Made by a program: the position numbers and the translations under genes
Part shown: positions 1-64,000 of the stretch, piece by piece
Layout: each line of letters begins with the position of its first letter
Numbering within the stretch: position 1 is the first letter of the stretch
DNA from: Acidimicrobiaceae bacterium
GTDB taxonomy: Bacteria > Actinomycetota > Acidimicrobiia > Acidimicrobiales > RAAP-2
Length of the DNA: 64,000 bases
Assembly: GCA_003153575.1 (NCBI GenBank)
Contig: PLZW01000016.1
Span: 3,895-67,894, forward strand
Reading direction: 5' to 3'
The notes under the pieces: model-generated
Databases searched by the model: none
The model's input: only the letters and a program-made list of their open reading frames with translations
What the model was told of the DNA's origin: nothing

Positions 1-1
1 C

Positions 2-1465
2 GACGCCCAGGTCTTCTGGGACCCGGCCCTGCGCCCGTCCTCGTACCAAGGGGTGACCACGGTGGTCGCCGGGAACTGCGGCTTCACCATCGCCCCCACC
101 CGGCCGGAGCACCACCATGTGATCGTCCAGACGCTCGAGAACGTCGAGGACATGAACGCGGCATCGCTGACCGAGGGCATCGTGTGGGACTTCCAGACCT
201 ACCCCGAGTACCTCGAGCTCGTGGCGTCACGGGGCACACTGCTCAACTTCGCCTGCTACGTCGGACACAGCTCGGTCCGCCTGTTCGTCATGGGGGACGC
301 CGCCTACGAGCGGTCCGCCACCCCCGAGGAGATCGAGCGGATGTGCCAGATCGTGGTGGAGGCGATCGAGGCCGGGGCCGCCGGCTTCTCGACCAGCTTC
401 GCCTACACCCACCGGGGAATGAACGGCCTGCCCGTGCCCAGCCGGTTCGCCGAGCGCGACGAGGTGGAGGCGCTCTTCATGGCGGCCGGCAGCACGGGCA
501 AGGGCGTGGTGCTGGCCACGGCCGGCGATCAGTGCACCTACGCCGACATGTACGAGCTGCAGCCCCGCATCGGGCGGCCCTTCACCTACCCGATGTTCGC
601 CCTCACCGACGGGCGCAACCAGCCCCAGCTCGACCTGCAGAACGAGGCCGTGGCCAAGGGTCTCCAGGTCTGGCCCCAGGTGACCCCCCGGCCCCTGACC
701 ATGCAGTTCACCATGGACAGCCCGTTCAGCCTCAACGTGAGCCCGGTGGTCGGCGCGTTGATGGACCAGGACCGCGCTGCCCGGATCGCCGCCTACTCCG
801 ACCCTGAATGGCGGACGCGGGCGGCAGCCGACTTGGCCGAGCAGCCGATGCGGCCGCGGTGGGAGACCTGTGAGGTATCCGAGTCCGAGCGCCATCCCGA
901 GCTCGAGGGCGAGCGCGTCGACGCCATCGCCCGCCGGTGGGACTGCGACCCGTTCGACGTCATCTGCAGGCTGGCCGTCGAGGAGGACCTGTCCACCCGC
1001 TTCCGCATCTACATCGCCAACGACGAGCCGGACAGCGTGGGCGGCCTGCTCGCCCATGAGCAGATGGTCCTCGGGCTCTCAGACGCCGGCGCCCACATCG
1101 GCCAGCTGTGCGACGCGCCGCTCCCGACGGACCTGTTGGGCACGTGGGTCCGCGACCGCCAGGTACTTAACGTCGAGCACGCCGTGCGCAAGCTCACCGG
1201 GGAGCCGGCCGACATCTTCGGATTCGACCGACGGGGCTATCTACGCGAGGGCCACTGGGCCGACGTGTGCGTCTTCGACCCGGCCACTGTCTCGCCCGGC
1301 CCGATGAAGCGGGTGCGCGACTTTCCGGCGGGTGGCGAACGCCTGACGTGCGAGGAGCCCACCGGCCTCCGTCACGTGCTGGTCAACGGGGTGCCGATCC
1401 GGGTCGACGAGGTGGAGCTCCCCCTCGGGGACCTTCGCCCGGGCACGCGGCCCGTGCTCGTCTGA
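2..1465 (+). CDS. D-aminoacylase-type amidohydrolase, 5' end outside window
   Basis: C-terminal part of an N-acyl-D-amino-acid deacylase-like amidohydrolase, a metal-dependent TIM-barrel hydrolase that in characterised members releases the acyl group from N-acyl-D-amino acids. The frame is open from base 2, and the residues before the GTG at 53 (DAQVFWDP, then SSYQGV) already belong to the family, so that GTG is internal and the true start lies upstream. Landmarks seen are VVAGNCGFTIAP near the window edge, LGLSDAGAH (the conserved catalytic-region Asp) and the closing REGHWADVCVFDP strand. The N-terminal metal motif is not in the window. It ends 23 bases before the next plus-strand gene, probably on one transcript. 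The substrate is unknown; the family call is secure, the exact activity is not. Confidence 0.85.
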   Translation, partial: DAQVFWDPALRPSSYQGVTTVVAGNCGFTIAPTRPEHHHVIVQTLENVEDMNAASLTEGIVWDFQTYPEYLELVASRGTLLNFACYVGHSSVRLFVMGDAAYERSATPEEIERMCQIVVEAIEAGAAGFSTSFAYTHRGMNGLPVPSRFAERDEVEALFMAAGSTGKGVVLATAGDQCTYADMYELQPRIGRPFTYPMFALTDGRNQPQLDLQNEAVAKGLQVWPQVTPRPLTMQFTMDSPFSLNVSPVVGALMDQDRAARIAAYSDPEWRTRAAADLAEQPMRPRWETCEVSESERHPELEGERVDAIARRWDCDPFDVICRLAVEEDLSTRFRIYIANDEPDSVGGLLAHEQMVLGLSDAGAHIGQLCDAPLPTDLLGTWVRDRQVLNVEHAVRKLTGEPADIFGFDRRGYLREGHWADVCVFDPATVSPGPMKRVRDFPAGGERLTCEEPTGLRHVLVNGVPIRVDEVELPLGDLRPGTRPVLV

Positions 1466-1488
1466 CCCGTGCGCACGACGGTCCGCCG

Positions 1489-3114
1489 ATGAGGCCACTC
1501 CCCGAGCTCACCCCCTGGACCGAATGGTTCTGGACGTCCGGGGCCGACGGCACCCTCCGCATCCAGGGCTGCGCCGACTGCGGCACCCTGGTGCACCCAC
1601 CGGTCCCCGCGTGCCCGGTGTGCCGGAGCCGATCGTCGGCGCCGACAGCGGTCTCGGGGAGGGCCACGGTCGTCGGGTTCACGGTGAACCAGCACCAGTG
1701 GCACCCCGACCTGCCCGCTCCCTACGTCATCGCCGTGGTCGCACTGGCCGAGGACCCGGGCGTCCGCCTGACCACCAACATCGTCGGCTGTGACCCCGGC
1801 GACGTGCGGGTCGGCCTCGAGGCCCAGGTCCGATTCGAGCACGTCGAGGACGTATGGCTGCCCGTCTTCGAGTTGACCGGTGCGACCACCACGCCCGAGC
1901 CCGACGTCACCCCGAAGCTTTCCGCCCCCCGGGCCCCGCTCGGTGACGAACGGTTCGAGCACCGGGCCGTGCTCAGCGGCGTGGGCCGCTCGGCCCTCGG
2001 GCGCCGGCTGATGGTCGACCCCCTGTCCCTGACCGTCGACGCCTGCCTCGAGGCGGTGGCCGACGCCGGCTTGGAGCTGTCGGACATCGACGGGCTGTCC
2101 ACCTACCCGGGTCCCGCCGGCATGGGGATGAGCGAAGGCGGCGTGACCGCGGTCGAGGAGGCGCTCCGGCTGCACCCGACCTGGATCAACGGCGGGGGCG
2201 ACATCCCCGGTCCCGGCGGCGCCCTGATCGCCGCCATGCTCGCCATCTCCAGTGGCCTGTGCCGGCACGTCCTGTGCTTCCGCACCGTATGGGAGTCGAC
2301 GTTCGCCACCCTCGGCCTCCGACCGGCGGGTGGCGCACGTGCGTCGGGCGCCCAGCAGTGGCGGTCGCCCTTCGGCGCCCTGTCCGCTGCCAACTGGATC
2401 GCCATGAACGCCAACCAGTACCTGCACCGGTACGGGGCCACCAGGGAGATGCTCGGGATCATCGCCGTCAACGGCCGGACCAACGCCGGCCGCAACCCGG
2501 CGGCCATCTACCGGGAGCCGATGACGATGGACGACTACCTGTCGGCCCGACCCATCACCTCGCCGTTCGGGCTCTACGACTGCGACGTGCCCTGCGACGG
2601 CTCGATCGCCGTGGTGGTGTCCGACGCATCGGTGGCCGGCGACCTGCCCGGCACCGCCGTCCGCATCGAGGCCGTCGGCACCCAGATCCTCGAGCGGGTC
2701 TCGTGGGACCAGGGCACCATCACCCACGAGCCCCAGGTCCTCGGCCAGGCTGCCCACCTGTGGACCCGGACCGACCTGCGCCCGGCCGATGTCGACGTCG
2801 CCCTCGTGTACGACGGCTTCACCTTCAATGCCGTGTCGTGGCTCGAGGCGCTCGGCTTCTGTCCCATCGGCGAGGCCCAGGACTGGCTCGACGGGGGTCG
2901 GAGGATCGCCCTCGACGGCGAGCTCCCGGTCAACCCCCACGGCGGCCAGCTCAGCGAGGGCCGCACCCACGGGTTCGGCTTCGTCTACGAGGCGGTCAAG
3001 CAGCTCCGCCACGAGGCCGACGGGCGTCAGGTGGCCGACGCCGCCACGGCCGTCGTCACCACCGGCGGCGGGACTCCGTCGGGCGTCCTGCTGCTCCAGC
3101 GGGACCAGGCGTAG
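1489..3114 (+). CDS. DUF35 (OB-fold/Zn-ribbon) fused to Ltp2-like thiolase-fold aldolase
   Basis: A 541-residue two-domain protein. Residues 1 to about 135 form a DUF35 module: a zinc ribbon with two CxxC pairs (CADC, CPVC), then an OB-fold. From about 160 on it has a thiolase fold of the lipid-transfer/SCP-x type. The nucleophilic Cys loop of thiolases is replaced here by NGGGDIPGPGG, and the C-terminal loop reads NPHGGQLSEGRTHG. Both resemble Ltp2, the retro-aldolase that cleaves steroid side chains in complex with the separate DUF35 subunit ChsH2. I infer aldol cleavage of a beta-hydroxyacyl-CoA with the partner built in. Start chosen at the ATG 23 bases after the preceding stop, where DUF35 homology begins. 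No MaoC hydratase gene is adjacent. Alternative: a thiolase of unusual chemistry. Confidence 0.8.
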   Translation: MRPLPELTPWTEWFWTSGADGTLRIQGCADCGTLVHPPVPACPVCRSRSSAPTAVSGRATVVGFTVNQHQWHPDLPAPYVIAVVALAEDPGVRLTTNIVGCDPGDVRVGLEAQVRFEHVEDVWLPVFELTGATTTPEPDVTPKLSAPRAPLGDERFEHRAVLSGVGRSALGRRLMVDPLSLTVDACLEAVADAGLELSDIDGLSTYPGPAGMGMSEGGVTAVEEALRLHPTWINGGGDIPGPGGALIAAMLAISSGLCRHVLCFRTVWESTFATLGLRPAGGARASGAQQWRSPFGALSAANWIAMNANQYLHRYGATREMLGIIAVNGRTNAGRNPAAIYREPMTMDDYLSARPITSPFGLYDCDVPCDGSIAVVVSDASVAGDLPGTAVRIEAVGTQILERVSWDQGTITHEPQVLGQAAHLWTRTDLRPADVDVALVYDGFTFNAVSWLEALGFCPIGEAQDWLDGGRRIALDGELPVNPHGGQLSEGRTHGFGFVYEAVKQLRHEADGRQVADAATAVVTTGGGTPSGVLLLQRDQA

Positions 3115-3154
3115 GGTTCCTCGGCCGCGGCCACGCCGGCGGTGCGCCAGCTCC

Positions 3155-4096
3155 TCAGCCGGAACGGCGCGCCTGTTCGAACGTGTGCCGGAGCCACCGG
3201 CCGGTGCGCTCGAAGGCCAGGGCGGCGGCCGGGAAGCCGAAGTTGACGAAGCCGTGGGGCTGGCCCGGATAGCAGACCTCCTCGACGTCGACCCCGTCGG
3301 CCCGGAGACGTTCGGCGTAGGCGCGTCCCTCGTCCCGGAGCATGTCGCACCCGCCCAGGACGACCAGGGCCGGTGGAAGCCCGGCCAACGACGGAGCGAA
3401 GAGCGGGGCGGCGTACGGGTCGTCGTCGAGGTCGCGGCCGCCGCTGTACGCCGCCCAAAAGGCCTCGCCGGACTCGAGGCTGATGACGAGCCCGCTGAAC
3501 TCCTCCCGGGAACCCAGGATCTTCGAGCCGGCGACCGCCGGGTAGATCAGCACCTGCCCGACCGGTGCGGCACCGCCGGCGTCGCGCAGACGGAGCGCCA
3601 CTGCCGCGGCCATGGTGCCGCCGGCGCTCTCACCGGCCACGGCCACCGCGGTTGGCGGCAGGCCGAACGGTCCGCTCTCGTCCAGTGCCCATCGGGTCAC
3701 GGCCACGCAGTCGTCGACGGCGGCCGGGTAGGGGTCCTCCGGGGCCAGGCGGTAGCCCACCGACACGACCACCGCACCGGAGGCGTGGGCGATCTCGCGG
3801 GCCACACCGTCCATGACACCGATGCTCCCCATGACGTGCCCCCCGCCGTGGAAGTACACGACCAGGCCCGTGGGGTCGCCGTCATTGCGGTAGATCCGGA
3901 TGGGGATGTCCCCCACGTGTTCGTCGTCGACATGGTCGATCTCCTGGGTCAGCTGGGGTCCGTAGTCGCCGCGGGCCAACTCGAGCAGCTCCGGCACCAG
4001 TTCGCCGCCCGGCGCCGCCCGATCAGGGTTGGCCGCCATCCACTCGACCACCCAGGGGTCGAGTACGCCCTCGTCGCTGACGGGTGTGTCGCTCAT
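3155..4096 (-). CDS. HSL-family alpha/beta-hydrolase (esterase/lipase)
   Basis: A 313-residue cytoplasmic carboxylesterase of the hormone-sensitive-lipase family. The oxyanion-hole motif HGGG (in VVYFHGGGHVMG), the nucleophile elbow GESAGG and a C-terminal catalytic His in GQPHGFV are all present, with the acid Asp expected in LVVLGGCD. No signal peptide or membrane segment is visible. It is the last gene of a five-gene minus-strand operon, starting four bases after the stop of the Rossmann reductase gene. The context suggests hydrolysis of an ester or lactone intermediate in a CoA-linked pathway; the substrate is not determinable. It converges with the DUF35-aldolase gene across a 40-base gap. 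Confidence 0.88.
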   Translation of the reverse strand: MSDTPVSDEGVLDPWVVEWMAANPDRAAPGGELVPELLELARGDYGPQLTQEIDHVDDEHVGDIPIRIYRNDGDPTGLVVYFHGGGHVMGSIGVMDGVAREIAHASGAVVVSVGYRLAPEDPYPAAVDDCVAVTRWALDESGPFGLPPTAVAVAGESAGGTMAAAVALRLRDAGGAAPVGQVLIYPAVAGSKILGSREEFSGLVISLESGEAFWAAYSGGRDLDDDPYAAPLFAPSLAGLPPALVVLGGCDMLRDEGRAYAERLRADGVDVEEVCYPGQPHGFVNFGFPAAALAFERTGRWLRHTFEQARRSG

Positions 4097-4100
4097 CTCC

Positions 4101-5177
4101 TCATCCCTTCTGTCCGAGGTCGGCCACGATCTGTGGCAGGTCGACTGTGGTCCGGATGCCCGGGAGCGCCTCGCAGACCACGGGCACGGCGTTAACGGCG
4201 CGGTTGGCGGTGTAGCCGGGCGTGGATTCCGCCATCAGCTCCAGCGGGACGTCCAGACGGAGGTCCATGACCAGGGGACAGTCCCCCTCGACGGTCACCC
4301 GCCAGCCCCCCGGTTGCAGGCCCCACGACGCGTCGATCTCGGTGGAGCAGTACCAGGTGGCGCTGAACCTGAGCAGCTCCTCGCCGAGGTGGCGGCCCAC
4401 GACGTGCATGCGTTGACCGGCGACGGTGCCGGCCGGAATGGTCCCCGCCGCGATCTCGATGTCGCGGACGGCTGTCGCCACCTCCCCGGTGGACTCCACC
4501 GACTCGAGCGGCATCCCCAACGCGTCCCCGATGAGCCGGAGCGAGGGCCCGAAGGACTCGGCGCCGTGGGCCCAGCGCCGGGGGTCGAATGTGGAAGGGT
4601 CCTGGCCGTAGCCCATCAGGTCGAAGAGGAGCACGGGAGAGTTGCGGCTGGACAGGTCGGCGAACTCGGCGATGTGCAGCCGGTCGAGGCGGCGCTGGAG
4701 GGAGGTCAGCACGATGGGCACCGCCTCCGAGATGAACCCCGGGCTGCTCCCGGTGCTGTGGATCGACGACCCGCCGGCGGCGCAGGCCGCCTCGATGCGC
4801 TCGCGCACCGCCGGCCCCATGCTCCCGGGGTGGTGGAACCCGCCGGTGGTCGACACGACGTTGCTCCCGGCGGCCAAGAGTGCGCACAGCACTTCGACGT
4901 CGTATCCCTGCTGCATGTAGAGCACGCAGTCCGGCCGCAGGGCCAGGATCTCCTCGACGTCGTCCGTGGCGATTATGCCGGTGGCCGCCATGCCGGCGGC
5001 GTCCAGCCCGCTCAGCGCTCCGGCGTCCTCGCCCACTTTGGCGGGATCGGAGACGCGCACTCCTACCAGGTCGAGCCGGGGATGTTGGATGACAGCCCGC
5101 AGGGAGCGGGCGCCGATGTTGCCCGTCGCCCACTGCACGACCCGGTAGGTGGGCAGCGTGGTCAGCGGGTCGTTCAT
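4101..5177 (-). CDS. DapB-like NAD(P)-dependent Rossmann dehydrogenase
   Basis: A 358-residue protein of the dihydrodipicolinate-reductase-like superfamily that includes 2,4-diaminopentanoate dehydrogenase. The N-terminal nucleotide-binding fold is seen in YRVVQWATGNIG. Start at ATG 5177 is chosen because it overlaps the upstream stop as ATGA and puts the Rossmann strand close to the N-terminus; longer frames upstream lie inside the preceding gene. Fourth gene of the operon running from 8669 to 3155. The superfamily reduces or oxidises C=N or C=O bonds of amino-acid-derived substrates; in this operon it may act on a product of the CitE-like lyase. The specific reaction is unknown. Confidence 0.78.
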   Translation of the reverse strand: MNDPLTTLPTYRVVQWATGNIGARSLRAVIQHPRLDLVGVRVSDPAKVGEDAGALSGLDAAGMAATGIIATDDVEEILALRPDCVLYMQQGYDVEVLCALLAAGSNVVSTTGGFHHPGSMGPAVRERIEAACAAGGSSIHSTGSSPGFISEAVPIVLTSLQRRLDRLHIAEFADLSSRNSPVLLFDLMGYGQDPSTFDPRRWAHGAESFGPSLRLIGDALGMPLESVESTGEVATAVRDIEIAAGTIPAGTVAGQRMHVVGRHLGEELLRFSATWYCSTEIDASWGLQPGGWRVTVEGDCPLVMDLRLDVPLELMAESTPGYTANRAVNAVPVVCEALPGIRTTVDLPQIVADLGQKG

Positions 5178-6097
5178 GACGCCGAGCGCTCGGAGGCGAC
5201 GAGTGCGGCCTTGTGCAGGACGTTGGCGGCCAGCCGCATGTGGGCGGCATCCACCAGCCGGCCGTCCCGCCCGATGGCGCCGATTCCCTCGGCCTCCGAC
5301 GCGCGGTAGACGGCGATGGACTCCTCGGCGTCCCGGATCTCCGCCTCGGTGGGGGCGAAGACGGCGTTGGCGATGGGGATCTGGTCGGGATGGATGGCCC
5401 ACTTCCCGTCGTACCCGAGCAGGCTGGCGTGCCCGGCCGACCGGCGGTAGCCCTCCGGGTCGCCGTAGGCCGGGTACGGCGCATCGATGGCGTCGATGCC
5501 CGCGGCGCGGGCGGCAGTCAGGATCTGCACCCTCGCATGGTGCCAGAAGTCACCGGGGTACTCGCCCACCGGGTCGAAGTTCCCGTCCACCCGGGCGTGC
5601 AGCGAGGCGGACAGGTCGCCGGCGCCGAAGATGATGGCCTCGAGCCGGTCGCTCGCACGGGCGATCTCGGCGGCGTTGGACAGGCCCTCGGCCTCTTCGA
5701 TCAGCACCTCGAGCCCGATGCGTTTGGTCAGGCCGAGCTTGGTCTCGAGCTGGGTGAGGAGGACGTCGAACCACCACACGTCCCGGGCGGACCGCGCCTT
5801 CGGCACGATGATGACGTCGAGGGCGTCGCGGGCGCCCGTCACCACCTCGACCACGTCGCCGTAGCACCACGGGGTCTCCAGCCCGTTGACCCGAACGGCC
5901 CGCACCACGCGACCCCAGTCCTGGTTGACCAGGGCGTTGACGGCGATGGCCCGGGCCGACTCCTTGACCACCGGCGCGCAGGCATCCTCCAGGTCCAAGA
6001 ACACGAGATCGGCTCCGGAGCTCGGCGCCTTGGCACACATGCGCTCGCTGCTGGCCGGGGTGGCCAGCTCGGAACGTCGGGCTCGGGGTTCGTACAC
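5174..6097 (-). CDS. CitE-like (HpcH/HpaI) CoA-ester lyase
   Basis: A 307-residue TIM-barrel enzyme of the citrate-lyase beta-subunit/malyl-CoA lyase family. These Mg-dependent enzymes make or break C-C bonds between an acyl-CoA (often acetyl-CoA or propionyl-CoA) and glyoxylate, oxaloacetate or related oxo acids. Diagnostic features are the N-terminal TPASSERM phosphate/CoA-binding segment, LDLEDA with the metal-binding acidic residue, and a second acidic site in LIEEAEGL. The start is GTG at 6097, with GGAGG six bases upstream. Its stop overlaps the next start (ATGA). It sits directly after a CoA transferase, which could supply its CoA ester. Real malyl-CoA or citramalyl-CoA lyase activity would need testing. 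Confidence 0.85.
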   Translation of the reverse strand: MYEPRARRSELATPASSERMCAKAPSSGADLVFLDLEDACAPVVKESARAIAVNALVNQDWGRVVRAVRVNGLETPWCYGDVVEVVTGARDALDVIIVPKARSARDVWWFDVLLTQLETKLGLTKRIGLEVLIEEAEGLSNAAEIARASDRLEAIIFGAGDLSASLHARVDGNFDPVGEYPGDFWHHARVQILTAARAAGIDAIDAPYPAYGDPEGYRRSAGHASLLGYDGKWAIHPDQIPIANAVFAPTEAEIRDAEESIAVYRASEAEGIGAIGRDGRLVDAAHMRLAANVLHKAALVASERSAS

Positions 6098-6121
6098 GGG
6101 TGCCTCCGTCGGTGGGGGTGA

Positions 6122-7324
6122 TCAGATGACGCCGGCCGCCCGGAGGGTGGCGATGCGGTCCGGGGCGAGGCCGAGCAGACCACCGTAGACGGCGTCGTTC
6201 TCGGCGCCCAGGTGCTGGCCGAGGTGGTCGATCCGCCCCGGGGTCTCCGACAGCTGGGCCAGCGGTGCCTGGACCCGGACCGGGCCGAGGTCGGGGTCGT
6301 CGAACCGGGGGAAGGTCCCCCGTGACCGCAGGTGCTCGTCGTCGAGCAGTTGCTGGGCGTCGTAGACGGGGGCGGCGGCCACGTCGGCGTCGAGGAACAC
6401 CTCCATCACCTCGTCGAGGGTCCGCTCGGCGATCCACTCGGCGACCATGGCGTCGATCTCGGTGCCTCGGGCCTGGCGGCGGACGGGGTCCACGTAGTCG
6501 GCGTCCTCGGCCAGGTCGTCCCGGCCGATGCACCGGAAGACCCGCACCACGATGTTGGCCGAGGCGCTGGAGATGGCCAGCCACTTCCCGTCGGCCGTCA
6601 GGTAGGCGTTCCGGGGTGCGCTGGCGGCGAGGTGGTTGCCCACCCGGCCGGCCACGGTGCCCAGCTGGTCGAACGCCAGGGTCGACGACTCGATGAGGCG
6701 GGCCAGGGGCTCGACCAGGTTGACGTCGACCAGCTGGCCCGTCCCCCCGCGGAGGTCGCGGTGGTACAGGGCCATCATCACCGCCCACGTCGCCGCCTGG
6801 GCGGCCACGCCGTCGGCCAGCATGAACGGCGGGAGGGTCGGGGGGCCATCGGGCTGCCCGGTCACCTGGGCGAAGCCGCTCATGGCCTCGGCCAGGGTGC
6901 CGAAGCCCGGCCGGTCGCTGGCGGGCCCACCCCGGCCGTAGCCGCTGAGATGGAGCATCACCAACTGCGGATGGCGCCGATGGACCGACTCGTAGTCGAG
7001 TCCCCACCGGAGCAGGGCGCTCGGGCGGTTGCCGACCACGAGCACGTCGGTCACGTCGAGCAGCTGGTGGAACACCTCCTGGCCGTCGTGCTGGCGCAGG
7101 TCCAGAGTGACGCAGCGCTTGTTGCGGCTGACGCTCTTCCACACCAGGCCGATGTCGTCCTTGGTGGGTCCCCAGGTCCGCAGGGGGTCGCCGGAGCCGG
7201 GCTGCTCCACCTTGACGACCTCGGCGCCGAACTCGCCGAGCATGGTGGCCACCATCGGGCCGGCCACCAAGGTGGCGGCGTCGACGACCCGGAGCCCGAC
7301 CAGCGGGCCCGGGGCGTCAACCAT
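6122..7324 (-). CDS. Family III (CaiB/BaiF) CoA transferase lacking the usual Asp
   Basis: A 400-residue class III CoA transferase, which moves CoA between carboxylic acids through an enzyme-bound anhydride. The family start LRVVDAATLVAGP, the segment EFGAEVVKVE and the C-terminal AAPVYDAQQLL region are clear. At the position where these enzymes usually carry the catalytic Asp (pattern RPxFD), this protein reads RPGFGTLAEAMSG, so Gly replaces Asp. Similar variants occur in my memory of actinobacterial paralogues, so this may mark a subfamily rather than a broken gene. ATG 7324 is preferred because the family N-terminus follows directly; it overlaps the upstream gene by 8 bases. Second gene of the operon. 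Confidence 0.85.
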   Translation of the reverse strand: MVDAPGPLVGLRVVDAATLVAGPMVATMLGEFGAEVVKVEQPGSGDPLRTWGPTKDDIGLVWKSVSRNKRCVTLDLRQHDGQEVFHQLLDVTDVLVVGNRPSALLRWGLDYESVHRRHPQLVMLHLSGYGRGGPASDRPGFGTLAEAMSGFAQVTGQPDGPPTLPPFMLADGVAAQAATWAVMMALYHRDLRGGTGQLVDVNLVEPLARLIESSTLAFDQLGTVAGRVGNHLAASAPRNAYLTADGKWLAISSASANIVVRVFRCIGRDDLAEDADYVDPVRRQARGTEIDAMVAEWIAERTLDEVMEVFLDADVAAAPVYDAQQLLDDEHLRSRGTFPRFDDPDLGPVRVQAPLAQLSETPGRIDHLGQHLGAENDAVYGGLLGLAPDRIATLRAAGVI

Positions 7325-8669
7325 GGGCACCGCACTCGGGCCGGACGAGCCCCAGGTTCTCGCGGAGGGTGGCACCGGTGTAGCGGTCCCGGAAGACGCC
7401 CCGGCGCTGGAGTTCCGGCACCACCAGCCGCACGATGTCTTCGTAGGCCCCGGGGCTGTGGGTGGCGGCGATCACGAACCCGTCGCAGGCCTCGGTCTCG
7501 AACCACTCCTCCATCTGATCGGCGACCTCAGCCCCGGTGCCGACGAAGCGCGGGCCCTGGAGCAGCGTGGCCCGGTGCCCGGCCAGGTCGGCCAAGGTGA
7601 CCGTCCCCCCGATGTGGGCGCGTAGGTTCTGGACCAGCCCGCGGATGCCGGAGACCGACTCGATGAGCTCGTCCGTGATGGGCGTGTCGAGGGCCAGCCC
7701 GGAGAAGTCGTAGTTCATCAGCTCGGACAGCAGGGTCAGCGAGGCCATGGGGTCGACGAAGTCGTGCAGGAACATCTGTTCGCGCTGCTGGGCCTGGGCC
7801 GTCGACTCCCCCAGCACCGTGTACGCCATCGGCAGCATCTTGACCGAGTCGGGATCCCGCCCGTCCTGGGCGATGCGCTCCTTCTGGTCCTTGAAGTGGG
7901 TCCGGGCCACCTCGATGCTGGGATCGCCGGTGAAGATGACCTCGGCCCACCGCGCGGCGAAGTCCCGTCCGCGCCCGGACGAGCCGGCCTGCAGCAGGAC
8001 GGGTCGGCCCTGCGGCGTGCGCGGCACGGTCAGGGGCCCGCGCACCTTGAACCAGGCGCCGTCGTAGTTGAGCTCGTGGACCTTGGCGGGATCGGCGAAG
8101 ATACCGTTGGCCCGGTCGAGGACCAGCGCGTCGTCCTCCCACGAGTCCCACAACCCGGTGGTGGCCTCCAGGAACTCGTCGGCCCGGTCGTAGCGGGCGT
8201 CGTGGTCCAGCACCTGGTCGACGCCGTAGTTCTGCGCCTCGCTGTCGTTCACCGAGGTCACCACGTTCCAGGCCGCCCGACCGCCGGTCAGGTGGTCCAG
8301 GGTGGCGAAGGTTCGGGCCACATGGAACGGGGAGTAGTAGGTGGTCGAGTACGTCGCACCCAGACCGATCGACCGGGTGGCGCCGGCGATGACGCCCAGC
8401 ACGATGCTGAGGTCGAGCTTGACCGGTCGGGCGCCGTACCGGACGGCTTCGGCCACCGAGCCCCCGTAGATGCCGGGCATGGCCAGGCGGTCGTCGAAGA
8501 ACATCATGTCGAAGCAGCCCTCTTCGAGGGTGCGCCCGAGCTTCTCGTAGTAGCTCGCCTTCAGGAATCCGTGCTCGGTGGCCGGATGGCGCCACGACCC
8601 GGCGTAGACGGTGGCGTTTCCTGCCTGCATGAACCCCACGAGCGACATCTGCTTCACCGGAATCACCAC
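7317..8669 (-). CDS. NtaA/DszA-family FMN-dependent monooxygenase
   Basis: A 450-residue luciferase-fold monooxygenase of the nitrilotriacetate/dibenzothiophene-sulfone/pristinamycin (NtaA-SnaA-DszA) type. These use reduced FMN from a separate reductase to oxygenate sulfones, amines or ketones. Features are SWRHP near the N-terminus, FDMMFFDDRLA, the long TSVNDSEAQNYG insertion and LLQAGSSGRGRDFAAR, all characteristic of this branch. Length matches the family. The start may be GTG 8669, the next GTG (8666) or ATG 8648, none with a strong Shine-Dalgarno. It is the first gene of the five-gene operon and is transcribed away from the GntR gene, a common arrangement for regulator and target. The flavin reductase is not nearby. 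Confidence 0.88.
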   Translation of the reverse strand: MVIPVKQMSLVGFMQAGNATVYAGSWRHPATEHGFLKASYYEKLGRTLEEGCFDMMFFDDRLAMPGIYGGSVAEAVRYGARPVKLDLSIVLGVIAGATRSIGLGATYSTTYYSPFHVARTFATLDHLTGGRAAWNVVTSVNDSEAQNYGVDQVLDHDARYDRADEFLEATTGLWDSWEDDALVLDRANGIFADPAKVHELNYDGAWFKVRGPLTVPRTPQGRPVLLQAGSSGRGRDFAARWAEVIFTGDPSIEVARTHFKDQKERIAQDGRDPDSVKMLPMAYTVLGESTAQAQQREQMFLHDFVDPMASLTLLSELMNYDFSGLALDTPITDELIESVSGIRGLVQNLRAHIGGTVTLADLAGHRATLLQGPRFVGTGAEVADQMEEWFETEACDGFVIAATHSPGAYEDIVRLVVPELQRRGVFRDRYTGATLRENLGLVRPECGAHG

Positions 8670-8687
8670 TGCTCTCGTCGCTGGTCG

Positions 8688-8716
8688 TTGACTTCGAACG
8701 GCCGTTGAAATATAGA
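8688..8716 (+). promoter_or_regulatory. Promoter of GntR gene with internal palindrome
   Basis: TTGACT (8688-8693) and TATAGA (8711-8716) are separated by exactly 17 bases and form the best sigma70-like promoter in the window. The -10 box ends seven bases before the GntR ATG at 8724, so transcription should start at or next to the A of the start codon, giving a leaderless mRNA. The spacer contains the perfect palindrome AACGGCCGTT (8697-8706), extended imperfectly to TTCGAACGGCCGTTGAA. Its place between the promoter elements and between divergent genes makes it a likely GntR operator. Confidence 0.65.
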
Positions 8717-8723
8717 ATGTGAT

Positions 8724-9386
8724 ATGTCAGATTTCAAGCCGATCGGCGGGACCGTCCGCTCGCGGGCCGCCCGGGAGCTGCGGGACCGCGTGCTGACCGG
8801 ACGGTTGCCACCCGGCGACCGGCTCGACCTCGACGAGATCACCGAGGAGTTCGGCATCAGCCGGACCCCGGTGCGCGAGGCGCTCCTGGAACTGTCCTAC
8901 GAGGGCCTGGTGACCGTCACCCCCCGCAGCGGCATCACCGTGGTCGGGATCAGCCCGGAGGACGCCGTCGACAACTTCGCCGTCCTGGCCGCACTGGCCG
9001 GCAAGGCCGCCGAGTGGGCCACGTCGCGGATCACGGGACCGCAGCTGGACGAACTGCACCGACTGGCCGACGCCGTGACCACGGACCCGGACGTGGTCGA
9101 CGCCAACCGGCGGTTCCACCGCGCCGTCAACCTCGCCGCCGGCTCGCCCCGCTTGCTGACCTACCTCCGCCAGGCGGTGCGCGTGGTTCCCGGCAGCTTT
9201 TTCACCCTCTTCCCGGAACAGGAACGGCGCAGCCGCGCCGATCACGCCGCGCTCCTCGACGCCATCGGCCGGGGTGACGCCGCCTCGGCCCGCGCGATCG
9301 CTGAGGCCCACGTGCTCGACGCCGGCGTCGCCCTGGGCGATTGGATGCGGGCGCACGCGGCGGACGGGACACCCATCACCCCGTAG
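8724..9386 (+). CDS. GntR-family (FadR/FCD type) transcriptional regulator
   Basis: A 220-residue repressor-type regulator. The N-terminal winged helix is seen in LRDRVLTGRLPPGDRLD and SRTPVREALLELSYEGLV, the GntR recognition signature; the all-helical C-terminal half matches an FCD ligand domain, with metal/ligand His residues in NRRFHRAVN and DHAALLDAI. FCD regulators usually sense carboxylic acids and repress an adjacent catabolic operon. The gene is divergent from the monooxygenase-CoA transferase-lyase operon across only 54 bases, so control of that operon and itself is the simplest reading. The ATG lies seven bases after the -10 box, with no room for a ribosome binding site. Confidence 0.9.
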   Translation: MSDFKPIGGTVRSRAARELRDRVLTGRLPPGDRLDLDEITEEFGISRTPVREALLELSYEGLVTVTPRSGITVVGISPEDAVDNFAVLAALAGKAAEWATSRITGPQLDELHRLADAVTTDPDVVDANRRFHRAVNLAAGSPRLLTYLRQAVRVVPGSFFTLFPEQERRSRADHAALLDAIGRGDAASARAIAEAHVLDAGVALGDWMRAHAADGTPITP

Positions 9387-9416
9387 CCTTGAATGGACCC
9401 GGACACCGCCGCAGCG

Positions 9417-10718
9417 TCAGTGCTGCTCGGTCGCCATGGCCCGGCGGGCCCGCTTGCGGAAACCCTCGAGCTTCTCGTCCGGCGTGCGCACCCGCGTGCT
9501 GCGGGACATGACCGACACGTCGTGGCCGGCGGCGCGCTGGCGGAGGGCGCCCACCGTCGACTCCTCCTTGGGCATGTGGGCGAAGGGGTCGAACGAGTAC
9601 CACCGCATGGCGTTCTCGTGGGTCATCTTGGCGATGTCGTCCTCGGACACGGCGTTGGCGGCAAACACCGCGTGCAGCTCCTCGGGCGCGGTCGGCCACA
9701 TGGAGTCGCTGTGCGGGTAGTCCGCTTCCCACGCCATGTTGTCGACGCCGATCCGGTCCCGGAGCTCCACCCCCACCGGGTCGCTGATGAAACAGGTGAG
9801 GAAGTGCTCCCGGAACACCTCCGACGGCAGACGACCCCCGAAGTCCTGCTGCGTCCAGGCGTGGTGCATCTCATAGGTCCGGTCGACCCGGTCGAGGAAG
9901 TATGGGATCCAGCCCGTGCCGCCCTCGGACAGCGCCACCCGGAGCTGGGGGAAGTTCTTGAGGACCCGGGACCACAGCAGGTCGGCCGCGGCCGACTGGA
10001 TGTTCATCGGCTGCAGGGTGATCATCACGTCGGGCGGGGAGTCGACTGCCGGGATCGCCATACGGCCCGAGGAGCCGAGGTGGATGGAGAGCACGGTGCC
10101 GGTGTCGCAGCACGCCCGCCACACCGGATCCCAATACTCGTCGTGAAAGCTGGGATAGCCGAGCGCGGCGGGATTCTCGGTGAAGCTCAGCGAATGGCAG
10201 CCCTTTGCCGCCGTGCGCCGGATCTCGTCGGCGGTCTGGACCGGATCCCAGATGACGGGCACGGCCATCGGGATGAACCGGCCCGGGTGGGCGCCGCACC
10301 ACTCGTCGATGTGCCAGTCGTTGTAGGCCCGCACCAGGGCCAGCGACAGGTCCGGGTCGTCGGAGGCGAACACGCGGGCCGTAAAGGTCGGGAACGACGG
10401 GAAGTTCATCGACCCCAGCACGCCGCCCGCGTCCATGTCGCGGACCCGCTCGTCGACGTCGTAGCAGCCGGGCCGCACCTCGTCGAGGCTCTGCGGCTCG
10501 AGGCCGTACTCCTCCTTGGGCCGGCCGGCCACCGCGTTCAGGGCGGCGGTCTCCATGACGACCTCACCGAACGTCCAGACGTCGTTGCCCTCATCGTTGC
10601 GCACCAGTTTGGGCGCCCGGTCCAGATACTCGGGTGCCAGGTGGTGGACGAAGAGGTCCGGTGGCTCGATGATGTGATCGTCGACGCTGATGAGCACGAG
10701 GTCGTTGATGTCGATCAT
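9417..10718 (-). CDS. Amidohydrolase-2 family metal-dependent hydrolase
   Basis: A 433-residue TIM-barrel enzyme of the amidohydrolase_2 group (relatives of ACMSD-type decarboxylases and cyclic hydrolases). The N-terminal metal motif is SVDDHIIEPPDLF, followed by LSIHLGSSG with a barrel His and a C-terminal EADYPHSDS with the catalytic-site Asp. ATG 10718 is preceded by GGAGAGG. The promoter region carries palindrome GAGAATCCGATTATC across a GATAAT -10 box. It is separated by 70 bases from the reductase gene on the same strand. Homologues are common in actinobacterial steroid/terpenoid clusters and may hydrolyse or decarboxylate ring-opened intermediates; the function here is unassigned. Confidence 0.85.
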   Translation of the reverse strand: MIDINDLVLISVDDHIIEPPDLFVHHLAPEYLDRAPKLVRNDEGNDVWTFGEVVMETAALNAVAGRPKEEYGLEPQSLDEVRPGCYDVDERVRDMDAGGVLGSMNFPSFPTFTARVFASDDPDLSLALVRAYNDWHIDEWCGAHPGRFIPMAVPVIWDPVQTADEIRRTAAKGCHSLSFTENPAALGYPSFHDEYWDPVWRACCDTGTVLSIHLGSSGRMAIPAVDSPPDVMITLQPMNIQSAAADLLWSRVLKNFPQLRVALSEGGTGWIPYFLDRVDRTYEMHHAWTQQDFGGRLPSEVFREHFLTCFISDPVGVELRDRIGVDNMAWEADYPHSDSMWPTAPEELHAVFAANAVSEDDIAKMTHENAMRWYSFDPFAHMPKEESTVGALRQRAAGHDVSVMSRSTRVRTPDEKLEGFRKRARRAMATEQH

Positions 10719-10729
10719 GGCACCTCTCC

Positions 10730-10744
10730 GAGAATCCGATTATC
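10730..10744. promoter_or_regulatory. Palindromic operator candidate, amidohydrolase promoter
   Basis: GAGAATCCGATTATC, a 15-base inverted repeat with one mismatch between arms, 12 bases upstream of the amidohydrolase ATG on the minus strand. Its right arm read on the minus strand is GATAAT, a good -10 box, so a bound protein would block the promoter. It belongs to the recurrent SAGAAYnnnRTTMTS set (also 11902, 16066, 17808, 25049, 26581, 26613). Confidence 0.55.
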
Positions 10745-10749
10745 GCTGG

Positions 10750-10762
10750 TGTAGAACCTACA
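10750..10762. promoter_or_regulatory. Perfect palindrome TGTAG-AAC-CTACA
   Basis: A perfect 5-3-5 inverted repeat, TGTAGAACCTACA, between the amidohydrolase and reductase genes, falling in the -35/-10 spacer of the putative amidohydrolase promoter. It differs from the neighbouring GAGAA-type palindrome and may bind another regulator. No second copy was found in the window. Confidence 0.4.
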
Positions 10763-10788
10763 TCGCCGGAGCCGACCCCGTGGCCCGG

Positions 10789-11838
10789 TCAGAGCTGCTC
10801 GTACTCGATCCTGAGGGACGGGCCGGTGGGCACCGACTGGCAGGTGAGGACCCACCCCTCCTCCACCTCGTCCGGCGTCAGGGCGTTGTTCGCCCGCATG
10901 CTGACCGATCCCTCGTGGAGGAGGGCCATGCACGTGGCGCAGCTGCCTGCCTCACACGAGTACGGGGCCGGCAGGCCGGCCCGGCGGGCCGTTTCGAGCA
11001 CGGTGTCGCCGGCGTGATAGGCCACCTCGTGGCGCCGACCCTGGAGCTGCAGCACGATCGTCGCCGGCACCGGCCCATGCGTGGCGTCGACCGGTGTGGA
11101 CTCCCCCGGCTCGGGGGTCACGAACCGCTCGATGAGGATCGACCCGGGCGCCACGCCGGCGGCGAGCAGGGTCTCCTCAACCAGGTCCATGAACGGGCCG
11201 GGGCCGCAGATGTAGAAGTCGGCGTCGAGCTCGCCGCCGACCAGGTCGAGGACCGCCGCCGGCCGGGGGAAACCGCTGGCCGAGTCGAAGTGTCGGCGCA
11301 CCTCGAGCCGATCGGGCGATCGGTGCTCGAGGTCGCGGAGGGCCTCGTCGAAGATGACGGAGTCGGGCTCCCGGCTGGCGTACAGGAGCCGGACCGTGCG
11401 ACCGGTCGAGGCGAGGGCGCTCTTGGCCAGGGAGAGGACCGGGGTGATGCCGCTGCCACCGCAGAACCCCACCAGTGGACGTCCGCTGCCGCTCAGGCAG
11501 AACGTCCCCGAAGGTGGGGACGTGTCGACCAGGTCGCCGACGGCCACCTTGTCGTTGAACCAGTTGGAGACGGTGCCCCCGGGGACGCGCTTGACCGTCA
11601 CGGCCAGATGACGGTCGGTCTCGGGGGCACTGGACATCGAGTAGCAGCGGCAGTGCTCGTCATCGTCGATCCGCACCCGGAAGGTGCAGAACTGCCCCGG
11701 GCGGTAGCGGTACACCTCGGCCAGGTCGTCCGGCACGTCGAGCACGAACGTGCGGGTGTCATCGGTCTCGTCGACCACCTGGATGACGGCAAGCGGGTGG
11801 AAGGCGTGGCGGCGCGCCACGTGGTCGACGTCAGTCAC
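10789..11838 (-). CDS. KshB/PaaE-like ferredoxin-NAD(P) reductase
   Basis: A 349-residue three-domain electron-transfer protein: an FAD-binding domain (RCYSMSSAP), an NAD(P)-binding domain (GFCGGSGITP, YICGPGPFM) and a C-terminal plant-type [2Fe-2S] ferredoxin with CEAGSCATC and a fourth Cys in VLTCQS. This order is that of KshB, the reductase of 3-ketosteroid 9alpha-hydroxylase, and of PaaE/HmpX types; it would pass electrons from NADH to a Rieske oxygenase. The probable partner is the Rieske protein at 14717-16009, since both genes carry the same palindrome at the promoter. The start is GTG 11838, with no obvious Shine-Dalgarno. A TAGAGT -10 box lies at 11891-11886. Confidence 0.88.
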   Translation of the reverse strand: MTDVDHVARRHAFHPLAVIQVVDETDDTRTFVLDVPDDLAEVYRYRPGQFCTFRVRIDDDEHCRCYSMSSAPETDRHLAVTVKRVPGGTVSNWFNDKVAVGDLVDTSPPSGTFCLSGSGRPLVGFCGGSGITPVLSLAKSALASTGRTVRLLYASREPDSVIFDEALRDLEHRSPDRLEVRRHFDSASGFPRPAAVLDLVGGELDADFYICGPGPFMDLVEETLLAAGVAPGSILIERFVTPEPGESTPVDATHGPVPATIVLQLQGRRHEVAYHAGDTVLETARRAGLPAPYSCEAGSCATCMALLHEGSVSMRANNALTPDEVEEGWVLTCQSVPTGPSLRIEYEQL

Positions 11839-11901
11839 GATCGCACGGACCGGGCACGGCGACTGGCGTATCGCTCACCGACGCCACTCTAGCAGTCAGT
11901 T

Positions 11902-11916
11902 GAGAACCTGATTCTC
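11902..11916. promoter_or_regulatory. Palindromic operator candidate, reductase promoter
   Basis: GAGAACCTGATTCTC: arms GAGAA/TTCTC match perfectly around a five-base centre. It overlaps the expected -35 region of the minus-strand reductase promoter (-10 TAGAGT at 11891-11886). It lies in the 252-base divergent gap between the reductase and the plus-strand amidohydrolase (12091), so it could act on both. Member of the recurrent palindrome set. Confidence 0.6.
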
Positions 11917-12090
11917 GCTTCATCCGGTGCCGGTGGCCTGGGATGGGCGCGGGGCGGGGCCGACGTCCGCCTGTCCCGGACACGGGCCCGCCGATTGTGG
12001 CACGTCGCTGCGATAACGTCGGTCACAACCTCAGGAAACCCCATAGTGCAGGCTCGAAAACGGCGCTGCCACCACCTCGGAGGAGCCGAC

Positions 12091-13350
12091 ATGGCAAGTA
12101 CCCCAACCCCTCGGCCTCCCGTCCACCTGGCCAGCGCCCGGATGCTCGACGGAGCCGGCGAGCGGCTGGTGGAACCGGGCAGTCTCATCGTCGAGGAGGG
12201 ACGCATCACCGCCGTGTCCCCGGCCTCGGTCCCCTCGGACGTGAGCACCGTCGACCTCGGCGACGTGACCATGCTCCCCGGCCTGATGGACATGGAGGTC
12301 AACCTCGTGATGGGGGGGCCGAACCACGCCAGCCCGCTCGTCCCCCTCCAGGAGGACCCGGCGATGAAGACCCTGCGGGGCGCCGTCAATGCCCGGCGGA
12401 CCCTCCGGGCCGGATTCACGACGGTGCGCAACCTCGGGCTCTTCGTGCAGACCGGCGGCCTGCTCCTCGACGTCGCCCTGATGCGGGCCATCGACATGGG
12501 GTGGATGGAGGGCCCGCGCATCGTCCCGGCCGGGCACGCCATCAGTCCGACGGGCGGGCACCTGGACCCCACCATGTTCCAGGCCTACGCCCCCCACGTG
12601 CTGCCGCTCAGCGTGGAGGAGGGGATCGCCAACGGGGTGGCCGAGGTCCGCAAGGCAGTCCGTTACCAGATCAAGTACGGCGCCCGGGTCATCAAGGTCA
12701 GCGCCTCGGGCGGGGTGATGTCGCACACCGGCCCCGCCGGCGCCCGGCAGTACTCCACCGAGGAGCTGTCGGCCATCGCCGACGAGGCCCACCGGGCCGG
12801 CCTCAAGGTGGCGGCCCACTGCCACGGCGACGAGGCGGCCCGGACCGCCATCGAGTGCGGCATCGACTGCATCGAGCACGGCTCGCTGATGAGCGACGAG
12901 ACGATCGACCTGATGGTCGCCCGCGGCACGTTCCTCGTGGCCACCACCTACCTCGCCGACGGCATGGACGTGTCCCACGCCGCGCCCGACCTGCAGGCCA
13001 AGGCGGCCGAGGTGTTCCCCCGGGCGAGGCAGACCATCACCAACGCCATCCATCGCCAGGCGCGGATCGCCTGCGGATCCGATGCCCCGGCCATCCCCCA
13101 CGGCCGCAACGCCAAGGAGCTCGCCGCCCTGGTCGACCGGGGCATGACACCGGCCCAGGCCATCGGGGCCGCCACCACCGTCGCCGCCGAGCTGATCAGC
13201 GTCGACGATCGGGGACGGCTCACCGAGGGCCTGCTGGCCGACATCATCGCCGTCCCCGGCGATCCCCTCGACGACATCACGGTGACCGAGTCGGTCTGCT
13301 TCGTGATGTTGGGCGGCGACATCGTCCGCCACGACGCGGTGCACCCGTAG
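12091..13350 (+). CDS. Imidazolonepropionase/prolidase-like amidohydrolase lacking HxH
   Basis: A 419-residue amidohydrolase-superfamily protein of the imidazolonepropionase-like/Xaa-Pro dipeptidase branch. ATG 12091 has GGAGGA six bases upstream. Retained barrel residues are the Lys of VIKVSASGG, His in AAHCHG, His in CIEHGSLM and Asp in CGSDAPAIPHG. The first-strand motif, normally DMHVHL, reads DMEVNL (bases 12286-12303), so both N-terminal metal-binding His residues are gone. It may therefore bind a single metal or have altered chemistry. The frame is intact and codon use normal, which argues against a pseudogene. It stands alone on the plus strand, divergent from the reductase gene and convergent with the F420-type oxidoreductase gene. 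Confidence 0.82.
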   Translation: MASTPTPRPPVHLASARMLDGAGERLVEPGSLIVEEGRITAVSPASVPSDVSTVDLGDVTMLPGLMDMEVNLVMGGPNHASPLVPLQEDPAMKTLRGAVNARRTLRAGFTTVRNLGLFVQTGGLLLDVALMRAIDMGWMEGPRIVPAGHAISPTGGHLDPTMFQAYAPHVLPLSVEEGIANGVAEVRKAVRYQIKYGARVIKVSASGGVMSHTGPAGARQYSTEELSAIADEAHRAGLKVAAHCHGDEAARTAIECGIDCIEHGSLMSDETIDLMVARGTFLVATTYLADGMDVSHAAPDLQAKAAEVFPRARQTITNAIHRQARIACGSDAPAIPHGRNAKELAALVDRGMTPAQAIGAATTVAAELISVDDRGRLTEGLLADIIAVPGDPLDDITVTESVCFVMLGGDIVRHDAVHP

Positions 13351-13372
13351 CCGCAGCCCGGCCTGCGGTCGT

Positions 13373-14332
13373 TCAGATAGAGCCGGCCAACGAGGCCACG
13401 AACTCCCGCGTGCGGCGCGCCGAAGTCAGCTTCTCCTCACGGGACTCGCCGATGGGTACTACCCGCAGCGACACGTCGGTCGCACCGGCGTCGGCGAACG
13501 CCTGCAGCCGTCGACGGATGGCGTCCTCGCTGCCGGCGGCCAGGATGTCCCCGACGGTCCGGGCATCACCCAGGTCGAGCAGCCTCTGGTAGTTGGGCGA
13601 TACCTCGGACTCGGACAGGACACGATTGGCGCGACCCACCGCCACCTCCACCTCGCCGTCGCCGCACAGGCAGACGGGTACCCCGGCCACGATGCGGGGC
13701 GTCGGTCGTCCGGCGGCGGTGGCTGCAGCATGCAGCACGGGGGCGATGTGGGTCTCGATGGCCCGCTCGTCGGCCAGCCACAGGATGGTCCCGTCAGTAC
13801 GCTCCCCGGCGATGCGGAGCATCACCGGCCCCAGGGCGGCGATCATGACCGGCGTCGGAGTGATGTCGGTGACGTCCATCGGCTGGTGGACGCGGAACCG
13901 CTCGTTTTCGACGTCGACCATCCCCGGTCCGGCCAGTGCCCGGTCGAGGACATCGAGGTAGTCGCGCATGGTGGCGGCGGGGCGTTCGTAGGGGAGCCCG
14001 AGCATCTCGTCGATCACCCAGTGGTGCGACACACCGAGCCCCAGGGTCAGCCGCCCCTCGCACACCGCCTGGGTGGACAGCACCTGCTGGGCCAAGACGA
14101 CGGGGTGCCGGGGCTGGATCGGGACCACGGCGGTACCGATCTCGATCCGGGACGTCGCCGACCCGATGAGCACTGCTGCCGTCAGGGCGTCGAAGTCGTC
14201 GGGGATCTGCGGGATCCACAGCGACGCCAGGCCGGCCTCCTCGGCCCACGTGGCGTCCGCCACCATCCGCTCGACCTTCGTGGAGTACCGGCCCCGCTCG
14301 GGACCCACCATCACGCCGAGGCGCACGCGCAT
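13373..14332 (-). CDS. F420-dependent luciferase-like oxidoreductase
   Basis: A 319-residue TIM-barrel oxidoreductase of the LLM class, F420-dependent type in actinobacteria. Features: RVRLGVMVGPE at the start, LWIPQI, the cofactor-contacting RIEIGTAVVPIQPRHP, LGLGVSHHWVIDEMLG, and the closing ATDVSLRV segment. In this family F420H2 reduces enones, imines or ketones, or F420 accepts hydride from alcohols. It is the third gene of the operon Rieske oxygenase - small protein - this gene, with a 41-base gap. It could reduce a ring or enone intermediate produced by the oxygenase. FMN rather than F420 use cannot be excluded. Confidence 0.85.
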   Translation of the reverse strand: MRVRLGVMVGPERGRYSTKVERMVADATWAEEAGLASLWIPQIPDDFDALTAAVLIGSATSRIEIGTAVVPIQPRHPVVLAQQVLSTQAVCEGRLTLGLGVSHHWVIDEMLGLPYERPAATMRDYLDVLDRALAGPGMVDVENERFRVHQPMDVTDITPTPVMIAALGPVMLRIAGERTDGTILWLADERAIETHIAPVLHAAATAAGRPTPRIVAGVPVCLCGDGEVEVAVGRANRVLSESEVSPNYQRLLDLGDARTVGDILAAGSEDAIRRRLQAFADAGATDVSLRVVPIGESREEKLTSARRTREFVASLAGSI

Positions 14333-14373
14333 GTTCCTTTCGTCACCGGTTCGATCCGGTCAGGGGCGACGGG

Positions 14374-14703
14374 TCAGACGGCCGGCTCGACGACGGCATC
14401 CATGCTGGCCGCCCCGCTGTCCGGTACCCGGGGCTGGCGCCACACCTCCACGGGAAAGGACACGTTGACCAGGGAGTAGCTCAGCTCGAGCAGGAGGCGG
14501 GCGTCGTCGGGCAGGTCGTCGAGCGGCAGGGCGTCGAGGTAGACCAGGATCTGCTCGAGCCGGGGAAAGGCGGCGTCGTAGAACGACTGCAGCTCGCCCA
14601 TCGAGCTGGCCAGGCGCTTGGCGTAGCGCTCCGCCTCACTATGAAGGCACCAGTCGGCGAACGGCTCGAGGTCGGCGAATTCGGGGGGCAGGACGGGGTT
14701 CAT
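14374..14703 (-). CDS. Small conserved protein of Rieske operon, function unknown
   Basis: A 109-residue, acidic, mostly helical soluble protein with no Cys cluster, signal or membrane segment. ATG 14703 is chosen; it lies 13 bases after the Rieske stop. Recognisable elements are FADLEPFADW, ERYAKRLASS and the Asp-rich LDALPLDDLPDDARLLLEL. I recall similar short proteins next to ring-hydroxylating oxygenase genes in actinobacteria and sphingomonads, but no function is known to me. Its fixed place between the oxygenase and the LLM oxidoreductase suggests an accessory or assembly role for the oxygenase, an inference from position only. Confidence 0.72.
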   Translation of the reverse strand: MNPVLPPEFADLEPFADWCLHSEAERYAKRLASSMGELQSFYDAAFPRLEQILVYLDALPLDDLPDDARLLLELSYSLVNVSFPVEVWRQPRVPDSGAASMDAVVEPAV

Positions 14704-14716
14704 CGAGGCTCCCGGC

Positions 14717-16009
14717 TCAGCGGACGGCCGGGACGGCGACCGGCGTCCCCGACTTCTCATGGTCGGCGACGTACCGGCGCGCCGTCCGGTGCAGATGGCG
14801 GAGGAGGATCTCCTGGTCGTTCAAGGGGAACTCGGTCACGGCCCGCGACTCGATCATCGTCTGGGTGGCCTCGAGGGTGTTCCCGTCCTGCAGGGCGTAC
14901 TCCTTGAACGTCACCGCAGCCAGCTCCTGGCGGAGGCGATCGGTGGCGTCCTTCGGGGGCACGAAGTAGAGCGTCCCCTCGAAGATGTGCGAGTTATGGG
15001 AGGTCGGCCAGTAGTGGTACGTGAGGTACCAGCCCGGGGCCCACACCAGCAGCATGAAGTTGGGGAAGAGGACGAAGGAGTCGATGCCCCAGTTCGGGGA
15101 ACGGGCCGGGTTGACCGCCCCGGGCAGAGGATCGAGTCCGGCGATGTCGGGCCGGTCCCAGGGGCCGAAGAGGCCGCTGCGGAGCACGTTCTCGATCGGC
15201 TTCACCATGGAGGGGTCCTTCGGTGGGGCCATGCCCCCCCACGACGACACCATGCCGTGCGGCCCGTCGATCACATAGGACAACGCCTCGAATCCGTAGC
15301 CCTGGAGCTTCCGCGACTCGTCGTCGGTGGCCTGCTTCGCGTGCAGGACGGGTGCGTGGTAGAACTCGGCGAACGCGTCGATGAAGAGCTTCCAGTTGCT
15401 CCCCACCTTGGCCCGGTACTTGTAGACCTGGGTCATCTCCCCGAACGGGTATCCCTCGAGCCCGGCGCCGAACTCGCCGAGGTACTCCTTGACCGACGTG
15501 GTGTTGGAGGGGTCGAGGTTGACGAAGATGAATCCCTCCCACACCTCCGTCTGCACAGCAACCAGCCCGTAGTCGTCCTTGTCGAGGTCGAAGAACTCCG
15601 ACTCCTGTTGGACGAAGGTCAACGACCCGTCGAGGTCGTAGCGCCAGCCGTGGTACTTGCAGGTGAACTGGCGGCAGGTCCCGCTCGTCTCCTCGTTGGG
15701 GAAGTCGTTCCACACCAGCTTGTTGCCCCGGTGCCGGCAGATGTTGTGGAAGCCGCGGACGCCCCCGTCCTTGTCCCGGACGATGATCACCGAGGTACCG
15801 GCGCAACTGAGCTCCTTGGTGAAGTACCGGCCGGCCCGGGGGACCTGCTCCACCCGACCGACGTTGAGCCAGGTCCGGTTGAAGATGGCCTTGCGCTCGA
15901 GCTCGTAGAACTCCGGCGAGATGGAGTCCTCGTAGTTGACCGGACCCGTACCCAACTCCGGGTAGTGCTCCGTCCAGCTTCCCTCAGACGGCTTCGGGAA
16001 GTGCGCCAT
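14717..16009 (-). CDS. Rieske non-haem iron oxygenase, large subunit
   Basis: A 430-residue ring-hydroxylating oxygenase alpha subunit. The Rieske [2Fe-2S] ligands are Cys91/His93 (CRHRGNK) and Cys117/His120 (CKYHGW). The mononuclear iron site is visible as His218 and His223 in DAFAEFYHAPVLH, where Asp replaces the usual Asn/Glu early in the motif. ATG 16009 is chosen because AGGAGG lies nine bases upstream; a longer frame begins at 16051. The enzyme would hydroxylate or dealkylate an aromatic or alicyclic substrate with electrons from a reductase such as the one at 10789-11838. No beta subunit is seen. A GAGAA-type palindrome and GATAAC -10 box lie 57-71 bases upstream, inside the end of the ligase gene. 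Confidence 0.92.
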   Translation of the reverse strand: MAHFPKPSEGSWTEHYPELGTGPVNYEDSISPEFYELERKAIFNRTWLNVGRVEQVPRAGRYFTKELSCAGTSVIIVRDKDGGVRGFHNICRHRGNKLVWNDFPNEETSGTCRQFTCKYHGWRYDLDGSLTFVQQESEFFDLDKDDYGLVAVQTEVWEGFIFVNLDPSNTTSVKEYLGEFGAGLEGYPFGEMTQVYKYRAKVGSNWKLFIDAFAEFYHAPVLHAKQATDDESRKLQGYGFEALSYVIDGPHGMVSSWGGMAPPKDPSMVKPIENVLRSGLFGPWDRPDIAGLDPLPGAVNPARSPNWGIDSFVLFPNFMLLVWAPGWYLTYHYWPTSHNSHIFEGTLYFVPPKDATDRLRQELAAVTFKEYALQDGNTLEATQTMIESRAVTEFPLNDQEILLRHLHRTARRYVADHEKSGTPVAVPAVR

Positions 16010-16047
16010 GCGGTAGATCCTCCTGTTGTGCCTGTCCCGGCACGATA

Positions 16048-17727
16048 TCATTGATCTCCTGAAAAGAGAAGCCCGTTATCACAGGGATCGGCGGGGACCG
16101 CGTCCGCCGACCACCCATCGCGGAGCCGCTGGCGGAGCACGAACTTCTGCACCTTGCCCGACGGTGTCCTCGGGAGCTCGTCCACCAGGTACAGGGCTTC
16201 GGGCCACTTCTGCCTGGCCAGCCCGGACCGGCCGAGGTGGTGGCGCATCTCCTCCACGGTGGGCGCCGTCATGTCGTCCCGCACCCGGACCACGGCGGCG
16301 GCGTGCTCGCCCAGACGTTCGTCCGGCTCGGCCACCACGCACACTTCGGCAACCTGGTCCATGCCCATCAGCAGCTCCTCGATCTCGGCGGCGCTGATGT
16401 TCTCCCCGCCCCGGATGATGACGTCGGAGATGCGGTCGGTGATGGTGAGGTAGCCGTCGTCGTCGAGCACGCCGACGTCGCCCGTCCGGTACCACCCGTC
16501 CTCGTCGAACACCTCCGCGGTCAGCTCGGGGTCGACGTAGCCGACGAAGCAGTCGGGGCCCCGGCTGAGGATCTGGCCGTCGTCGTCGAGGCGGACCTCC
16601 ACCCCGGGCAGCACCCGGCCGTCGGTCGTCAGCCGCTTCTCCTCGGGGTCGTCCAGCAGGGAGCCGGTGATCGAGGGATGCTCGGTGCTGCCGTAGGAGC
16701 GGAACGCCTTGATCCCGAGGTCGGTGGCACGCCGGGTCACAGCGACCGGCACGGGCGAGCCACCCAGTCCCGCGAACGGCATGAGGGCCAGGTGTTCGGG
16801 GGAGAAATCCGGGTGGTCGAGCAGGCTGGTCAGGAAGTACGTGGCCCCGCCGCCGACACCCAGTCCCTCCTCGCTCATCATCTTCAGCACCGCACCGGGG
16901 TCCCATACGTCGATGAGGTTGACCGACTGCTCGCGCAGCAAGGGGACCAGGAAGGCGTTGACCATCCCGATGAAGTGCCCCACCGGTGCCCCCGTGATCA
17001 TCGGCGGTCCGCCCTTCGGGAACATGTAGTCGAGCTGACGGGTCTCGCACCCGATGGTCCGGTGGGAGTGGATGACGCCCTTCGGGTCCCGGGTGGTCCC
17101 CGAGGTGAAGGCGATGATCGCCGGCGCGTCCGGGTCGACGGGCACGGGGCCCGGGAGGGGATCAGCCCCCAGGAGGGACTCGAAGCGCTGTGCCCCCGAC
17201 GGCAGGTCGACGTCGGGCGTTCCGCCCACCACCAGCCACCGCGCCCCGGGTCGACCCGTCAGGACCGCTCCGTAGTTGGCCAGGTAGTCGTTGTGGCCGA
17301 AGCGCTCGGCGGTGACCACCACCGCCGGGTCCATAGCGGCCACGATGTACTCGATCTCCTTGCGTCCGTAGAAGTGCACGACGGGGACCACGACCGCGCC
17401 CAGGTAAGCGGCTGCCCAGAAGGTGATGCCGGCTTCCAACCAGTTCGGGAGCTGGAACAGGACGACGTCCCCCGGACCGACGCCGTCGGCGGCCAGCGCG
17501 CCGGCCAGCGCCCGGGCCGACCGGTCGACGCCGGCGAAGGTCCCCTGCCACGGGCGCACGGCCGAGCGGACCCGGAAGGGGACATCGCCGATCCGGCCGA
17601 GCCCGGCGTCGACCATCTCCCCGAGGGTCTGGTCGGTCCACCAGCCCTCGTCCCGGTACCGGCGCGCCCGGTCCTCCGGCACCGCTCGCCGCGACCAGCG
17701 CTCGCCCTTGTCGCCCCACTCCCCCAC
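16048..17727 (-). CDS. Acyl-CoA synthetase (AMP-forming)
   Basis: A 559-residue ANL-superfamily ligase that activates a carboxylic acid through an acyl-adenylate to its CoA ester. The P-loop-like motif is FTSGTTRDPKG, the adenine motif YGSTEHPS, the hinge WYRTGDVGVLDDDGY and the catalytic Lys segment RTPSGKVQK near the C-terminus. It resembles cyclohexanecarboxylate/long-chain ligases. The GTG start at 17727 has GAGGAGG upstream. It precedes the Rieske gene by 38 bases and is divergent from the SnoaL/FadE operon, with the shared palindrome between them. It probably activates the carboxylic acid that the FadE pair then oxidises. Confidence 0.88.
   Translation of the reverse strand: MGEWGDKGERWSRRAVPEDRARRYRDEGWWTDQTLGEMVDAGLGRIGDVPFRVRSAVRPWQGTFAGVDRSARALAGALAADGVGPGDVVLFQLPNWLEAGITFWAAAYLGAVVVPVVHFYGRKEIEYIVAAMDPAVVVTAERFGHNDYLANYGAVLTGRPGARWLVVGGTPDVDLPSGAQRFESLLGADPLPGPVPVDPDAPAIIAFTSGTTRDPKGVIHSHRTIGCETRQLDYMFPKGGPPMITGAPVGHFIGMVNAFLVPLLREQSVNLIDVWDPGAVLKMMSEEGLGVGGGATYFLTSLLDHPDFSPEHLALMPFAGLGGSPVPVAVTRRATDLGIKAFRSYGSTEHPSITGSLLDDPEEKRLTTDGRVLPGVEVRLDDDGQILSRGPDCFVGYVDPELTAEVFDEDGWYRTGDVGVLDDDGYLTITDRISDVIIRGGENISAAEIEELLMGMDQVAEVCVVAEPDERLGEHAAAVVRVRDDMTAPTVEEMRHHLGRSGLARQKWPEALYLVDELPRTPSGKVQKFVLRQRLRDGWSADAVPADPCDNGLLFSGDQ
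16066..16080. promoter_or_regulatory. Palindromic operator candidate, Rieske promoter
   Basis: GAGAAGCCCGTTATC lies within the last codons of the ligase gene, 57 bases upstream of the Rieske ATG. On the minus strand the right arm gives GATAAC, a plausible -10 box, as at 10739-10744 and 17817-17822. Member of the recurrent set, deviating at base 6 (G for Y). It suggests that the Rieske operon has its own regulated promoter despite the close upstream gene. Confidence 0.45.
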
Positions 17728-17807
17728 GTCACCCTCCTCGTCCCATCCGTCCGACGGTCACTCTTCCATGTTCGCCCGATCGTGTGCCACCGTCATTGCC
17801 GATCCAG

Positions 17808-17822
17808 GAGAACTTCGTTATC
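17808..17822. promoter_or_regulatory. Palindromic operator candidate, ligase/SnoaL-FadE divergent promoters
   Basis: GAGAACTTCGTTATC in the 141-base divergent gap between the acyl-CoA ligase (start 17727, minus) and the SnoaL-FadE-FadE operon (start 17869, plus). The minus-strand right arm GATAAC is a -10-like box pointing to the ligase. Position and sequence match the sites at 10730 and 16066, tying ligase, dehydrogenases and oxygenase into one putative regulon. Confidence 0.55.
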
Positions 17823-17868
17823 GTCGCCGCCGTGGCGGTCGCCGTCACGACGACCAGGAGGTTCCGTC

Positions 17869-18300
17869 ATGGGCAGCCCACCCGTCGCCGACGTCATCGA
17901 GCTCGAGCAACTGCTGGCCCGGTACGCCGTCGGCATGACCACGGACGACGTCGACGCGGTCATCGAGGTGTTCACCCCCGACGGGACCTACAGCGCCTTC
18001 GGCGACACCTACCCCCTCGCCGACTTCCCGACCCTGGTGGCGGCGGCCCCCAAGGGACTGTTCCTGGTCGGACCCCCTGCCCTCGCGCTCGACGGCGACA
18101 CCGGCTCGGGTCAACAGCCGCTCTGCTTCGTCGAGCAGACCACCCACGACATGCGCATCGGGTACTACACGGACACCTACCGCCGGACGGCCGACGGGTG
18201 GCGCCTGCACTCGCGGGCCATGACCTTCCTCCGCAAGAGCGGGGCCCGGGACTCCGGTCGGGCCCATGACCCGACCCGCCCCGCGCCGTCGGGCCCGTGA
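17869..18300 (+). CDS. SnoaL-like/NTF2-fold protein
   Basis: A 143-residue cone-shaped NTF2-like protein. The family hallmark is the opening helix IELEQLLARYAVGMTTDDVDAV followed by EVFTPDGTYSAFG, and a C-terminal sheet ending YRRTADGWRLHSRAMTF. ATG 17869 has AGGAGG seven bases upstream. SnoaL-like proteins act as isomerases, cyclases, hydratases or dehydratase accessories on polyketide and steroid-like ligands. It is first in an operon with a FadE pair; its stop overlaps the next GTG start by four bases. It may be a hydratase/isomerase in the same degradation step, but the catalytic residues are not identifiable with certainty. Confidence 0.82.
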   Translation: MGSPPVADVIELEQLLARYAVGMTTDDVDAVIEVFTPDGTYSAFGDTYPLADFPTLVAAAPKGLFLVGPPALALDGDTGSGQQPLCFVEQTTHDMRIGYYTDTYRRTADGWRLHSRAMTFLRKSGARDSGRAHDPTRPAPSGP

Positions 18301-19463
18301 CAGGGGACGGCGGCGCGGTCGACGGCGCGGCCGAGGGCCTGGCGGAGTTCCGGACGGATCTCGACGCCTGGCTGGACGGCCATACGGACGCGTTGGCCCC
18401 AGGGTTCGAAGGGGCGGGCACGCTCGACCAGCAGATGGCCCAGCTGGCCAAAGTCAAACGGTTGGTGTTCGACGCCGGGTGGATGCGGTCGGGATGGCCG
18501 CAACGCGTCGGCGGGCTCGGCGGGTCGACGCTGACGCGCGCCTACCTGGGCGAAGCGCTGACCGCCCGCGACCTGGTGGAGCCCGGGCTGTACTCCATGA
18601 CCGAGGTGCTGGCCCCCACCATGATCGACTACGCCGCTCCTGAACTGGCCGCCGCTATGGTGCCGGCCCTGCTCCGCGGGGACGAGACGTGGTGCCAGGG
18701 GTTCTCCGAACCGGACGCCGGGAGCAACCTCGCCGCACTGGCCTGCCGGGCCGAGCGCACCGACGCTGGTTGGCGGGTCACCGGCCAGAAGGTCTGGACG
18801 AGCCTGGCCCAGTACGCCCAGCGCTGTGTCCTCCTGACCCGCTCGGGCCCGCCCGAGGCGGCCCACCGCGGGATCACCGCCCTCTTCGTGGACATGGACT
18901 CCCCCGGGATCACGGTGCGACCGATCGGCACCATGCACGGCAGCCCGGAGTTCTCCGAGCTCTTCTTCGACGGCGTCGTCGTCCCCTTCGATCGCATGCT
19001 CGGCGAGGAGGGTGGCGGTTGGGCGGTGGCCATGGACCTGCTGCCCTTCGAACGCAGTACGTCGCTATGGCACCGGGCCGCCTTTCTGCACCGGCGACTC
19101 CAGGAGCTCCTCGAGACCGCCCCGCCCGGCGCCATCGACCCGTACCGGCTCGGCGAGGCCACCCAGCTGCTCTACGCCTTCCGGGCCCGCTCGCGGGCCA
19201 CCCAGCACCGGATGGCCGAGGGCGATCGCCTCGGTCCGGAGACGTCCATCGACAAGGTGCTGCTGGCCACGGCCGAGCAGACGGTGTTCGATCTGATCGC
19301 CGACGCCCTGGTCGCCGAAGTGACCATGGGGGACGACCCGGTGAGCGGACGGTGGCGCACGGAGTATCTCTACTCCCGGGCCGCCTCCATCTACGGCGGC
19401 AGCGCCGAGATCCAGCGCAACATCATCGCCCGCCGCCTCCTCGACCTCGGAGACGACCGCTGA
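18297..19463 (+). CDS. Acyl-CoA dehydrogenase, long subunit of FadE pair 1
   Basis: A 388-residue FAD-dependent acyl-CoA dehydrogenase. The flavin-binding signature is GFSEPDAGSNLAAL, followed by VTGQKVWTSLAQYA; the C-terminal YGGSAEIQRNIIARRLL is intact. GTG 18297 overlaps the SnoaL stop (GTGA). Its own stop shares one base with the next dehydrogenase gene. Adjacent paired FadE genes in mycobacterial steroid catabolism make alpha2beta2 dehydrogenases for CoA esters with bulky ring systems; this pair is inferred to act likewise. The substrate may be the ester made by the ligase at 16048-17727. Confidence 0.88.
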   Translation: MTGDGGAVDGAAEGLAEFRTDLDAWLDGHTDALAPGFEGAGTLDQQMAQLAKVKRLVFDAGWMRSGWPQRVGGLGGSTLTRAYLGEALTARDLVEPGLYSMTEVLAPTMIDYAAPELAAAMVPALLRGDETWCQGFSEPDAGSNLAALACRAERTDAGWRVTGQKVWTSLAQYAQRCVLLTRSGPPEAAHRGITALFVDMDSPGITVRPIGTMHGSPEFSELFFDGVVVPFDRMLGEEGGGWAVAMDLLPFERSTSLWHRAAFLHRRLQELLETAPPGAIDPYRLGEATQLLYAFRARSRATQHRMAEGDRLGPETSIDKVLLATAEQTVFDLIADALVAEVTMGDDPVSGRWRTEYLYSRAASIYGGSAEIQRNIIARRLLDLGDDR

Positions 19464-20422
19464 TGGATCCCGGGGATGTCACATTGTTCGAGCGGAGCCT
19501 CGGCGACGCCACCCGACGGGCCACCGGCGCCGACCTCGACGCCGCGCTCGACGACCTGGGCTGGCCCGACGCGCTCATCGACGACCCACAGGTCGCCGTC
19601 TCGCTGCTGTTTCGGCTCCAAGGGGAGTCCGGCGCCACCTCCTCGTCCCTCGGGCGGGTCATGGCCCATGCGCTGGGCCTGGCGGACGGGTCGACCACCG
19701 TGCTGCCCGCCGTCGGTGGGTGCGCGCCGCCCGGGACGGTCGACGACGGGTGGCTGCGCGTCGACGGCCTGGCCCCCGCCACACTGCCCGACCGTCCCAC
19801 GGCGCTGGTCGTGGCCTCGACGATCGGCGGTGCCACGTCCGCCTGCACGGTGGCGACGGCGTCGCTCGATCTGCACCCGGTGGCTGGGCTCGACCCCGAC
19901 ATAGGCCTGCTCCGGGTGAACGGTGAGATCGAAACCGTCGGATCCCAGGTGGACGTCCCCGCTGGTCCCTGGCCCGCCGCCGTGGCGCTCGGACGTCGGG
20001 CCGTGGCCCACGAGCTGATCGGGGCGTCCCGCACCATGCTCGACCTGGCCTGCGACCATGCCCGCGGGCGTATCCAGTTCGACCGCCCCATCGCCTCGTT
20101 CCAGGCCGTCCGCCACCGGCTGGCCGAGGCACTGGTGGCCGTGGCCATGGCGGAGGCGATGCTGGAGGCGGCCTGGCTCGACCCGACGCCGGACACCTCG
20201 GCCATGGCCAAGGCGGTGGCCGGACGCCAGGCCAAGACCACCGCCCGGCACTGCCAGCAGGTCCTGGCCGGCATCGGCTTCACGGTGGAGCACCCGTTCC
20301 ACCGCTATGTCCGCCGGACCCTGGTGCTGGACGCACTCCTCGGCACGGCGGCCTCGCTCACGACCGCGCTCGGGGTCGAACTGGTCGACCAGCGCCGCCT
20401 GCCACCCCTCCTACCACTCTGA
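19463..20422 (+). CDS. Acyl-CoA dehydrogenase, short subunit of FadE pair 1
   Basis: A 319-residue short acyl-CoA dehydrogenase relative. The N-terminal helical domain is abbreviated and the middle beta domain poorly conserved, but the C-terminal helical domain is clear: ARGRIQFDRPIASFQAVRHRLAE, HCQQVLAGIGFTVEHPFHRYVRR. Such reduced partners occur next to a full FadE in steroid clusters, where they complete a heterotetramer. ATG 19463 overlaps the preceding stop (TGATG), indicating translational coupling and likely 1:1 production. Last gene of the SnoaL-FadE-FadE operon; converges with a ParB-like gene 20 bases on. Confidence 0.85.
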   Translation: MDPGDVTLFERSLGDATRRATGADLDAALDDLGWPDALIDDPQVAVSLLFRLQGESGATSSSLGRVMAHALGLADGSTTVLPAVGGCAPPGTVDDGWLRVDGLAPATLPDRPTALVVASTIGGATSACTVATASLDLHPVAGLDPDIGLLRVNGEIETVGSQVDVPAGPWPAAVALGRRAVAHELIGASRTMLDLACDHARGRIQFDRPIASFQAVRHRLAEALVAVAMAEAMLEAAWLDPTPDTSAMAKAVAGRQAKTTARHCQQVLAGIGFTVEHPFHRYVRRTLVLDALLGTAASLTTALGVELVDQRRLPPLLPL

Positions 20423-20442
20423 GCGGAGCAATCCACCGGTTG

Positions 20443-20823
20443 CTACCGGTCGTAGGGAAGCTCGCCAGGCGTGGAGTTCCGGTAGTCCGGCTCCGGGTCT
20501 TCTTCGAACCTCACCGCCGTGATCGTCGACCTTCCGTCCAGGACGGCACGAGCGACCCTGTGCATCCCATCCATCAGTCGGCCATCGGCGCCAAGGATGA
20601 TCGGGTACGACGGGTCGACCTCGTTGATGAGCTGGATCTGCTCGATGATCCGCCGTACGGTCGGCTCGGGTCCGAGCTTGAACCAGTGGTCGGTGTCCAC
20701 TTCCCGGATCGAGTCGACTGGGACCTCGATGATGGGGAATCCCTCGGTGAGCTCGATCAACCGGTCGACGTCCCAGGCGTCGAATCCGACCGCACCGGGC
20801 CAGAAGTGATACTGCTTGCGCAC
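20443..20823 (-). CDS. ParB/Srx-like stand-alone domain protein
   Basis: A 126-residue protein whose centre, PIILGADGRLMDGMHRVARAVL, matches the ParB/sulfiredoxin-like nuclease-fold core (DGMHR). It is only the N-terminal fold, lacking the helix-turn-helix and dimerisation domains of chromosome-partition ParB, so a partition role is unlikely. The GTG start at 20823 is followed by RKQYHFWPGAVGFDAW. Local G+C is visibly lower than in its neighbours, which hints at separate ancestry. It lies alone between the FadE operon and the kinase operon and is not functionally linked to them by context. Confidence 0.65.
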   Translation of the reverse strand: MRKQYHFWPGAVGFDAWDVDRLIELTEGFPIIEVPVDSIREVDTDHWFKLGPEPTVRRIIEQIQLINEVDPSYPIILGADGRLMDGMHRVARAVLDGRSTITAVRFEEDPEPDYRNSTPGELPYDR

Positions 20824-20937
20824 GCGTTCCAGTCTTGCTCCAACGCGGCGGTTCGTCTGCCATCGTCGGACGACGGTTTGGGGGCGTCCCGTGGGAGGTG
20901 GTGCCGTTCGTCACCGCTGCACGCGCCACAGACAGGT

Positions 20938-21930
20938 TCAGCGCACCGGTTGCTCAGGGATCACGTCAAGGACGACCTTCCCCACCACCTGTCCGTCGGC
21001 CACCAGCGCCAGAGCGGCGGCGGTGTCGTCGAGCGCGAAGGTGGCCCCGAGGTGCGGACTCACTTCGCCATCGGCCAACAGTGCCCACAGCTCGTCGTCG
21101 TTGCGATGGAGCTCATCCGGACAGTGCTCGGCGAAGTCCCGGAACTGGAAGCCCAGCACCTGGCAGCCCTTCAACAACACCAGGTTGAGGGGGATGCGCG
21201 GGATCTCGCCAGAGGCGTAGCCGACGGTCACGAAGCGGCCGCCCCAGTGGAGCGACCGCAGGGCCGGCTCGGCCAGGGCGCCGCCGACGGGGTCGACGAC
21301 GACATCGGCGCCTCTGGGCAGCACGTCTCGCAAGGCGGCCCGCAGGTCGACGGCGGTGTGCTGGATCAAGTTGGCCGCGCCGGCGGCCCGGGCGGCCTCC
21401 AGCTTGGCGGTGGTCGACGCCACCGCCGTGACGTTGGCCCCGAGATGGCTGCCGAGGCTGACCGCCGCCATCCCGACGCCGCCGCCTGCGCCGAGGACGA
21501 CCAGCTCGTCGCCGGGCAGCACGCGGGCCACCGAGCGCAGCACGTGGTACGCCGTCCGCCAGGCCACCCCGAAGGCGGCGGCGTGGCGGTCGTCGACGCC
21601 GGGCGGCACGGCCCGGACGGCCGCCGGCGCCACCGTCACCTCCTCGGCGAAGGCACCCACCATCACCGTCCCCGCCACGCGATCTCCGACAGCCACCCCG
21701 ACGACGCCGTCGGCCACCTCGGTCACGTCGCCCGCGAACTCGCTCCCGGGCACGAACGGTGGCGCCACGGTGACCTGGTACCGGTCGGCGACGAGCAGCA
21801 CGTCGGGGAAGTTGACGGCGGCGGCCCGCACCGCCACCCGCACCTGGCCGGCGGCCAGCTCCGGCTGCGGCATCTCCTCCACCCTGATCACCTCTGGTCC
21901 CCCGTAGGCGCGGCAGACGGCGGCCCGCAC
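20938..21930 (-). CDS. MDR-family NAD(P)H oxidoreductase (quinone reductase-like)
   Basis: A 330-residue zinc-independent medium-chain dehydrogenase/reductase. The nucleotide-binding motif GAGGGVGMAAV follows the substrate domain (FVPGSEFAGDVTEVADGV); no structural or catalytic zinc Cys set is present. Related proteins are NADPH:quinone reductases and enoyl reductases. The start is GTG 21930, one base after the stop of the hydratase gene, because family similarity begins there (RAAVCRAYGGPEVI). Last of four minus-strand genes with hydratase, kinase-like protein and dehydrogenase; an enoyl-CoA reductase role is possible. Confidence 0.85.
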   Translation of the reverse strand: MRAAVCRAYGGPEVIRVEEMPQPELAAGQVRVAVRAAAVNFPDVLLVADRYQVTVAPPFVPGSEFAGDVTEVADGVVGVAVGDRVAGTVMVGAFAEEVTVAPAAVRAVPPGVDDRHAAAFGVAWRTAYHVLRSVARVLPGDELVVLGAGGGVGMAAVSLGSHLGANVTAVASTTAKLEAARAAGAANLIQHTAVDLRAALRDVLPRGADVVVDPVGGALAEPALRSLHWGGRFVTVGYASGEIPRIPLNLVLLKGCQVLGFQFRDFAEHCPDELHRNDDELWALLADGEVSPHLGATFALDDTAAALALVADGQVVGKVVLDVIPEQPVR

Positions 21931-21931
21931 G

Positions 21932-22714
21932 TCAGCGGCCCCTCCACACCGGGTCCCGCTTCTCCATGTAGGCCCGGGCACCCTCCATGGCATCCTCGCT
22001 GGCGAAGACTACGGCCGACCACTCCGCCTGACGCTCCCGCGCCGCCACCGGATCCGAGACGCTGAGGCGCACGAGTTCCTTGGAGGCGGCGAGACCGAGG
22101 GGACCGTTGGCGGCGATCCGCTCCGCCATGGCGACGGCGGTGGCCCAAACGTCGCCCGGTTCCACCACGGCGTTGACCAGGCCCACCTGATAGGCCCGGG
22201 CGGCGTCAACCAGGTCGCCGGTCAGGGTGAGCTCGAGGGCCACCGCCAACGGGATCCGGTTGCCGATGAGGGTGCCACCACCGGCGGCGTAGAGCCCGCG
22301 CTTCACCTCGGGTAGGCCGAAGCGGGCCTCGCTCGAGGCGATGACCACGTCGCAGCCGAGGAGCAGCTCCAGGCCCCCGGCCACCGCTGAGCCGTTGGCC
22401 GCGCCGACCACGGGGACGCTGACCTCGCCACGCAACAGCCGGTAGAAGGCCTCTGTCGCTTCGCCAGGTGTCGACCCGGGGACGTCCCCCTCGGTGAACG
22501 ACTTGAGGTCCATGCCTGAGCAGAAGGCCCGATCGCCGGTCCCGGTGAGGATCACGGCGCGGACATCGGGATCGGACTCCGCCTCGAGGATGGCCGCGCC
22601 GAGGGCGTCGACCAGACTGCTCGTCAGCGAGTTGCGGGCCTCGGGCCGATTCAGCCGGAGCAGCGACAGCGCACCCCGGCGGTCGCGCACCAACTCGTCG
22701 TCGTCGGCGCTCAC
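21932..22714 (-). CDS. Enoyl-CoA hydratase/isomerase (crotonase) family
   Basis: A 260-residue crotonase-fold protein. The CoA/oxyanion-hole elements are FCSGMDLKSF and GSAVAGGLELLLGCD; the acidic position of classical hydratases is seen in GLPEVKRGLYAAGGG, where Glu is kept. It hydrates trans-2-enoyl-CoA or isomerises double bonds. GTG 22714 overlaps the upstream stop (GTGA). In this operon it would act on the enoyl-CoA generated by the kinase/dehydrogenase pair upstream. Confidence 0.87.
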   Translation of the reverse strand: MSADDDELVRDRRGALSLLRLNRPEARNSLTSSLVDALGAAILEAESDPDVRAVILTGTGDRAFCSGMDLKSFTEGDVPGSTPGEATEAFYRLLRGEVSVPVVGAANGSAVAGGLELLLGCDVVIASSEARFGLPEVKRGLYAAGGGTLIGNRIPLAVALELTLTGDLVDAARAYQVGLVNAVVEPGDVWATAVAMAERIAANGPLGLAASKELVRLSVSDPVAARERQAEWSAVVFASEDAMEGARAYMEKRDPVWRGR

Positions 22715-23721
22715 GACTTGTAGTCCGACGTCTCGGCCAGGTCGGCGGCGCCCTGCATGAGGTCCAGCACGACCGGCCCGTAGGTCTGGAGCATGGGGTT
22801 GTCGCCCGCCCGCTGGAACCCCTGCTCCAGGACGACGGCCAGCTTCCACTTGGCCAGGACGCAGTAGTAGTCGATGTCGTCCACCTGTCGCCCCGACACC
22901 TCGGCATACCGGTCGAGAACCGCCGACCGCGACGGCATCCCCGTCATGTCGACGTAGGAGATGCCGGGCGAGTCGTCCGGATCCTCGGGCCACCCGTTGA
23001 CGACCCAGGCCAGGTCGAGCTTCGGGTCGCCCACCGTCCCCATCTCCCAGTCCACGATGGCCGCCATCCGGGCGGGCGCCCCGCGGCGGTACATGACGTT
23101 GGCGAACTGGTAGTCGCCGTGCATGAGACCGGGAATGAAGTCGATCGGCCGGTGCCGTCGCAGCCACGCCGACGCCTCGTCGAAGCCGGGCAGCTCGCGC
23201 CCCTTGATGCGCTCGAGGAACGCCGTCCACCGGTCGACCTGGCGTTCGTGGAAGCCGTCGGGGTGCCCCAGGTCCGCGAGGCCCTTCGCCTGCCAGTCGA
23301 CCTTCGACAGGAGGGAGATCCCGTCGACCAATTCGAAGGCGAGGCCCTTCCGAGCCCCGAGGTCGGTGTCGAAGGGTGCCGGCCACCCGTCGGTGTTCAT
23401 CGGCGACCAGCCGTCCACGTAGCCCATCAGGTAGAAGGTGCGTCCGAGGACGCCCGGGTCGTCGCAGGCGGCGATGGCCGCCGTGTGGGGGACGTCGGTC
23501 CCGTCGAGCGCCTCGATGATCCGCCATTCGCGCAGGATCCCGGCATCCCGGGTCTCCGGGGCCGACGGCGGAGGGATCCGCAGGGCACCGTGTACGACTC
23601 CTCGGCGGATCTCGTAGATGTCGTTCTGGGTCCCGCCGGAGACGAACGCGTGCTCGACGGGCGCGCCCACGCCGAGGCCCCGGTCGTCCATCCACGCGGC
23701 CAGCCGTTCCAAGTCGATCAT
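22711..23721 (-). CDS. Aminoglycoside-phosphotransferase-fold kinase (ACAD10/11/LvaA-like)
   Basis: A 336-residue protein-kinase-like phosphotransferase. The catalytic loop HGDYQFAN (the Brenner HGDxxxxN pattern) and metal-binding DWEMGTVGDPKLDLAW are intact, so it should be active. Start ATG 23721 overlaps the acyl-CoA dehydrogenase stop (TGATG). The same fold is fused to an acyl-CoA dehydrogenase in human ACAD10/ACAD11, and in Pseudomonas the LvaA kinase works with an ACAD-like partner on 4-hydroxyacyl-CoA. I infer phosphorylation of a hydroxyacyl-CoA rather than antibiotic resistance. Next to it are the matching dehydrogenase and a crotonase. Confidence 0.82.
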   Translation of the reverse strand: MIDLERLAAWMDDRGLGVGAPVEHAFVSGGTQNDIYEIRRGVVHGALRIPPPSAPETRDAGILREWRIIEALDGTDVPHTAAIAACDDPGVLGRTFYLMGYVDGWSPMNTDGWPAPFDTDLGARKGLAFELVDGISLLSKVDWQAKGLADLGHPDGFHERQVDRWTAFLERIKGRELPGFDEASAWLRRHRPIDFIPGLMHGDYQFANVMYRRGAPARMAAIVDWEMGTVGDPKLDLAWVVNGWPEDPDDSPGISYVDMTGMPSRSAVLDRYAEVSGRQVDDIDYYCVLAKWKLAVVLEQGFQRAGDNPMLQTYGPVVLDLMQGAADLAETSDYKS

Positions 23722-25022
23722 CAGAAATTTCCCACTTCGTGCTCCAGCAGTTCGGCGAACTTCTCGCGTGCCGCGGCGCGACGCTTCGGGAGGTGCTGGG
23801 TGGGCCACAGGTCGTCGGTGGCGCGGTGGTCGCGCAGCACCTGGCGGGCGACGGTCACCTTGTGCACCTCGGTGGGACCGTCGGCGAGTCCCATCACGCT
23901 GGCCGCGAGCATCATCGAGTGGAACGGCATCTCATTGCTGATGCCGAGCGCCCCGTGTATCTGGATGGCCCGCCAGGCGATGTCGTGGAGGACGCCGGGC
24001 ATCAGGACCTTGATGGCGGCGATGTCCTTGCGCACCTTCTGGTAGTCGTTGTGCTTGTCGATCAGCCACGCCGTGTAGAGCACGTACAGCCGGAACTGCA
24101 TGAGCTGGGCGTAGGAGTCGGCGATGTACCCCTGCACGAACTGCTTGTCCGCCAGCAGACCACCGGACACCTGACGGCTGAGCGCCCGCTCGCACATGGC
24201 GTCGATCCCCCGCCGGGCCAGGCCGATGGTGCGCATGGCGTGGTGGATGCGGCCGCCGCCGAGGCGCTTCTGGGCGATGGCGAACGCCTGGCCTTCGCCT
24301 CCGAGCACCGACTCGGCGGGCAGATGCACGTCGTCGTAGTGGATGAGGGCGTGAGAGCCCTCCCCTTCGGGATCGCCGGCCAGACCGACGTTGCGGACGA
24401 TCTCGACGCCCGGGGTGTCGGCGGGCACGAGGAACATCGACATGCCCTCGTAGGCCGACACGTCGGGGTTGGTGACCGCCATGACGATGAGGAACGACGC
24501 CGTCTGGGCATTCGAGGAGAAGAACTTCCAGCCGTTGAGGACCCACTCGTCGCCGTCCTTGACGGCGCGGGTCTCGAACCGGGTCGGGTCCGAGCCGCCC
24601 TGCGGCTCGGTCATCGAGTAGCACGAGAACATCTTCCCCTCGAGGAGGGGATGCAGGTACCGTTCCTTCTGCTCATCGGTGCCGTAGTGGGCGATGATCT
24701 CGGCGTTGCCGGTGTCGGGGGCCTGGCAGCCGAAGATGACCGGCGCCCAGGACGAACCGCCGAGGATCTCGTTCAGGAGCGAGAGTTTGAGCTGCCCGTG
24801 GCCCTGGCCGCCGAGTTCGGGCCCGAGATGGGTGGCCCACAGCCCCTGGGCCCGCACCTGTTCCTTGAGCGGGTCGGTGATGGCCCGGAGGGTGGCGTCG
24901 GGCGGCGTGAACTCGAGCCCGTGGAACAGCACGTCGATCGGCTCGACCTCGGTCCGCACGAACTCTTCCGCCCAGTCCAGCTTCTGCTGGTACTCGGGGT
25001 CGGTCTCGAAGTCCCATGCCAT
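23721..25022 (-). CDS. ACAD10/11-type acyl-CoA dehydrogenase
   Basis: A 433-residue acyl-CoA dehydrogenase. The flavin segment MTEPQGGSDPTRFETRA, the IQIHGALGISNEMP helix and the C-terminal signature GLADGPTEVHKVTVAR are characteristic of the ACAD10/ACAD11 branch (human: VADGPDEVH). ATG 25022 has GAGGAGGGG upstream; a longer frame starts at 25079 but would run into the divergent TetR operator. First of a four-gene operon with kinase, crotonase and MDR reductase. In the ACAD10/11 route the dehydrogenase domain eliminates phosphate from a 4-phosphoacyl-CoA; direct alpha,beta-dehydrogenation is the alternative. Confidence 0.87.
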   Translation of the reverse strand: MAWDFETDPEYQQKLDWAEEFVRTEVEPIDVLFHGLEFTPPDATLRAITDPLKEQVRAQGLWATHLGPELGGQGHGQLKLSLLNEILGGSSWAPVIFGCQAPDTGNAEIIAHYGTDEQKERYLHPLLEGKMFSCYSMTEPQGGSDPTRFETRAVKDGDEWVLNGWKFFSSNAQTASFLIVMAVTNPDVSAYEGMSMFLVPADTPGVEIVRNVGLAGDPEGEGSHALIHYDDVHLPAESVLGGEGQAFAIAQKRLGGGRIHHAMRTIGLARRGIDAMCERALSRQVSGGLLADKQFVQGYIADSYAQLMQFRLYVLYTAWLIDKHNDYQKVRKDIAAIKVLMPGVLHDIAWRAIQIHGALGISNEMPFHSMMLAASVMGLADGPTEVHKVTVARQVLRDHRATDDLWPTQHLPKRRAAAREKFAELLEHEVGNF

Positions 25023-25045
25023 GGGCTGCTCCCCTCCTCGTCGAG

Positions 25046-25066
25046 TGGCAGAATAACATTCTGTCA
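25046..25066. promoter_or_regulatory. Operator candidate overlapping TetR gene start
   Basis: TGGCAGAATAACATTCTGTCA is a 21-base inverted repeat (core CAGAAT-AAC-ATTCTG, 25049-25063; one mismatch further out), ending at the base before the TetR ATG at 25067. TAACAT (25054-25059) inside it is a -10-like box eight bases before the ATG, so the mRNA may be leaderless; AGAATA read on the other strand gives TATTCT for the dehydrogenase operon. A protein bound here would block both divergent promoters. Its core is a variant of the recurrent SAGAAYnnnRTTMTS set. Confidence 0.65.
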
Positions 25067-25753
25067 ATGGAGAATCCATCTCTGCCCGAGCCCGTCGACG
25101 TCGCCTCCCGGATCGCCCGGCAGACGCTCGACAAGCGCGGGCCCGATTACACCGGCGAGGTGCGTCGGTTGATCGACGCGGGACGGACCGTCATGCGGCG
25201 GTGCGGGACGGACTCCCGTCCCCGGGTGGCGGACATCGTCGCCGAGGCGGGGCTGTCCAACGAGGGTTTCTACCGGCACTTCGCCTCGAAGGACGCCCTC
25301 GTCGCGGCCATCCTCGACGACGGCACCGAGCGCCTGTTGAGCTATCTGGCGCACCAGATGGCGAAGGAGCCGACGGCGGAAGGGCGGGTCCGCTGCTGGG
25401 TGGAGGGCGTCCTGGCCCAGGCGGCCGACGAGGAGAGCGCCGCCACCACCCTCGCTGTCCTGTGGAACGCGGCGAGCCTGCGTGGGACGATGGCGGTCGC
25501 CCCCACTCCGACCAGCGCCCGTCTGGCCACGCTGTTGCACGCGCCGTTCGCCGAGCTGCACAGCACCGAACCGGTCCTCGACGCCGAGATCGTCGCCCAC
25601 GCCGTCGTCGGGATGCTCAACGATCTCCTGTGGGGACGCAGGACGCCCACCCGCGCCGAGAGCGATCGACTGGTCGAATTCTGCCTGGCCGCTTGCACGG
25701 TCGGGCGTGATCAGCGCGACGGACCCACGGCCCGGCCGACGTCGGGTGGCTAG
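25067..25753 (+). CDS. TetR-family regulator of the kinase/ACAD operon
   Basis: A 228-residue TetR regulator. The N-terminal helix-turn-helix is clear: VADIVAEAGLSNEGFYRHFASKDALVAAIL. The remainder is a helical ligand/dimer domain with no close match I recognise. ATG 25067 directly follows a 21-base palindrome and has no ribosome binding site, consistent with leaderless translation and autoregulation. It is divergent from the dehydrogenase-kinase-crotonase-MDR operon, 44 bases away, and most likely represses it until an acyl-CoA or acid ligand binds. Its stop codon overlaps that of the convergent TetR gene (CTAG). Confidence 0.88.
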   Translation: MENPSLPEPVDVASRIARQTLDKRGPDYTGEVRRLIDAGRTVMRRCGTDSRPRVADIVAEAGLSNEGFYRHFASKDALVAAILDDGTERLLSYLAHQMAKEPTAEGRVRCWVEGVLAQAADEESAATTLAVLWNAASLRGTMAVAPTPTSARLATLLHAPFAELHSTEPVLDAEIVAHAVVGMLNDLLWGRRTPTRAESDRLVEFCLAACTVGRDQRDGPTARPTSGG

Positions 25754-26490
25754 GCGGGCTTGACGATCTTGTCCCGGGCGCCGGAGCCCACACCGTTGAG
25801 GATGAACTCCCAGAGCTCCTCGGCCGGGTCCGGATCGATCGTGCGGACGGACGTCCCACCGATGGTGGTCGAGAACGCATTGAACATGATCGCCTCGAGC
25901 ACCATGCCGGCGATCGGGCTGCGGCGGAGCCCGGCGCGGATGCACCCGGCCGCCTCGGCGTCCTCGAGCACCTCGCCGAACAGTGAGACCAGCGGGTCGA
26001 AGGCGAGGGCCGCCTCCGTGGGATGGCTGGTCAGCAGCTGCTGGGCGAAGTCGACCATGACCCAGGCCGTGGCCAGCGGGTCCACGGGGTCCCCCGCCAG
26101 CGGCGGACGGCACAGCCGGTAGTACTCGATCACGAACCGGTGGATGCGCTCGAGCGGATCCGTCTCCTCGTCGATCTTCTCGCTGAGGAACGCAGCCGTG
26201 GACCGCACCGACTCCTCGAACAGGGCGAGCAGCAGCTCGTGCTTGCCGCCGAAGTACTGGTAGAAGAGGCGCAGGGACTGGCCGGAGCGCTCGACCACCT
26301 CGTGCACGGTGAAGTCCCGGCCCGATTCGCCCTCGTTCATCAGCTCGAGGGCGGCGTCCAGGAATCGCTGCAAGCGGTTCTCGGCCCGGGCCCTGGCCGT
26401 GAACAGTGACCGCGCCACCGCCTGCTCACGCCTGCTCAATGCCTGCTCCCCCACCGCGGCATCTTCGACCTCGAGTTCACTTTCGGTCAT
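25750..26490 (-). CDS. TetR-family regulator with tandem upstream palindromes
   Basis: A 246-residue TetR regulator with a charged 35-residue N-terminal extension before the HTH (FTVHEVVERSGQSLRLFYQYFGGKHELLLALF). ATG 26490 is the first start before the HTH on this frame with uninterrupted homology. The C-terminal domain carries PPLAGDPVDPLATAWV and a second-helix LLTSHPTEAALAFDPL segment. Upstream, 91-137 bases away, lie two GAGAACnnnGTTCTG palindromes 32 bases apart, the strongest argument that this protein binds the motif shared with the Rieske/ligase/FadE island. It follows the hydratase gene of the ligase/FadE operon by 142 bases on the same strand. Confidence 0.87.
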   Translation of the reverse strand: MTESELEVEDAAVGEQALSRREQAVARSLFTARARAENRLQRFLDAALELMNEGESGRDFTVHEVVERSGQSLRLFYQYFGGKHELLLALFEESVRSTAAFLSEKIDEETDPLERIHRFVIEYYRLCRPPLAGDPVDPLATAWVMVDFAQQLLTSHPTEAALAFDPLVSLFGEVLEDAEAAGCIRAGLRRSPIAGMVLEAIMFNAFSTTIGGTSVRTIDPDPAEELWEFILNGVGSGARDKIVKPA

Positions 26491-26580
26491 TGCCGGAAGT
26501 CTAGTGGAGGTAGCGGAAACAGTGAATCCCCAGTCCGCGAAGTCCGACTGTCGGATCCGGTGACACCTGGAGTCCCCTGT

Positions 26581-26595
26581 GAGAACTAAGTTCTG
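26581..26595. promoter_or_regulatory. Palindromic operator candidate, TetR promoter copy 1
   Basis: GAGAACTAAGTTCTG, with perfect inner arms AGAAC/GTTCT around TAA. It lies 91 bases upstream of the TetR start at 26490. It is one of a tandem pair with identical flanks (GAGAAC...GTTCTGG), the second copy exactly 32 bases (about three helical turns) further upstream. Confidence 0.6.
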
Positions 26596-26612
26596 GCTGC
26601 CCGGCTCGGGGC

Positions 26613-26627
26613 GAGAACCCTGTTCTG
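26613..26627. promoter_or_regulatory. Palindromic operator candidate, TetR promoter copy 2
   Basis: GAGAACCCTGTTCTG, with perfect inner arms AGAAC/GTTCT around CCT, ending six bases before the hydratase stop codon. With the site at 26581 it forms a helically phased tandem pair suited to cooperative binding of two TetR dimers. Confidence 0.6.
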
Positions 26628-26632
26628 GGGGT

Positions 26633-27418
26633 TCAGCGGGCGTCGCCACGGGCAAGGATGCGGTCGAGGTTGGCCCGCAGCTCGGGCGACGTGAACGACC
26701 GGTCCTCGGCAGCCAGTGCGAAATCGAGCGTGGCGACCACGGCCCGCTCCAGGTGCAGGTTGAGGATCCGCTTGGTGTCCTCCACCGCCTGGCGGGGCAG
26801 AGCCGCGATCCGGTGGGCGCAGGCCAGGGCCTCCTCCAGGACGGCGTCGTCGGCACAGACGTGATTGACCAGTCCCATCTGGGCGGCTCGGGCGGCCGGG
26901 ATCCGGTCGCCGGTGAGGGCGTACTCCTTGGCCAACTGCAGACTGGTCAGGAGCGGCCACGTCACCGGGCCGCCGTCGGCGGCCACCAGGCCGATCATGA
27001 CGTGGGGATCGGCCAGGTGGGCGCTCTCGGCCATGTAGACGATGTCCGACAGGGCGACCAGGCTGCAGCCCAGCCCCACGGCAGGCCCGTTGACGGCGGC
27101 CACGATCGGCACCCGGCACTTCACCATCCCGGTCACGATCAGCCTGCCGTGGACGAGGGTCTCCCGCCGCAGCGACTCGTCCCTGGCCAACTCGTCGAGA
27201 TAGGTGAAGTCGCCGCCGGCCGAGAACGCCCGGCCGTTGCCGGTCAGCACCACCGCCCTGGCATCGGTGTCGGCGTCGATCTGGGGGAACAGCTCGGCCA
27301 ACCCCAGGTGGAGCCCGCGGTTGGTGGCGTTGAGGTGGTCGGGCCGGTTCATGCGGACGATCCGGACCGGACCGTCGTCCTCGACCTGCAATTCGTCGGT
27401 GAGTCGGTAGGCGCTCAT
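26633..27418 (-). CDS. Enoyl-CoA hydratase/isomerase (crotonase) family
   Basis: A 261-residue crotonase. The oxyanion-hole elements are AFSAGGDFTYL and GPAVGLGCSLVALSD; the first classical hydratase Glu position reads MIGLVAADGGP, so the usual catalytic acid pair looks changed. Isomerase, dehalogenase-like or ring-hydrolysing activity is therefore as likely as simple hydration. ATG 27418 overlaps the FadE stop (ATGA). Last gene of the ligase-FadE-FadE-crotonase operon (31104 to 26633). Confidence 0.85.
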   Translation of the reverse strand: MSAYRLTDELQVEDDGPVRIVRMNRPDHLNATNRGLHLGLAELFPQIDADTDARAVVLTGNGRAFSAGGDFTYLDELARDESLRRETLVHGRLIVTGMVKCRVPIVAAVNGPAVGLGCSLVALSDIVYMAESAHLADPHVMIGLVAADGGPVTWPLLTSLQLAKEYALTGDRIPAARAAQMGLVNHVCADDAVLEEALACAHRIAALPRQAVEDTKRILNLHLERAVVATLDFALAAEDRSFTSPELRANLDRILARGDAR

Positions 27419-28563
27419 GAGGCCGGGAGGTGCAGGATCCGGCTCGCCACCAGGTTCCGCTGGATCTGGGACGTCCCGCCCATCACGCTCTGGGCGCGGC
27501 TGTAGAGATACACCTTCATGAGGGTGTCGTCGGACCCGGTGGCCCGGGCGCCGCCGATCGAGAGCGCGGCATGACCCACTGCCTGCTCCGTCCAGGTCAT
27601 GAGCAACTTGTCCACCGATCCCTCCGGTCCGTGCACGATGCCGTCGAGCCGGTCGGAGAGCCGCCGACAGACGTGCAGCCGCAACATCTCCGATTCGACG
27701 ATAGCCCAGGCCAGATCGCGGACCTGCTCGGCGCCGAAGCGCCCGGGGTCGGCGCACACGCCGGCGACCAGGTCCTTCACCTGCTTGGCGTAGCGGCCGG
27801 CGAAGCCCAGTTCGTGCGGCTCCCGCTCGTGGCTGACGATGGTCATGGCCAGCGGCCACCCCTCGCCCGGTCGGCCGATCATGTTGGCCGCCGGCACCCG
27901 GGCGCCGTCGAACAGCACCTCGCCGAACTCCTTGGTGATCCCGTTGATCATGGGCAGCGGCCGCTGCTCGACGCCGGGCTGGCGCATGGGGAGGGCGAAT
28001 GCGGAGATGCCCTTGTGGCGTGCGACCTCGTGGTCCGTCCGGGCCAGGACCAGGCACCACTCGGCGTCGTCGGAGTAGCTCGTCCACACCTTGTGTCCCG
28101 TGACCACGTACTCGTCGCCGTCCCGGTCGGCCCGGGTCCGCAGCGCTGCCAGGTCGGACCCGGCGTCGGGCTCGCTGAAGCCCTGGCACCAGCGGTCCCG
28201 TCCGTTGACGATGCCGGGCAGGAAGCGGGCCTGCACGTCGTCGTCGGCGTGCTCGAGGATCCCCTCCACCAGGTAGCCCAGGCTCGGACGGGCCGGTGCG
28301 CCGGCGCCGGCCAGCTCCTCGTCGACGATGACGTCGTAGACGCTCGCCAGGTCCTGCCCGCCAATGTCGGTCGGCCAGGTCACACCGAAGAATCCGCTGT
28401 CGAACAGCGACTGGTGCCATGCCGCCTGGCCGGCCCAGTACTCGTCGTCGGTCGACGAGGCCGGCAGGCCCGGGTTGTGCTCGTCGAGCCAGGCCCGCAG
28501 TCGCAGGCGGAACTCGCGTTCGTCCGGTGCGTCAGCGAAGTCCACGGCCACCGCCGATCCCAT
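27415..28563 (-). CDS. Acyl-CoA dehydrogenase, long subunit of FadE pair 2
   Basis: A 382-residue acyl-CoA dehydrogenase: [14 protein letters not shown] flavin motif, VVTGHKVWTSYSDDA, and C-terminal VMGGTSQIQRNLVASRILHLP. The start is ambiguous; ATG 28563 gives a 32-base overlap with the preceding gene, while GTG 28551 or 28545 would shorten it. No clear Shine-Dalgarno exists, so coupling to the upstream gene is likely. With its neighbour (28532-29575) it forms a FadE pair expected to be a heterotetramer, oxidising the CoA ester made by the ligase at 29575-31104. Confidence 0.87.
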   Translation of the reverse strand: MGSAVAVDFADAPDEREFRLRLRAWLDEHNPGLPASSTDDEYWAGQAAWHQSLFDSGFFGVTWPTDIGGQDLASVYDVIVDEELAGAGAPARPSLGYLVEGILEHADDDVQARFLPGIVNGRDRWCQGFSEPDAGSDLAALRTRADRDGDEYVVTGHKVWTSYSDDAEWCLVLARTDHEVARHKGISAFALPMRQPGVEQRPLPMINGITKEFGEVLFDGARVPAANMIGRPGEGWPLAMTIVSHEREPHELGFAGRYAKQVKDLVAGVCADPGRFGAEQVRDLAWAIVESEMLRLHVCRRLSDRLDGIVHGPEGSVDKLLMTWTEQAVGHAALSIGGARATGSDDTLMKVYLYSRAQSVMGGTSQIQRNLVASRILHLPAS

Positions 28564-29575
28564 GGTGGGCGAGCACCCGGTCGAGGTTCGCCCCCTCGCC
28601 GCCGAGCACGTCGGTGGAGAGAAGGGCCCGTCGGAGGAAGACATGAGCCAGGCACTCCCAGGTGTTGCCCGTGCCCCCGTGGACCTGGATGGTGGTCTCG
28701 CACACCGTCCGCGCCGCCCGGGCGCAGTAGGCCTTGGCCGCCGCAGCGGCGGCCAGGGCGTCGCCCGGCGACAGGGCGTCGACCGCCCAGGCAGCGTGAC
28801 GCGCCGCGCTGCGCGATCCGTCCATCACGACGTGGGCGTCGGCCAGCAGGTGCTGGACGGCTTGGAAGGAGCCGATGGGCCGGTCGAACTGGCGACGGTC
28901 CGAGGCGTACCCGACAGCCAGGCCGACGGCACCGCGCATGGTCCCCACGAGGTCGGCGCAGTCGAGGGCCAGACCCAGCGCAGTCCAGGCCGACAGGTCG
29001 TCGTCGGCGAGCGGACGGCTGCCCGGACTGTCCAGCGGGGTGGCCACTGCCGCAGGGTCGATCGCAGCCCCGGGTCGGGTCAGGTCGGTGCCGACCGCGA
29101 CGAGGCCCAGTGCGACCTCGGCCAGCGCGTGGCCTCCCACGACGGGCACCAGTACCAGCGCACAGGTCGCCCCCCGGGCGTCGACCGCCACGGTGCCGGG
29201 CGGCACGCCCCCGTCGACGACCGCGGCCGCCAGGAGCGACCTCGAGAAGGCCACCGTCTCGGCGGTGCCGGCGGGTGGCGCACCGGCCAGCCTCCGCAGG
29301 TCGGCGGCCAGGGTGGGGCCGAGGAACGGCGTGTCGGCCAGGCCCCGGCCGAGCTCCTCGGCGACGACCGCGGCTTCGACGCCAGAGGCGAGCGGAACCC
29401 GTCCCTCCACCGGCACCCGGAGTTCGCGCCAACCCGCAGCTGCCACCGCGGCATCGAATTTGGCGGCCCGTTCGGTATCGTCGAGGTCCCGCACCGTATG
29501 CGGCCCCAGCCGGTCGACGACCTGGGCCACGGAGTCGCGTAGAGCCAGTTGCTCGGAGGAGAGACGGACGTCCAT
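28532..29575 (-). CDS. Acyl-CoA dehydrogenase, short subunit of FadE pair 2
   Basis: A 347-residue acyl-CoA dehydrogenase relative with an Ala-rich, weakly conserved middle domain and a well-conserved C-terminal helical domain (ASDRRQFDRPIGSFQAVQHLLAD, IQVHGGTGNTWECLAHVFLRR). This pattern is typical of the reduced partner in mycobacterial-type FadE pairs. ATG 29575 overlaps the ligase stop (TGATG). The second gene of the operon, it precedes the full-length FadE, the reverse of the order in pair 1. Confidence 0.86.
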   Translation of the reverse strand: MDVRLSSEQLALRDSVAQVVDRLGPHTVRDLDDTERAAKFDAAVAAAGWRELRVPVEGRVPLASGVEAAVVAEELGRGLADTPFLGPTLAADLRRLAGAPPAGTAETVAFSRSLLAAAVVDGGVPPGTVAVDARGATCALVLVPVVGGHALAEVALGLVAVGTDLTRPGAAIDPAAVATPLDSPGSRPLADDDLSAWTALGLALDCADLVGTMRGAVGLAVGYASDRRQFDRPIGSFQAVQHLLADAHVVMDGSRSAARHAAWAVDALSPGDALAAAAAAKAYCARAARTVCETTIQVHGGTGNTWECLAHVFLRRALLSTDVLGGEGANLDRVLAHHGIGGGRGLR

Positions 29576-31104
29576 CAGGCGTTCCCGTGCGGAGCCAGCA
29601 GGATCGGGGTCCACTCGTCACGGAGCGTGCGGCGCAGGACCTTCCCCGAAGGCAGCCGGGGGATGGCGTCGACGACCACCACGTAACGCACCTGCTTGTA
29701 CGTGGCGAGCGATCCGGCCACCAGCTCCTGGAGCTCGACGGTGGTGGCAGGTCGCACCGGGTCGAGCTGCACCACGGCGACGGGTACCTCGCCCGCCCGT
29801 TCGTCCACCAGCCCGAACACGGCGCAGTCGACCACCGACGGGTGGCCGCGCAGGACCTCCTCGACCTCGGCCGGCGCCACCTGGAACCCGTTGACCTTGA
29901 TCATCTCCTTGGACCGGTCGGTCAGGTGGACCCATCCCTCGGGCTCGAGCCAACCGACGTCGCCCGTCCGGTACCACCCCTCCGCGAAGGCGCCTGCTGT
30001 CTCGTCGTCGGGGAGGTACCCGGCCATCACCGACGGGCTCCGCACCTGGATCTCGCCGGTCCCGCCCGCCGACAGGACCGCGCCGGTGTCGAGGTCGGCG
30101 ACGCGCAGCTCGACGCCCTCGGGCGGGAGCCCGGCCGAGTCGAGCCGCCATGCATCCGGGTCGTCCACCGGATTGCAGGCGATGACGGGCAGCTCGCTGG
30201 CCCCGTAGGCCGGCAACCACCGCACCCCCGTGCGGTCGGTCACGATCCGGGCCACGTGCTCGCTCACCGGAGTGGCCCCCCACATGATGTAGCGCAGGGA
30301 GGAGAGGTCGTAGCGCTCGAGGTCCGGGTGGTTGGCCATGGCCAGCGCGATCGGCGCCACGGCCATCTCGAGGGTCATCCGTTCGGACTCGATCCGGGAC
30401 AGCACCTCGTCGAGGTCGAACCGCGGGTGCAGGCGCACGGTGGCCCCGGCCGACACCGCGGCCAACAAGTTGAGCAGACCGAGGATGTGCGAGGGCGGCG
30501 TGGCCACCTGGAACCGGTCGTCCGGGCCGAGACCGAGCGTGGCGCACCAGTCCGCCGTGGCGCAGCCCATCGACCGGTGCGTGTGCCGGACCGCCTTGGG
30601 CAGTCCCGTGGTCCCCGAGCTGAAGACCAGCACCACCTCGTCGAGGTCACTGGTCGGCGTCCCGGTCGGCGACGCGTCGGCGTCGACGGGAGCGTCGACC
30701 GCCTCCGGCCGGTCGAGGTCCGTGACCCTGCGCTCACCCAGCAGACCGCCCAGCAGTTCGACGCCGGGACCGTCGGCCACGGCATGGACGGGAGCGGTGA
30801 GCTCCAGAGCGTGGCGGGTCTCCACCGCCTTCCAGGCCGGACTGAGGAGCACGGCCGCTGCGCCGATCTTGCTGATGCCGTGGATCGCCACCACGAACTC
30901 CGGCCGGTTGGACGTCATCATGGCCACACGGCCGCCGGGGCGGACGCCACGCTCGACCAGGTGGCGGCCGAAGGCGGTGCTCCGCTCGTCGAGGTCGCGG
31001 AAGGTCCACTCGTCGTCGCCGGCCACCACGGCCGCGCGGTCGCCGAACCGCACCGCGGCCTGTTGCAGGGCGTGGTGCATCAGGGCGCCGGCCATCGGAA
31101 ACAT
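29575..31104 (-). CDS. Acyl-CoA synthetase (AMP-forming)
   Basis: A 509-residue ANL ligase forming acyl-CoA from a free acid, ATP and CoA. Motifs: VFSSGTTGLPKAV, YGASELP, GWYRTGDVGWLEPEGW and the terminal LPSGKVLRR with the catalytic Lys. ATG 31104 has a purine-rich GAGAGAAGA just upstream; ATG 31095 is a possible second start. It heads the operon ligase-FadE-FadE-crotonase and is divergent from a single acyl-CoA dehydrogenase gene across 54 bases. Together the operon supplies activation, dehydrogenation and hydration, a complete first turn of beta-oxidation except the dehydrogenase and thiolase. Confidence 0.9.
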   Translation of the reverse strand: MFPMAGALMHHALQQAAVRFGDRAAVVAGDDEWTFRDLDERSTAFGRHLVERGVRPGGRVAMMTSNRPEFVVAIHGISKIGAAAVLLSPAWKAVETRHALELTAPVHAVADGPGVELLGGLLGERRVTDLDRPEAVDAPVDADASPTGTPTSDLDEVVLVFSSGTTGLPKAVRHTHRSMGCATADWCATLGLGPDDRFQVATPPSHILGLLNLLAAVSAGATVRLHPRFDLDEVLSRIESERMTLEMAVAPIALAMANHPDLERYDLSSLRYIMWGATPVSEHVARIVTDRTGVRWLPAYGASELPVIACNPVDDPDAWRLDSAGLPPEGVELRVADLDTGAVLSAGGTGEIQVRSPSVMAGYLPDDETAGAFAEGWYRTGDVGWLEPEGWVHLTDRSKEMIKVNGFQVAPAEVEEVLRGHPSVVDCAVFGLVDERAGEVPVAVVQLDPVRPATTVELQELVAGSLATYKQVRYVVVVDAIPRLPSGKVLRRTLRDEWTPILLAPHGNA

Positions 31105-31144
31105 TCTTCTCTCTCGTGAGATCGACGTCAACATCGGAGGGATG

Positions 31145-31150
31145 TAACAT
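31145..31150 (+). promoter_or_regulatory. -10 box of leaderless acyl-CoA dehydrogenase mRNA
   Basis: TAACAT ends eight bases before the ATG at 31159, the same distance and box as at the TetR start (25054-25059); both sites share the nine-mer TAACATTCT. No ribosome binding site is present, so the message is probably leaderless. ATTCTC here is also a half of the recurrent palindrome; the other half is not preserved. A TTGACA-like -35 is not evident (TCGACG at 31122 is the best). Confidence 0.45.
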
Positions 31151-31158
31151 TCTCCCAC

Positions 31159-32340
31159 ATGGCCCCGGAGCCGTCCCGCCCCACCACCATGCCTCCCACC
31201 GACCCCGACGTCCGGCGCGAGATCATCGACACCGTGCGTCGGTTCGTCGCCAACGAGGTGATCCCGGTGGCGTCCGCGCTCGAGCACGAGGACACCTTTC
31301 CGGTCGACATCGTGGCCCAGATGCGCGGACTCGGCCTTTTCGGCGTCACCATCCCCGAGGCCTACGGCGGTCTGGGATTGGACCTGCTGACCTACATCGG
31401 CATCATCGAGGAACTGGCCTACGGGTGGATGAGCCTGACCGGCGTCGTCAACACCCACACCATGGCGGCCACCCTGATCATGACGCACGGCAGAGAAGCC
31501 CAGAAGGAGCGCTGGCTCCCCACGATGGCGGCCGGCGACCCCCGCGGTGCGCTGTCGCTGTCGGAGCCAGATGCGGGCAGCGACACCCGCAACATCTCCT
31601 GCAAGGCGGTACGCGACGGCGACGAGTACGTCGTCAACGGCACCAAGGCCTGGGTGACGAACGGCGAGCGAGCCGGCATCGTCGCCCTGGCCGCCCGCAC
31701 CGAGGAGGGGATCTCCGCCTTCATCGTGGAGAAGGAGCCCGGTCCCCGTTCCGGGGGCATCTCGGTGAGCAAGCATGTCGGCAAGCTGGGCTACCGGGGT
31801 GTCGAGACGGTCGAGATGTCCTACGTCGACCACCGGATCCCGGCCGCCAATCTCATCGGCGAGGCCGGACGCGGCCTGCCTCAGATCCTCGGGGTGCTCG
31901 AAGTCGGACGGATCAACATCGCCGCCCGGGCCGTCGGCGTGGCCCGGGCCGCCTTCGATGCAGCCTTCGCCTACGCCCGCCAACGCGAGACCTTCGGCAA
32001 GCCCATCGGCGAGCACCAGGCCATCCAGCTCAAGTTGGCCGACATGGCCACCCGCCTCGAGGCGGCGCGGCTCCTCACCCGCAACGCCGCCGAGCGCAAG
32101 GCCGCCGGGCTCCGCTGCGACGTCGAGGCCGGTATGGCCAAGCTGTTCGCCAGCGAGACCGCACTGGAGCTGGCCACCGAGTCCATGCGCATCCACGGGG
32201 GCATGGGCTACACCGTCGACCTGCCCGTCGAGCGCTACTACCGGGACGCGCCGTTGATGGTGATCGGCGAAGGAACCAACGAGATCCAGCGGCTGGTCAT
32301 CGCCCGGGGCCTCCTGGCCCGGGCCCGCGACACCGACTGA
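31159..32340 (+). CDS. Acyl-CoA dehydrogenase (single, homotetramer type)
   Basis: A 393-residue acyl-CoA dehydrogenase close to the short/branched-chain group. Features: [72 protein letters not shown] and [16 protein letters not shown]. Unlike the paired FadEs it has full-length, well-conserved domains and stands alone, so it probably forms an ordinary homotetramer on a simple acyl-CoA (for example a branched short-chain ester). ATG 31159 lies just after a -10 box, consistent with leaderless translation. Divergent from the ligase/FadE operon. Confidence 0.92.
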
Positions 32341-32345
32341 CGACA

Positions 32346-32368
32346 CCTCGGCCGAGGGCCCACCGAGG
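32346..32368. terminator. GC stem between convergent genes
   Basis: CCTCGG (32346-32351) can pair with CCGAGG at 32363-32368, or with the closer copy at 32352-32357. It lies in the 39-base gap between the acyl-CoA dehydrogenase and the convergent CoA transferase. There is no U-tract, so a terminator role is only suggested by position. Confidence 0.3.
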
Positions 32369-32379
32369 CACCGATCCCG

Positions 32380-33573
32380 TCAGTCGCCGGGTCGCCGGGT
32401 CCGATCGGCCAGTTCGGCGAGCACCTCGTCGCTGTCCGCGCCCAGTTCGGGCACGCCGACCGTGGCCCGCCGGGTCACGCCCGAGAAGGTCACCGGTCCG
32501 TTGACGGACCGGACGGCACCTCCCTCCACCTCGACGAAGCCGTCGTTGGCCAGCAGCTGCGGGTCCTCCACGACTTCGGCCGGGGTCTGTGCCGGAGCCC
32601 ACCAGACGCCGGCCCGTTCGAACCGCTCGGCCCACTCGGAAAGGGGCCGCTGGGCGATGATCCCATCCAGGAGGGCGATGAATTCGGTCCGGTTCCGACG
32701 GATGGCCGACGCGTTGGCGAACCGGTTGTCCTCGAGCAGGTCGGGCCGGCCGAGGGCGGTGGCCACGGCACCGATGTGACGGTCGGCCTCCAGCCCGGTG
32801 AGGAAGAACCACTTCCCGTCGGAGGCCCGGTAGGGGTTCATCAGCGGGGACTGGTTGTGGTGGCGGGACTCGGCCGGCGACACCTTGCCGAGCATCATCT
32901 GGAGGCCCAGGTCCCAGCCGAGCACATAGGCACCGGTGCGCAGCAGCGAGACCTCGACCACCCGTCCCACTCCGGTATGGCGCTGTTCGAGGACCGCGCC
33001 CAGGATGCCGGACAGCGCGGCCAGCCCTGTGATGTGGTCGCCGATCCCACCGCGGGCGTTCAACGGGTTCCCGTTCTCGTCGGCCATCTGGCTCGACAGT
33101 CCCGAACGGGCCCAGAAGGCGCCGATGTCGTAGGTCGGGCGGTTCCGGTCCTCCCCCTCGAGGCCGTAGCCGCTGATGCTGCAATACACGAGTCGCGGGT
33201 GCCGGGCGACCGTCGCCTCGGCACCGAGGTCGAGCTTGTCGAGGGCGTCGGGCCGGAGATTGCTGACGAAGACGTCGGCCGTGTCGAGGAGTTCCTCGAG
33301 GCGCAGGCGCCCGTCGGCATCGCGGAGGTCGAGGACGACACTCCGCTTGCCCCGGTTGTCGAGGGCGAAGGCCGGATTGGGGAGGTCGCCGCCGATGCCG
33401 AGGGACCCGAACACATTGCGCATAGGGTCGCCCGTCGGGGACTCCACCTTGATGACGTCCGCACCCCAGTCGGCCAGCAGGGCGGCCGCCGACGGGGCGG
33501 CGACCCACACGCCGAGCTCGACGACCCGCAGGTCGGACAGTGCGGACAGCCCATGGGCGCCGGTCGTGCTCAC
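32380..33573 (-). CDS. Family III (CaiB/BaiF) CoA transferase
   Basis: A 397-residue class III CoA transferase, or alpha-methylacyl-CoA racemase relative. The N-terminal LRVVELGVWVAAPSAA and DWGADVIKVE motifs are typical, and the catalytic Asp position is intact in RPTYDIGAFWARSG. GTG 33573 overlaps the ligase stop (GTGA). It follows a ligase and an amidohydrolase in one operon (36370 to 32380). Having both a transferase and a ligase suggests two different acids are activated, or that CoA is passed on to a later intermediate. Confidence 0.88.
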   Translation of the reverse strand: MSTTGAHGLSALSDLRVVELGVWVAAPSAAALLADWGADVIKVESPTGDPMRNVFGSLGIGGDLPNPAFALDNRGKRSVVLDLRDADGRLRLEELLDTADVFVSNLRPDALDKLDLGAEATVARHPRLVYCSISGYGLEGEDRNRPTYDIGAFWARSGLSSQMADENGNPLNARGGIGDHITGLAALSGILGAVLEQRHTGVGRVVEVSLLRTGAYVLGWDLGLQMMLGKVSPAESRHHNQSPLMNPYRASDGKWFFLTGLEADRHIGAVATALGRPDLLEDNRFANASAIRRNRTEFIALLDGIIAQRPLSEWAERFERAGVWWAPAQTPAEVVEDPQLLANDGFVEVEGGAVRSVNGPVTFSGVTRRATVGVPELGADSDEVLAELADRTRRPGD

Positions 33574-35177
33574 GGATTGGACCCGGAACGGTCCACGACG
33601 CGGCGCCGGGGGAGCTCGTCCTTGACCACCTTGCCCGTGGCGTTGCGGGGCAGGTCGTCGACGAACTCCACCGCCCGGGGGACCTTGTAGTTGGCCATCT
33701 GGTCACGGCTCCACCCGATGATGTCGGCACCGCTCACCTGGGCGCCGGGCCGCACCACGACGAATGCCATGCCCACCTCGCCCAAGCGCGCGTCCGGGAT
33801 GCCGATGACCGCCGCCTGGGAGATGTCCGGGTGCCGCAGGAGACCGTGCTCGATCTCTGCAGGGTAGGCGTTGAACCCACCCACGATGAACATGTCCTTG
33901 GAGCGTCCGACGATGCGCAGGCAGCCTGACGGATCGACGATCCCGAGGTCGCCGGTGCCCAGCCAACCGTCGGCCGAAAGGGCCAGGGCGGTCGCTTCGG
34001 GGTCGTCGAGGTAGTGGGACATGATGCTGGGTGCACGCAGGAGGATCTCCCCCGTGTCGCCGGGGTCGACGTCACGCCCCTGCCCGTCGACGATGCGCAC
34101 TTCGAACCCCGGTCGCGGTCGCCCGACGGTGGTGGCGATGGTCTCGACATCGTCGCCGGGGGACGTGGCCGCCGCCGTCCCGCCCTCGGTCAGCCCGTAG
34201 CCGGTGATGACGACGGCGAAGGGGAGCTCGGCGTCGACCCTGCGGATCAGCTCGACGGGGATATCGGCGGCGCCGGTGACGGCCACCCGGAGGGTCGAGA
34301 GGTCGTACCGGTCACGGTCGGGGTGGTCGAGCATGCCCTGATAGAGCGTGGGGGCACCCGGCAGCACCGTCACCCGTTCGTCGGCCACCCTGGCGAGCAC
34401 CCGCTCGACCTCGAACACCGGCTCGGGAAGCATGGTGGCGCCGGCGCTGACCGCGGCCAGGATGCCTGCCTTCAACCCGAACATGTGGAAGTACGGGTTG
34501 ACCATGAGGTACCTGTCGTCGGGTCCGAGCCCCGTCATGGCCACCCAGTCGGCGGCCACCCGGACGGTCCCGCCATGGGTCTGGACCACGCCCTTGGGGA
34601 CACCCGTGGTGCCCGAGGTGAACAGGATGTCGCACGGGTCGTCGGGGGTGACGCCGGCCGAGCGCCGGCCGACTTCGACCAGCCCGTCGGCGGTGGCACG
34701 GGCGCAGAACCCTTCCCACGACTCGGTCCCCTCGGCCGCGGGGCCACGCGCCACCACCAGGACCTCGAGATCCGGGAGCTCGGTGCCGGTCCGGCGGAGC
34801 ATGGCCACGTAGTCGGTGTCGAGGAAGTCGGTGACCGTCACCAGGACCCTGGCCCGGCTCCGCACCAGGATGTCGGCGGCCTCGGCCCCCTTGAACCGCG
34901 TGTTGACCGGGACGAGCACAGCGCCGACCTGGAAGAGGCCCAGGGCGGCCACGATCCACTCGGTGCAGTTGAACGCCCAGATGGCGACCCGGTCGCCCGG
35001 GTCGATGCCCGAGGCGACGAGGGCGGCACCGAACTGCCGGGAGCGGTCGACGAGCTCCCGGTAGGACAGCGTCGTCCCGCCCTCGACGACCGCGGTCCGA
35101 TCGCCGAACCGCTCGGCGGTGGAGGCGATGATCGTCGGAACGGTGTCCCGCCCGCGGGAGCGAGCGGTGTCGGTCAC
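33570..35177 (-). CDS. Acyl-CoA synthetase (FadD3-like)
   Basis: A 535-residue ANL ligase: FTSGTTGVPKGVVQTHG, GYGLTEGG, WLGTGDLGIVDPSG and NATGKVVKDEL with the catalytic Lys. The N-terminal third (RVAIWAFNCTEWIVAALGLFQVGAV in short pieces) resembles ligases annotated as FadD3, which activate the bicyclic HIP acid from steroid rings; the assignment is by resemblance only. GTG 35177 overlaps the amidohydrolase stop (GTGA). Middle gene of the amidohydrolase-ligase-CoA transferase operon. Confidence 0.87.
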   Translation of the reverse strand: MTDTARSRGRDTVPTIIASTAERFGDRTAVVEGGTTLSYRELVDRSRQFGAALVASGIDPGDRVAIWAFNCTEWIVAALGLFQVGAVLVPVNTRFKGAEAADILVRSRARVLVTVTDFLDTDYVAMLRRTGTELPDLEVLVVARGPAAEGTESWEGFCARATADGLVEVGRRSAGVTPDDPCDILFTSGTTGVPKGVVQTHGGTVRVAADWVAMTGLGPDDRYLMVNPYFHMFGLKAGILAAVSAGATMLPEPVFEVERVLARVADERVTVLPGAPTLYQGMLDHPDRDRYDLSTLRVAVTGAADIPVELIRRVDAELPFAVVITGYGLTEGGTAAATSPGDDVETIATTVGRPRPGFEVRIVDGQGRDVDPGDTGEILLRAPSIMSHYLDDPEATALALSADGWLGTGDLGIVDPSGCLRIVGRSKDMFIVGGFNAYPAEIEHGLLRHPDISQAAVIGIPDARLGEVGMAFVVVRPGAQVSGADIIGWSRDQMANYKVPRAVEFVDDLPRNATGKVVKDELPRRRVVDRSGSNP

Positions 35178-36370
35178 CGACCGACGGTGTCGTCGATGTT
35201 CATCAGGCGGGCCAGGTTGCCACCCATGATCTTGCGCACCGTCTCGTCGGGCAGGCCGTCGAGTTCCTTGACGTAGCTCACCGGGTCGGCGAGGCCCTCG
35301 GGGTGGGGGTAGTCGGACCCGAACAGGACGTGGTCGGCCCCGATCAGTCCGGCCAGCTCGCCCAGATCCTCCTCCCAGAACGGGCTGATGTAGATGTTGC
35401 GCTTGATGACTTCGATCGGGTCCTCCGGGAAGTCCTGCGGCATCTTCTTGTACACGTCGGCCAGATTCCTCATCAAGGGCTCGACCCAGATGCTGCCGTT
35501 CTCGACCACGGCGACCTTGAGCGTCGGGAAGCGGGACAGCGCCCCGTGACACACGAGGGCCGAGACCGCGTCCTCCACCGGCCGCCACGCCGAGAGCATG
35601 CGGAAGGCCTGCGGCTGGAACGGCAGCATCTCGGTGTCGCTGCCCAGCCAATCGTTGGTATAGCGCTCGTAGCCGCTGTCAGAGGAGTGCATGGCCACCA
35701 GGACATCGTGCTCGACGACCTTCTCCCAGAAGGGATCGAACTCGGGCAGGCCGAACGAGCGCGAGCCGCGGAAGCCCGGCACCGGAGCCGGTCGGATGAG
35801 CACGACCTTGGCGCCCCGCTCCACCACCCACTCGAGCTCCTCGATGGCCTTGTCGACGATGGGCAGGCTGATCACCGGAGTGGTGAAGATGCGTCCCTCG
35901 TAGTCGAACTTCCACGTCTCGTGGATCCACTCGTTCAGCGCGTGGACCACCACGTGGATGAGCTCGGGATCATCCCGCAACCGCTCTTCCACCAGGCTCG
36001 CCAGGGTGGGGAACATCAGCGTCCGGTCGAGGCCCTGCTCGTCCATCAGCTGGAGCCGCGCGGCAGGCTCACGGAACGCCGGAATGGCACGCATCGGCTC
36101 GCCGAAGATCTCCCGGCGGCTCTTGCCCTCGGGATTGCCGACCCGGAAGTACTCCTCCTGGGCCCCGGGACGGGCCACTACGTCGAAGGTGGGATTCGGG
36201 ATGTACTCGCTGATCTGGCCGCGCACCACGATCTTGGTGCGGCCCCGGACGTCGACGTAGTCGATGACGCGCTTGGCGTTGTCGGGGAGGTACTTGGTGA
36301 GCGAGTCACGGGTCTCGTACAGATGGTTGTCCGCATCGAACACCGGGACGTCGAGCACACGCGTCATCAT
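35174..36370 (-). CDS. Amidohydrolase-2 family hydrolase, paralogue A
   Basis: A 398-residue metal-dependent hydrolase of the amidohydrolase_2 family. Metal and active-site segments: VFDADNHLYE at the N-terminus, VAMHSSDSG and the C-terminal LFGSDYPHPEG. Two Met codons open the frame (36370, 36367); GGGAGGA lies just upstream and favours the second slightly. It is a close paralogue of the gene at 50446-51642 (same length, shared SEYIPNPTF, NPEGKSRREI and FGSD[YF]PHPEGLADP blocks). Each copy lies near a related P450, suggesting they act in sequence, perhaps hydrolysing a P450-oxidised ring product. Confidence 0.86.
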   Translation of the reverse strand: MMTRVLDVPVFDADNHLYETRDSLTKYLPDNAKRVIDYVDVRGRTKIVVRGQISEYIPNPTFDVVARPGAQEEYFRVGNPEGKSRREIFGEPMRAIPAFREPAARLQLMDEQGLDRTLMFPTLASLVEERLRDDPELIHVVVHALNEWIHETWKFDYEGRIFTTPVISLPIVDKAIEELEWVVERGAKVVLIRPAPVPGFRGSRSFGLPEFDPFWEKVVEHDVLVAMHSSDSGYERYTNDWLGSDTEMLPFQPQAFRMLSAWRPVEDAVSALVCHGALSRFPTLKVAVVENGSIWVEPLMRNLADVYKKMPQDFPEDPIEVIKRNIYISPFWEEDLGELAGLIGADHVLFGSDYPHPEGLADPVSYVKELDGLPDETVRKIMGGNLARLMNIDDTVGR

Positions 36371-36404
36371 GATGTCCTCCCCTGGGGCGGCGTGAGAATG
36401 TCCT

Positions 36405-36422
36405 TACTCTTAATGGAGAGTA
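36405..36422. promoter_or_regulatory. Inverted repeat upstream of amidohydrolase A
   Basis: TACTCT (36405-36410) and AGAGTA (36417-36422) are perfect inverted arms around TAATGG, 35 bases upstream of the amidohydrolase start. TACTCT also occurs just upstream of the second P450 (53496-53501 region), which may be coincidence. Likely an operator. Confidence 0.4.
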
Positions 36423-36450
36423 CCGTTTCTGAACCCATAGCGCCAGCCCA

Positions 36451-36475
36451 GCCCGGCCCGGGGGGAAGGCCGGGC
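36451..36475. other. GC-rich stem-loop in divergent region
   Basis: GCCCGGCC (36451-36458) and GGCCGGGC (36468-36475) form a perfect 8-base stem with a 9-base loop, followed by CTTAG. It sits between divergent genes, not at a gene end, so it could be an attenuator in a long 5' leader. No U-tract. Confidence 0.4.
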
Positions 36476-36731
36476 CTTAGCGGGACTGGCGGCCACGTGA
36501 GGCGTGTGAGAACCTTCTTCTTGATCGATAGCAATGTTCGTCGCGCTCTTCGCGAGTACGTGGTACGAGATCAGGGGGTTATGTGGCAGATGGACCCGGC
36601 GGAGGCGCTCGGCACCAGGTCGGTGGAAGGGCCTGCGGCGCCTGCCCGCTGAGGCCGGATCGGCGCGGGCGGCGCACCGGGCGCCACACCACGAACCAGT
36701 ACCGTTCCGACGTCGACCAAGGGGGACCCCT

Positions 36732-37931
36732 GTGACCACGACCGACTCCGACATCTACTACGACCCGTACGACTTCGAGATCGACACGAACCCGTACCCG
36801 ATCTGGCGGCGCCTCCGCGAGGAGCGTCCGCTCTACTACAACGAGCGCTACGACTTCTATGCCCTGAGCCAATTCGACGATGTCGAGCGCGGCCTCATCG
36901 AGTGGAAGACGTACAGCTCGGCCAAGGGCACGCTGCTCGAGATCATCAAGAGCGGCATGGAGATTCCGGCCGGGTCGATCATCTTCGAGGACCCGCCGGG
37001 GCACAACATCCATCGGAGCCTCCTCTCCCGGGTGTTCACGCCCCGCAAGATGAACGCCATCGAGCCCAAGATCCGGGAGTTCTGCGCCCGCAGCCTCGAC
37101 CCGATGATGGGGACCGGCGGATTCGACTTCATCGCCGACCTCGGGGCCCAGATGCCGATGCGCACCATCGGGATGCTGCTCGGGATTCCCGAGCAGGACC
37201 AGGAAGCGTTGCGGGACGCCATCGACGACGGCCTTCGGCTGGAGGAGGGCACCATGCCCGACACCGCCAACTACGGCGCCGATCTCCAGTCCAGCAGCTT
37301 CGACGAGTACATCGAGTGGCGGGCCCAGCACCCGTCGGACGACCTGATGACCGAGCTGCTCGAGGCAGAGTTCGAGGACGAGACAGGCACGACCCGCCGG
37401 CTGACCCGCATCGAGGTCCTCAATGTCGTGAACCTCATCGCGGCGGCCGGCAACGAGACGACGACCCGGCTGATCGGGTGGACGGGCAAGGTACTGGCCG
37501 ACCATCCCGACGAGCGCCGCAAACTCGTCGAGGACCGCACCCTGGTCACCAACGCCATCGAGGAGCTCCTCCGGTTCGAGCCACCCTCCCCCACCCAGGC
37601 CCGGTACGTCACCCAGGACGTCGAGCACCACGGAGAGGTACTGCCCGAAGGGAGCGTGGTGTTATTGCTCAACGGCTCCGGCAACCGCGACGACCGGAAG
37701 TTCCCCGATGGGGACCGATTCGACGTCACCCGGAAGATCGACCACCACCTGGCGTTCGGTTACGGGCTGCATTTCTGCCTGGGGGCGGCGTTGGCCCGTC
37801 TGGAAGGAAGGGTGGCGCTCGACGAGGTGCTCCAGCGGTTCCCAACGTGGGACGTCGACTGGGACAACGCCAAGCAGGCCCGGACCTCGACCGTGCGGGG
37901 CTGGGAGCGCCTCCCGGTGGTCTTCTCCTGA
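36732..37931 (+). CDS. Cytochrome P450, paralogue A
   Basis: A 399-residue soluble bacterial P450. The haem-thiolate signature is FGYGLHFCLG with Cys349; the I-helix oxygen-activation motif AAAGNETTT is near residue 240 and the K-helix ExxR is EELLR. GTG 36732 has AAGGGGGA upstream. No membrane anchor. Electrons would come from a ferredoxin such as the one at 60264-60458. It shares long identical stretches with the P450 at 52272-53468 (GGFDFIADLGAQMPMR, GIPEQDQEA), so the two are recent paralogues. Followed by two SDR genes that could oxidise the hydroxyl it introduces. Steroid- or terpenoid-type substrates are plausible. Confidence 0.93.
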   Translation: MTTTDSDIYYDPYDFEIDTNPYPIWRRLREERPLYYNERYDFYALSQFDDVERGLIEWKTYSSAKGTLLEIIKSGMEIPAGSIIFEDPPGHNIHRSLLSRVFTPRKMNAIEPKIREFCARSLDPMMGTGGFDFIADLGAQMPMRTIGMLLGIPEQDQEALRDAIDDGLRLEEGTMPDTANYGADLQSSSFDEYIEWRAQHPSDDLMTELLEAEFEDETGTTRRLTRIEVLNVVNLIAAAGNETTTRLIGWTGKVLADHPDERRKLVEDRTLVTNAIEELLRFEPPSPTQARYVTQDVEHHGEVLPEGSVVLLLNGSGNRDDRKFPDGDRFDVTRKIDHHLAFGYGLHFCLGAALARLEGRVALDEVLQRFPTWDVDWDNAKQARTSTVRGWERLPVVFS

Positions 37932-38015
37932 GACGCATGTACCTCCGCGTCAGGCGGGGCGGCGTGCGCGGCGTGGCGGATCCGGCTGTGTCCATGAGCG
38001 AACGGGGTTGATGTC

Positions 38016-38762
38016 ATGAAGGTGGTCGTCATTGGTGCATCGAGCGGCCTGGGCCGCTGCATCGCAGTCGGACTGGGGAAACGCGGGGCGCGGGTGGCGC
38101 TGATGGCCCGTCGCAAGGACCGGCTCGCCGATGCGGCCGTCGAGGCCGGTGCGGATGCGCTGGCCATCCCGTGCGACGTGACCGACGAGGCGTCGTGCGC
38201 ATCGGCGATCGAGGAAGCGGCCCGTGAGCTCGGCGGCATCGACGCCCTGGTCTACGCCACCGGGATCGGACCGTTGGTGCGGCTCGTCGACACCGATGCC
38301 GCGACGTGGCGGCGGGCGTTCGACACCAATGTCATCGGCGCATCGCTGGTCACGGCGGCCGCCTTGCCCCATCTGGTGGCCTCACAGGGAACCGCTGCAT
38401 ATCTATCGTCCATCAGTGCCTCTGATACGCCGCCGTGGCCCGGTCTCGGCGCCTATGCGGTGAGTAAGGCGGCGCTGGACAAGCTGGTGGAGGCCTGGCG
38501 CGCCGAGCACCCCCAGATCGGCTTCACCCGGGTCACCGTGGGCGACTGCGCCGGAGGCGAAGGCGACGCCATGACGGGGTTCAACGCCGATTGGGACATG
38601 GATCTGATGACCGAGATGGCTCCGATCTGGCTGTCACGCGAGTACATCGCCGGGGCACTGCTCGACGTGGACGAGCTCGTCCAGGTCCTCGACAGCCTCC
38701 TCCGCCTCGGGCCATCGGCGAGCGTCCCCACCATCGCCGTCGTCCCTCGCCGCCCGGCGTGA
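38016..38762 (+). CDS. SDR-family oxidoreductase
   Basis: A 248-residue classical short-chain dehydrogenase. The N-terminal cofactor motif is VVIGASSGLGR, the catalytic Ser lies in LSSISASDTPPWPG and Tyr/Lys in YAVSKAALDK. The TGAR-type basic residues (ARRKDRL) after beta-2 suggest NADP preference. The C-terminal substrate loop (GDCAGGEGDAM) is unusual in lacking the PG motif. It lies 84 bases after the P450 gene and overlaps the next SDR (GTGA). Likely oxidises or reduces a hydroxyl/ketone on the P450 product. Confidence 0.88.
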   Translation: MKVVVIGASSGLGRCIAVGLGKRGARVALMARRKDRLADAAVEAGADALAIPCDVTDEASCASAIEEAARELGGIDALVYATGIGPLVRLVDTDAATWRRAFDTNVIGASLVTAAALPHLVASQGTAAYLSSISASDTPPWPGLGAYAVSKAALDKLVEAWRAEHPQIGFTRVTVGDCAGGEGDAMTGFNADWDMDLMTEMAPIWLSREYIAGALLDVDELVQVLDSLLRLGPSASVPTIAVVPRRPA

Positions 38763-39583
38763 CCCACGTCGGCATCGTCACCGGAGCCGTCCGCGGGATC
38801 GGCGCCGCCTGCGCCGTCCGTATGGCGAAAACCGTGGACGTGTTGGTACTCGTGGACCTCGACCCAGGAGCCACGGCCGACGTGGCCGATGAGCTGGCCG
38901 CTCGTTCCGGCACCCGTTGCCAAGCCGTGGGTGCCGACATCAGCGACCCGGCGTCCGTCGCCGACATCGCCCGGGTCGTCGCCGGGCACGGCACGCTGCA
39001 CCGGGTCGCCCACGCCGCCGGCATCTCCCCCACCATGGCGTCGTGGGACCGGATGATCAGCGTGGACCTGGTGGGCACGGCGTTGCTCGTCGACGCCCTG
39101 CGCCCGCTCGCCACCGCCGGGACGGCGATCGTCTGCGTGGCCTCGATGGCGGCACAACTCATTTCCGGTCAGGCCGACCCCGCCGTCGACCGGATCATCG
39201 ACGATCCCCTCTCCCCCACCCTCCTCGAGGACTACCGGGTCGCCCTCGGTCCGGCCGCCGAAGATCCGGGCATGGCCTACTCGTGGGCCAAGCGCGGGGT
39301 CCGTCGCCTCGTCGAGCGGGAAGCGGCGGCGCTCGGATCGGTCGGTACACGGATCTGCTCGGTCTCACCGGGCACCATCGACACCCCGATGGGACGCCAG
39401 GAGTTCGAGCAGCAGCCGGCCATGCGCCAGCTCGAGTCGATCGCGCCCCTAGGCCGTTCGGGGAATGCCGATGAGATCGCTGCCGTCATCGACTTCCTCT
39501 TGTCCGACATGGCCAGCTTCGTGACCGGCACCGACGTCCTCGTCGACGGCGGGGTGTGCGCGGCGATCGGTCACATGGCCTAG
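38759..39583 (+). CDS. SDR-family oxidoreductase
   Basis: A 274-residue classical SDR. Cofactor motif VTGAVRGIGAA; Asp at the end of beta-2 (VLVDLDP) points to NAD(H); catalytic Ser in VASMAAQLIS and Tyr/Lys in YSWAKRGV; C-terminal SPGTIDTPMGR and DVLVDGG are typical. GTG 38759 overlaps the stop of the preceding SDR. Two SDRs with opposite apparent cofactor preferences in tandem behind a P450 could carry out epimerisation or sequential oxidation. Converges with the thiolase gene. Confidence 0.9.
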   Translation: MTHVGIVTGAVRGIGAACAVRMAKTVDVLVLVDLDPGATADVADELAARSGTRCQAVGADISDPASVADIARVVAGHGTLHRVAHAAGISPTMASWDRMISVDLVGTALLVDALRPLATAGTAIVCVASMAAQLISGQADPAVDRIIDDPLSPTLLEDYRVALGPAAEDPGMAYSWAKRGVRRLVEREAAALGSVGTRICSVSPGTIDTPMGRQEFEQQPAMRQLESIAPLGRSGNADEIAAVIDFLLSDMASFVTGTDVLVDGGVCAAIGHMA

Positions 39584-39606
39584 CGGCGCAGCCGCGCAGC
39601 ACCCGG

Positions 39607-39640
39607 TCCCGTCAGGGCCGCCCGATCCCGTCAGGGCCGC
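39607..39640. repeat. 15-base direct repeat between convergent genes
   Basis: TCCCGTCAGGGCCGC occurs twice (39607-39621 and 39626-39640), 19 bases apart, in the 70-base gap between the convergent SDR and thiolase genes. Each unit contains CCC-GTCA-GGG, a small hairpin. It may act as a bidirectional termination region; no U-tract is present. Confidence 0.6.
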
Positions 39641-39653
39641 GAGGCGCCGCCGC

Positions 39654-40835
39654 TCAACCGGGGGCGGGTACGTCGAGGACGAGCGCGGTGGACATGCCAC
39701 CCCCCGCGCACATGGCGGCGACACCGGTGCCCCCGCCGCGACGGCGGAGCTCGTGGGTCAGGGAGATGACCATGCGCGCCCCGCTCATGGCGATCGGGTG
39801 GCCCAGGCTGCAGCCGCTGCCGAGCACGTTCACCATGGAGTCGTCGATCCCGAGGATCCGGGTGGTGGCGACGCACATGGAGGCGAACGCCTCGTTGATC
39901 TCCCACAGGTCGACGTCCCCGATGCCGATACCGGCGCGGGCAAGGGCCTTCGGGATGGCGACGGTCGGGGCGAGGCCCGTCTGCGCCGGTGGCACGCCGG
40001 CCGAGGCCCAGGCCTTGACGGTGGCCAGCGGCTCGAGCCCGAGGCGCCCGCACAGCTCGCTGTCGGTGATCACCATGGCCGCGGCGCCGTCATTGACGCC
40101 GCCGGCATTCCCCGCCGTGATGCTGAATCCCTCGATCTCGGGATGCAGGGGCTTGAGCGTAGCCAGCTTCTCCAAGGTGGAGTCGCGCCTCGGGTGCTCA
40201 TCGGTGGCGAACATCCTGCGCTCGCCGGCCCGGTTCTCCACTTCCACCGCGAAGATCTCGTCGATGAACGCTCCGGCGTCGATGGCAGAAACGGCCCGCT
40301 GGTGGGAACGGAAGGCCCACGCGTCCATCTCCTCCCGGGTGACATTGCCTTCGACGGCGGCGTTCCAGCCCACGGTGATCGACATGTCGCGGTTGGGTGC
40401 GTCGGGGGTCTCACGGTGGCTCGGGGAGTTCCACTCCTCCCAGTCATCGGCGCCGAGGACCCGTCGGCTGGTGCGGGGCGACGTGGACGACGAGTGCGCC
40501 CCACCGGCCACCACCACGTTGTCCATGCCCGACCGGATCGACGCGGCCGCGGTCTGGATGGCGCTGAGACCCGACGCGCAGTGCCGGTTCTGGGCCACGC
40601 CCGGTGCGTGCACGAGCCCGGCCTCGATGGCCGCGTAGCGGGCGATGTCGCCTCCCCCGTAGAGGAGTTCACCCAGGACGACATCGTCCACCAGCTCCGG
40701 GTCGACACCGGACCGGCGGACGGCCTCGGCCACGGCCAGCGTGCCCAGCTCGAAGGCGTCGACATCGAGGAGCGAGCCCTTGAACGAGGTACCGATGGCG
40801 GTCCTCGCCGTCGAGACGATCACGGCATCAGGCAT
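39654..40835 (-). CDS. Thiolase (acetyl-CoA acyltransferase)
   Basis: A 393-residue degradative thiolase catalysing CoA-dependent cleavage of 3-ketoacyl-CoA to acetyl-CoA. The nucleophile Cys is in NRHCASGLSAI, the second His/Asn site in EINEAFAS, the third in GSGCSLGHPIAMSGAR and the proton-donor Cys in MCAGGGMSTA; all catalytic positions are kept. ATG 40835 has AGGA five bases upstream; a GTG at 40847 is less likely. It lies downstream of the HSD10-like 3-hydroxyacyl-CoA dehydrogenase on the same strand (84-base gap), giving the last two steps of beta-oxidation. Confidence 0.92.
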   Translation of the reverse strand: MPDAVIVSTARTAIGTSFKGSLLDVDAFELGTLAVAEAVRRSGVDPELVDDVVLGELLYGGGDIARYAAIEAGLVHAPGVAQNRHCASGLSAIQTAAASIRSGMDNVVVAGGAHSSSTSPRTSRRVLGADDWEEWNSPSHRETPDAPNRDMSITVGWNAAVEGNVTREEMDAWAFRSHQRAVSAIDAGAFIDEIFAVEVENRAGERRMFATDEHPRRDSTLEKLATLKPLHPEIEGFSITAGNAGGVNDGAAAMVITDSELCGRLGLEPLATVKAWASAGVPPAQTGLAPTVAIPKALARAGIGIGDVDLWEINEAFASMCVATTRILGIDDSMVNVLGSGCSLGHPIAMSGARMVISLTHELRRRGGGTGVAAMCAGGGMSTALVLDVPAPG

Positions 40836-40919
40836 TGGATTCCTCACTCCCCGCCGGCCGCGGCCGGATCGGATACACGTCGTGCACGGACATTCCTCGT
40901 TGCCGCTGGAGCACCGGCC

Positions 40920-41690
40920 CTAGTTGATGTTGAAGCGGAGGGCGCCGTCCAAGCGGATGTTCTCGCCATTGAGATAGGGGTTGATGACGATCGACTCGAC
41001 CAGCAGAGCGAACTCCTCGGGATGGCCCATGCGCTTGGGGAACACGATGTTCTCCGTCGGGTCCTTCTTGAGATGGGGAAGGGCGCCGAGCATCACCGGG
41101 GTGCCCATCGTGCCGGGTGCGATGGCGCAGACCCGGATCCCCATCGGGGCCAGATCCCTCGCCATGGGGAGCGTCATCCCCAGGATGGCCGCCTTGGCCG
41201 CCCCGTAGGCGACCTGGCCGCTCTGTCCCTCCATGCCGGCGATGGAGGCGGTGTTGACCACCACCCCCCGCTGTCCGTCGTCGTCGGGTTCGGCGGCGCC
41301 CATGGCCGCACACACGTACCGACTCATGTTGAAGGTGCCCGTGGCGTTCATCTCCAAGGTCTTCACGAACGAGTCCATGGCGTGCGGGGTCCCGTCGCGG
41401 CCCACGGTGCGACCGCCGCCGACCCCACCGCCGGCCACGTTGATCAGGACGGCGATCGGCCCCAGCGAACAGGCGGCGTCGATGGCGGTGGCCACGTCGG
41501 CGTCATCGGTGGTGGTACCGCCCACACCGACCACGCCCTCGCCGAGCTCCTTGGCCAGCTCGCCGGCGCGGTCGGCGTCGAGGTCGAACACCACCACGCC
41601 GAGGCCGAGCCCGTTGAGGCGACGCACGGTGGCGGAGCCGAGGCCGCCCGCCCCGCCGGTGACGATGGCTGAACGTCCCTGGAGGTTCAT
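40920..41690 (-). CDS. HSD10-like 3-hydroxyacyl-CoA dehydrogenase (SDR)
   Basis: A 256-residue SDR of the type-2 3-hydroxyacyl-CoA/17beta-hydroxysteroid dehydrogenase 10 group. Seen: VTGGAGGLGSA, VVFDLDADRA (NAD-type Asp), VVNTASIAGMEGQSGQVAYGAAK with Ser/Tyr/Lys, the long IAPGTMGTPVM segment and the C-terminal NPYLNGENIRLDGA that marks HSD10. ATG 41690 is used. It oxidises the 3-hydroxyl of acyl-CoAs and in some members hydroxysteroids. Together with the thiolase it completes a beta-oxidation turn. Divergent from the aldehyde dehydrogenase operon. Confidence 0.9.
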   Translation of the reverse strand: MNLQGRSAIVTGGAGGLGSATVRRLNGLGLGVVVFDLDADRAGELAKELGEGVVGVGGTTTDDADVATAIDAACSLGPIAVLINVAGGGVGGGRTVGRDGTPHAMDSFVKTLEMNATGTFNMSRYVCAAMGAAEPDDDGQRGVVVNTASIAGMEGQSGQVAYGAAKAAILGMTLPMARDLAPMGIRVCAIAPGTMGTPVMLGALPHLKKDPTENIVFPKRMGHPEEFALLVESIVINPYLNGENIRLDGALRFNIN

Positions 41691-41822
41691 CGACCCACCT
41701 GCCCGCCGAAACGTCCTTCTCGGGGACGGAGGACATTTTTTGCTTCCGCGCCGGCAGTCGTCCGCCGCTGGACCGGTTCCACCTTTCGGGTGCGGGAATG
41801 CCGGACGGGGGTGAAGGGCGGG

Positions 41823-41869
41823 TTGCAGCTCATGGCCGGAACGGTATTCTTTCCAACCACCAACGTCAA
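41823..41869. promoter_or_regulatory. Overlapping divergent promoters, HSD10-like / ALDH genes
   Basis: Plus strand: TTGCAG (41823-41828), 16-base spacer, TATTCT (41845-41850), about 66 bases before the aldehyde dehydrogenase ATG. Minus strand: TTGACG (41869-41864), 17-base spacer, TACCGT (41846-41841) toward the HSD10-like gene. The two -10 boxes overlap, and CGGAACGGTATTCTT (41837-41851) is a degenerate copy of the recurrent palindrome. Joint control of both units is likely. Confidence 0.5.
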
Positions 41870-41916
41870 TATCGGCAATCGGCCCCTGCGCGGCGCCGGT
41901 TCTCGGGGGGAGCGGA

Positions 41917-43398
41917 ATGAGCGACAAGGTCACCATCGACCCGGAACCGAACATGCTGATCGACGGCAAGCTCATCGAGTCGTCCACCGGTACGAGCTTC
42001 GACAACATCAACCCGGCCACCGAGGAGGTCATCGGTCAGGTCGCCGACGGGTCCACCCAGGACATGCGCCGGGCGATTGCCGCGGCGCGGCGGGCCTTCG
42101 ACGACACCGACTGGTCGACCGATCGGGCGTTCCGCAAGCAGTGCCTCGGTCAGCTCCAGGACGCCTTGGAGGCCGAGCAGGAGCAGCTGCGGGAGCAGCT
42201 GATCCTCGAGGTCGGCTGTCCCCGGATGCTCACCGCCGGCCCGCAGCTCGACGTGCCCCTGGGTGACTCCCTCCGCTACCCGATGCGGCTCATCGACGAG
42301 TTCGAGTGGGAGCACCGGCTCCCCGACGCCAAGGACTTCCGGGGCGGCGACAACGCCCGACTGATCGTGAAGGAGCCGGTCGGCGTGGTCGGGGCGATCA
42401 CCCCCTGGAACTTCCCGTTCGAGGTGGTGCTGGCCAAGCTGGGCCAGGCCCTCGCCACGGGCAACACCGTGGTGCTCAAGCCGGCTCCGGACACACCGTG
42501 GAACGCCACCTTGATCGGCCGTCTGGTGGCCGAGCGGACCGACATTCCCGCCGGGGTACTGAACGTCGTCACCTCCTCGGACCATCTGGTGGGTGAGGAG
42601 CTGACCCTCTCACCCGACGTCGACCTCATCTCCTTCACCGGGTCCACGGCGGTGGGCAAGCGGATCATGGAGAAGGGTGCGGCCACCATGAAGCGCCTCT
42701 TCCTGGAACTGGGCGGCAAGTCGGCCACCATCGTGCTCGACGACGCCGACTTCGAGTCGGCGCTCCTGGTCGGCCTGGCCGTCTGCTCGCACGCCGGACA
42801 GGGGTGCGCCATTCCCACCCGGATGCTGCTCCCCCGGTCGCGCTACGACGAAGGGGTCGAGCGCCTCATCAGCTACTTCGGCATGGTCCCGTGGGGCGAT
42901 CCCCAGCGCGAGGATGTCATCATGGGTCCCGTGATCAGCGCCAAGCAGAGGGAGCGGGTGATGGGGTACATCGCCAAGGGAGTCGAGGAGGGTGCCACAT
43001 TGGCGGTGGGCGGCACCCGACCCGAGACCTACCCGAAGGGGTACTTCATCGAGCCGACGCTCTTCACCGACGTGGACAACTCGATGACGATCGCCCAGGA
43101 GGAGATCTTCGGTCCCGTCCTGGTGGCCATCCCGTTCGACGACGATGACGACGCCGTGCGCCTCGCCAACGACAGCGGGTACGGATTGAGCGGCGGTGTC
43201 TACTCGGCGTCGTTCGACCGGGCGATGGCCGTGGCGCGCCGGGTGCGCACCGGCACCATGAGCGTCAACGGTGGTCTCTGGTACGGCGCCGACGTGCCGT
43301 TCGGCGGATACAAGGACAGCGGCATCGGGCGGCAGAACGGGACTGCCGGGTTCGACCAGTACCTGGAGATCAAGTCCCTCGCGTGGCCGAGTGCCTGA
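41917..43398 (+). CDS. NAD(P)-dependent aldehyde dehydrogenase
   Basis: A 493-residue ALDH-superfamily enzyme oxidising an aldehyde to the acid. Catalytic Cys lies in HAGQGCAIPTR, the general-base Glu in LELGGKSA and the cofactor motif in FTGSTAVGKRI; TPWNFPFE is the substrate/cofactor entrance. ATG 41917 follows GGGGGAG. First of a six-gene plus-strand operon (to 48953) with a FadE pair, CoA transferase, SDR and esterase. It may oxidise a side-chain aldehyde after P450 or alcohol-dehydrogenase action, with the acid then loaded onto CoA by the downstream transferase. Confidence 0.92.
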   Translation: MSDKVTIDPEPNMLIDGKLIESSTGTSFDNINPATEEVIGQVADGSTQDMRRAIAAARRAFDDTDWSTDRAFRKQCLGQLQDALEAEQEQLREQLILEVGCPRMLTAGPQLDVPLGDSLRYPMRLIDEFEWEHRLPDAKDFRGGDNARLIVKEPVGVVGAITPWNFPFEVVLAKLGQALATGNTVVLKPAPDTPWNATLIGRLVAERTDIPAGVLNVVTSSDHLVGEELTLSPDVDLISFTGSTAVGKRIMEKGAATMKRLFLELGGKSATIVLDDADFESALLVGLAVCSHAGQGCAIPTRMLLPRSRYDEGVERLISYFGMVPWGDPQREDVIMGPVISAKQRERVMGYIAKGVEEGATLAVGGTRPETYPKGYFIEPTLFTDVDNSMTIAQEEIFGPVLVAIPFDDDDDAVRLANDSGYGLSGGVYSASFDRAMAVARRVRTGTMSVNGGLWYGADVPFGGYKDSGIGRQNGTAGFDQYLEIKSLAWPSA

Positions 43399-43461
43399 TC
43401 CCGGGCACGTGACCACAATCACCGATCGCCGGACCGGTCGCACCTCGGATCGGAGCCGATC

Positions 43462-44601
43462 GTGCTGCTGAACCTGACGTCGGACCAGGAGTTCTTCCGC
43501 GATACCACCGCGAAGTTCCTGAACGAGCACGCGGCGCCGACCGAGATCCGCCGCCTCCGCGACGAACCCGACGGATTCGTCGCCGAGTACTGGCAGCGGG
43601 GTGCCGAACTCGGGTGGACATCCCTGCTCGTGGACGAGGTCCACGGCGGCGGATCCATCAGCGGCAGCGGACTCCTGGACCTGGCGCTGGTGGCCGACGA
43701 GTTCGGCCGGCACGCCGCGCCGGGCCCGCTGGTACCGACCAATATCGTGGCCGGGGCCATAAGCGAACTCTCGCCCGACCGGCACGCACGTGTTCTCTCG
43801 GAACTGCTGGCCGGCACCTCGGTCGCCTCGTGGTGCCATCTGGAGCCCCGGCCGCACGACGGCCTCGACGATCTCGTCCTGGACGTCCGCGTCGACGGCT
43901 CGGACCTCGTCCTGAACGGGACCAAACGCCCGGTCGAGTCCGCCGGTCGGGCCAGTCACCTGTTGGTGACCGGCCGGACGGGCGGCGGGTTCACCCAGGT
44001 CCTGGTGGCGGCCGACACGACCGGTATCACGGTGCGGCCGATGCACACGATCGACATCACCCGTCGGTTCTCCGAGGTCACCTTCCGGGACGTGCGGGTG
44101 CCCGCCGACGCGGTGCTCGGTGAGGTCGCCGGGGCCGACGCCCAGGTCGAACGGCAGTTCCAGCAGGCGCTGGTCATGGCCAACGCGGAGACCGTCGGTG
44201 CCATGGAGTTCGCCCTGGGCATGACCCTCGAGTGGGCGTTCGACCGGTATTCGTTCGGACGGCCCCTCGCTTCCTATCAGGAGCTGAAACACCGGTTCGC
44301 CGACATGAAGACGTGGCTCGAAGCCGGTCACGCCATCAGTGACCTGGCGGCCGAGGCCGTCAGCGCCGGATCCGGCGAGGCCGGCGAGCTGGTCAGTGCG
44401 GCCAAGGCATTCCTCGGCCAGTACGGCCCCGAGCTGCTGCAGGACTGCGTACAGATGCACGGCGGCATCGGCCTCACCTTCGAGCACGACATCCACCTCT
44501 TCCTCCGTCGCGTGGCCCTCGACCGATCACTCCACGGCACCCCGGCCCAACATCGACAGCGGATCGCATCGATCGCCATGGACGTCGGGAAGGCGGCATG
44601 A
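43462..44601 (+). CDS. Acyl-CoA dehydrogenase, short-type subunit of FadE pair 3
   Basis: A 379-residue acyl-CoA dehydrogenase relative. The middle domain is divergent (DLVLNGTKRPVESAGRASHLLV, lacking the usual SEPxxGSD motif), while the C-terminal domain is conserved (FDRYSFGRPLASYQELKHRFADM, QMHGGIGLTFEHDIHLFLRR). This split resembles the partner subunit of heterotetrameric FadEs. GTG 43462 has CGGAG eight bases upstream. Its stop overlaps the next FadE start (ATGA). Confidence 0.88.
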   Translation: MLLNLTSDQEFFRDTTAKFLNEHAAPTEIRRLRDEPDGFVAEYWQRGAELGWTSLLVDEVHGGGSISGSGLLDLALVADEFGRHAAPGPLVPTNIVAGAISELSPDRHARVLSELLAGTSVASWCHLEPRPHDGLDDLVLDVRVDGSDLVLNGTKRPVESAGRASHLLVTGRTGGGFTQVLVAADTTGITVRPMHTIDITRRFSEVTFRDVRVPADAVLGEVAGADAQVERQFQQALVMANAETVGAMEFALGMTLEWAFDRYSFGRPLASYQELKHRFADMKTWLEAGHAISDLAAEAVSAGSGEAGELVSAAKAFLGQYGPELLQDCVQMHGGIGLTFEHDIHLFLRRVALDRSLHGTPAQHRQRIASIAMDVGKAA

Positions 44602-45860
44602 GCGCGGATGCCACGGAGGGCCTCGACGCCTTCCGGCTGCGGGCCCGCTCCTGGATCCGGGACAACCTCAAGCCGGTGGCGGCAGGTGCGTCGGCCGGGG
44701 TGCTGCGCAACAACAGCACCGACGACGAGGAGTTGGCCCAGATCGCCCACGAGCGCGAACTGCAGCGCCTGCTGTTCGACGCCGGTTTCGCCGGCCTCTG
44801 CTTTCCCGTCGCCTACGGGGGGCAGGGCCTCACCCCGGCACACCAGCAGGCGTTCAATGAGGAGCTGACCGGCCATGAATTCCCGGTCCGCCTCCAGGCA
44901 CCCACCATCTCGCCCTGCGCCGCGGTGATCCTCGACTTCGGGACCGAGGAGCAGAAGCTGGCGCACCTCCCGGCCATCCTGCGGGGCGACGAACTGTGGA
45001 TGCAGTTCCTCTCGGAGCCAGGCGGCGGCTCGGACGTCGCCGGGGCCCAGACGTCAGCCATCCGGGACGGCGACGAGTGGGTGCTGAACGGTTCGAAGGT
45101 GTGGACGACGGGCGCCTGGTGGTCGGACTGGGGTCTGTGCCTCGCCCGGACGAACTGGGACGTGCCCAAGCACCGGGGGCTGTCGGTCTTCATGCTCCCC
45201 ATCCACCAGACCGGCATCGAGGTCAGCCGCATCGAGATGCTGAACGGGACCAAGGAATTCTGCCAGGAGTTCATGACCGACGTCCGGGTGCCGGACACCG
45301 ATCGGATCGGCGAGGTGGACGACGGCTGGACCGTGGGGATCCGTTGGATGTTCCACGAGCGGATGCTCCACAACTCTCCCTACGTCACCATCCCGGCCGG
45401 CGACGCCCACGCCGGCATCGGCGCATCGTCGGTGCTCCGGGTGGCCCGCGAGAGCGGAAAACTCGACAACCCGTGGGTCCGTGACCTGGTCGGCGAAGCC
45501 CGGATGCTCCAGCTGACGTCCGAGGCGCTCCAGCAACGCCTCACCGAGGGGATGCGCTCCGGGGCAATGTCGGACCAGTCGGCGGCCATCGGCCGACTCC
45601 TCAGCGGTGTGGTCTCGACCCGGACGAACACCATCGCCTACGAGATCGCCGGTGGTGACAGCGGGGCGTGGACCGACGACGACGGTGCCATCACCGACTG
45701 CGGGTCCGACTTCCTGATGCGCCAGGTCTCCACCATCGGCGGTGGGACGACCGAGATGGCGCGCAACGTGATCAGCGAGCGGGTCCTCGGCATGCCGAGG
45801 GAGCGCACACTCGACCGCGACGTTCCCTTCCGGGACGTCCCCCGCGGCGGACAGTCGTGA
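44598..45860 (+). CDS. Acyl-CoA dehydrogenase, long subunit of FadE pair 3
   Basis: A 420-residue acyl-CoA dehydrogenase with the flavin motif FLSEPGGGSDVAGA, VLNGSKVWTTGAWW, and C-terminal STIGGGTTEMARNVISERVLG. It carries the FAD motif absent from its partner, so the two are expected to complete one another as alpha2beta2. ATG 44598 overlaps the upstream stop. The third FadE pair of the window; the order short-long matches pair 2. Substrate probably the CoA ester formed by the CoA transferase two genes on. Confidence 0.9.
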   Translation: MSADATEGLDAFRLRARSWIRDNLKPVAAGASAGVLRNNSTDDEELAQIAHERELQRLLFDAGFAGLCFPVAYGGQGLTPAHQQAFNEELTGHEFPVRLQAPTISPCAAVILDFGTEEQKLAHLPAILRGDELWMQFLSEPGGGSDVAGAQTSAIRDGDEWVLNGSKVWTTGAWWSDWGLCLARTNWDVPKHRGLSVFMLPIHQTGIEVSRIEMLNGTKEFCQEFMTDVRVPDTDRIGEVDDGWTVGIRWMFHERMLHNSPYVTIPAGDAHAGIGASSVLRVARESGKLDNPWVRDLVGEARMLQLTSEALQQRLTEGMRSGAMSDQSAAIGRLLSGVVSTRTNTIAYEIAGGDSGAWTDDDGAITDCGSDFLMRQVSTIGGGTTEMARNVISERVLGMPRERTLDRDVPFRDVPRGGQS

Positions 45861-45909
45861 CCACGACGCACCGCCGTCCCGGCCGTGCTGCAGACACGGG
45901 AGTCCGCCG

Positions 45910-47127
45910 ATGAGCGCAGTCATGCAAGGTGTCCGCGTGCTCGAGGTGGCCGAGCACACCTTCGTCCCGGCGGCCTCCGCGCTGCTGTCGGACTGGGGTG
46001 CCGAGGTCATCAAGATCGAGCACGTCGAGCGGGGGGACGCCATGCGGGGCCTGGCCTCGACCGGCCTGGCCGTCGTGCCCAACGACGTCCACGTGCTGCT
46101 CGAGCACTCCAACCGGGGCAAGAAGAGCCTCGCCCTCGATCTCACGACCGAGGACGGCCTGGCGATCCTCAACAAGCTCGTGGCCACCTCGGACGTGTTC
46201 CTCACCAACAAGCTCCCGGGCGTCCGCCGCAAGCTCCACATCGACGTCGAGGAGATCCGGGCCCACAATCCGGAGATCATCTACGTCCGCGGGACCGGTC
46301 AGGGCGAGCGCGGACCCGACGCCGACAAGGGGTCCTACGACTCGCTGGCGTTCTGGGCCCGCTCCGGGGTGGCCGCCGGCGCCCGGCGGCCCGAGTACGA
46401 CCTCGTGCCCCCGCCACCCGCTCCGGGATTCGGCGACTCCATCGGGGCCATGACCATCGCCGGCGGCATCATGGGCGCGCTCTTCCACCGCGAGCGGACG
46501 GGCGAGGCCACCACCGTGGACGTCTCGCTGTTCGGCGTCGGACTGTGGGCCATGGGCCAGGCGCTCGCCCTGTCGCTCGCCCTCGACAAGCCGTGGGCAC
46601 CGCCGCCCGCCGACGCCATGGGGTCGAACCCCCTGTCGCGCACCTACCAGACGGCGGACGACCGCACGCTGTGGTTCACCTGCCTGCAGGCCGCCAAGTA
46701 CTGGCCGCTCCTGTGCGAGACCGTCGGCCGACCCGAGTTGGCCGCCGACCCGCGGTTCGCCGACCATGCCTCCCTGATGGCCAACAACCGGGCGGCCTCC
46801 GACGAACTGGACAAGGTCTTCGCCGGGGCCACCCTGGCCGAGTGGCGCCTGCGCCTGGCCGACTTCGCCGGCCAGTGGGCCGTCATGCAGGACACCCTGG
46901 AGGCGACGGAGGATCCCCAGACCGTCGCCAACGGCTACGTCCAGGACTGCGAGACGGCCGGCGGCACGCCGTTCCGCCTGGCGGCCGCGCCGGTCCAGTT
47001 CGACGGAGTACCCGCCGTACCCGGTCGCGCCCCGGGCCTCAACGAGCACGGCGACGCCATCCTCGAAGAGCTCGGCTTCGACTGGGACGCCATCGTGGAC
47101 CTCAAGGTCCGCGGTGTCGTCGCCTGA
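45910..47127 (+). CDS. Family III (CaiB/BaiF) CoA transferase
   Basis: A 405-residue class III CoA transferase: VRVLEVAEHTFVPAASALLSDWGAEVIKIE at the N-terminus in short conserved blocks, catalytic Asp in KGSYDSLAFWARSG, and LVPPPPAPGFGDSIG as the flexible loop. Start ATG 45910, 49 bases after the FadE stop. It shares the FWARSG context with the transferase at 32380-33573, so these two belong to the same subgroup, unlike the one at 6122-7324. It likely transfers CoA to the acid produced by the aldehyde dehydrogenase of the same operon. Confidence 0.89.
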   Translation: MSAVMQGVRVLEVAEHTFVPAASALLSDWGAEVIKIEHVERGDAMRGLASTGLAVVPNDVHVLLEHSNRGKKSLALDLTTEDGLAILNKLVATSDVFLTNKLPGVRRKLHIDVEEIRAHNPEIIYVRGTGQGERGPDADKGSYDSLAFWARSGVAAGARRPEYDLVPPPPAPGFGDSIGAMTIAGGIMGALFHRERTGEATTVDVSLFGVGLWAMGQALALSLALDKPWAPPPADAMGSNPLSRTYQTADDRTLWFTCLQAAKYWPLLCETVGRPELAADPRFADHASLMANNRAASDELDKVFAGATLAEWRLRLADFAGQWAVMQDTLEATEDPQTVANGYVQDCETAGGTPFRLAAAPVQFDGVPAVPGRAPGLNEHGDAILEELGFDWDAIVDLKVRGVVA

Positions 47128-47158
47128 TCCCAATCACATCGACCCGGAGGAACATGAC

Positions 47159-47989
47159 ATGACCCTGTTTGACGCATTCCGCTTCGACGACAAGAAGGCG
47201 CTCGTCGTCGGTGGCGCCACCGGCATGGGTGCGGCATCGGCCGAGCTCCTACAGTCCGCAGGAGCTGATGTCGTGGTGATGGACTTCGCTGAGATGGCAC
47301 TCCCCGGAGCCACCGCCATCCACGTGAACCTGGCCGAACGCGACTCGATCGACGCGGCCGTCGACCAGCTGGCAGGCCCGGTCGACGCGCTCCTGTCCTG
47401 CGCGGGTGTGGCCGACGGCACGCCGGGCATCGAGCGAATCAACTTCATCGGCCACCGGCACCTCATCGACCGGCTGCTCGCCAAGGACCTGCTCCCCCGC
47501 GGCTCCGCCATCGGGTTCATATCGTCGGCCGCCGGCCTCGGCTGGGAGGCAAACCTGCCCCGCATCAAGGAGTACCTGGCCACCCCTGACTTCGACAGCG
47601 CGGTGGCCTGGGTGGCGGAGAACGGCGGTGCCGACTACCTCTCCTCCAAGCAGGCCGTATGTGCCTACGTGGCCACGCAGGCCATGCCGATGCTGCAGCG
47701 CGGGATCCGGATCAACGCCACCTGCCCCGGCCCGACCGACACCCCGCTGGCCCAGGCCAACAAGGAGATGTGGCTCGGCTTCGGTGCCGACTACCGCTCC
47801 GAAGTCGGCATCGAGGCGGCGACCGCGGCCGAGCAGGCCTTTCCGCTGGTGTTCCTGTGCAGTTCGGCTGCGGCCGCCATCAGCGGGATCACGCTCGTCA
47901 CCGACTCGGGGTACTTCGCCGCCGGTGTGACCGAGGTGTTCCCTCCTGCCACCGACGTCGCCAACTTCCTGCTGGGGCGACTGTCCTGA
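47159..47989 (+). CDS. SDR-family oxidoreductase (3alpha-HSD/carbonyl reductase-like)
   Basis: A 276-residue SDR. The cofactor motif is VVGGATGMGAA with Asp after beta-2 (VVMDFAE) for NAD; catalytic Ser in ISSAAGLGWE, Tyr/Lys in YLSSKQAVCAY, and CPGPTDTPLA after. Its layout, with a long insertion between Ser and Tyr, resembles bacterial 3alpha-hydroxysteroid dehydrogenase/carbonyl reductase. ATG 47159 is selected because GGAGG lies eight bases upstream; an earlier in-frame start at 47114 lacks this. Fifth gene of the operon. Confidence 0.9.
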   Translation: MTLFDAFRFDDKKALVVGGATGMGAASAELLQSAGADVVVMDFAEMALPGATAIHVNLAERDSIDAAVDQLAGPVDALLSCAGVADGTPGIERINFIGHRHLIDRLLAKDLLPRGSAIGFISSAAGLGWEANLPRIKEYLATPDFDSAVAWVAENGGADYLSSKQAVCAYVATQAMPMLQRGIRINATCPGPTDTPLAQANKEMWLGFGADYRSEVGIEAATAAEQAFPLVFLCSSAAAAISGITLVTDSGYFAAGVTEVFPPATDVANFLLGRLS

Positions 47990-48050
47990 CCTCGGCGGCC
48001 ACCGCACATGACCACCCGGTCGGCGCGGTCGGTCCCGTGACCATCCCCAG

Positions 48051-48953
48051 ATGAGCAAACCCGCTGCCCCCTTCCATCCCGATCTCCGCCGCGCCGCCCA
48101 GTGGTTGCCGCGCTCGCCGATCGGCCCGCGGACGCTCCGTCCCATCCGGATGCTCTCCGGGCTGACCAAACTGGCTCCCACGAAGAACGTCGAGGTCGCG
48201 ACCGTGGGACCCATCACCGTGCAGGTGCACCGACCGGCGGGAGCGGACATGCGGCCGGCCATGCTGTGGATCCACGGCGGCGGCTACGTGATGGGCAATG
48301 CGGCTCAGGACGACGTCCTGTGCCGCCACTTCGCCGAGACCCTCGGGATCGTGGTGGCGGCGGTCGACTACCGGCTGGCGCCGGAGTCGCAGTTCCCGGT
48401 GCCGTTGCAGGACTGTTACGACGGTCTCACCTGGCTGGCCGACCGCAACTACGTGGATGCCACCCGCCTGGCCGTCGGCGGAGCGAGTGCCGGCGGCGGG
48501 CTCGCCGCCGCCCTGGCCCTGCTGGCCCGCGACCGCGGCTCGCTCCCGCTCGCCCTCCAACTGCTCGCCTACCCGATGCTCGACGACCGCACCGCCAGCC
48601 GCACCGGCATCGACGAGCGGAACTTCCGGTTGTGGAACAACAGGTCGAACCGGTTCGGCTGGCAGTCCTACACCGGTTCCGCGCCGGGATCGCCCGACGT
48701 CTCCCCACTGGCCTCCCCTGCCCGCAGCGAAGATCTGGCCGGACTGCCGCCGGCGTGGATCGGGGTGGGTACCCTCGACCTCTTCCATGACGAGGACGTC
48801 GCCTACGCCGGGCGGCTCGAGACCGCCGGGGTCTCCTGCACCCTCGACGTGGTGCCGGGCGCCTTCCACGGGTTCGACGTGGTCGCCAAGTCCGGAGTGG
48901 CACGAGCCTTCCGGGCCTCGCAGGTTGCTGCCCTGGACGCCGCACTGCACTGA
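48051..48953 (+). CDS. HSL-family alpha/beta-hydrolase (esterase/lipase)
   Basis: A 300-residue esterase. Oxyanion HGGG in WIHGGGYVMG, nucleophile in GGASAGGGLA, acid Asp in GTLDLFHDED, catalytic His in GAFHGFD, all intact. No signal peptide. It is the second HSL-type esterase of the window (also 3155-4096). Sixth and last gene of the aldehyde dehydrogenase operon, 61 bases after the SDR. Probable ester or lactone hydrolysis in the same pathway. Confidence 0.9.
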   Translation: MSKPAAPFHPDLRRAAQWLPRSPIGPRTLRPIRMLSGLTKLAPTKNVEVATVGPITVQVHRPAGADMRPAMLWIHGGGYVMGNAAQDDVLCRHFAETLGIVVAAVDYRLAPESQFPVPLQDCYDGLTWLADRNYVDATRLAVGGASAGGGLAAALALLARDRGSLPLALQLLAYPMLDDRTASRTGIDERNFRLWNNRSNRFGWQSYTGSAPGSPDVSPLASPARSEDLAGLPPAWIGVGTLDLFHDEDVAYAGRLETAGVSCTLDVVPGAFHGFDVVAKSGVARAFRASQVAALDAALH

Positions 48954-49025
48954 CGTCGCAACATCGGGCGTCCCATCGAGTCGGTCGACCAGAGCGTCGG
49001 CCGCGCCGCGCGCCGGTCCTCGGGC

Positions 49026-49031
49026 TACGTT
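49026..49031 (+). promoter_or_regulatory. -10 box of copper monooxygenase gene
   Basis: TACGTT ends six bases before ATG 49038 and no Shine-Dalgarno is present, so the transcript may be leaderless. No convincing -35 box was found, so this is a weak call. Confidence 0.3.
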
Positions 49032-49037
49032 GGTCGG

Positions 49038-50171
49038 ATGCGGTCTCCCCGTATCGCCATCCTCGTTGCCGGCATTGCTCTAGCGGCAACATCGTGCTTT
49101 GCGGCGACCGCGGCAACCGCTGCTTCCCAAGGATCGCCCACGCACGTGACGTCGATCTGGCTGAAGTCGGCGACCTACACACCCAAAGCACCATCTGGTG
49201 CGACCGACGACTACCACTGCACCGTGCTCGATCCGCACGTCAGCCACAGTGCGTACATCATTTCGAGCCAATTCTTCCCCGGTAGCGTCGAGGATCACCA
49301 CGCTGCCCTCTTCCTCTTGCCGCAATCGCTCGTGGCACAGGCCAGACAAGACGAGGTGTTCAAACATGGCTGGCCGTGTTTCGGCGAGGGGACACTGCCG
49401 AACACCCCGCTGACCGATTTTGCCGCGATCACGCTGCTGAGCAACTGGTCGCCAGGATCCGGGGCGGTTGATTTCCCGAGAGGTGCGGGGTTCGTCATTC
49501 CGGCCGGAAGCATGGTGATCATGCAGGTCCACTACAACCTGCTGGTTGGTGACAGGCCGGTAAGGAACGCCTTGGTCCTTCACACCGTCCCGTTGTCGAC
49601 ACCCCTCATGCCACTGCACGTCCAGGAGATGGAGGCGGCTCCTGACATCCCCTGTCCTGCCGGTGTCACCGGTCCTCTGTGCGATCGAGCCGCCTCACTC
49701 GCCAATCAGGGTCTGCGGTTCGGCGGGACCGCCGTGCTCGAGGTCGATGGAATCGAGGCGCTCTGCGGGCACAGCCCGTCGAACCCACCGGTCGGTGACT
49801 CGACGTCCTGTACGTCCCACCTGGGCACGGGTGGATACCTCGTCAGGGTCGCACCGCACATGCATCTGCTGGGTGTGGGCTTCACCATGGTCCTCGACCC
49901 GGGAACACCCCAGGCCAAGACGGTCCTCAACGTCCCCAACTACGACTTCCACCACCAGCGGGCCTACAACTTGGCCAGACCTGTTCCGGTCACCGCTGGT
50001 GAACCCGTCCAGATCACCTGCACCTATGACCCGACCCTGGCCCAGGAACTCCCCATCCTGCGGAAGGTCCCACCCCACTTCGTCACCTGGGGAGACGGAT
50101 CTACGGACGAGATGTGCGTGGGTGTGGCTTGGACGTCAGCCAAGCTTCCGAATTCTCACGACCCGATCTGA
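49038..50171 (+). CDS. Secreted PHM/DBH-like copper type II monooxygenase
   Basis: A 377-residue exported protein. The N-terminal signal runs RIAILVAGIALAATSC; either signal peptidase I cleaves after ATAA, or Cys20 is an imperfect lipobox. It keeps all copper ligands of peptidylglycine alpha-hydroxylating monooxygenase in order: His87-His88 (EDHHAA) and His165 (MQVHYN) for CuH, His274-x-His276 (APHMHLLG) and Met359 (DEMCVG) for CuM. Many Cys residues (CPAGVTGPLC, ALCGH, TSCTSH, ITCTYD) fit extracellular disulfides. Expected chemistry is copper-dependent hydroxylation outside the cytoplasm; the substrate is unknown. G+C is lower than in the flanks, hinting at acquisition. Followed by a possible weak stem at 50162-50190. 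Confidence 0.78.
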   Translation: MRSPRIAILVAGIALAATSCFAATAATAASQGSPTHVTSIWLKSATYTPKAPSGATDDYHCTVLDPHVSHSAYIISSQFFPGSVEDHHAALFLLPQSLVAQARQDEVFKHGWPCFGEGTLPNTPLTDFAAITLLSNWSPGSGAVDFPRGAGFVIPAGSMVIMQVHYNLLVGDRPVRNALVLHTVPLSTPLMPLHVQEMEAAPDIPCPAGVTGPLCDRAASLANQGLRFGGTAVLEVDGIEALCGHSPSNPPVGDSTSCTSHLGTGGYLVRVAPHMHLLGVGFTMVLDPGTPQAKTVLNVPNYDFHHQRAYNLARPVPVTAGEPVQITCTYDPTLAQELPILRKVPPHFVTWGDGSTDEMCVGVAWTSAKLPNSHDPI

Positions 50172-50445
50172 TCGACCCCATCTGATCGGGCGCGATCCGA
50201 GAGCCCCGGCATTCATCAGCTTGGCCCAGGGTCGAGCGAGCCGCTCGTACGAACTCCGTCCACGTGTGCGACCCCAGTTGCCCGCGATGCCGGGGCACGG
50301 CGCACGGTACAGTGAATGCCGGATTGATGTTGAACCAGATCTTGGTCGGGCCGGTGGAATCGCCGCTGGAGGAGAGGCCCGGCCGATCGTCCGCAGAAGC
50401 CGATGCCCGCCACCGGGAACTCGCCACGACTACAGAGGAGCCACT

Positions 50446-51642
50446 GTGCGGCATCGACTCGACTACCCGGTCTTCGACGCAGACAACCACATGTATGAGC
50501 AGGCAGATGCGTTCACCCGCTACCTGCCCAAGGAGTACCAGCACGTCATCAAGCTGGTGCAGGTGAACGGTCGCGACAAGCTCGCCATCAAGAACACCAT
50601 CTCCGAGTACATCCCGAATCCGACCTTCAGCGTGGTGGCCCAACCGGGAGCGCAGGAGCAGTTCTTCAAGCACGGAAACCCCGAGGGCAAGAGCCGGCGC
50701 GAGATCCTCGGCAAACCCATGCGGTCACCGGACGCCTTCTTCAGGCCCGAGCCTCGACTGCAGCTCATGGACGAGCAAGGGGTCGACCGCGCCATCATGT
50801 GGCCCACCCTGGCCAGCGTCCTCGAAGAGCGCCTCACCGACGACCCTGAGGCCACCCATGCCGTCATCCACGCCTTCAATCAGTGGATGCACGAGGAGTG
50901 GACCTTCAACTACAAGGGGCGGATCTTCGCCGCCCCGGTGATCACGCTGCCGATCGTCGACGAGGCCATCAAGGAGCTCGACTGGATCGCCGAGCGCGGC
51001 GCCAAGATCCTCTTGATCCGCCCGGCTCCCGTCCCGAGCCTGCGCGGCTTCCGCTCCTTCGCCCTGCCGGAGTTCGATCCCTTCTGGGCCAAGGTCGTCG
51101 AGTACGACATCACGGTGGGCATGCACGCCTCCGACGACGGGCTGACCCGCTATTTCAACCAGTGGAACGGCCACTTCGACGAGCACCTCCCCTTCTCCGA
51201 CGCCAACGCGTTCATCGACGTACAGCACCAGATGAGCCGCGGCATCTTCGACGCCATGGCGTCCTCGGTCACCCACGGCATGCTGTCCAGATTCCCTGAG
51301 CTGCGGGTCCTCCCGGTGGAGAATGGATCGGGTTGGGTACTGCCCCTCCTCGACGCGCTCGGTCGCTCGTATGCGAAACAGCCGAAGCTCTACCTCGAGG
51401 ACCCCGTGGAGGTGGTTCGGCGCAACATCTGGATCCACCCCTTCTTCGAGGAGGACCCACTGGGTCTCATCAAAGCCATCGGCACCAAGCGGGTCATCTT
51501 CGGCTCGGACTTCCCGCACCCCGAGGGCCTGGCGGACCCCCTCTCCTACGTCCGCGAGCTCGAAGGCCTACCGGAAGCGGACATCAGGGCCATCATGGGC
51601 GGCAACCTCGCCGAGGCACTCCGGCTCCCGTCGGCTGCCTGA
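50446..51642 (+). CDS. Amidohydrolase-2 family hydrolase, paralogue B
   Basis: A 398-residue metal-dependent hydrolase, the same length as its paralogue at 35174-36370. Active-site blocks are VFDADNHMYE, VGMHASDDG and IFGSDFPHPEGLADP. GTG 50446 has GAGGAG seven bases upstream. It lies alone on the plus strand, convergent with the TetR/P450/ligase operon. Like paralogue A it neighbours a related P450, so the pairing of enzyme types is conserved after duplication. A 274-base leader region precedes it; TACAGT at 50308-50313 is a possible -10 box. Confidence 0.87.
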   Translation: MRHRLDYPVFDADNHMYEQADAFTRYLPKEYQHVIKLVQVNGRDKLAIKNTISEYIPNPTFSVVAQPGAQEQFFKHGNPEGKSRREILGKPMRSPDAFFRPEPRLQLMDEQGVDRAIMWPTLASVLEERLTDDPEATHAVIHAFNQWMHEEWTFNYKGRIFAAPVITLPIVDEAIKELDWIAERGAKILLIRPAPVPSLRGFRSFALPEFDPFWAKVVEYDITVGMHASDDGLTRYFNQWNGHFDEHLPFSDANAFIDVQHQMSRGIFDAMASSVTHGMLSRFPELRVLPVENGSGWVLPLLDALGRSYAKQPKLYLEDPVEVVRRNIWIHPFFEEDPLGLIKAIGTKRVIFGSDFPHPEGLADPLSYVRELEGLPEADIRAIMGGNLAEALRLPSAA

Positions 51643-51666
51643 CCGCCGGGCGGATTCCAACCGGGT

Positions 51667-52275
51667 TCAGTCCGGTCCCCGATCCTTCCGCACCGCCTGC
51701 TCGACCAACCCGATCACCCACGAGACGGCCCGGACGGCCTCGTCGGCATCGAGTTGCCAGTCACCGACGAGGCGCTCGAACGCGGCCACGCTCCACAGCA
51801 CGTCCAGCATGGCCGCAGCCTGCACCTGGCGTCCCGCGGGCCATTGCCGGCTCGCGGCCGACACCGCGCCCAGCAGGGCGTCCTTCTGTCGTCGGTTGGC
51901 ATCGACGAGGGTGGGATCGAGCGGCGGTCGGGGCTCAACCGGATACGACGAGACGTGTTCGAAGATCTGCGCGGCGACAGTGGCGACGCCGTCGAGCTGC
52001 ATGCCGTCGAGGTCGATACCCGCCTCCTGCTCGAGCCGGTGCATGACGGCATCGGCCAGCCCGCGCTCGTTGCCGAAGTGGCGGTAGACGGTCCGCTCGC
52101 TCACCGCGGCGCGCTCGGCCACGGCCCGCACCGTGAGTCGCTTCCAGTCCCGCACCGACCCGCCGTGGATGAGTTCGGAGCCGGCGGCGACGATCCGCTC
52201 CCGGGTGCCCCCGGCGCGCTGGCGGCGCAGTGTCCCGTCGTAGGCCCGGACCGGCCGGACGGGTTCGACGGTCAA
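51667..52275 (-). CDS. TetR-family regulator with TTG start
   Basis: A 202-residue TetR regulator with HTH TVRAVAERAAVSERTVYRHFGNERGLADAVM and a helical ligand domain. No ATG or GTG fits the N-terminus; TTG at 52275 overlaps the P450 stop as TTGA, mirroring the ATGA/GTGA couplings around it, and is therefore taken as the start. Being the last gene of the small protein-ligase-P450-TetR operon it probably regulates that operon. Convergent with amidohydrolase B, 24 bases apart. Confidence 0.8.
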   Translation of the reverse strand: MTVEPVRPVRAYDGTLRRQRAGGTRERIVAAGSELIHGGSVRDWKRLTVRAVAERAAVSERTVYRHFGNERGLADAVMHRLEQEAGIDLDGMQLDGVATVAAQIFEHVSSYPVEPRPPLDPTLVDANRRQKDALLGAVSAASRQWPAGRQVQAAAMLDVLWSVAAFERLVGDWQLDADEAVRAVSWVIGLVEQAVRKDRGPD

Positions 52276-53468
52276 GGGACGGTGACCGGTAGGATCTCCC
52301 ACCCCCGGACCGTCGATGTGGGCGCCAGCCCGGCGTGGTCCAGGTCGACCTCCCACGTGGGGAACCGGTTCAGGACCTCGTCGAGTGCCACCCGACCTTC
52401 GAGCCGGGCCAACGCCGCGCCCAGGCAGAGGTGGATGCCGAACCCGAAGGTGAGCGGCGGTCCGTCCGTGCGGTGGATGTCGAAGCGGTCGCCGTCGGGG
52501 AACCGGCGGTCGTCGTGGTTGGCGGCCGCCGGGATCATCTGCACGATGCTCCCCTCGGGCACCTCCTGCCCGTGGAGCTCGACGGCCCGGGAGGTGACCC
52601 TGGCCATGTGAGGTGCCGGCGTCTCGAACCTGAGCAGCTCCTCGATGGCCCCCGGAATCAGCGAGCGGTCCTCGACCAGCTCGCGTCGTTGGTCGGGATG
52701 ATCGCCCAGCACCTTGCCGGTCCATCCGATGAGGCGCGTCGTGGTCTCGTTTCCGGCTCCGGCCACCACGGCGATATAGGTGAGCAGCTCGTCGCGGGAC
52801 AACCGCCGCACCTCCCCCGTCTCGTCCTCGAACTCCGCCCGCAGGAGCTCGGTCATGATGTCGTCGGACGGGTGCTCCGCCCGCCAATCGATGTAGTCGC
52901 CGAACTGGTCGCCGTCGATGAAGTGCTCGCTCACATCCATCGGCTGGCCGGCTTCGGTGCGGAGGTTGCGGTCGGTGCTGTCCCGGACCGCCTCCTGGTC
53001 CTGCTCGGGGATCCCGAGGAGCATGCCGATGACGCGCATCGGCATCTGCGCGCCCAGGTCGGCGATGAAGTCGAATCCACCGGCACCGACCAGGGGATCG
53101 AGGCTCCGGACGCAGAACTCCCGGATCTTCGGCTCGAGCTCGGCCACCCTTCTCGGCGAGAACACCCGGGACAGGAGCCGCCGGTGGACCGTGTGGACCG
53201 GGGGATCCTCGAAGATCAGCACACCTGACGGCATCTCGATCCCGGCCCGGATCAGCTCGATGATGCCCCCGCGGCCCGAGATGAACGTCTTGGAGTCCAG
53301 CAGGCCCTTCTCGACGTCGGCGAACCGGGTCAGCGCGTAGAAGTCGTGCCGCTCGTTGTAGTACAGCGGCGCCTCCTCACGCATCCGGCGGTACACCGGG
53401 TACGGGTCGGCGTCGATGCCCACGTCGTAGGGGTCGTAGTACACGTCGCTCGCACCCTGCACCGTCAT
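52272..53468 (-). CDS. Cytochrome P450, paralogue B
   Basis: A 398-residue P450 with haem motif FGFGIHLCLG (Cys348), I-helix GAGNETTT and ExxR EELLR. Highly similar to the P450 at 36732-37931 over its whole length, including YYDPYD at the N-terminus and the shared RLEGRVALDEVL tail. ATG 53468 has GGAGG nearby. It differs at the substrate-recognition B-C region (SGRGGIIELIRAGIE against SAKGTLLEIIKSGME), so the substrates may be related. Third gene of the operon after the ligase (72-base gap); overlaps the TetR start. Confidence 0.93.
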   Translation of the reverse strand: MTVQGASDVYYDPYDVGIDADPYPVYRRMREEAPLYYNERHDFYALTRFADVEKGLLDSKTFISGRGGIIELIRAGIEMPSGVLIFEDPPVHTVHRRLLSRVFSPRRVAELEPKIREFCVRSLDPLVGAGGFDFIADLGAQMPMRVIGMLLGIPEQDQEAVRDSTDRNLRTEAGQPMDVSEHFIDGDQFGDYIDWRAEHPSDDIMTELLRAEFEDETGEVRRLSRDELLTYIAVVAGAGNETTTRLIGWTGKVLGDHPDQRRELVEDRSLIPGAIEELLRFETPAPHMARVTSRAVELHGQEVPEGSIVQMIPAAANHDDRRFPDGDRFDIHRTDGPPLTFGFGIHLCLGAALARLEGRVALDEVLNRFPTWEVDLDHAGLAPTSTVRGWEILPVTVP

Positions 53469-53540
53469 CGGACACCTCCAGGAATATTCATGTCGTACTC
53501 TGACACGAAGTTGCGGGGCCGATCAAGCGCCACGCCGGAA

Positions 53541-55043
53541 TCAGCCGAAGCGGATGGCGAGCTCTTCGCGGAGCACCCTGCGGAGCAGCTTGCCGGTCTC
53601 GTTGAAGGGCAGGTCGGCCCGGACCTCGATCCGCTCGGGCGTCCGGGTCGACCGCAGTGCGGCCCGCACGAACGCGCGCAGCTCGTCCTCGTCGATCTCG
53701 GCGCCCCCGGCGGGCACAACGGCGGCCACGACCTTCTCCCCCCACTCGGGGTCGGGGATGCCCACGACGGCGGCGGCGGCCACGGAAGGGTGCGCCAGGA
53801 GCACGGTCTCGATCTCGCCCGGCGAGAGGTTCTCACCGCCGCGCACGATGACGTCGTCGAGCCGTCCGTGCACGAAGAGGTAGCCCTCGTCGTCGAGGTG
53901 CCCCTCGTCGCGGGTGTTGAACCAGCCGTCGTCCGATCCGCCGCCCTGGCCCTCATACTCCCCGGCCACCTGTTCGCCGCGGACCCAGATCTCGCCCCGT
54001 TGGCCAGGGCCGAGGGCCGTGCCACTCGCGCCGCGCACGACGACCTCCACGGTCGGGAGCGGCCGGCCCACCGAAGCCAGCCGAGTTCGCACGGCCGGGT
54101 CATCGCTGGCATGGGCCCGGCGATGGTCGTCGGGGCCCAAGAGGGCGATGGTGCTCGCCGTCTCGGTGAGCCCGTAGGCGTTCACGAACCCGGCACCGGG
54201 CAGCAGGGCCATCGCCCGTTCGATGACCGACAGCGGCATCGGGCCCCCGCCGTAGGAGAGCGACCGCAACGACGGGAGCCCGCCGCCGTCCTCGGCGATC
54301 ACGTCGAGGATGCGGTTGAGCATGGTCGGGACCACCATGGCGTGGGTCACAGCCTCGGCCCGCACCAGGTCGACCCAGACGTGGGGCTCGAATGTCTCGA
54401 CGTGCACGACCCGGCGCCCCGAGTAGGTCGACGACAGCACCGACGAGATCCCGGCGATGTGATAGGGCGGCACGCTGACAATGGCCGCCTCGTCCTCGCC
54501 GGCCCCGGCGAACTCGACCGTCGAGATCACATACGAGGTCAGGTTCCGGTTGCGGAGCACCGCGGCTTTCGGTGCGCCGGTCGTCCCGCTCGTGTACAGC
54601 AGGACGGCGACGCTGTCCGGATCGCCCCCGTAGGGGTCAGCCTCGGCCACCGACGGATCGACGGTGCGCTCCAGGAACTCCTTGCGCTCGAGGAGCTCGA
54701 CTCCCGGGATGGTGCCCAGGCGGTCGGCGACCCCCTCTCCGGTGATGACCGTGGCCGGCGCCGTGCGGGCCACCAGGTCGCGCAGTTGCTCGTCCGTGAG
54801 CCGGTAGTTGATGGGGACGAACGGCTTGCCGGCCAGGGCGGCGCCGAACAGTGCGATCGGGACGGCCTCGGAGTTCAGGTCGATCAATGCCACCCGTTCG
54901 CCGGGCATGTCGGCCAGGATCGTGCCGGCCCGCCGGGCCCGGGCGGCCAACTCGGCCACGGTGGTGCCGTCGGTGCGGGAGCCGAGCGCGACGCGCTCGC
55001 CCATGCCGTCGGCGGCCATCTGCAGGAGCATCCCGACATGCAT
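53541..55043 (-). CDS. Acyl-CoA synthetase (AMP-forming)
   Basis: A 500-residue ANL ligase: LYTSGTTGAPKAAVLRNRN, AYGLTETAS, WFNTRDEGHLDDEGY (TRDEG replacing the common TGD), VIVRGGENLSPGEIE and NETGKLLRR with the catalytic Lys. ATG 55043 lies 10 bases after the small upstream gene, without its own Shine-Dalgarno. It would activate a carboxylic acid, possibly the P450 product from the next gene. Confidence 0.88.
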   Translation of the reverse strand: MHVGMLLQMAADGMGERVALGSRTDGTTVAELAARARRAGTILADMPGERVALIDLNSEAVPIALFGAALAGKPFVPINYRLTDEQLRDLVARTAPATVITGEGVADRLGTIPGVELLERKEFLERTVDPSVAEADPYGGDPDSVAVLLYTSGTTGAPKAAVLRNRNLTSYVISTVEFAGAGEDEAAIVSVPPYHIAGISSVLSSTYSGRRVVHVETFEPHVWVDLVRAEAVTHAMVVPTMLNRILDVIAEDGGGLPSLRSLSYGGGPMPLSVIERAMALLPGAGFVNAYGLTETASTIALLGPDDHRRAHASDDPAVRTRLASVGRPLPTVEVVVRGASGTALGPGQRGEIWVRGEQVAGEYEGQGGGSDDGWFNTRDEGHLDDEGYLFVHGRLDDVIVRGGENLSPGEIETVLLAHPSVAAAAVVGIPDPEWGEKVVAAVVPAGGAEIDEDELRAFVRAALRSTRTPERIEVRADLPFNETGKLLRRVLREELAIRFG

Positions 55044-55053
55044 GGTCGGTCGG

Positions 55054-55368
55054 TCAGTCCGAGGAGGGGAGGGGCTTGGCGTCCTTGAGCACGAGGAGCT
55101 CGGCACCGACGGACAACGACGATGTCCCGCCCTTCGAGCAGAGCAGTTCGAGGGCGTCAGTTCCGTCGGTGTACCGCTTGCCGATCTGTGCACCGTCGTC
55201 GTACCCCGGCACCGCCGACAACCCGGTCGGCGGCTCGTCGCCGATCGGGACCATGGGGTGGCCGCCGCTCTGCAGGTCGACCGGATCGGCCGGCGCCTTG
55301 ATGACGACGACCTCGGCCTCGCAGACCGCAGAACGGAACCTCGCCCCGGGCTTCAGCTCGACTGCCAC
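55054..55368 (-). CDS. Small conserved protein next to acyl-CoA ligase, function unknown
   Basis: A 104-residue soluble protein rich in small residues. GTG 55368 is chosen because GGGGGAGGA lies six bases upstream and the frame then begins AVELKPGARFRSAVC. Notable elements are CEAEVVVIKAPADPVDL, GGHPMVPI, KRYTD and the closing LKDAKPLPSSD. Two Cys residues (in AVCEAE and LLCSKGG) may matter. I recall similar short proteins beside acyl-CoA ligases in actinobacteria, without a function. It heads the operon with ligase, P450 and TetR, so a carrier, chaperone or ligand-binding role in that pathway is possible. Confidence 0.68.
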   Translation of the reverse strand: MAVELKPGARFRSAVCEAEVVVIKAPADPVDLQSGGHPMVPIGDEPPTGLSAVPGYDDGAQIGKRYTDGTDALELLCSKGGTSSLSVGAELLVLKDAKPLPSSD

Positions 55369-55495
55369 CGACGTCCTCCCCCTTGTTCCGGTTCCGTCCA
55401 TCGGAACACCGTCTGACGGGGCAGCATGCCATGCCACACCCGACTCGGCAGCATCCCATGCCGCACCTGCCCGTGCAAACCAGCCTCTCCGTCCT

Positions 55496-55510
55496 GGAAA
55501 CGTCATTTCC
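55496..55510. promoter_or_regulatory. Inverted repeat GGAAA-CGTCA-TTTCC
   Basis: A perfect 5-5-5 inverted repeat in the 241-base divergent gap between the small protein operon (minus) and icmF (plus). Its architecture resembles the recurrent GAGAA palindrome but the bases differ. Possible operator for one of the two units. Confidence 0.4.
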
Positions 55511-55537
55511 GCTCCCCTTGCGGCCTGCGGCGAGCGC

Positions 55538-55571
55538 ATTCGGACAAAGTATTCGGACGTCGTAGTAATAT
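55538..55571 (+). promoter_or_regulatory. icmF promoter with ATTCGGAC direct repeat
   Basis: TAATAT (55566-55571) is a strong -10 box in an AT-rich patch. ATTCGGAC occurs twice, at 55538-55545 and 55551-55558, 13 bases apart, covering the -35 region, where CGGACA is the nearest match to TTGACA. Transcription should start near 55578, the ATG of a short leader ORF. The direct repeat may bind an activator or replace a poor -35 box. Confidence 0.5.
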
Positions 55572-55577
55572 GAGGGA

Positions 55578-55613
55578 ATGACCGCAATTTCCGGCCGGCC
55601 CGGCCGACCATGA
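55578..55613 (+). CDS. Leaderless 11-codon upstream ORF of icmF
   Basis: An ATG seven bases after the TAATAT box opens an 11-codon frame (MTAISGRPGRP) whose TGA overlaps the icmF ATG as ATGA. The mRNA would begin at this ATG, so ribosomes would load leaderlessly and reinitiate on icmF, which lacks a good Shine-Dalgarno. The sequence contains a GC-rich CCGGCCGGCCCGGCCG segment able to fold. It could regulate icmF translation or simply provide coupling. Alternatively translation starts directly at 55610 and this ORF is chance. Confidence 0.45.
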   Translation: MTAISGRPGRP

Positions 55614-58600
55614 CCGAACTCCACCGACCGGTCCATCCGGTCCGGTTCGTGACCGCCGCCAGCCTGTTCGACGGGCACGACGCGGCCATCAACATCATGC
55701 GGCGCCTGCTGCAGACGCAGGGGGCCGAGGTGGTCCACCTGGGGCACAACCGGTCGGTCGACGAAGTGGTCCAGGCGGTCATCGAGGAGGACGCCCAGGG
55801 AGTCGCCGTCAGCTCCTATCAGGGCGGCCACATGGAGTATTTCCGGTACCTGGTGGACCGGCTCCGGGCCGAGGGGCGCCCGGACGTCCGGATCTACGGG
55901 GGCGGTGGAGGCGTCATCGTCGCCTCCGAGATCGAGGAGCTCGAGGCGTACGGGGTGCGGCGGATCTTCTCGCCGGCCGACGGCCAACGCCTCGGACTCG
56001 AGCACATGATCAACCTCCTCGTCGAGGAGTGCGACCGCAACCTGGCCGAGGGTGACCCGCCATCGCTGGAGTCGCTCCAGGAGGGCGACCGCAGGTCGTT
56101 GGCCCGGTGGATCACCTTCCTCGAGTCCGGGTCGGTCGACGACCACACACTGGACGCACTGCGCCGTGCCGCGGCACGTGCCGCGGTCCCGGTACTGGGT
56201 GTCACCGGGACGGGAGGGTCGGGGAAGTCATCACTGACCGATGAGCTGATACGCAGGTTCCGGATCGACCAGGAGGACAAACTCTCCGTGGCCGTGCTGG
56301 CCGTGGATCCCACCCGTCGCCGCGGAGGTGGTGCCCTCCTCGGCGACCGCATCCGCATGAACGCCATCGATGCGGACAACGTGTACTTCCGGTCATTGGC
56401 CACGCGGAACTCGGGGTCCGAGCTCCCACGGCAATTCCCACTCGTCGTGGCCGCCTGTGCCGTCGCCGGCTTCGACCTGGTGATCGCCGAGACCCCGGGC
56501 ATCGGCCAGGGCGACGCCGCCGTCACCGAGATAGCCGATGTCTCGCTCTACGTGATGACACCCGAGTACGGCGCCCCCTCGCAGCTGGAGAAGATCGACA
56601 TGCTCGAGCTGGCCGACGTCGTGGCCATCAACAAGTTCGACCGACGCGGTGCCGACGACGCCTATCGGCAGGTCTGCCGCCAATGGTCCCGGGACCACAG
56701 GGGCGGTCCCTCGGGGCCCGGTGCGGAGCCGGTGTTCGGCACCATCGCCTCCCGGTTCAACGATGACGGGACCACCGCGCTGTTCCACCGGTTGAAGGCG
56801 GAGCTGGTCGACAAGGGACTGGTCGCGACTGACGGCGTACTGACGGCCGGCACCGTGCGCACGTCGACGCGGGCGTCGGCCGTCGTACCCCCCGAGCGGC
56901 ACCGCTACCTGGCCGAGATCGCCTCCACCGTGCGCACCTACCACCTCACCACCGATCGTCTTGCCACCGAGGCACGGCGGGCCCAGCAGGTCGACGCCGT
57001 CGTCGCCATGGGTGCCGACCGGCAGATCGACCTCACCCCGCTCCACGCCATGGCCGCCGACCTCGAGGCCGCTTCCGATCCCGAGGCCCGGCGCCTCCTG
57101 GGCGAGTGGGAGACTCTACGGGCGTCGCTCGTCGACGAGGTCGGGCCAGCCATCGACGGGGACAGGTCGCCCGCCGGGCTGTGGCGCTCCTCGCTCGCCG
57201 GGACCCGTGTACCCCGGGTGGCGCTCCCCCGGACCACCGAGCACGGCGAACTTGTGCACTGGCTGCGCTCCGAGCACCTGCCCGGCCACTACCCGTACAC
57301 GGCCGGGGTCTTCACCTTCAAGCGGACCGGCGAGGACCCCGCCCGCATGTTCGCCGGCGAGGGTGACGCCCACCGCACCAACCGCAGGTTCCACCTCCTG
57401 GCCGACGGGCAGGAGGCCACCCGACTCTCGACCGCCTTCGACTCGGTGACCCTCTACGGGTTCGATCCGGACGAGCGACCGGACATCCGGGGGAAGATCG
57501 GGACCTCGGGGGTGTCGATCGCCACCGTCGACGACATGCGGGCGCTCTTCGACGGGTTCGACCTCTGCGACCCGGCCACGTCGGTCTCGATGACCATCAA
57601 CGGCCCGGCACCGACCATCCTGGCCATGTTCCTCAACGTGGCGATCGACCAGCGCCTCGATCGGTACGAGGCCGAGCACGGACGGCCGCCCACCGAGGCC
57701 GAGGCCGCCCAGGTCTCCGCCGACGTGCTCCGCACCGTTCGGGGCACCGTGCAGGCCGACATCCTGAAGGAGGACCAGGGCCAGAACACGTGCATCTTCT
57801 CCACCGAATTCTCCCTTGGGGTCATGGCCGACATGCAGGAGTGGTTCATCGGGCACGAGGTCCGGAACTTCTACTCGGTCTCCATTTCCGGCTATCACAT
57901 CGCCGAGGCGGGGGCCAACCCCGTCACCCAGCTCGCCTTCACCCTGGCCAACGGCTTCACCTATGTCGAGTCCTATCTTGCCCGGGGCATGGACGTGGAC
58001 GACTTCGCACCCAGCTTCTCGTTCTTCTTCTCCAACGGGATGGACCCCGAGTACACGGTGATCGGGCGCGTCGCCCGGCGGATCTGGGCCATCGCCATGA
58101 AGGAGCGCTACGGGGCCAACGACCGGTCGCAGAAGCTCAAGTATCACGTCCAGACGTCGGGTCGGTCCCTCCACGCCCAGGAGATGGACTTCAACGACAT
58201 CCGCACGACCCTCCAGGCGCTGTGCGCCATCTACGACAATGCCAACAGCCTCCACACCAATGCCTACGACGAGGCGGTGACCACGCCCACGGCCGAGTCC
58301 GTCCGACGTGCGCTGGCCATCCAGATGATCATCGCCAAGGAGTGGGGGCTGGCCCTCAACGAGAACCCCCTCCAGGGGAGCTTCATCGTGGAGGAGCTCA
58401 CCGATCTGCTCGAGGAGGCGGTGCTGGACGAGCTGGACCGGATCAGCGAGCGGGGCGGCGTCCTCGGGGCCATGGAGACCGGCTACCAGCGCGGTCGCAT
58501 CCAGGACGACTCGATGCTGTACGAGCACGGGAAGCACGACGGCACCCTGCCGATCGTCGGGGTGAACACGTTCATCGCCCCCGGCGGCGAAGCACCCCCG

Positions 58601-58840
58601 CAGTTAATGGAGCTCGCCCGGTCGACCGAGGAGGAGAAGCGATCGGCCCTGGTCCGGTTGCGGGACTTCACCGACCGGCATGGGCAAGACCGCGAGGCCG
58701 CCCTCGAGAACCTGAAGCGGGTGGCGCTCGACGGCGGCAACATCTTCGCCGAGCTGATGACCACCGTGCGCCACGCCACTCTCGGCGAGATCACCGGCGC
58801 CCTGTTCGAGGTGGGCGGCTCCTACCGACGGAACGTCTGA
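55610..58840 (+). CDS. icmF: Fused isobutyryl-CoA mutase IcmF
   Basis: A 1076-residue B12-dependent mutase interconverting isobutyryl-CoA and n-butyryl-CoA (some homologues also use pivalyl-/isovaleryl-CoA). Domains in order: B12-binding Rossmann with DGHD at residues 21-24, G3E GTPase chaperone with P-loop GVTGTGGSGKSS near 197-208 and NKFDRRGADD, then the TIM-barrel mutase. The substrate loop YPYTAGVFTFKR has the Phe typical of isobutyryl- rather than methylmalonyl-CoA mutases. Length matches IcmF. The start overlaps a short upstream ORF. It links degradation of valine or branched side chains to butyrate-type beta-oxidation, fitting the surrounding acyl-CoA genes. Convergent with a BtuF-like gene 8 bases away. 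Confidence 0.94.
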   Translation: MTELHRPVHPVRFVTAASLFDGHDAAINIMRRLLQTQGAEVVHLGHNRSVDEVVQAVIEEDAQGVAVSSYQGGHMEYFRYLVDRLRAEGRPDVRIYGGGGGVIVASEIEELEAYGVRRIFSPADGQRLGLEHMINLLVEECDRNLAEGDPPSLESLQEGDRRSLARWITFLESGSVDDHTLDALRRAAARAAVPVLGVTGTGGSGKSSLTDELIRRFRIDQEDKLSVAVLAVDPTRRRGGGALLGDRIRMNAIDADNVYFRSLATRNSGSELPRQFPLVVAACAVAGFDLVIAETPGIGQGDAAVTEIADVSLYVMTPEYGAPSQLEKIDMLELADVVAINKFDRRGADDAYRQVCRQWSRDHRGGPSGPGAEPVFGTIASRFNDDGTTALFHRLKAELVDKGLVATDGVLTAGTVRTSTRASAVVPPERHRYLAEIASTVRTYHLTTDRLATEARRAQQVDAVVAMGADRQIDLTPLHAMAADLEAASDPEARRLLGEWETLRASLVDEVGPAIDGDRSPAGLWRSSLAGTRVPRVALPRTTEHGELVHWLRSEHLPGHYPYTAGVFTFKRTGEDPARMFAGEGDAHRTNRRFHLLADGQEATRLSTAFDSVTLYGFDPDERPDIRGKIGTSGVSIATVDDMRALFDGFDLCDPATSVSMTINGPAPTILAMFLNVAIDQRLDRYEAEHGRPPTEAEAAQVSADVLRTVRGTVQADILKEDQGQNTCIFSTEFSLGVMADMQEWFIGHEVRNFYSVSISGYHIAEAGANPVTQLAFTLANGFTYVESYLARGMDVDDFAPSFSFFFSNGMDPEYTVIGRVARRIWAIAMKERYGANDRSQKLKYHVQTSGRSLHAQEMDFNDIRTTLQALCAIYDNANSLHTNAYDEAVTTPTAESVRRALAIQMIIAKEWGLALNENPLQGSFIVEELTDLLEEAVLDELDRISERGGVLGAMETGYQRGRIQDDSMLYEHGKHDGTLPIVGVNTFIAPGGEAPPQLMELARSTEEEKRSALVRLRDFTDRHGQDREAALENLKRVALDGGNIFAELMTTVRHATLGEITGALFEVGGSYRRNV

Positions 58841-58848
58841 GCCGTCGC

Positions 58849-59634
58849 TCAGCGGTCGTCCTGACCGTCGAGTGCTGCCAGGACCGAGTGCGTCAGCTCC
58901 TGGCGCGCGGTGACCAGTGACGGCCCGTACCAGGTGAGCGCCCGTCCCGACACCAGGGCCGTCGCCACCCCGGGGAACGCCTCGGGACCGTCGATGGCCG
59001 AGAACGGGTAGGGCTCGTCCGGCAACAGGACCAGTGCCGGTCGGAGCCCCTGCAACTCCTCCAGGCCGCGCTTCGGGTAGCGTTCCGGTGCCTCGGCGAG
59101 CACGTTGACCAGGCCGATCAGCCGGAGCAGGTCGCCGGCGAAGGTACCGGCGCCGACCGCCATCCAGGGATCGCGCCAGATGGGCACCAGCGTGCGGACC
59201 CCGGGCAGCTCCACCGGGCGCATCCACGCACGTCGGGCGTCGTCCATCCAAGCGGGCTGGTCGACCCCGAGGACATCGCCGAAGAGACGCCGGAACGAGT
59301 CGAGCGCCTGGTCGAGCGTGTCGATCTCCGTCACCCACACCGGGATGCCGGCCTGAGCCAGTCGGTCCACGTCCACCCGTCGGTTCTCCTCGCGGTTGGC
59401 GATCACGAGGTCGGGACGCAAGCGTCGGATCGCCGCGTGGTCGGGGTTCTTCGTCCCGCGGACCCGCGGGGGGTCGAGGTCGCCGGTGTGCGTGCAGTAG
59501 TCGGTGACACCCACCAGCAGCTCCGGCACTGTCGCCACCAACGCTTCGGTGAGAGACGGCACCAGCGAGATGATCCTGGTCGGACGGCGGACCAGGGTCA
59601 CGGTCCGTCCCAGGTCGTCGTGGAGGGTGGGCAT
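58849..59634 (-). CDS. BtuF-like helical-backbone metal/corrinoid-binding protein
   Basis: A 261-residue protein with the periplasmic-binding fold of the BtuF/FecB cobalamin and siderophore receptors (RIISLVPSLTEALVA, LVGVTDYCTH, RLRPDLVIANREENRR). No signal peptide or lipobox precedes it if ATG 59634 (with GAGGA eight bases upstream) is the start; a longer frame to 59832 runs through the MarR promoter and adds no signal. It is therefore probably cytoplasmic. Located beside the B12-dependent IcmF, it might bind cobalamin or a precursor for mutase loading, an inference from context. No permease or ATPase for B12 is nearby. Confidence 0.72.
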   Translation of the reverse strand: MPTLHDDLGRTVTLVRRPTRIISLVPSLTEALVATVPELLVGVTDYCTHTGDLDPPRVRGTKNPDHAAIRRLRPDLVIANREENRRVDVDRLAQAGIPVWVTEIDTLDQALDSFRRLFGDVLGVDQPAWMDDARRAWMRPVELPGVRTLVPIWRDPWMAVGAGTFAGDLLRLIGLVNVLAEAPERYPKRGLEELQGLRPALVLLPDEPYPFSAIDGPEAFPGVATALVSGRALTWYGPSLVTARQELTHSVLAALDGQDDR

Positions 59635-59679
59635 GGCGGTGTCCTCGTACGTCGGCGGTCCGGTCCGGGTCCCATGGTG

Positions 59680-59717
59680 ACCGGTGCGGACCGGCAAGCC
59701 AAATCCGGTCATCCGGT
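59680..59717. promoter_or_regulatory. Nested ACCGG/CCGGT repeats, MarR operator candidate
   Basis: ACCGG at 59680 and 59690 and CCGGT at 59705 and 59713 form two nested inverted repeats in the 95-base gap between the BtuF-like and MarR genes. TAGCCT (59717-59722) is a weak -10 box seven bases before the MarR ATG (59730). Position between divergent genes and dyad symmetry suit MarR autoregulation and control of the BtuF-like gene. Confidence 0.45.
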
Positions 59718-59729
59718 AGCCTTCCGACG

Positions 59730-60239
59730 ATGGCTCGCCGACCAATGCCGTTCGACCCCATCGACGAGGCCCGGGTGCGCTGGTCCGAACAGTGGGACCC
59801 CGATGTGAGCGACGCCATGGCGGCGGCCACATCGATCATGCGGGCCCAGCAGATCGTGCTGGCGGCCGTCGACGGGGCGCTGCGTCCGTTCGGTCTCACC
59901 TTCGCCCGCTACGAGGGCCTGGTCCTCCTCCTGTTCAGCAAGCGGGGCTCCCTCCCGCTCGGGATCATGGGCCAGCGGCTGATGATCCACCCGGCGTCCG
60001 TGACCAACATCATCGACCGGCTCGAGGTGCAGGGTCTGGTCCGGCGGAGCCCGCACCCGACCGACGGCCGGACGACCCTGGCGGAAATCACCGAGGCCGG
60101 CCGCCGGCTGGCCCGGGAGGCCACCAAGGCCGTCAACGACGTCGCCTTCGGCCTCGGCCGATTGGATGTCCAGGACCTCGAGAACCTGCAGCGGATCATC
60201 GGGAGGCTCCGCCGGGGCAACGGCGACTTCGTCGACTGA
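59730..60239 (+). CDS. MarR-family transcriptional regulator
   Basis: A 169-residue winged-helix regulator: helix-turn-helix in LGIMGQRLMIHPASVTNIIDRLEVQGLV and the beta-wing RSPHPTDGRTTLAEITEAG, flanked by dimerisation helices. MarR proteins usually repress adjacent genes until a phenolic or acyl-CoA ligand binds. ATG 59730 lacks a Shine-Dalgarno. It is divergent from the BtuF-like gene and convergent with the ferredoxin gene (24 bases). Likely targets are itself and the BtuF-like gene. Confidence 0.9.
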   Translation: MARRPMPFDPIDEARVRWSEQWDPDVSDAMAAATSIMRAQQIVLAAVDGALRPFGLTFARYEGLVLLLFSKRGSLPLGIMGQRLMIHPASVTNIIDRLEVQGLVRRSPHPTDGRTTLAEITEAGRRLAREATKAVNDVAFGLGRLDVQDLENLQRIIGRLRRGNGDFVD

Positions 60240-60263
60240 CATCGATGCCGACTCAGGCCGGCG

Positions 60264-60458
60264 TCAATCCTCCTCGATCGAGATGGCCTGCTTCGGGCAG
60301 ATCCGGACCGCCTCGAGGACCCGATCGCGGTCCGACTCGTCGGGTGTCTCGTTCAGCACGGTCAGGTTGTCGTCGTCGTCGACCTCGAAGATGTCCGGCG
60401 CAACGCCCATGCACAGAGCGTTGCTCTCACACTGGCTCATGTTCACGATCACGCGCAT
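60264..60458 (-). CDS. Single-cluster ferredoxin, P450 redox-partner type
   Basis: A 64-residue acidic ferredoxin of the kind that feeds actinobacterial P450s. Cluster ligands are Cys10, Cys16 (CESNALC) and Cys54 (CPKQA); the position of the second Cys in 4Fe-4S ferredoxins is Asn13, giving a CxxNxxC...CP motif expected to hold a [3Fe-4S] cluster. ATG 60458 is used. It is monocistronic here but could serve the P450s at 36732 and 52272, neither of which has a neighbouring ferredoxin. A reductase partner is not adjacent. Confidence 0.92.
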   Translation of the reverse strand: MRVIVNMSQCESNALCMGVAPDIFEVDDDDNLTVLNETPDESDRDRVLEAVRICPKQAISIEED

Positions 60459-60546
60459 GGCTCTCCTTCCGGTCCAACCGGTCGCCGCTGCTGTTCGGGG
60501 CTGATGCCGATCAGCCTTGTCTGCCAGTAAAGCCGGTGGGGACGAA

Positions 60547-60580
60547 GGGGACGCGCCCACGGTTCTGTGGTCGCGTCCCC
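60547..60580 (-). terminator. Strong hairpin downstream of ABC importer operon
   Basis: GGGGACGCG (60547-60555) pairs with CGCGTCCCC (60572-60580); inside, CCAC and GTGG add four pairs across one C/T mismatch, leaving a 6-base loop. It lies 19 bases beyond the binding-protein stop and before the ferredoxin gene. There is no U-tract, common for actinobacterial terminators. It probably ends the Liv operon and separates the ferredoxin transcript. Confidence 0.7.
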
Positions 60581-60598
60581 TGTGAGCCCGGGGTCCGG

Positions 60599-61900
60599 CT
60601 AGGAGCCGGATGCCGTCGCCGTGTGCGGCAGGTCCGTCCCGCACGTCGGAGTCGGGGAGTTGAGCGTGAACCCGGACTGCTCGGCCTTCATGATCCACGC
60701 GCACGTCTGGGGTGGGTTCTTCCCGAAGTTGGTCGCGTAGTCGAGCGTCACCGGGAGCAGGCCGTTGACGTTGTAGGACGTGACCCCCCGCAGTTTGGAG
60801 ATGACGGCAGACCGGGTCGGATTCGGGCCGGCCAACAGAAGACCCTTGATCATCAGGTCCGCTCCGGCCCACGCCTCGTTCTGGCCGAAGGTCGGGAACT
60901 GGATTGAGGTGAAGCCGGCGTACTTCTCCATGGCCGCCTGCATCTGCTGGGTGGCGGCATTGGGGAGTGACCATGGGCGGAAGAGCGACAGGAAGTAGTC
61001 CCCCTTCAAGGTGTTCCACACCGGGGAGCCGATGGTGTCGGGCTCATAGCCGGTGGCGAAGAGCACCGTCTTCAACTTGACCCCGGCCTGCTCGAGGGAG
61101 GTGGCCAGCGCGTAGTTGGAGTTGTTGTCGAGGGCCGGCACCATGGAATCGATATTGTGCTGCTTGGCCACGAGGGCCGCGCTGGTGAAGTCCACGCCGC
61201 CGAAGGGGACGGTGGTGTCGAGCACCCCAGTCGTGCCGCCGGCGTGCTCGAACGACTTCGAGGTGCCGATGGCGGCGCGGCTGGAGGACGGCGAGATCCC
61301 GTAGCCGTAGGCGCCGAGATTCGTCCCGCCGTGAGCCTTCAGGAAGTCCCCGATCTGGGTGTTGACCGGGTAGCTGGGGTTCACGCTGCCGTTGTCGGAG
61401 GCGAACATATTGGTGTAGGGCTGCTGGCCCCACTCCGGACCGTCGTCGTAGGAGCCGGTCACCGGTACACCCGCTTGCTGGGGGTACTTGGCGGCCAGGA
61501 AGAAGAGCGGGCTCTGGGAGACGATCCCCAAGGCACCCGACACCGCACTCTGGACCGCGGTCGAGATGCCGGACGGGTTGGTCTGGTCGTCGATGATCAT
61601 CGGCACCAACTTGTGGCCGTCGATGCCGCCCTCGGCGTTCTGCAGGTCGAGGCGAGCGGTGAACCCGGCCGGCGAGGAGCCGTCCTGGGACGCGCCCTCC
61701 CCGGTCAGGGAGGATACGTAGGCGATGGTGATCGGCGAGCCTGTGGCCGCCTTCGTTCCAGATGATGACGTCGTGGCGGTCGAGCTGGTCGAGGCGGTGG
61801 TCGCCGTGGACGAGCCCCCGCTCGAGCATCCCGCGGCTACCAGCGGCAGCCCCAGTGCAGCGACCAGGAACATCCCGGTCATGGTCCGACTTCTGAACAT
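60599..61900 (-). CDS. Branched-chain amino-acid-type ABC substrate-binding lipoprotein
   Basis: A 433-residue extracytoplasmic binding protein of the Leu/Ile/Val (type I periplasmic-binding) family. It has a signal peptide with lipobox VAAGC at residues 21-25, then a Ser/Thr-rich linker to about 55 and the binding domain (ITIAYVSSLTGEGAS, NAEGGIDGHKLV, IDDQTNPS). ATG 61900 has GGGAGGA upstream. It follows the livM-livG-livF genes on the same strand. In catabolic clusters such importers often carry aromatic or fatty acids rather than amino acids, so the ligand is open. A hairpin follows its stop. Confidence 0.9.
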   Translation of the reverse strand: MFRSRTMTGMFLVAALGLPLVAAGCSSGGSSTATTASTSSTATTSSSGTKAATGSPITIAYVSSLTGEGASQDGSSPAGFTARLDLQNAEGGIDGHKLVPMIIDDQTNPSGISTAVQSAVSGALGIVSQSPLFFLAAKYPQQAGVPVTGSYDDGPEWGQQPYTNMFASDNGSVNPSYPVNTQIGDFLKAHGGTNLGAYGYGISPSSSRAAIGTSKSFEHAGGTTGVLDTTVPFGGVDFTSAALVAKQHNIDSMVPALDNNSNYALATSLEQAGVKLKTVLFATGYEPDTIGSPVWNTLKGDYFLSLFRPWSLPNAATQQMQAAMEKYAGFTSIQFPTFGQNEAWAGADLMIKGLLLAGPNPTRSAVISKLRGVTSYNVNGLLPVTLDYATNFGKNPPQTCAWIMKAEQSGFTLNSPTPTCGTDLPHTATASGS

Positions 61901-62007
61901 TGTTCCTCCCTAGTCACTACGGATGATCGGTGACGCGTTGCTACAAAGCACGTTGGGTGACGCCGTGCGGTACGGCCGTCCTGTCCCCTGTCCCGGAGCG
62001 GCGCCCG

Positions 62008-62757
62008 CTAGTCCCCCGCTCCCGCCGCCACGGTGGGGCGCGGATGCTCCGCCTCGCCCAGATACCGGTCGAGGACCTCCCGGCCGGCGTCCGTGGCCGG
62101 CCCGGCCCAGCCGACCCGGCCGCGGGTCAGGATGACGCAGCTGTCCGCCATGGCGAGCGCCCGGTGGACGAACTGTTCGCTCAGCACAACTGTGATCCCG
62201 GATCTTCGTGCCTCGTCGAGGCTCTGGAACACCGACTCGGTCACGGCCGGCGCCAGGCCGAGAGACAGCTCGTCGGCGATGATCAGTTTCGGAGAGACAG
62301 CGAAAGCGCGAGCAAGCGCCAGCATCTGCTGCTCACCACCGGACAGGCTGCCGGCACGCTGGGCGGGGCGATTGCCCAAGATGGGGAATTGCTCGATGGC
62401 CCGGTCGATGGCTGCGGCCCGCACGTTGCGCGGCTCCTGGGCGACCGCCATGCGCAGGTTGTCGGTCACCGAGAGTCCCGGGAAGATCCCACGTCCTTCG
62501 GGGATGTACGTGAGACCCAATCGGCGGATGCGATGGGCCGGCAGGCCGGTGATGTCCTGCCCGTCGAACGTGATCCGGCCGGCGGCCGGTGCCACCAGGC
62601 CCGACACGGCCCGGGCGAAGGTGCTCTTGCCCGCACCGTTCACTCCCAAGACAGCCAGGACGGAACCGGGTTCCACGGCGACCGACACACCGAACAATGC
62701 CTGGGACGGACCGTAGCGTACGTCGAGTCCCGCCACGTCGAGTAGTGGTGCCGTCAT
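62008..62757 (-). CDS. livF: LivF-type ABC transporter ATPase
   Basis: A 249-residue ATP-binding subunit of a branched-chain-amino-acid-type importer. Walker A is GVNGAGKST (residues 38-46), the signature LSGGEQQMLALARA is canonical and Walker B reads LIIADELSLGLAP, typical for LivF. ATG 62757 overlaps the LivG stop (ATGA). It couples ATP hydrolysis to uptake of the ligand bound by the lipoprotein encoded 107 bases downstream. Confidence 0.92.
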   Translation of the reverse strand: MTAPLLDVAGLDVRYGPSQALFGVSVAVEPGSVLAVLGVNGAGKSTFARAVSGLVAPAAGRITFDGQDITGLPAHRIRRLGLTYIPEGRGIFPGLSVTDNLRMAVAQEPRNVRAAAIDRAIEQFPILGNRPAQRAGSLSGGEQQMLALARAFAVSPKLIIADELSLGLAPAVTESVFQSLDEARRSGITVVLSEQFVHRALAMADSCVILTRGRVGWAGPATDAGREVLDRYLGEAEHPRPTVAAGAGD

Positions 62758-63656
62758 GCCCCGCCGACTTCCGGTCGTGATCCGGGTACGGCAGGGGCTG
62801 CCGTCTGACCGGTTGCTGTGCGCTGTGGAGGCTCGACGTCCCCGAGGTAGGCGGCGCGCACCGCCGCGTCGCTGCGGACCTTGTCGGGGGTCCCGACCGC
62901 GATCCTCTCGCCGAAGTCGAGGACCACGACCATATCCGACAGTGCCAACACGGCGGCGACATCGTGTTCGACGATGACGAGGGCGAGCCCGTCGTCGCTC
63001 CGGTCGACGATCTCCCGGAAGACGGAGATCAGGTTCTCCGACCCGTGGAGGTCGAGTCCGGAGAGCGGCTCGTCGAGCAGGAGGACACGCGGCTGGCTGG
63101 CCAAGGCCCGACCTACCTCGACCAGGCGGATGACACCGAGGGGCAGAGCCGCCACGGGAGCCTTGGCCACATGGGTCAGATGGAGGAGCTCGAGCAGGCC
63201 GTCGACCTTCTCGACTTCGCCCGGCGAGGTCCGGAACAGGGCCCGGGGATCGAGCATGTCCCGCCACATGCGATGGGGGACGACACGGGCCCGGTAGGCC
63301 AGCACGAGGTGCTCGCGGACCGTCAGTCCCATGAACAGCTCCGGCTGTTGGAACGTCCGGGCCAGGCCCCGGGTCGCCCGGTGCCGGGCGGACACGTCGG
63401 TCACGTCATCACCCCGGAGGAGGACCTTCCCGGCGTCAGGGCTCAACAGTCCGGACAGCACGGCGAGCAGCGTCGACTTCCCGGCGCCATTGGGCCCGAC
63501 CAGGCCGACGATGTTCCCGCGCCGGACCTCCAGCGAGACTCCCGACAGCGCGGTCAAGCCTCCGAAGTGGACGGTGATGTCGTCCGCCGCCAGTGCGACC
63601 GGATCCTGATCGGCGGTGGCGTCGATCGTGCCGGCGTCGGTCGCGGTCGTCATCAT
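62754..63656 (-). CDS. livG: LivG-type ABC transporter ATPase
   Basis: A 300-residue ATPase with Walker A GPNGAGKST (residues 54-62), the LivG-type ARTFQQPELF Q-loop and Walker B VLLLDEPLSGLD. The ABC signature is degenerate: LPLGVIRLVEVGRALA instead of LSYGQQR. Walker and switch His (VIVEHDVAAV) are kept, so it is probably functional as a LivF partner. The C-terminus has an extra proline-rich tail after AYLGD. ATG 63656 overlaps the permease stop (ATGA). Confidence 0.9.
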   Translation of the reverse strand: MMTTATDAGTIDATADQDPVALAADDITVHFGGLTALSGVSLEVRRGNIVGLVGPNGAGKSTLLAVLSGLLSPDAGKVLLRGDDVTDVSARHRATRGLARTFQQPELFMGLTVREHLVLAYRARVVPHRMWRDMLDPRALFRTSPGEVEKVDGLLELLHLTHVAKAPVAALPLGVIRLVEVGRALASQPRVLLLDEPLSGLDLHGSENLISVFREIVDRSDDGLALVIVEHDVAAVLALSDMVVVLDFGERIAVGTPDKVRSDAAVRAAYLGDVEPPQRTATGQTAAPAVPGSRPEVGGA

Positions 63657-64000
63657 GACAGCTGTCCCGCGACCTCGGGGGCCATCCCGACCGCTTCCGT
63701 GTCGACCACACCGGCCTCCACCTCTTCGGCGAAGTGCTCGTCGGCGAGTGCGTCGGGCGCCACGCGCTGCAGGAGGTGCCGCAGTCGTCGACTCTGCTCG
63801 GCCAGGACGCCGTCGGGGTACTTGGCCGCCGAGATGGCGCCGAGTCCGAAGATCACCGGCAGCAAGTTCCCCGTCCATGTGGGCAGGTAGGCCTGGGAGA
63901 TGGCCGGGAGCATCACGAACGCGAGCGCGGCCACCAGTGCCGCCGCCGTCGAGCGGATGCCGATCGTCACCAGTGCAGCGAACCAGACGATCCCCGCGAA
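63653..64000 (-). CDS. livM: LivM-type ABC permease, 5' part outside window
   Basis: C-terminal end of a permease; the frame is open through base 64000. Two hydrophobic segments are seen (AGIVWFAALVTIGIRSTAAALVAALAFVML and LLPVIFGLGAISAA, quoted in part by position 63830-64000), then a cytoplasmic tail with RRLRHLL. Coupling by ATGA to LivG supports LivM, which normally precedes livG; LivH would be further upstream. Identity rests mostly on context because the conserved EAA-like loop is outside. Confidence 0.75.
   Translation of the reverse strand, partial: FAGIVWFAALVTIGIRSTAAALVAALAFVMLPAISQAYLPTWTGNLLPVIFGLGAISAAKYPDGVLAEQSRRLRHLLQRVAPDALADEHFAEEVEAGVVDTEAVGMAPEVAGQLS

Follow-up and report, generated by a model that had tools for sequence, protein, structure and literature searches.

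KstR, which has the core AAC-N2-GTT, and KstR2 exemplify the TetR-type repressors of actinobacterial cholesterol catabolism, whose short palindromes lie at divergent promoters of catabolic genes and of the repressor genes themselves. KstR2 has a proposed regulon of 15 genes, controlled via sites near its own gene, and its site, AnCAAGnnCTTGnT, and that of KstR are 14 bp in length (PMC3068626). Two other described sites have a three-base spacer: that of the Streptomyces TetR-family regulator SCO7222, TGGAACGNCGTTCCA, is a 15-bp GAAC-N3-GTTC palindrome with three entries in Table 2 (PMC3511530), and the predicted site of the TetR-type actinobacterial biotin regulator BioQ is TGAAC-N3-GTTCA (PMC3398298). 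QacR occupies 28 bp as a tetramer (PMC4482099), and FasR binds three inverted repeats (PMC7382501).

The palindromes described here lie in a window of 64 kb, by which we mean the whole stretch of DNA that was analysed. They resemble the KstR and KstR2 sites in the type of regulator and in their placement, but they are 15 bp in length with N3 in all seven copies, instead of 14 bp with a two-base spacer. The name KstR is absent among the 18 PDB matches of the window's TetR gene B and among its NCBIfam matches, although many of the PDB chains are generically named. The earlier note on this DNA had taken the three-base spacing as a distinguishing mark, a view that does not hold, as the BioQ and SCO7222 sites have N3 as well. 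Relative to SCO7222, the spacing and the 15-bp palindrome are alike and the outer bases differ (TG..CA in SCO7222, GA..TC in the window). BioQ has the same core and spacing, but its outer base is T..A and its predicted targets are biotin genes, whereas the window targets encode an oxygenase, a ligase, ACAD, ECH, and an amidohydrolase; a scan of 20 cluster proteins gave no match to a biotin-synthesis family. As with QacR and FasR, paired dimers would be compatible with the window dyads, which lie about two helical turns apart at two promoters (22 bp at the Rieske promoter and 21 bp at TetR gene A). Among the literature matches listed, no title or abstract opening describes this regulon, and a mycobacterial motif logo in the figures of PMC4482099 may be equal to the window motif.

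The pattern SAGAAYNNNRTTMTS is found exactly at 10730, 11902, 17808, 25049, 26581, and 26613, and with one mismatch at 16066, so that all seven copies of SAGAAYnnnRTTMTS reported previously are present. The six exact sites correspond to 10 exact strand-matches, whereas shuffled sequence gives 0.02 per 64 kb on average. In a scan of the organism's own assembly (2,982,648 bp, 43 contigs, 76% complete), exact matches occur at only these six places, with zero in the reversed control, and their clustering in one 15.9-kb stretch has a rough p of 3e-11 if uniform placement is assumed. Gene calls bear out that six copies are intergenic and one, that at 16066, is within the last codons of the ligase gene; in fact, all six exact sites are in the intergenic part of 9417-27418, which by the gene calls of this analysis is 5.0%. 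The genome scan proposed in the earlier note, run here with the site pattern, came out in favor of the regulon for exact matches, which lie solely in this cluster, but it gave 50 additional places elsewhere when one mismatch is allowed (45+49 strand-matches in total, reversed control 7+8). As read from the list, RTT is replaced by RTG at 28 of these 50 places, a pattern suggestive of codon usage. Because one-mismatch matches are so frequent in the genome, the 16066 site is supported by its conservation and not by its score. Taken as a set, the repeated palindromes look like real DNA switches before genes of one degradation pathway, retained at corresponding promoters in actinobacteria that are only distantly related.

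The previous assignments of the genes concerned were broadly right, except that the FAD/NAD/2Fe-2S reductase described as KshB-like (10789..11838, minus strand) is PaaE-type by NCBIfam, at a score below cutoff. It is accompanied on the minus strand by amidohydrolase 1 (9417..10718, PF04909), a probable Rieske-small-LLM operon inferred from spacing (13373..16009), an AMP-binding acyl-CoA ligase (16048..17727), the ACAD-APH-ECH-QOR genes (20938..25022), which face TetR gene A, and the ligase 2-ACAD-ACAD-ECH genes (26633..31095), and on the plus strand by the SnoaL-FadE1-FadE2 genes (17869..20422). A 3-ketosteroid 9-alpha-hydroxylase (KshAB) would combine a KshA-type oxygenase with a KshB reductase; the Rieske protein here is of the Ring_hydroxyl_A type, with carnitine monooxygenase and biphenyl dioxygenase as its closest PDB chains. 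A steroid or isoprenoid catabolic cluster would be expected to encode heteromeric acyl-CoA dehydrogenases of the steroid type. The closest chains of FadE1 and of the ACAD at 27415-28563 are the acyl-CoA dehydrogenases 4x28, which we take to be ChsE4-ChsE5, and Tcur3483, presumably a steroid enzyme, and this is a further likeness to the KstR and KstR2 systems. A plasmid search gave one weak Streptomyces match for gene B (30% over 41%) and, for the Rieske protein, about 38% at best among the matches listed.

Most of the sites belong to a class with the consensus GAGAAY-N3-RTT(A/C)TC, termed class B. The site GATAAT-CGG-ATTCTC (10730..10744, minus strand) precedes amidohydrolase 1 (ATG at 10718), with like sites before the orthologous gene in genomes G014 and G370. 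At the reductase gene, GAGAATCAGGTTCTC (11902..11916, minus strand) lies over the -35 region of a promoter that has a TANNNT -10 at 11891-11886; as read from the alignment, TAGRRT is also found 9-10 nt past the dyad in G014, G001, and G002. The dyad GAGAACTTCGTTATC (17808-17822) lies inside the core promoter TTGCCG-N17-TATCGT (17796..17824, plus strand), which leads into SnoaL-FadE1-FadE2 and was found at 15 loci and then at 4 more, and it overlaps the -10. The earlier note had placed minus-strand GATAAY -10 boxes at three sites. At 10730 this is plausible, and GATAAT (10744-10739) could be the -10 of amidohydrolase 1; at 17808 it is contradicted by the conserved promoter, which runs on the plus strand; and at 16066 only 4 of the 17 orthologues aligned have the box. 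GATAAY as a common minus-strand -10 was consequently rejected for the latter two sites after alignment. The 15 ligase, reductase, and SnoaL sites, which were picked by the exact pattern, share TTG(C/T) at a fixed spacing and a final T (TTGY-N8-GAGAAY-N3-RTTATC-NT), outer bases that were not selected for. Counting four further loci read by eye, TTG is in that position at 18/19 loci, G176 being the exception.

The deviant site at 16066, GATAACGGGCTTCTC (16066..16080, minus strand), forms, as judged from sequence, a tandem operator together with a second dyad, GAGATC-AAT-GATATC (16044..16058, minus strand), which was missing from the earlier note. The Rieske core promoter reads TTCTCT-N17-TATCGT (minus strand, 16070-16042); TTCTC of the first dyad overlaps the -35 position (16070-16065) and the second dyad covers the -10 TATCGT (16047-16042). 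Since this promoter covers the ATG at 16051, the Rieske start was set at 16009, with AGGAGG ahead of it. TTCTC-N7-GAGATY is exact at 13 Rieske promoters and variant at 7, or 20 of the 22 orthologues examined, where the letters TTCT..AGA were selected for because an expression with these letters served to find the rows. Seventeen of the orthologues could be aligned, G400, G384, and G174 matched with short flanks, and G536 and G406 gave no match; G444 was omitted for want of sequence. In 796 kb of contigs retrieved for the comparison, TTCTC-N6/7-GAGATY has 21 matches, all of them at two promoters. A chance origin of the 16066 site, considered in view of the 50 one-mismatch places, was dropped after the tandem proved conserved.

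The palindromes are most likely the targets of two adjacent TetR-type repressors, not of a single one. TetR gene B (25750..26490, minus strand, 246 aa) and TetR gene A (25067..25753, plus strand, 228 aa) both encode a TetR_N helix-turn-helix above the Pfam gathering score (PF00440, 29.8 and 33.9 bits, respectively; cutoff 24). The AlphaFold2 model of the gene B protein is all-helical and places helices at 62-69 and 73-80 in the HTH, at a low mean pLDDT of 61.5. Based on site patterns and co-occurrence, gene B is the candidate repressor for class B and gene A that for a second class, class A, with the consensus CAGAAT-N3-ATTCTG, followed at 21 bp by a weaker dyad. In the window, the class A site is CAGAATAACATTCTG (25049..25063), between the ACAD-APH-ECH-QOR operon (minus strand) and TetR gene A (plus strand). 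Its weaker companion (25070..25084, plus strand), in the first codons of gene A, had not been noted before; in 18 sequences, the +21 offset gives a mean of 7.7/12 matches, compared with 2.7 (sd 0.9) for non-zero offsets. Those sequences comprise 15 of 21 gene A loci and three others, after L111, L116, L119, and L122 (no match), L117 (match 676 bp off), and L124 (weaker match) were dropped.

The claim that all sites form one regulon with the TetR protein at 25750-26490 therefore stands in part: the data support a conserved regulon that centers on catabolic genes, and this protein is the best candidate regulator for most of the sites, but 25049 represents a separate class that follows gene A. 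The single-regulon reading is not the best account because genomes with only gene A or only gene B separate the site classes. It is unlikely, though the strongest of the alternatives, that gene B alone binds all the sites, 25049 included, with gene A regulating other things or answering another signal at the same sites. In its favor, AGAAY-N3-RTTCT is common to both classes, and the two class B-like sites before gene B, GAGAACTAAGTTCTG (26581..26595) and, 32 bp away, GAGAACCCTGTTCTG (26613..26627; one counterpart, in G014), start with G and end with CTG and are intermediate between the classes. However, GAGAAYNNNRTTATC is present in 12/13 genomes with B and without A and in 1/13 with A and without B (p 3e-5, the genomes being related and not independent), whereas the gene-A-only genomes retain a class A site at gene A's own promoter exactly in 5/13 cases and nearly in 3, the other 5 having none. 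CAGAAYNNNRTTCTG occurs in 2/13 B-only genomes, never on the gene B contig, and in 0/10 genomes with neither gene. The last base is G in 18/18 class A rows versus 0/15 class B rows, the latter chosen by pattern, and the recognition helices of the two proteins are unlike (SGQSLRLFYQYF vs AGLSNEGFYRHF).

We consider it probable that the palindromes act as operators in a TetR-family circuit specific to one pathway, in which gene B acts on class B and the Rieske tandem and gene A on class A, with repression by occlusion and release by an acyl-CoA. What is observed is the sites and their conservation, their overlap with promoters, the co-occurrence, and the separation of the classes; binding, the sign of the regulation (repression, not activation), the ligand, and the substrate are inferred. 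A gene B dimer would most likely bind GAGAAY-N3-RTT(A/C)TC and the tandem variant, blocking transcription of amidohydrolase 1, the reductase, Rieske-small-LLM, SnoaL-FadE1-FadE2, and gene B itself by covering the -10 or -35. Gene A would most likely bind its own dyad pair and control itself and ACAD-APH-ECH-QOR. Release would probably be through a pathway acyl-CoA, and the substrate is perhaps a steroid- or isoprenoid-like acid. We give an even chance to the more specific proposal that one pathway is split between two tail-to-tail repressors whose operators differ mainly in the outermost pair (G..C vs C..G). The gene B branch would then be a regulon that occurs in two distinct parts of the phylum; the window would represent one version of it, in which tandem dyads are built into a stereotyped -35/N17/TATCNT promoter. 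If so, the repressor pair would offer a natural example of diverging operators, possibly with cross-talk, and its near-identical operator classes would make a compact system in which to study how adjacent TetR repressors avoid such cross-talk or exploit it.

That gene B is instead a transcriptional activator acting through these sites is rather improbable. There is precedent for a TetR-type activator in FasR (PMC7382501), and the two sites before gene B are not over its apparent -10 but 77 and 109 bp upstream; the dyads at SnoaL, Rieske, and the reductase, however, overlap the core promoter, which fits occlusion. Still less probable is a role of the sequences as promoter elements for an alternative sigma factor instead of operators. 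A promoter of the TTG-N17-TATCNT type is indeed strongly conserved along with the sites, but the dyad symmetry extends beyond the hexamers, the place of the dyad relative to the -10 varies (the 17808 dyad covers the -10 and that at 11902 the -35, while that at 26581 lies further upstream), and outside the order GAGAAY-N3-RTTCTC palindromes lie upstream of the gene B orthologue in 8/8 loci examined.

Conservation in orthologous clusters had been set beforehand as a test of the sites, and they recur at orthologous promoters across Acidimicrobiales, the deviant 16066 copy included. GAGAAYNNNRTTATC is found in 17/20 gene-B genomes compared with 99/377 other genomes of the order (p 1.7e-7; related genomes, not independent samples), and its exact form is missing in G244, G282, and G310. 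Chance palindromes, or DNA conserved by close kinship only, are scarcely credible, even though G014 and G010 are close relatives (gene B identity 85-88%) and one-mismatch matches abound in the own genome, since the gene-B genomes in the order sample span 12 families, the flanks are poorly conserved, and the coupling holds outside the order, where 11/11 genomes with an orthologous tetR have 8-13 exact GAGAAYN3RTTCTC sites each and a control of 0. The bare pattern alone is unspecific, with matches in 130/172 family genomes, many with similar control counts, and 7/27 matches listed in gene-B genomes are away from promoters of window-gene orthologues. G010 (71% complete) has zero exact strict matches; at gene B it has GAGAACCTGGTTCCG, and at gene A only the GAAT-N3-ATTC core is retained. 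G066 and G067 have gene B, but the promoters where an exact class B site would be expected lack one; the two have GAGAGTCCTGCTCTC before gene B in common, and co-divergence of operator and recognition helix was looked for in these two genomes and not established.

For uncultivated Acidimicrobiales and some more distant actinobacteria, these results predict a regulon, open to testing, that would control a catabolic pathway of the Rieske/ACAD type. As the operator helps to list the pathway genes, with its 8-13 sites per genome in the 11 genomes above, the search for the substrate is narrowed. One further element, GGAAACATTCTTCTC-N6-GAGATC (31097..31123), also missing from the earlier note, was found in 8 genomes. 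It lies at a divergent promoter with the minus-strand core TTGACG (31131-31126)-N17-AAGAAT (31108-31103), and it probably brings the ligase 2-ACAD-ACAD-ECH genes into the regulon as a further target of gene B.

All seven palindromes that an earlier note had placed at 10730, 11902, 16066, 17808, 25049, 26581 and 26613 are present, six of them exact and the one at 16066 with one mismatch. Exact strand-matches to the pattern number 10, against a shuffle mean of 0.02. In the organism's own assembly, which comprises 2,982,648 bp in 43 contigs and is 76% complete, so that its absent portion may hold further sites, the exact pattern occurs nowhere but at these six places (reversed control, 0). All six are intergenic, even though the intergenic share of 9417-27418 is 5.0% by our gene calls. 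When one mismatch is allowed, 50 further places appear in this assembly, with 45 + 49 strand-matches overall compared to 7 + 8 in the reversed control; read by eye, 28 of the 50 carry RTG in place of RTT, which may reflect codon usage. Given so many one-mismatch places, a regulon scan has to be strict.

The left side of the cluster encodes, according to Pfam, amidohydrolase 1, a 2Fe-2S/FAD/NAD reductase, amidohydrolase 2, an LLM oxidoreductase (F420 type by NCBIfam), a Rieske oxygenase, an acyl-CoA ligase, SnoaL, and two ACADs, and the right side a QOR, an ECH, an APH, an ACAD, two TetR proteins, an ECH, and two more ACADs. The PDB entries nearest to FadE1, which follows SnoaL in 17869-20422, and to the ACAD at 27415-28563 are the 4x28 and Tcur3483 acyl-CoA dehydrogenases, which we take to act on steroid side chains; any assignment of the pathway substrate is a guess. 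Adjoining amidohydrolase 1 is a GntR-type regulator gene (8724-9386), homologues of which are found close to cluster genes in five sampled genomes (G004, G014, G034, G066, and G067).

Judged from comparative sequence data, which are strong, a conserved TetR regulon at these palindromes is real, and it probably represents two interleaved TetR regulons instead of one, tied to gene A (25067-25753, plus strand) and gene B (25750-26490, minus strand), respectively. The promoter of gene A carries a CAGAAT-N3-ATTCTG site (class A), exact or degenerate, in 15 of 21 gene A loci, and a second dyad of this class 21 bp further on gives 7.7 of 12 matches versus a mean of 2.7 (sd 0.9) at other offsets. Gene B is associated with GAGAAY-N3-RTT(A/C)TC (class B). 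The pattern GAGAAYNNNRTTATC occurs in 17 of the 20 genomes of the host's order that have gene B at ≥50% identity vs 99 of the 377 without it (Fisher 1.7e-7), and, when order genomes are split by presence at E 1e-30, in 12/13 with B but not A vs 1/13 with A but not B (p 3e-5), p-values that kinship among the genomes makes generous. CAGAAYNNNRTTCTG, searched in 50 selected genomes, is exact at gene A's own promoter in 5 of the 13 A-only genomes, occurs anywhere in the genome in two of the 13 B-only genomes, and was not found in those lacking both genes (0/10). The recognition helices of A and B are unlike each other, and each is well conserved. What stands of the proposal of one regulon is the conserved regulon itself; a single operator set is the less likely account, as A-only and B-only genomes separate two site classes. 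We regard a two-TetR operator circuit as quite likely the best overall explanation.

The mode of action may be likened to KstR-type catabolic repression, although identity with KstR is not implied. In contrast to the three-base spacer of the window sites, the KstR2 site is 14 bp long with a two-base spacer (PMC3068626). The three-base spacing had been put forward as a distinguishing mark, but it is already known from the BioQ site TGAAC-N3-GTTCA (PMC3398298) and the SCO7222 site TGGAACGNCGTTCCA (PMC3511530, Table 2).

Gene B has relatives at 71-88% identity in three named Acidimicrobiales/Acidimicrobiaceae assemblies, and matches in 12 of 172 family genomes (E 1e-15) and 45 of 397 order genomes (E 1e-20), with ≥50% identity in 20 of the 397, across 12 families. 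In stitched loci the same promoters bear sites, namely ligase/reductase/SnoaL, amidohydrolase 1, amidohydrolase 2/reductase, and ACAD/gene A. Taken alone, the strict pattern is widespread, with at least one match in 130/172 family genomes and control counts that are often similar. GAGAAYNNNRTTATC gives 28 matches in 17 gene-B genomes; among the 27 listed, 20 lie at the promoter of a window-gene orthologue (read by eye), three (G174, G225, and G479:C191) adjoin cluster genes yet precede another ORF, and four (G384, G421, G400:62257, and G479:C163) are situated elsewhere. The SnoaL site of G225 is a one-base variant. The exact GAGAAYNNNRTTATC was not found in the gene-B genomes G244, G282, and G310, of which G282 nonetheless has the Rieske tandem described below. 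In G010, a near relative (71% complete), the exact strict pattern was not found, and the sites at both TetR genes, A and B, are degenerate. Exact class B sites were also not found at the expected promoters of G066 and G067, where gene B is present; there, a palindrome that both genomes have, GAGAGTCCTGCTCTC, precedes gene B in the stitched loci (G066 36281 and G067 14964), and is possibly a diverged operator.

Fifteen ligase/reductase/SnoaL sites align as TTGY-N8-GAGAAY-N3-RTTATC-NT. The 1.89 bits of the dyad arms are inflated, as the arms were chosen by pattern; free of that selection are the outer TTG, at a fixed position in 15/15 (TTGC in 14), and the T two bases past the dyad (15/15), while remoter flanks average 0.41-0.46 bits. 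With four additional loci TTG is present in 18/19, G176 being the one without it. The arrangement is a core promoter that faces the reductase or SnoaL, 17 bp separating its -35 from a TATCNT -10, and the operator covers spacer and -10. At SnoaL this core promoter and operator occupy 17796-17824 on the plus strand, opposite in direction to the minus-strand GATAAY -10 suggested at 17808, whereas the GATAAT at the 10730 site does read into amidohydrolase 1 as claimed. The reductase operator (11902) covers the -35 region, and a TANNNT -10 follows downstream in the window's own genome, G014, G001, and G002. The apparent -10 of gene B (TAGACT, 26503-26498) is preceded by the two window sites at distances of 77 and 109 bp, and simple occlusion leaves these operators unexplained. 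This -10 stands 7 nt before the gene B ATG (26488-26503), with TAGACT at the same place in G010 and TACACT in G014, which suggests a leaderless start.

The dyad at 16066 is the upstream half of a conserved tandem at the Rieske promoter, GRNAAY-N3-NTTCTC, seven bases, GAGATY-N3-G(A/C)TATC, then RT. It is present, exact or variant, in 20 of 22 Rieske orthologues (>60% identity), 13 of which have the exact TTCTC-N7-GAGATY. In 17 aligned promoters the dyads reach 1.40 and 1.23 bits, some letters having been preselected through the search expression, and the flanks 0.29-0.41. The -10 is overlapped by the second dyad, and the first places its TTCT at the -35; the GATAAY noted at 16066 is kept in just 4/17. 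In 796 kb of fetched contigs TTCTC-N6/7-GAGATY has 21 matches, 13 at Rieske promoters and eight at the ligase 2/ACAD divergent promoter, whose element in the window (31097-31123) was absent from the earlier site list and by its likeness would belong to the same regulon. The conserved element and divergent promoter between the ligase 2 operon and the ACAD gene span 31095-31131, and the ligase 2 ATG (31095) is 7 nt past an apparent -10, a gap that suggests a leaderless transcript.

Outside the order, a phylum sample of 396 genomes contains gene B at ~43-46% in 11, at a guess mycobacteria and relatives, all rated 100% complete. A palindrome is upstream of gene B in 8/8 fetched loci and adjoins the Rieske operon in all seven that include it. 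GAGAAYNNNRTTCTC occurs 8-13 times in each of the 11 genomes (control, 0). Site positions were counted in eight listed genomes, with G573, G599, and G900 outside. In six of the eight, most listed sites fall inside ~90-150 kb around gene B (G691 7/9, G913 9/11, G587 8/10, G852 9/10, G907 7/8, and G622 7/7 listed of 9 total); in the fragmented G642 and G886 the gene B contig holds 4/9 and 5/11. Six of the seven sites in the G691 island are ≤60 bp from an ORF (simple ORF caller), the ORFs being a ferredoxin, a cytochrome P450, gene B, a CMD gene preceding the Rieske operon, an ACAD pair, and an amidohydrolase; the seventh (208604) has an ECH gene on one side and, 1.1 kb on, a MeaB-like gene on the other. 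Within the order, a gene B paralogue of ~33-35% identity (4825-5470 of a fetched locus from G362:C195, L138) has a GATAATGACATTCTC site directly upstream, which suggests that this operator type is shared across a broader subfamily.
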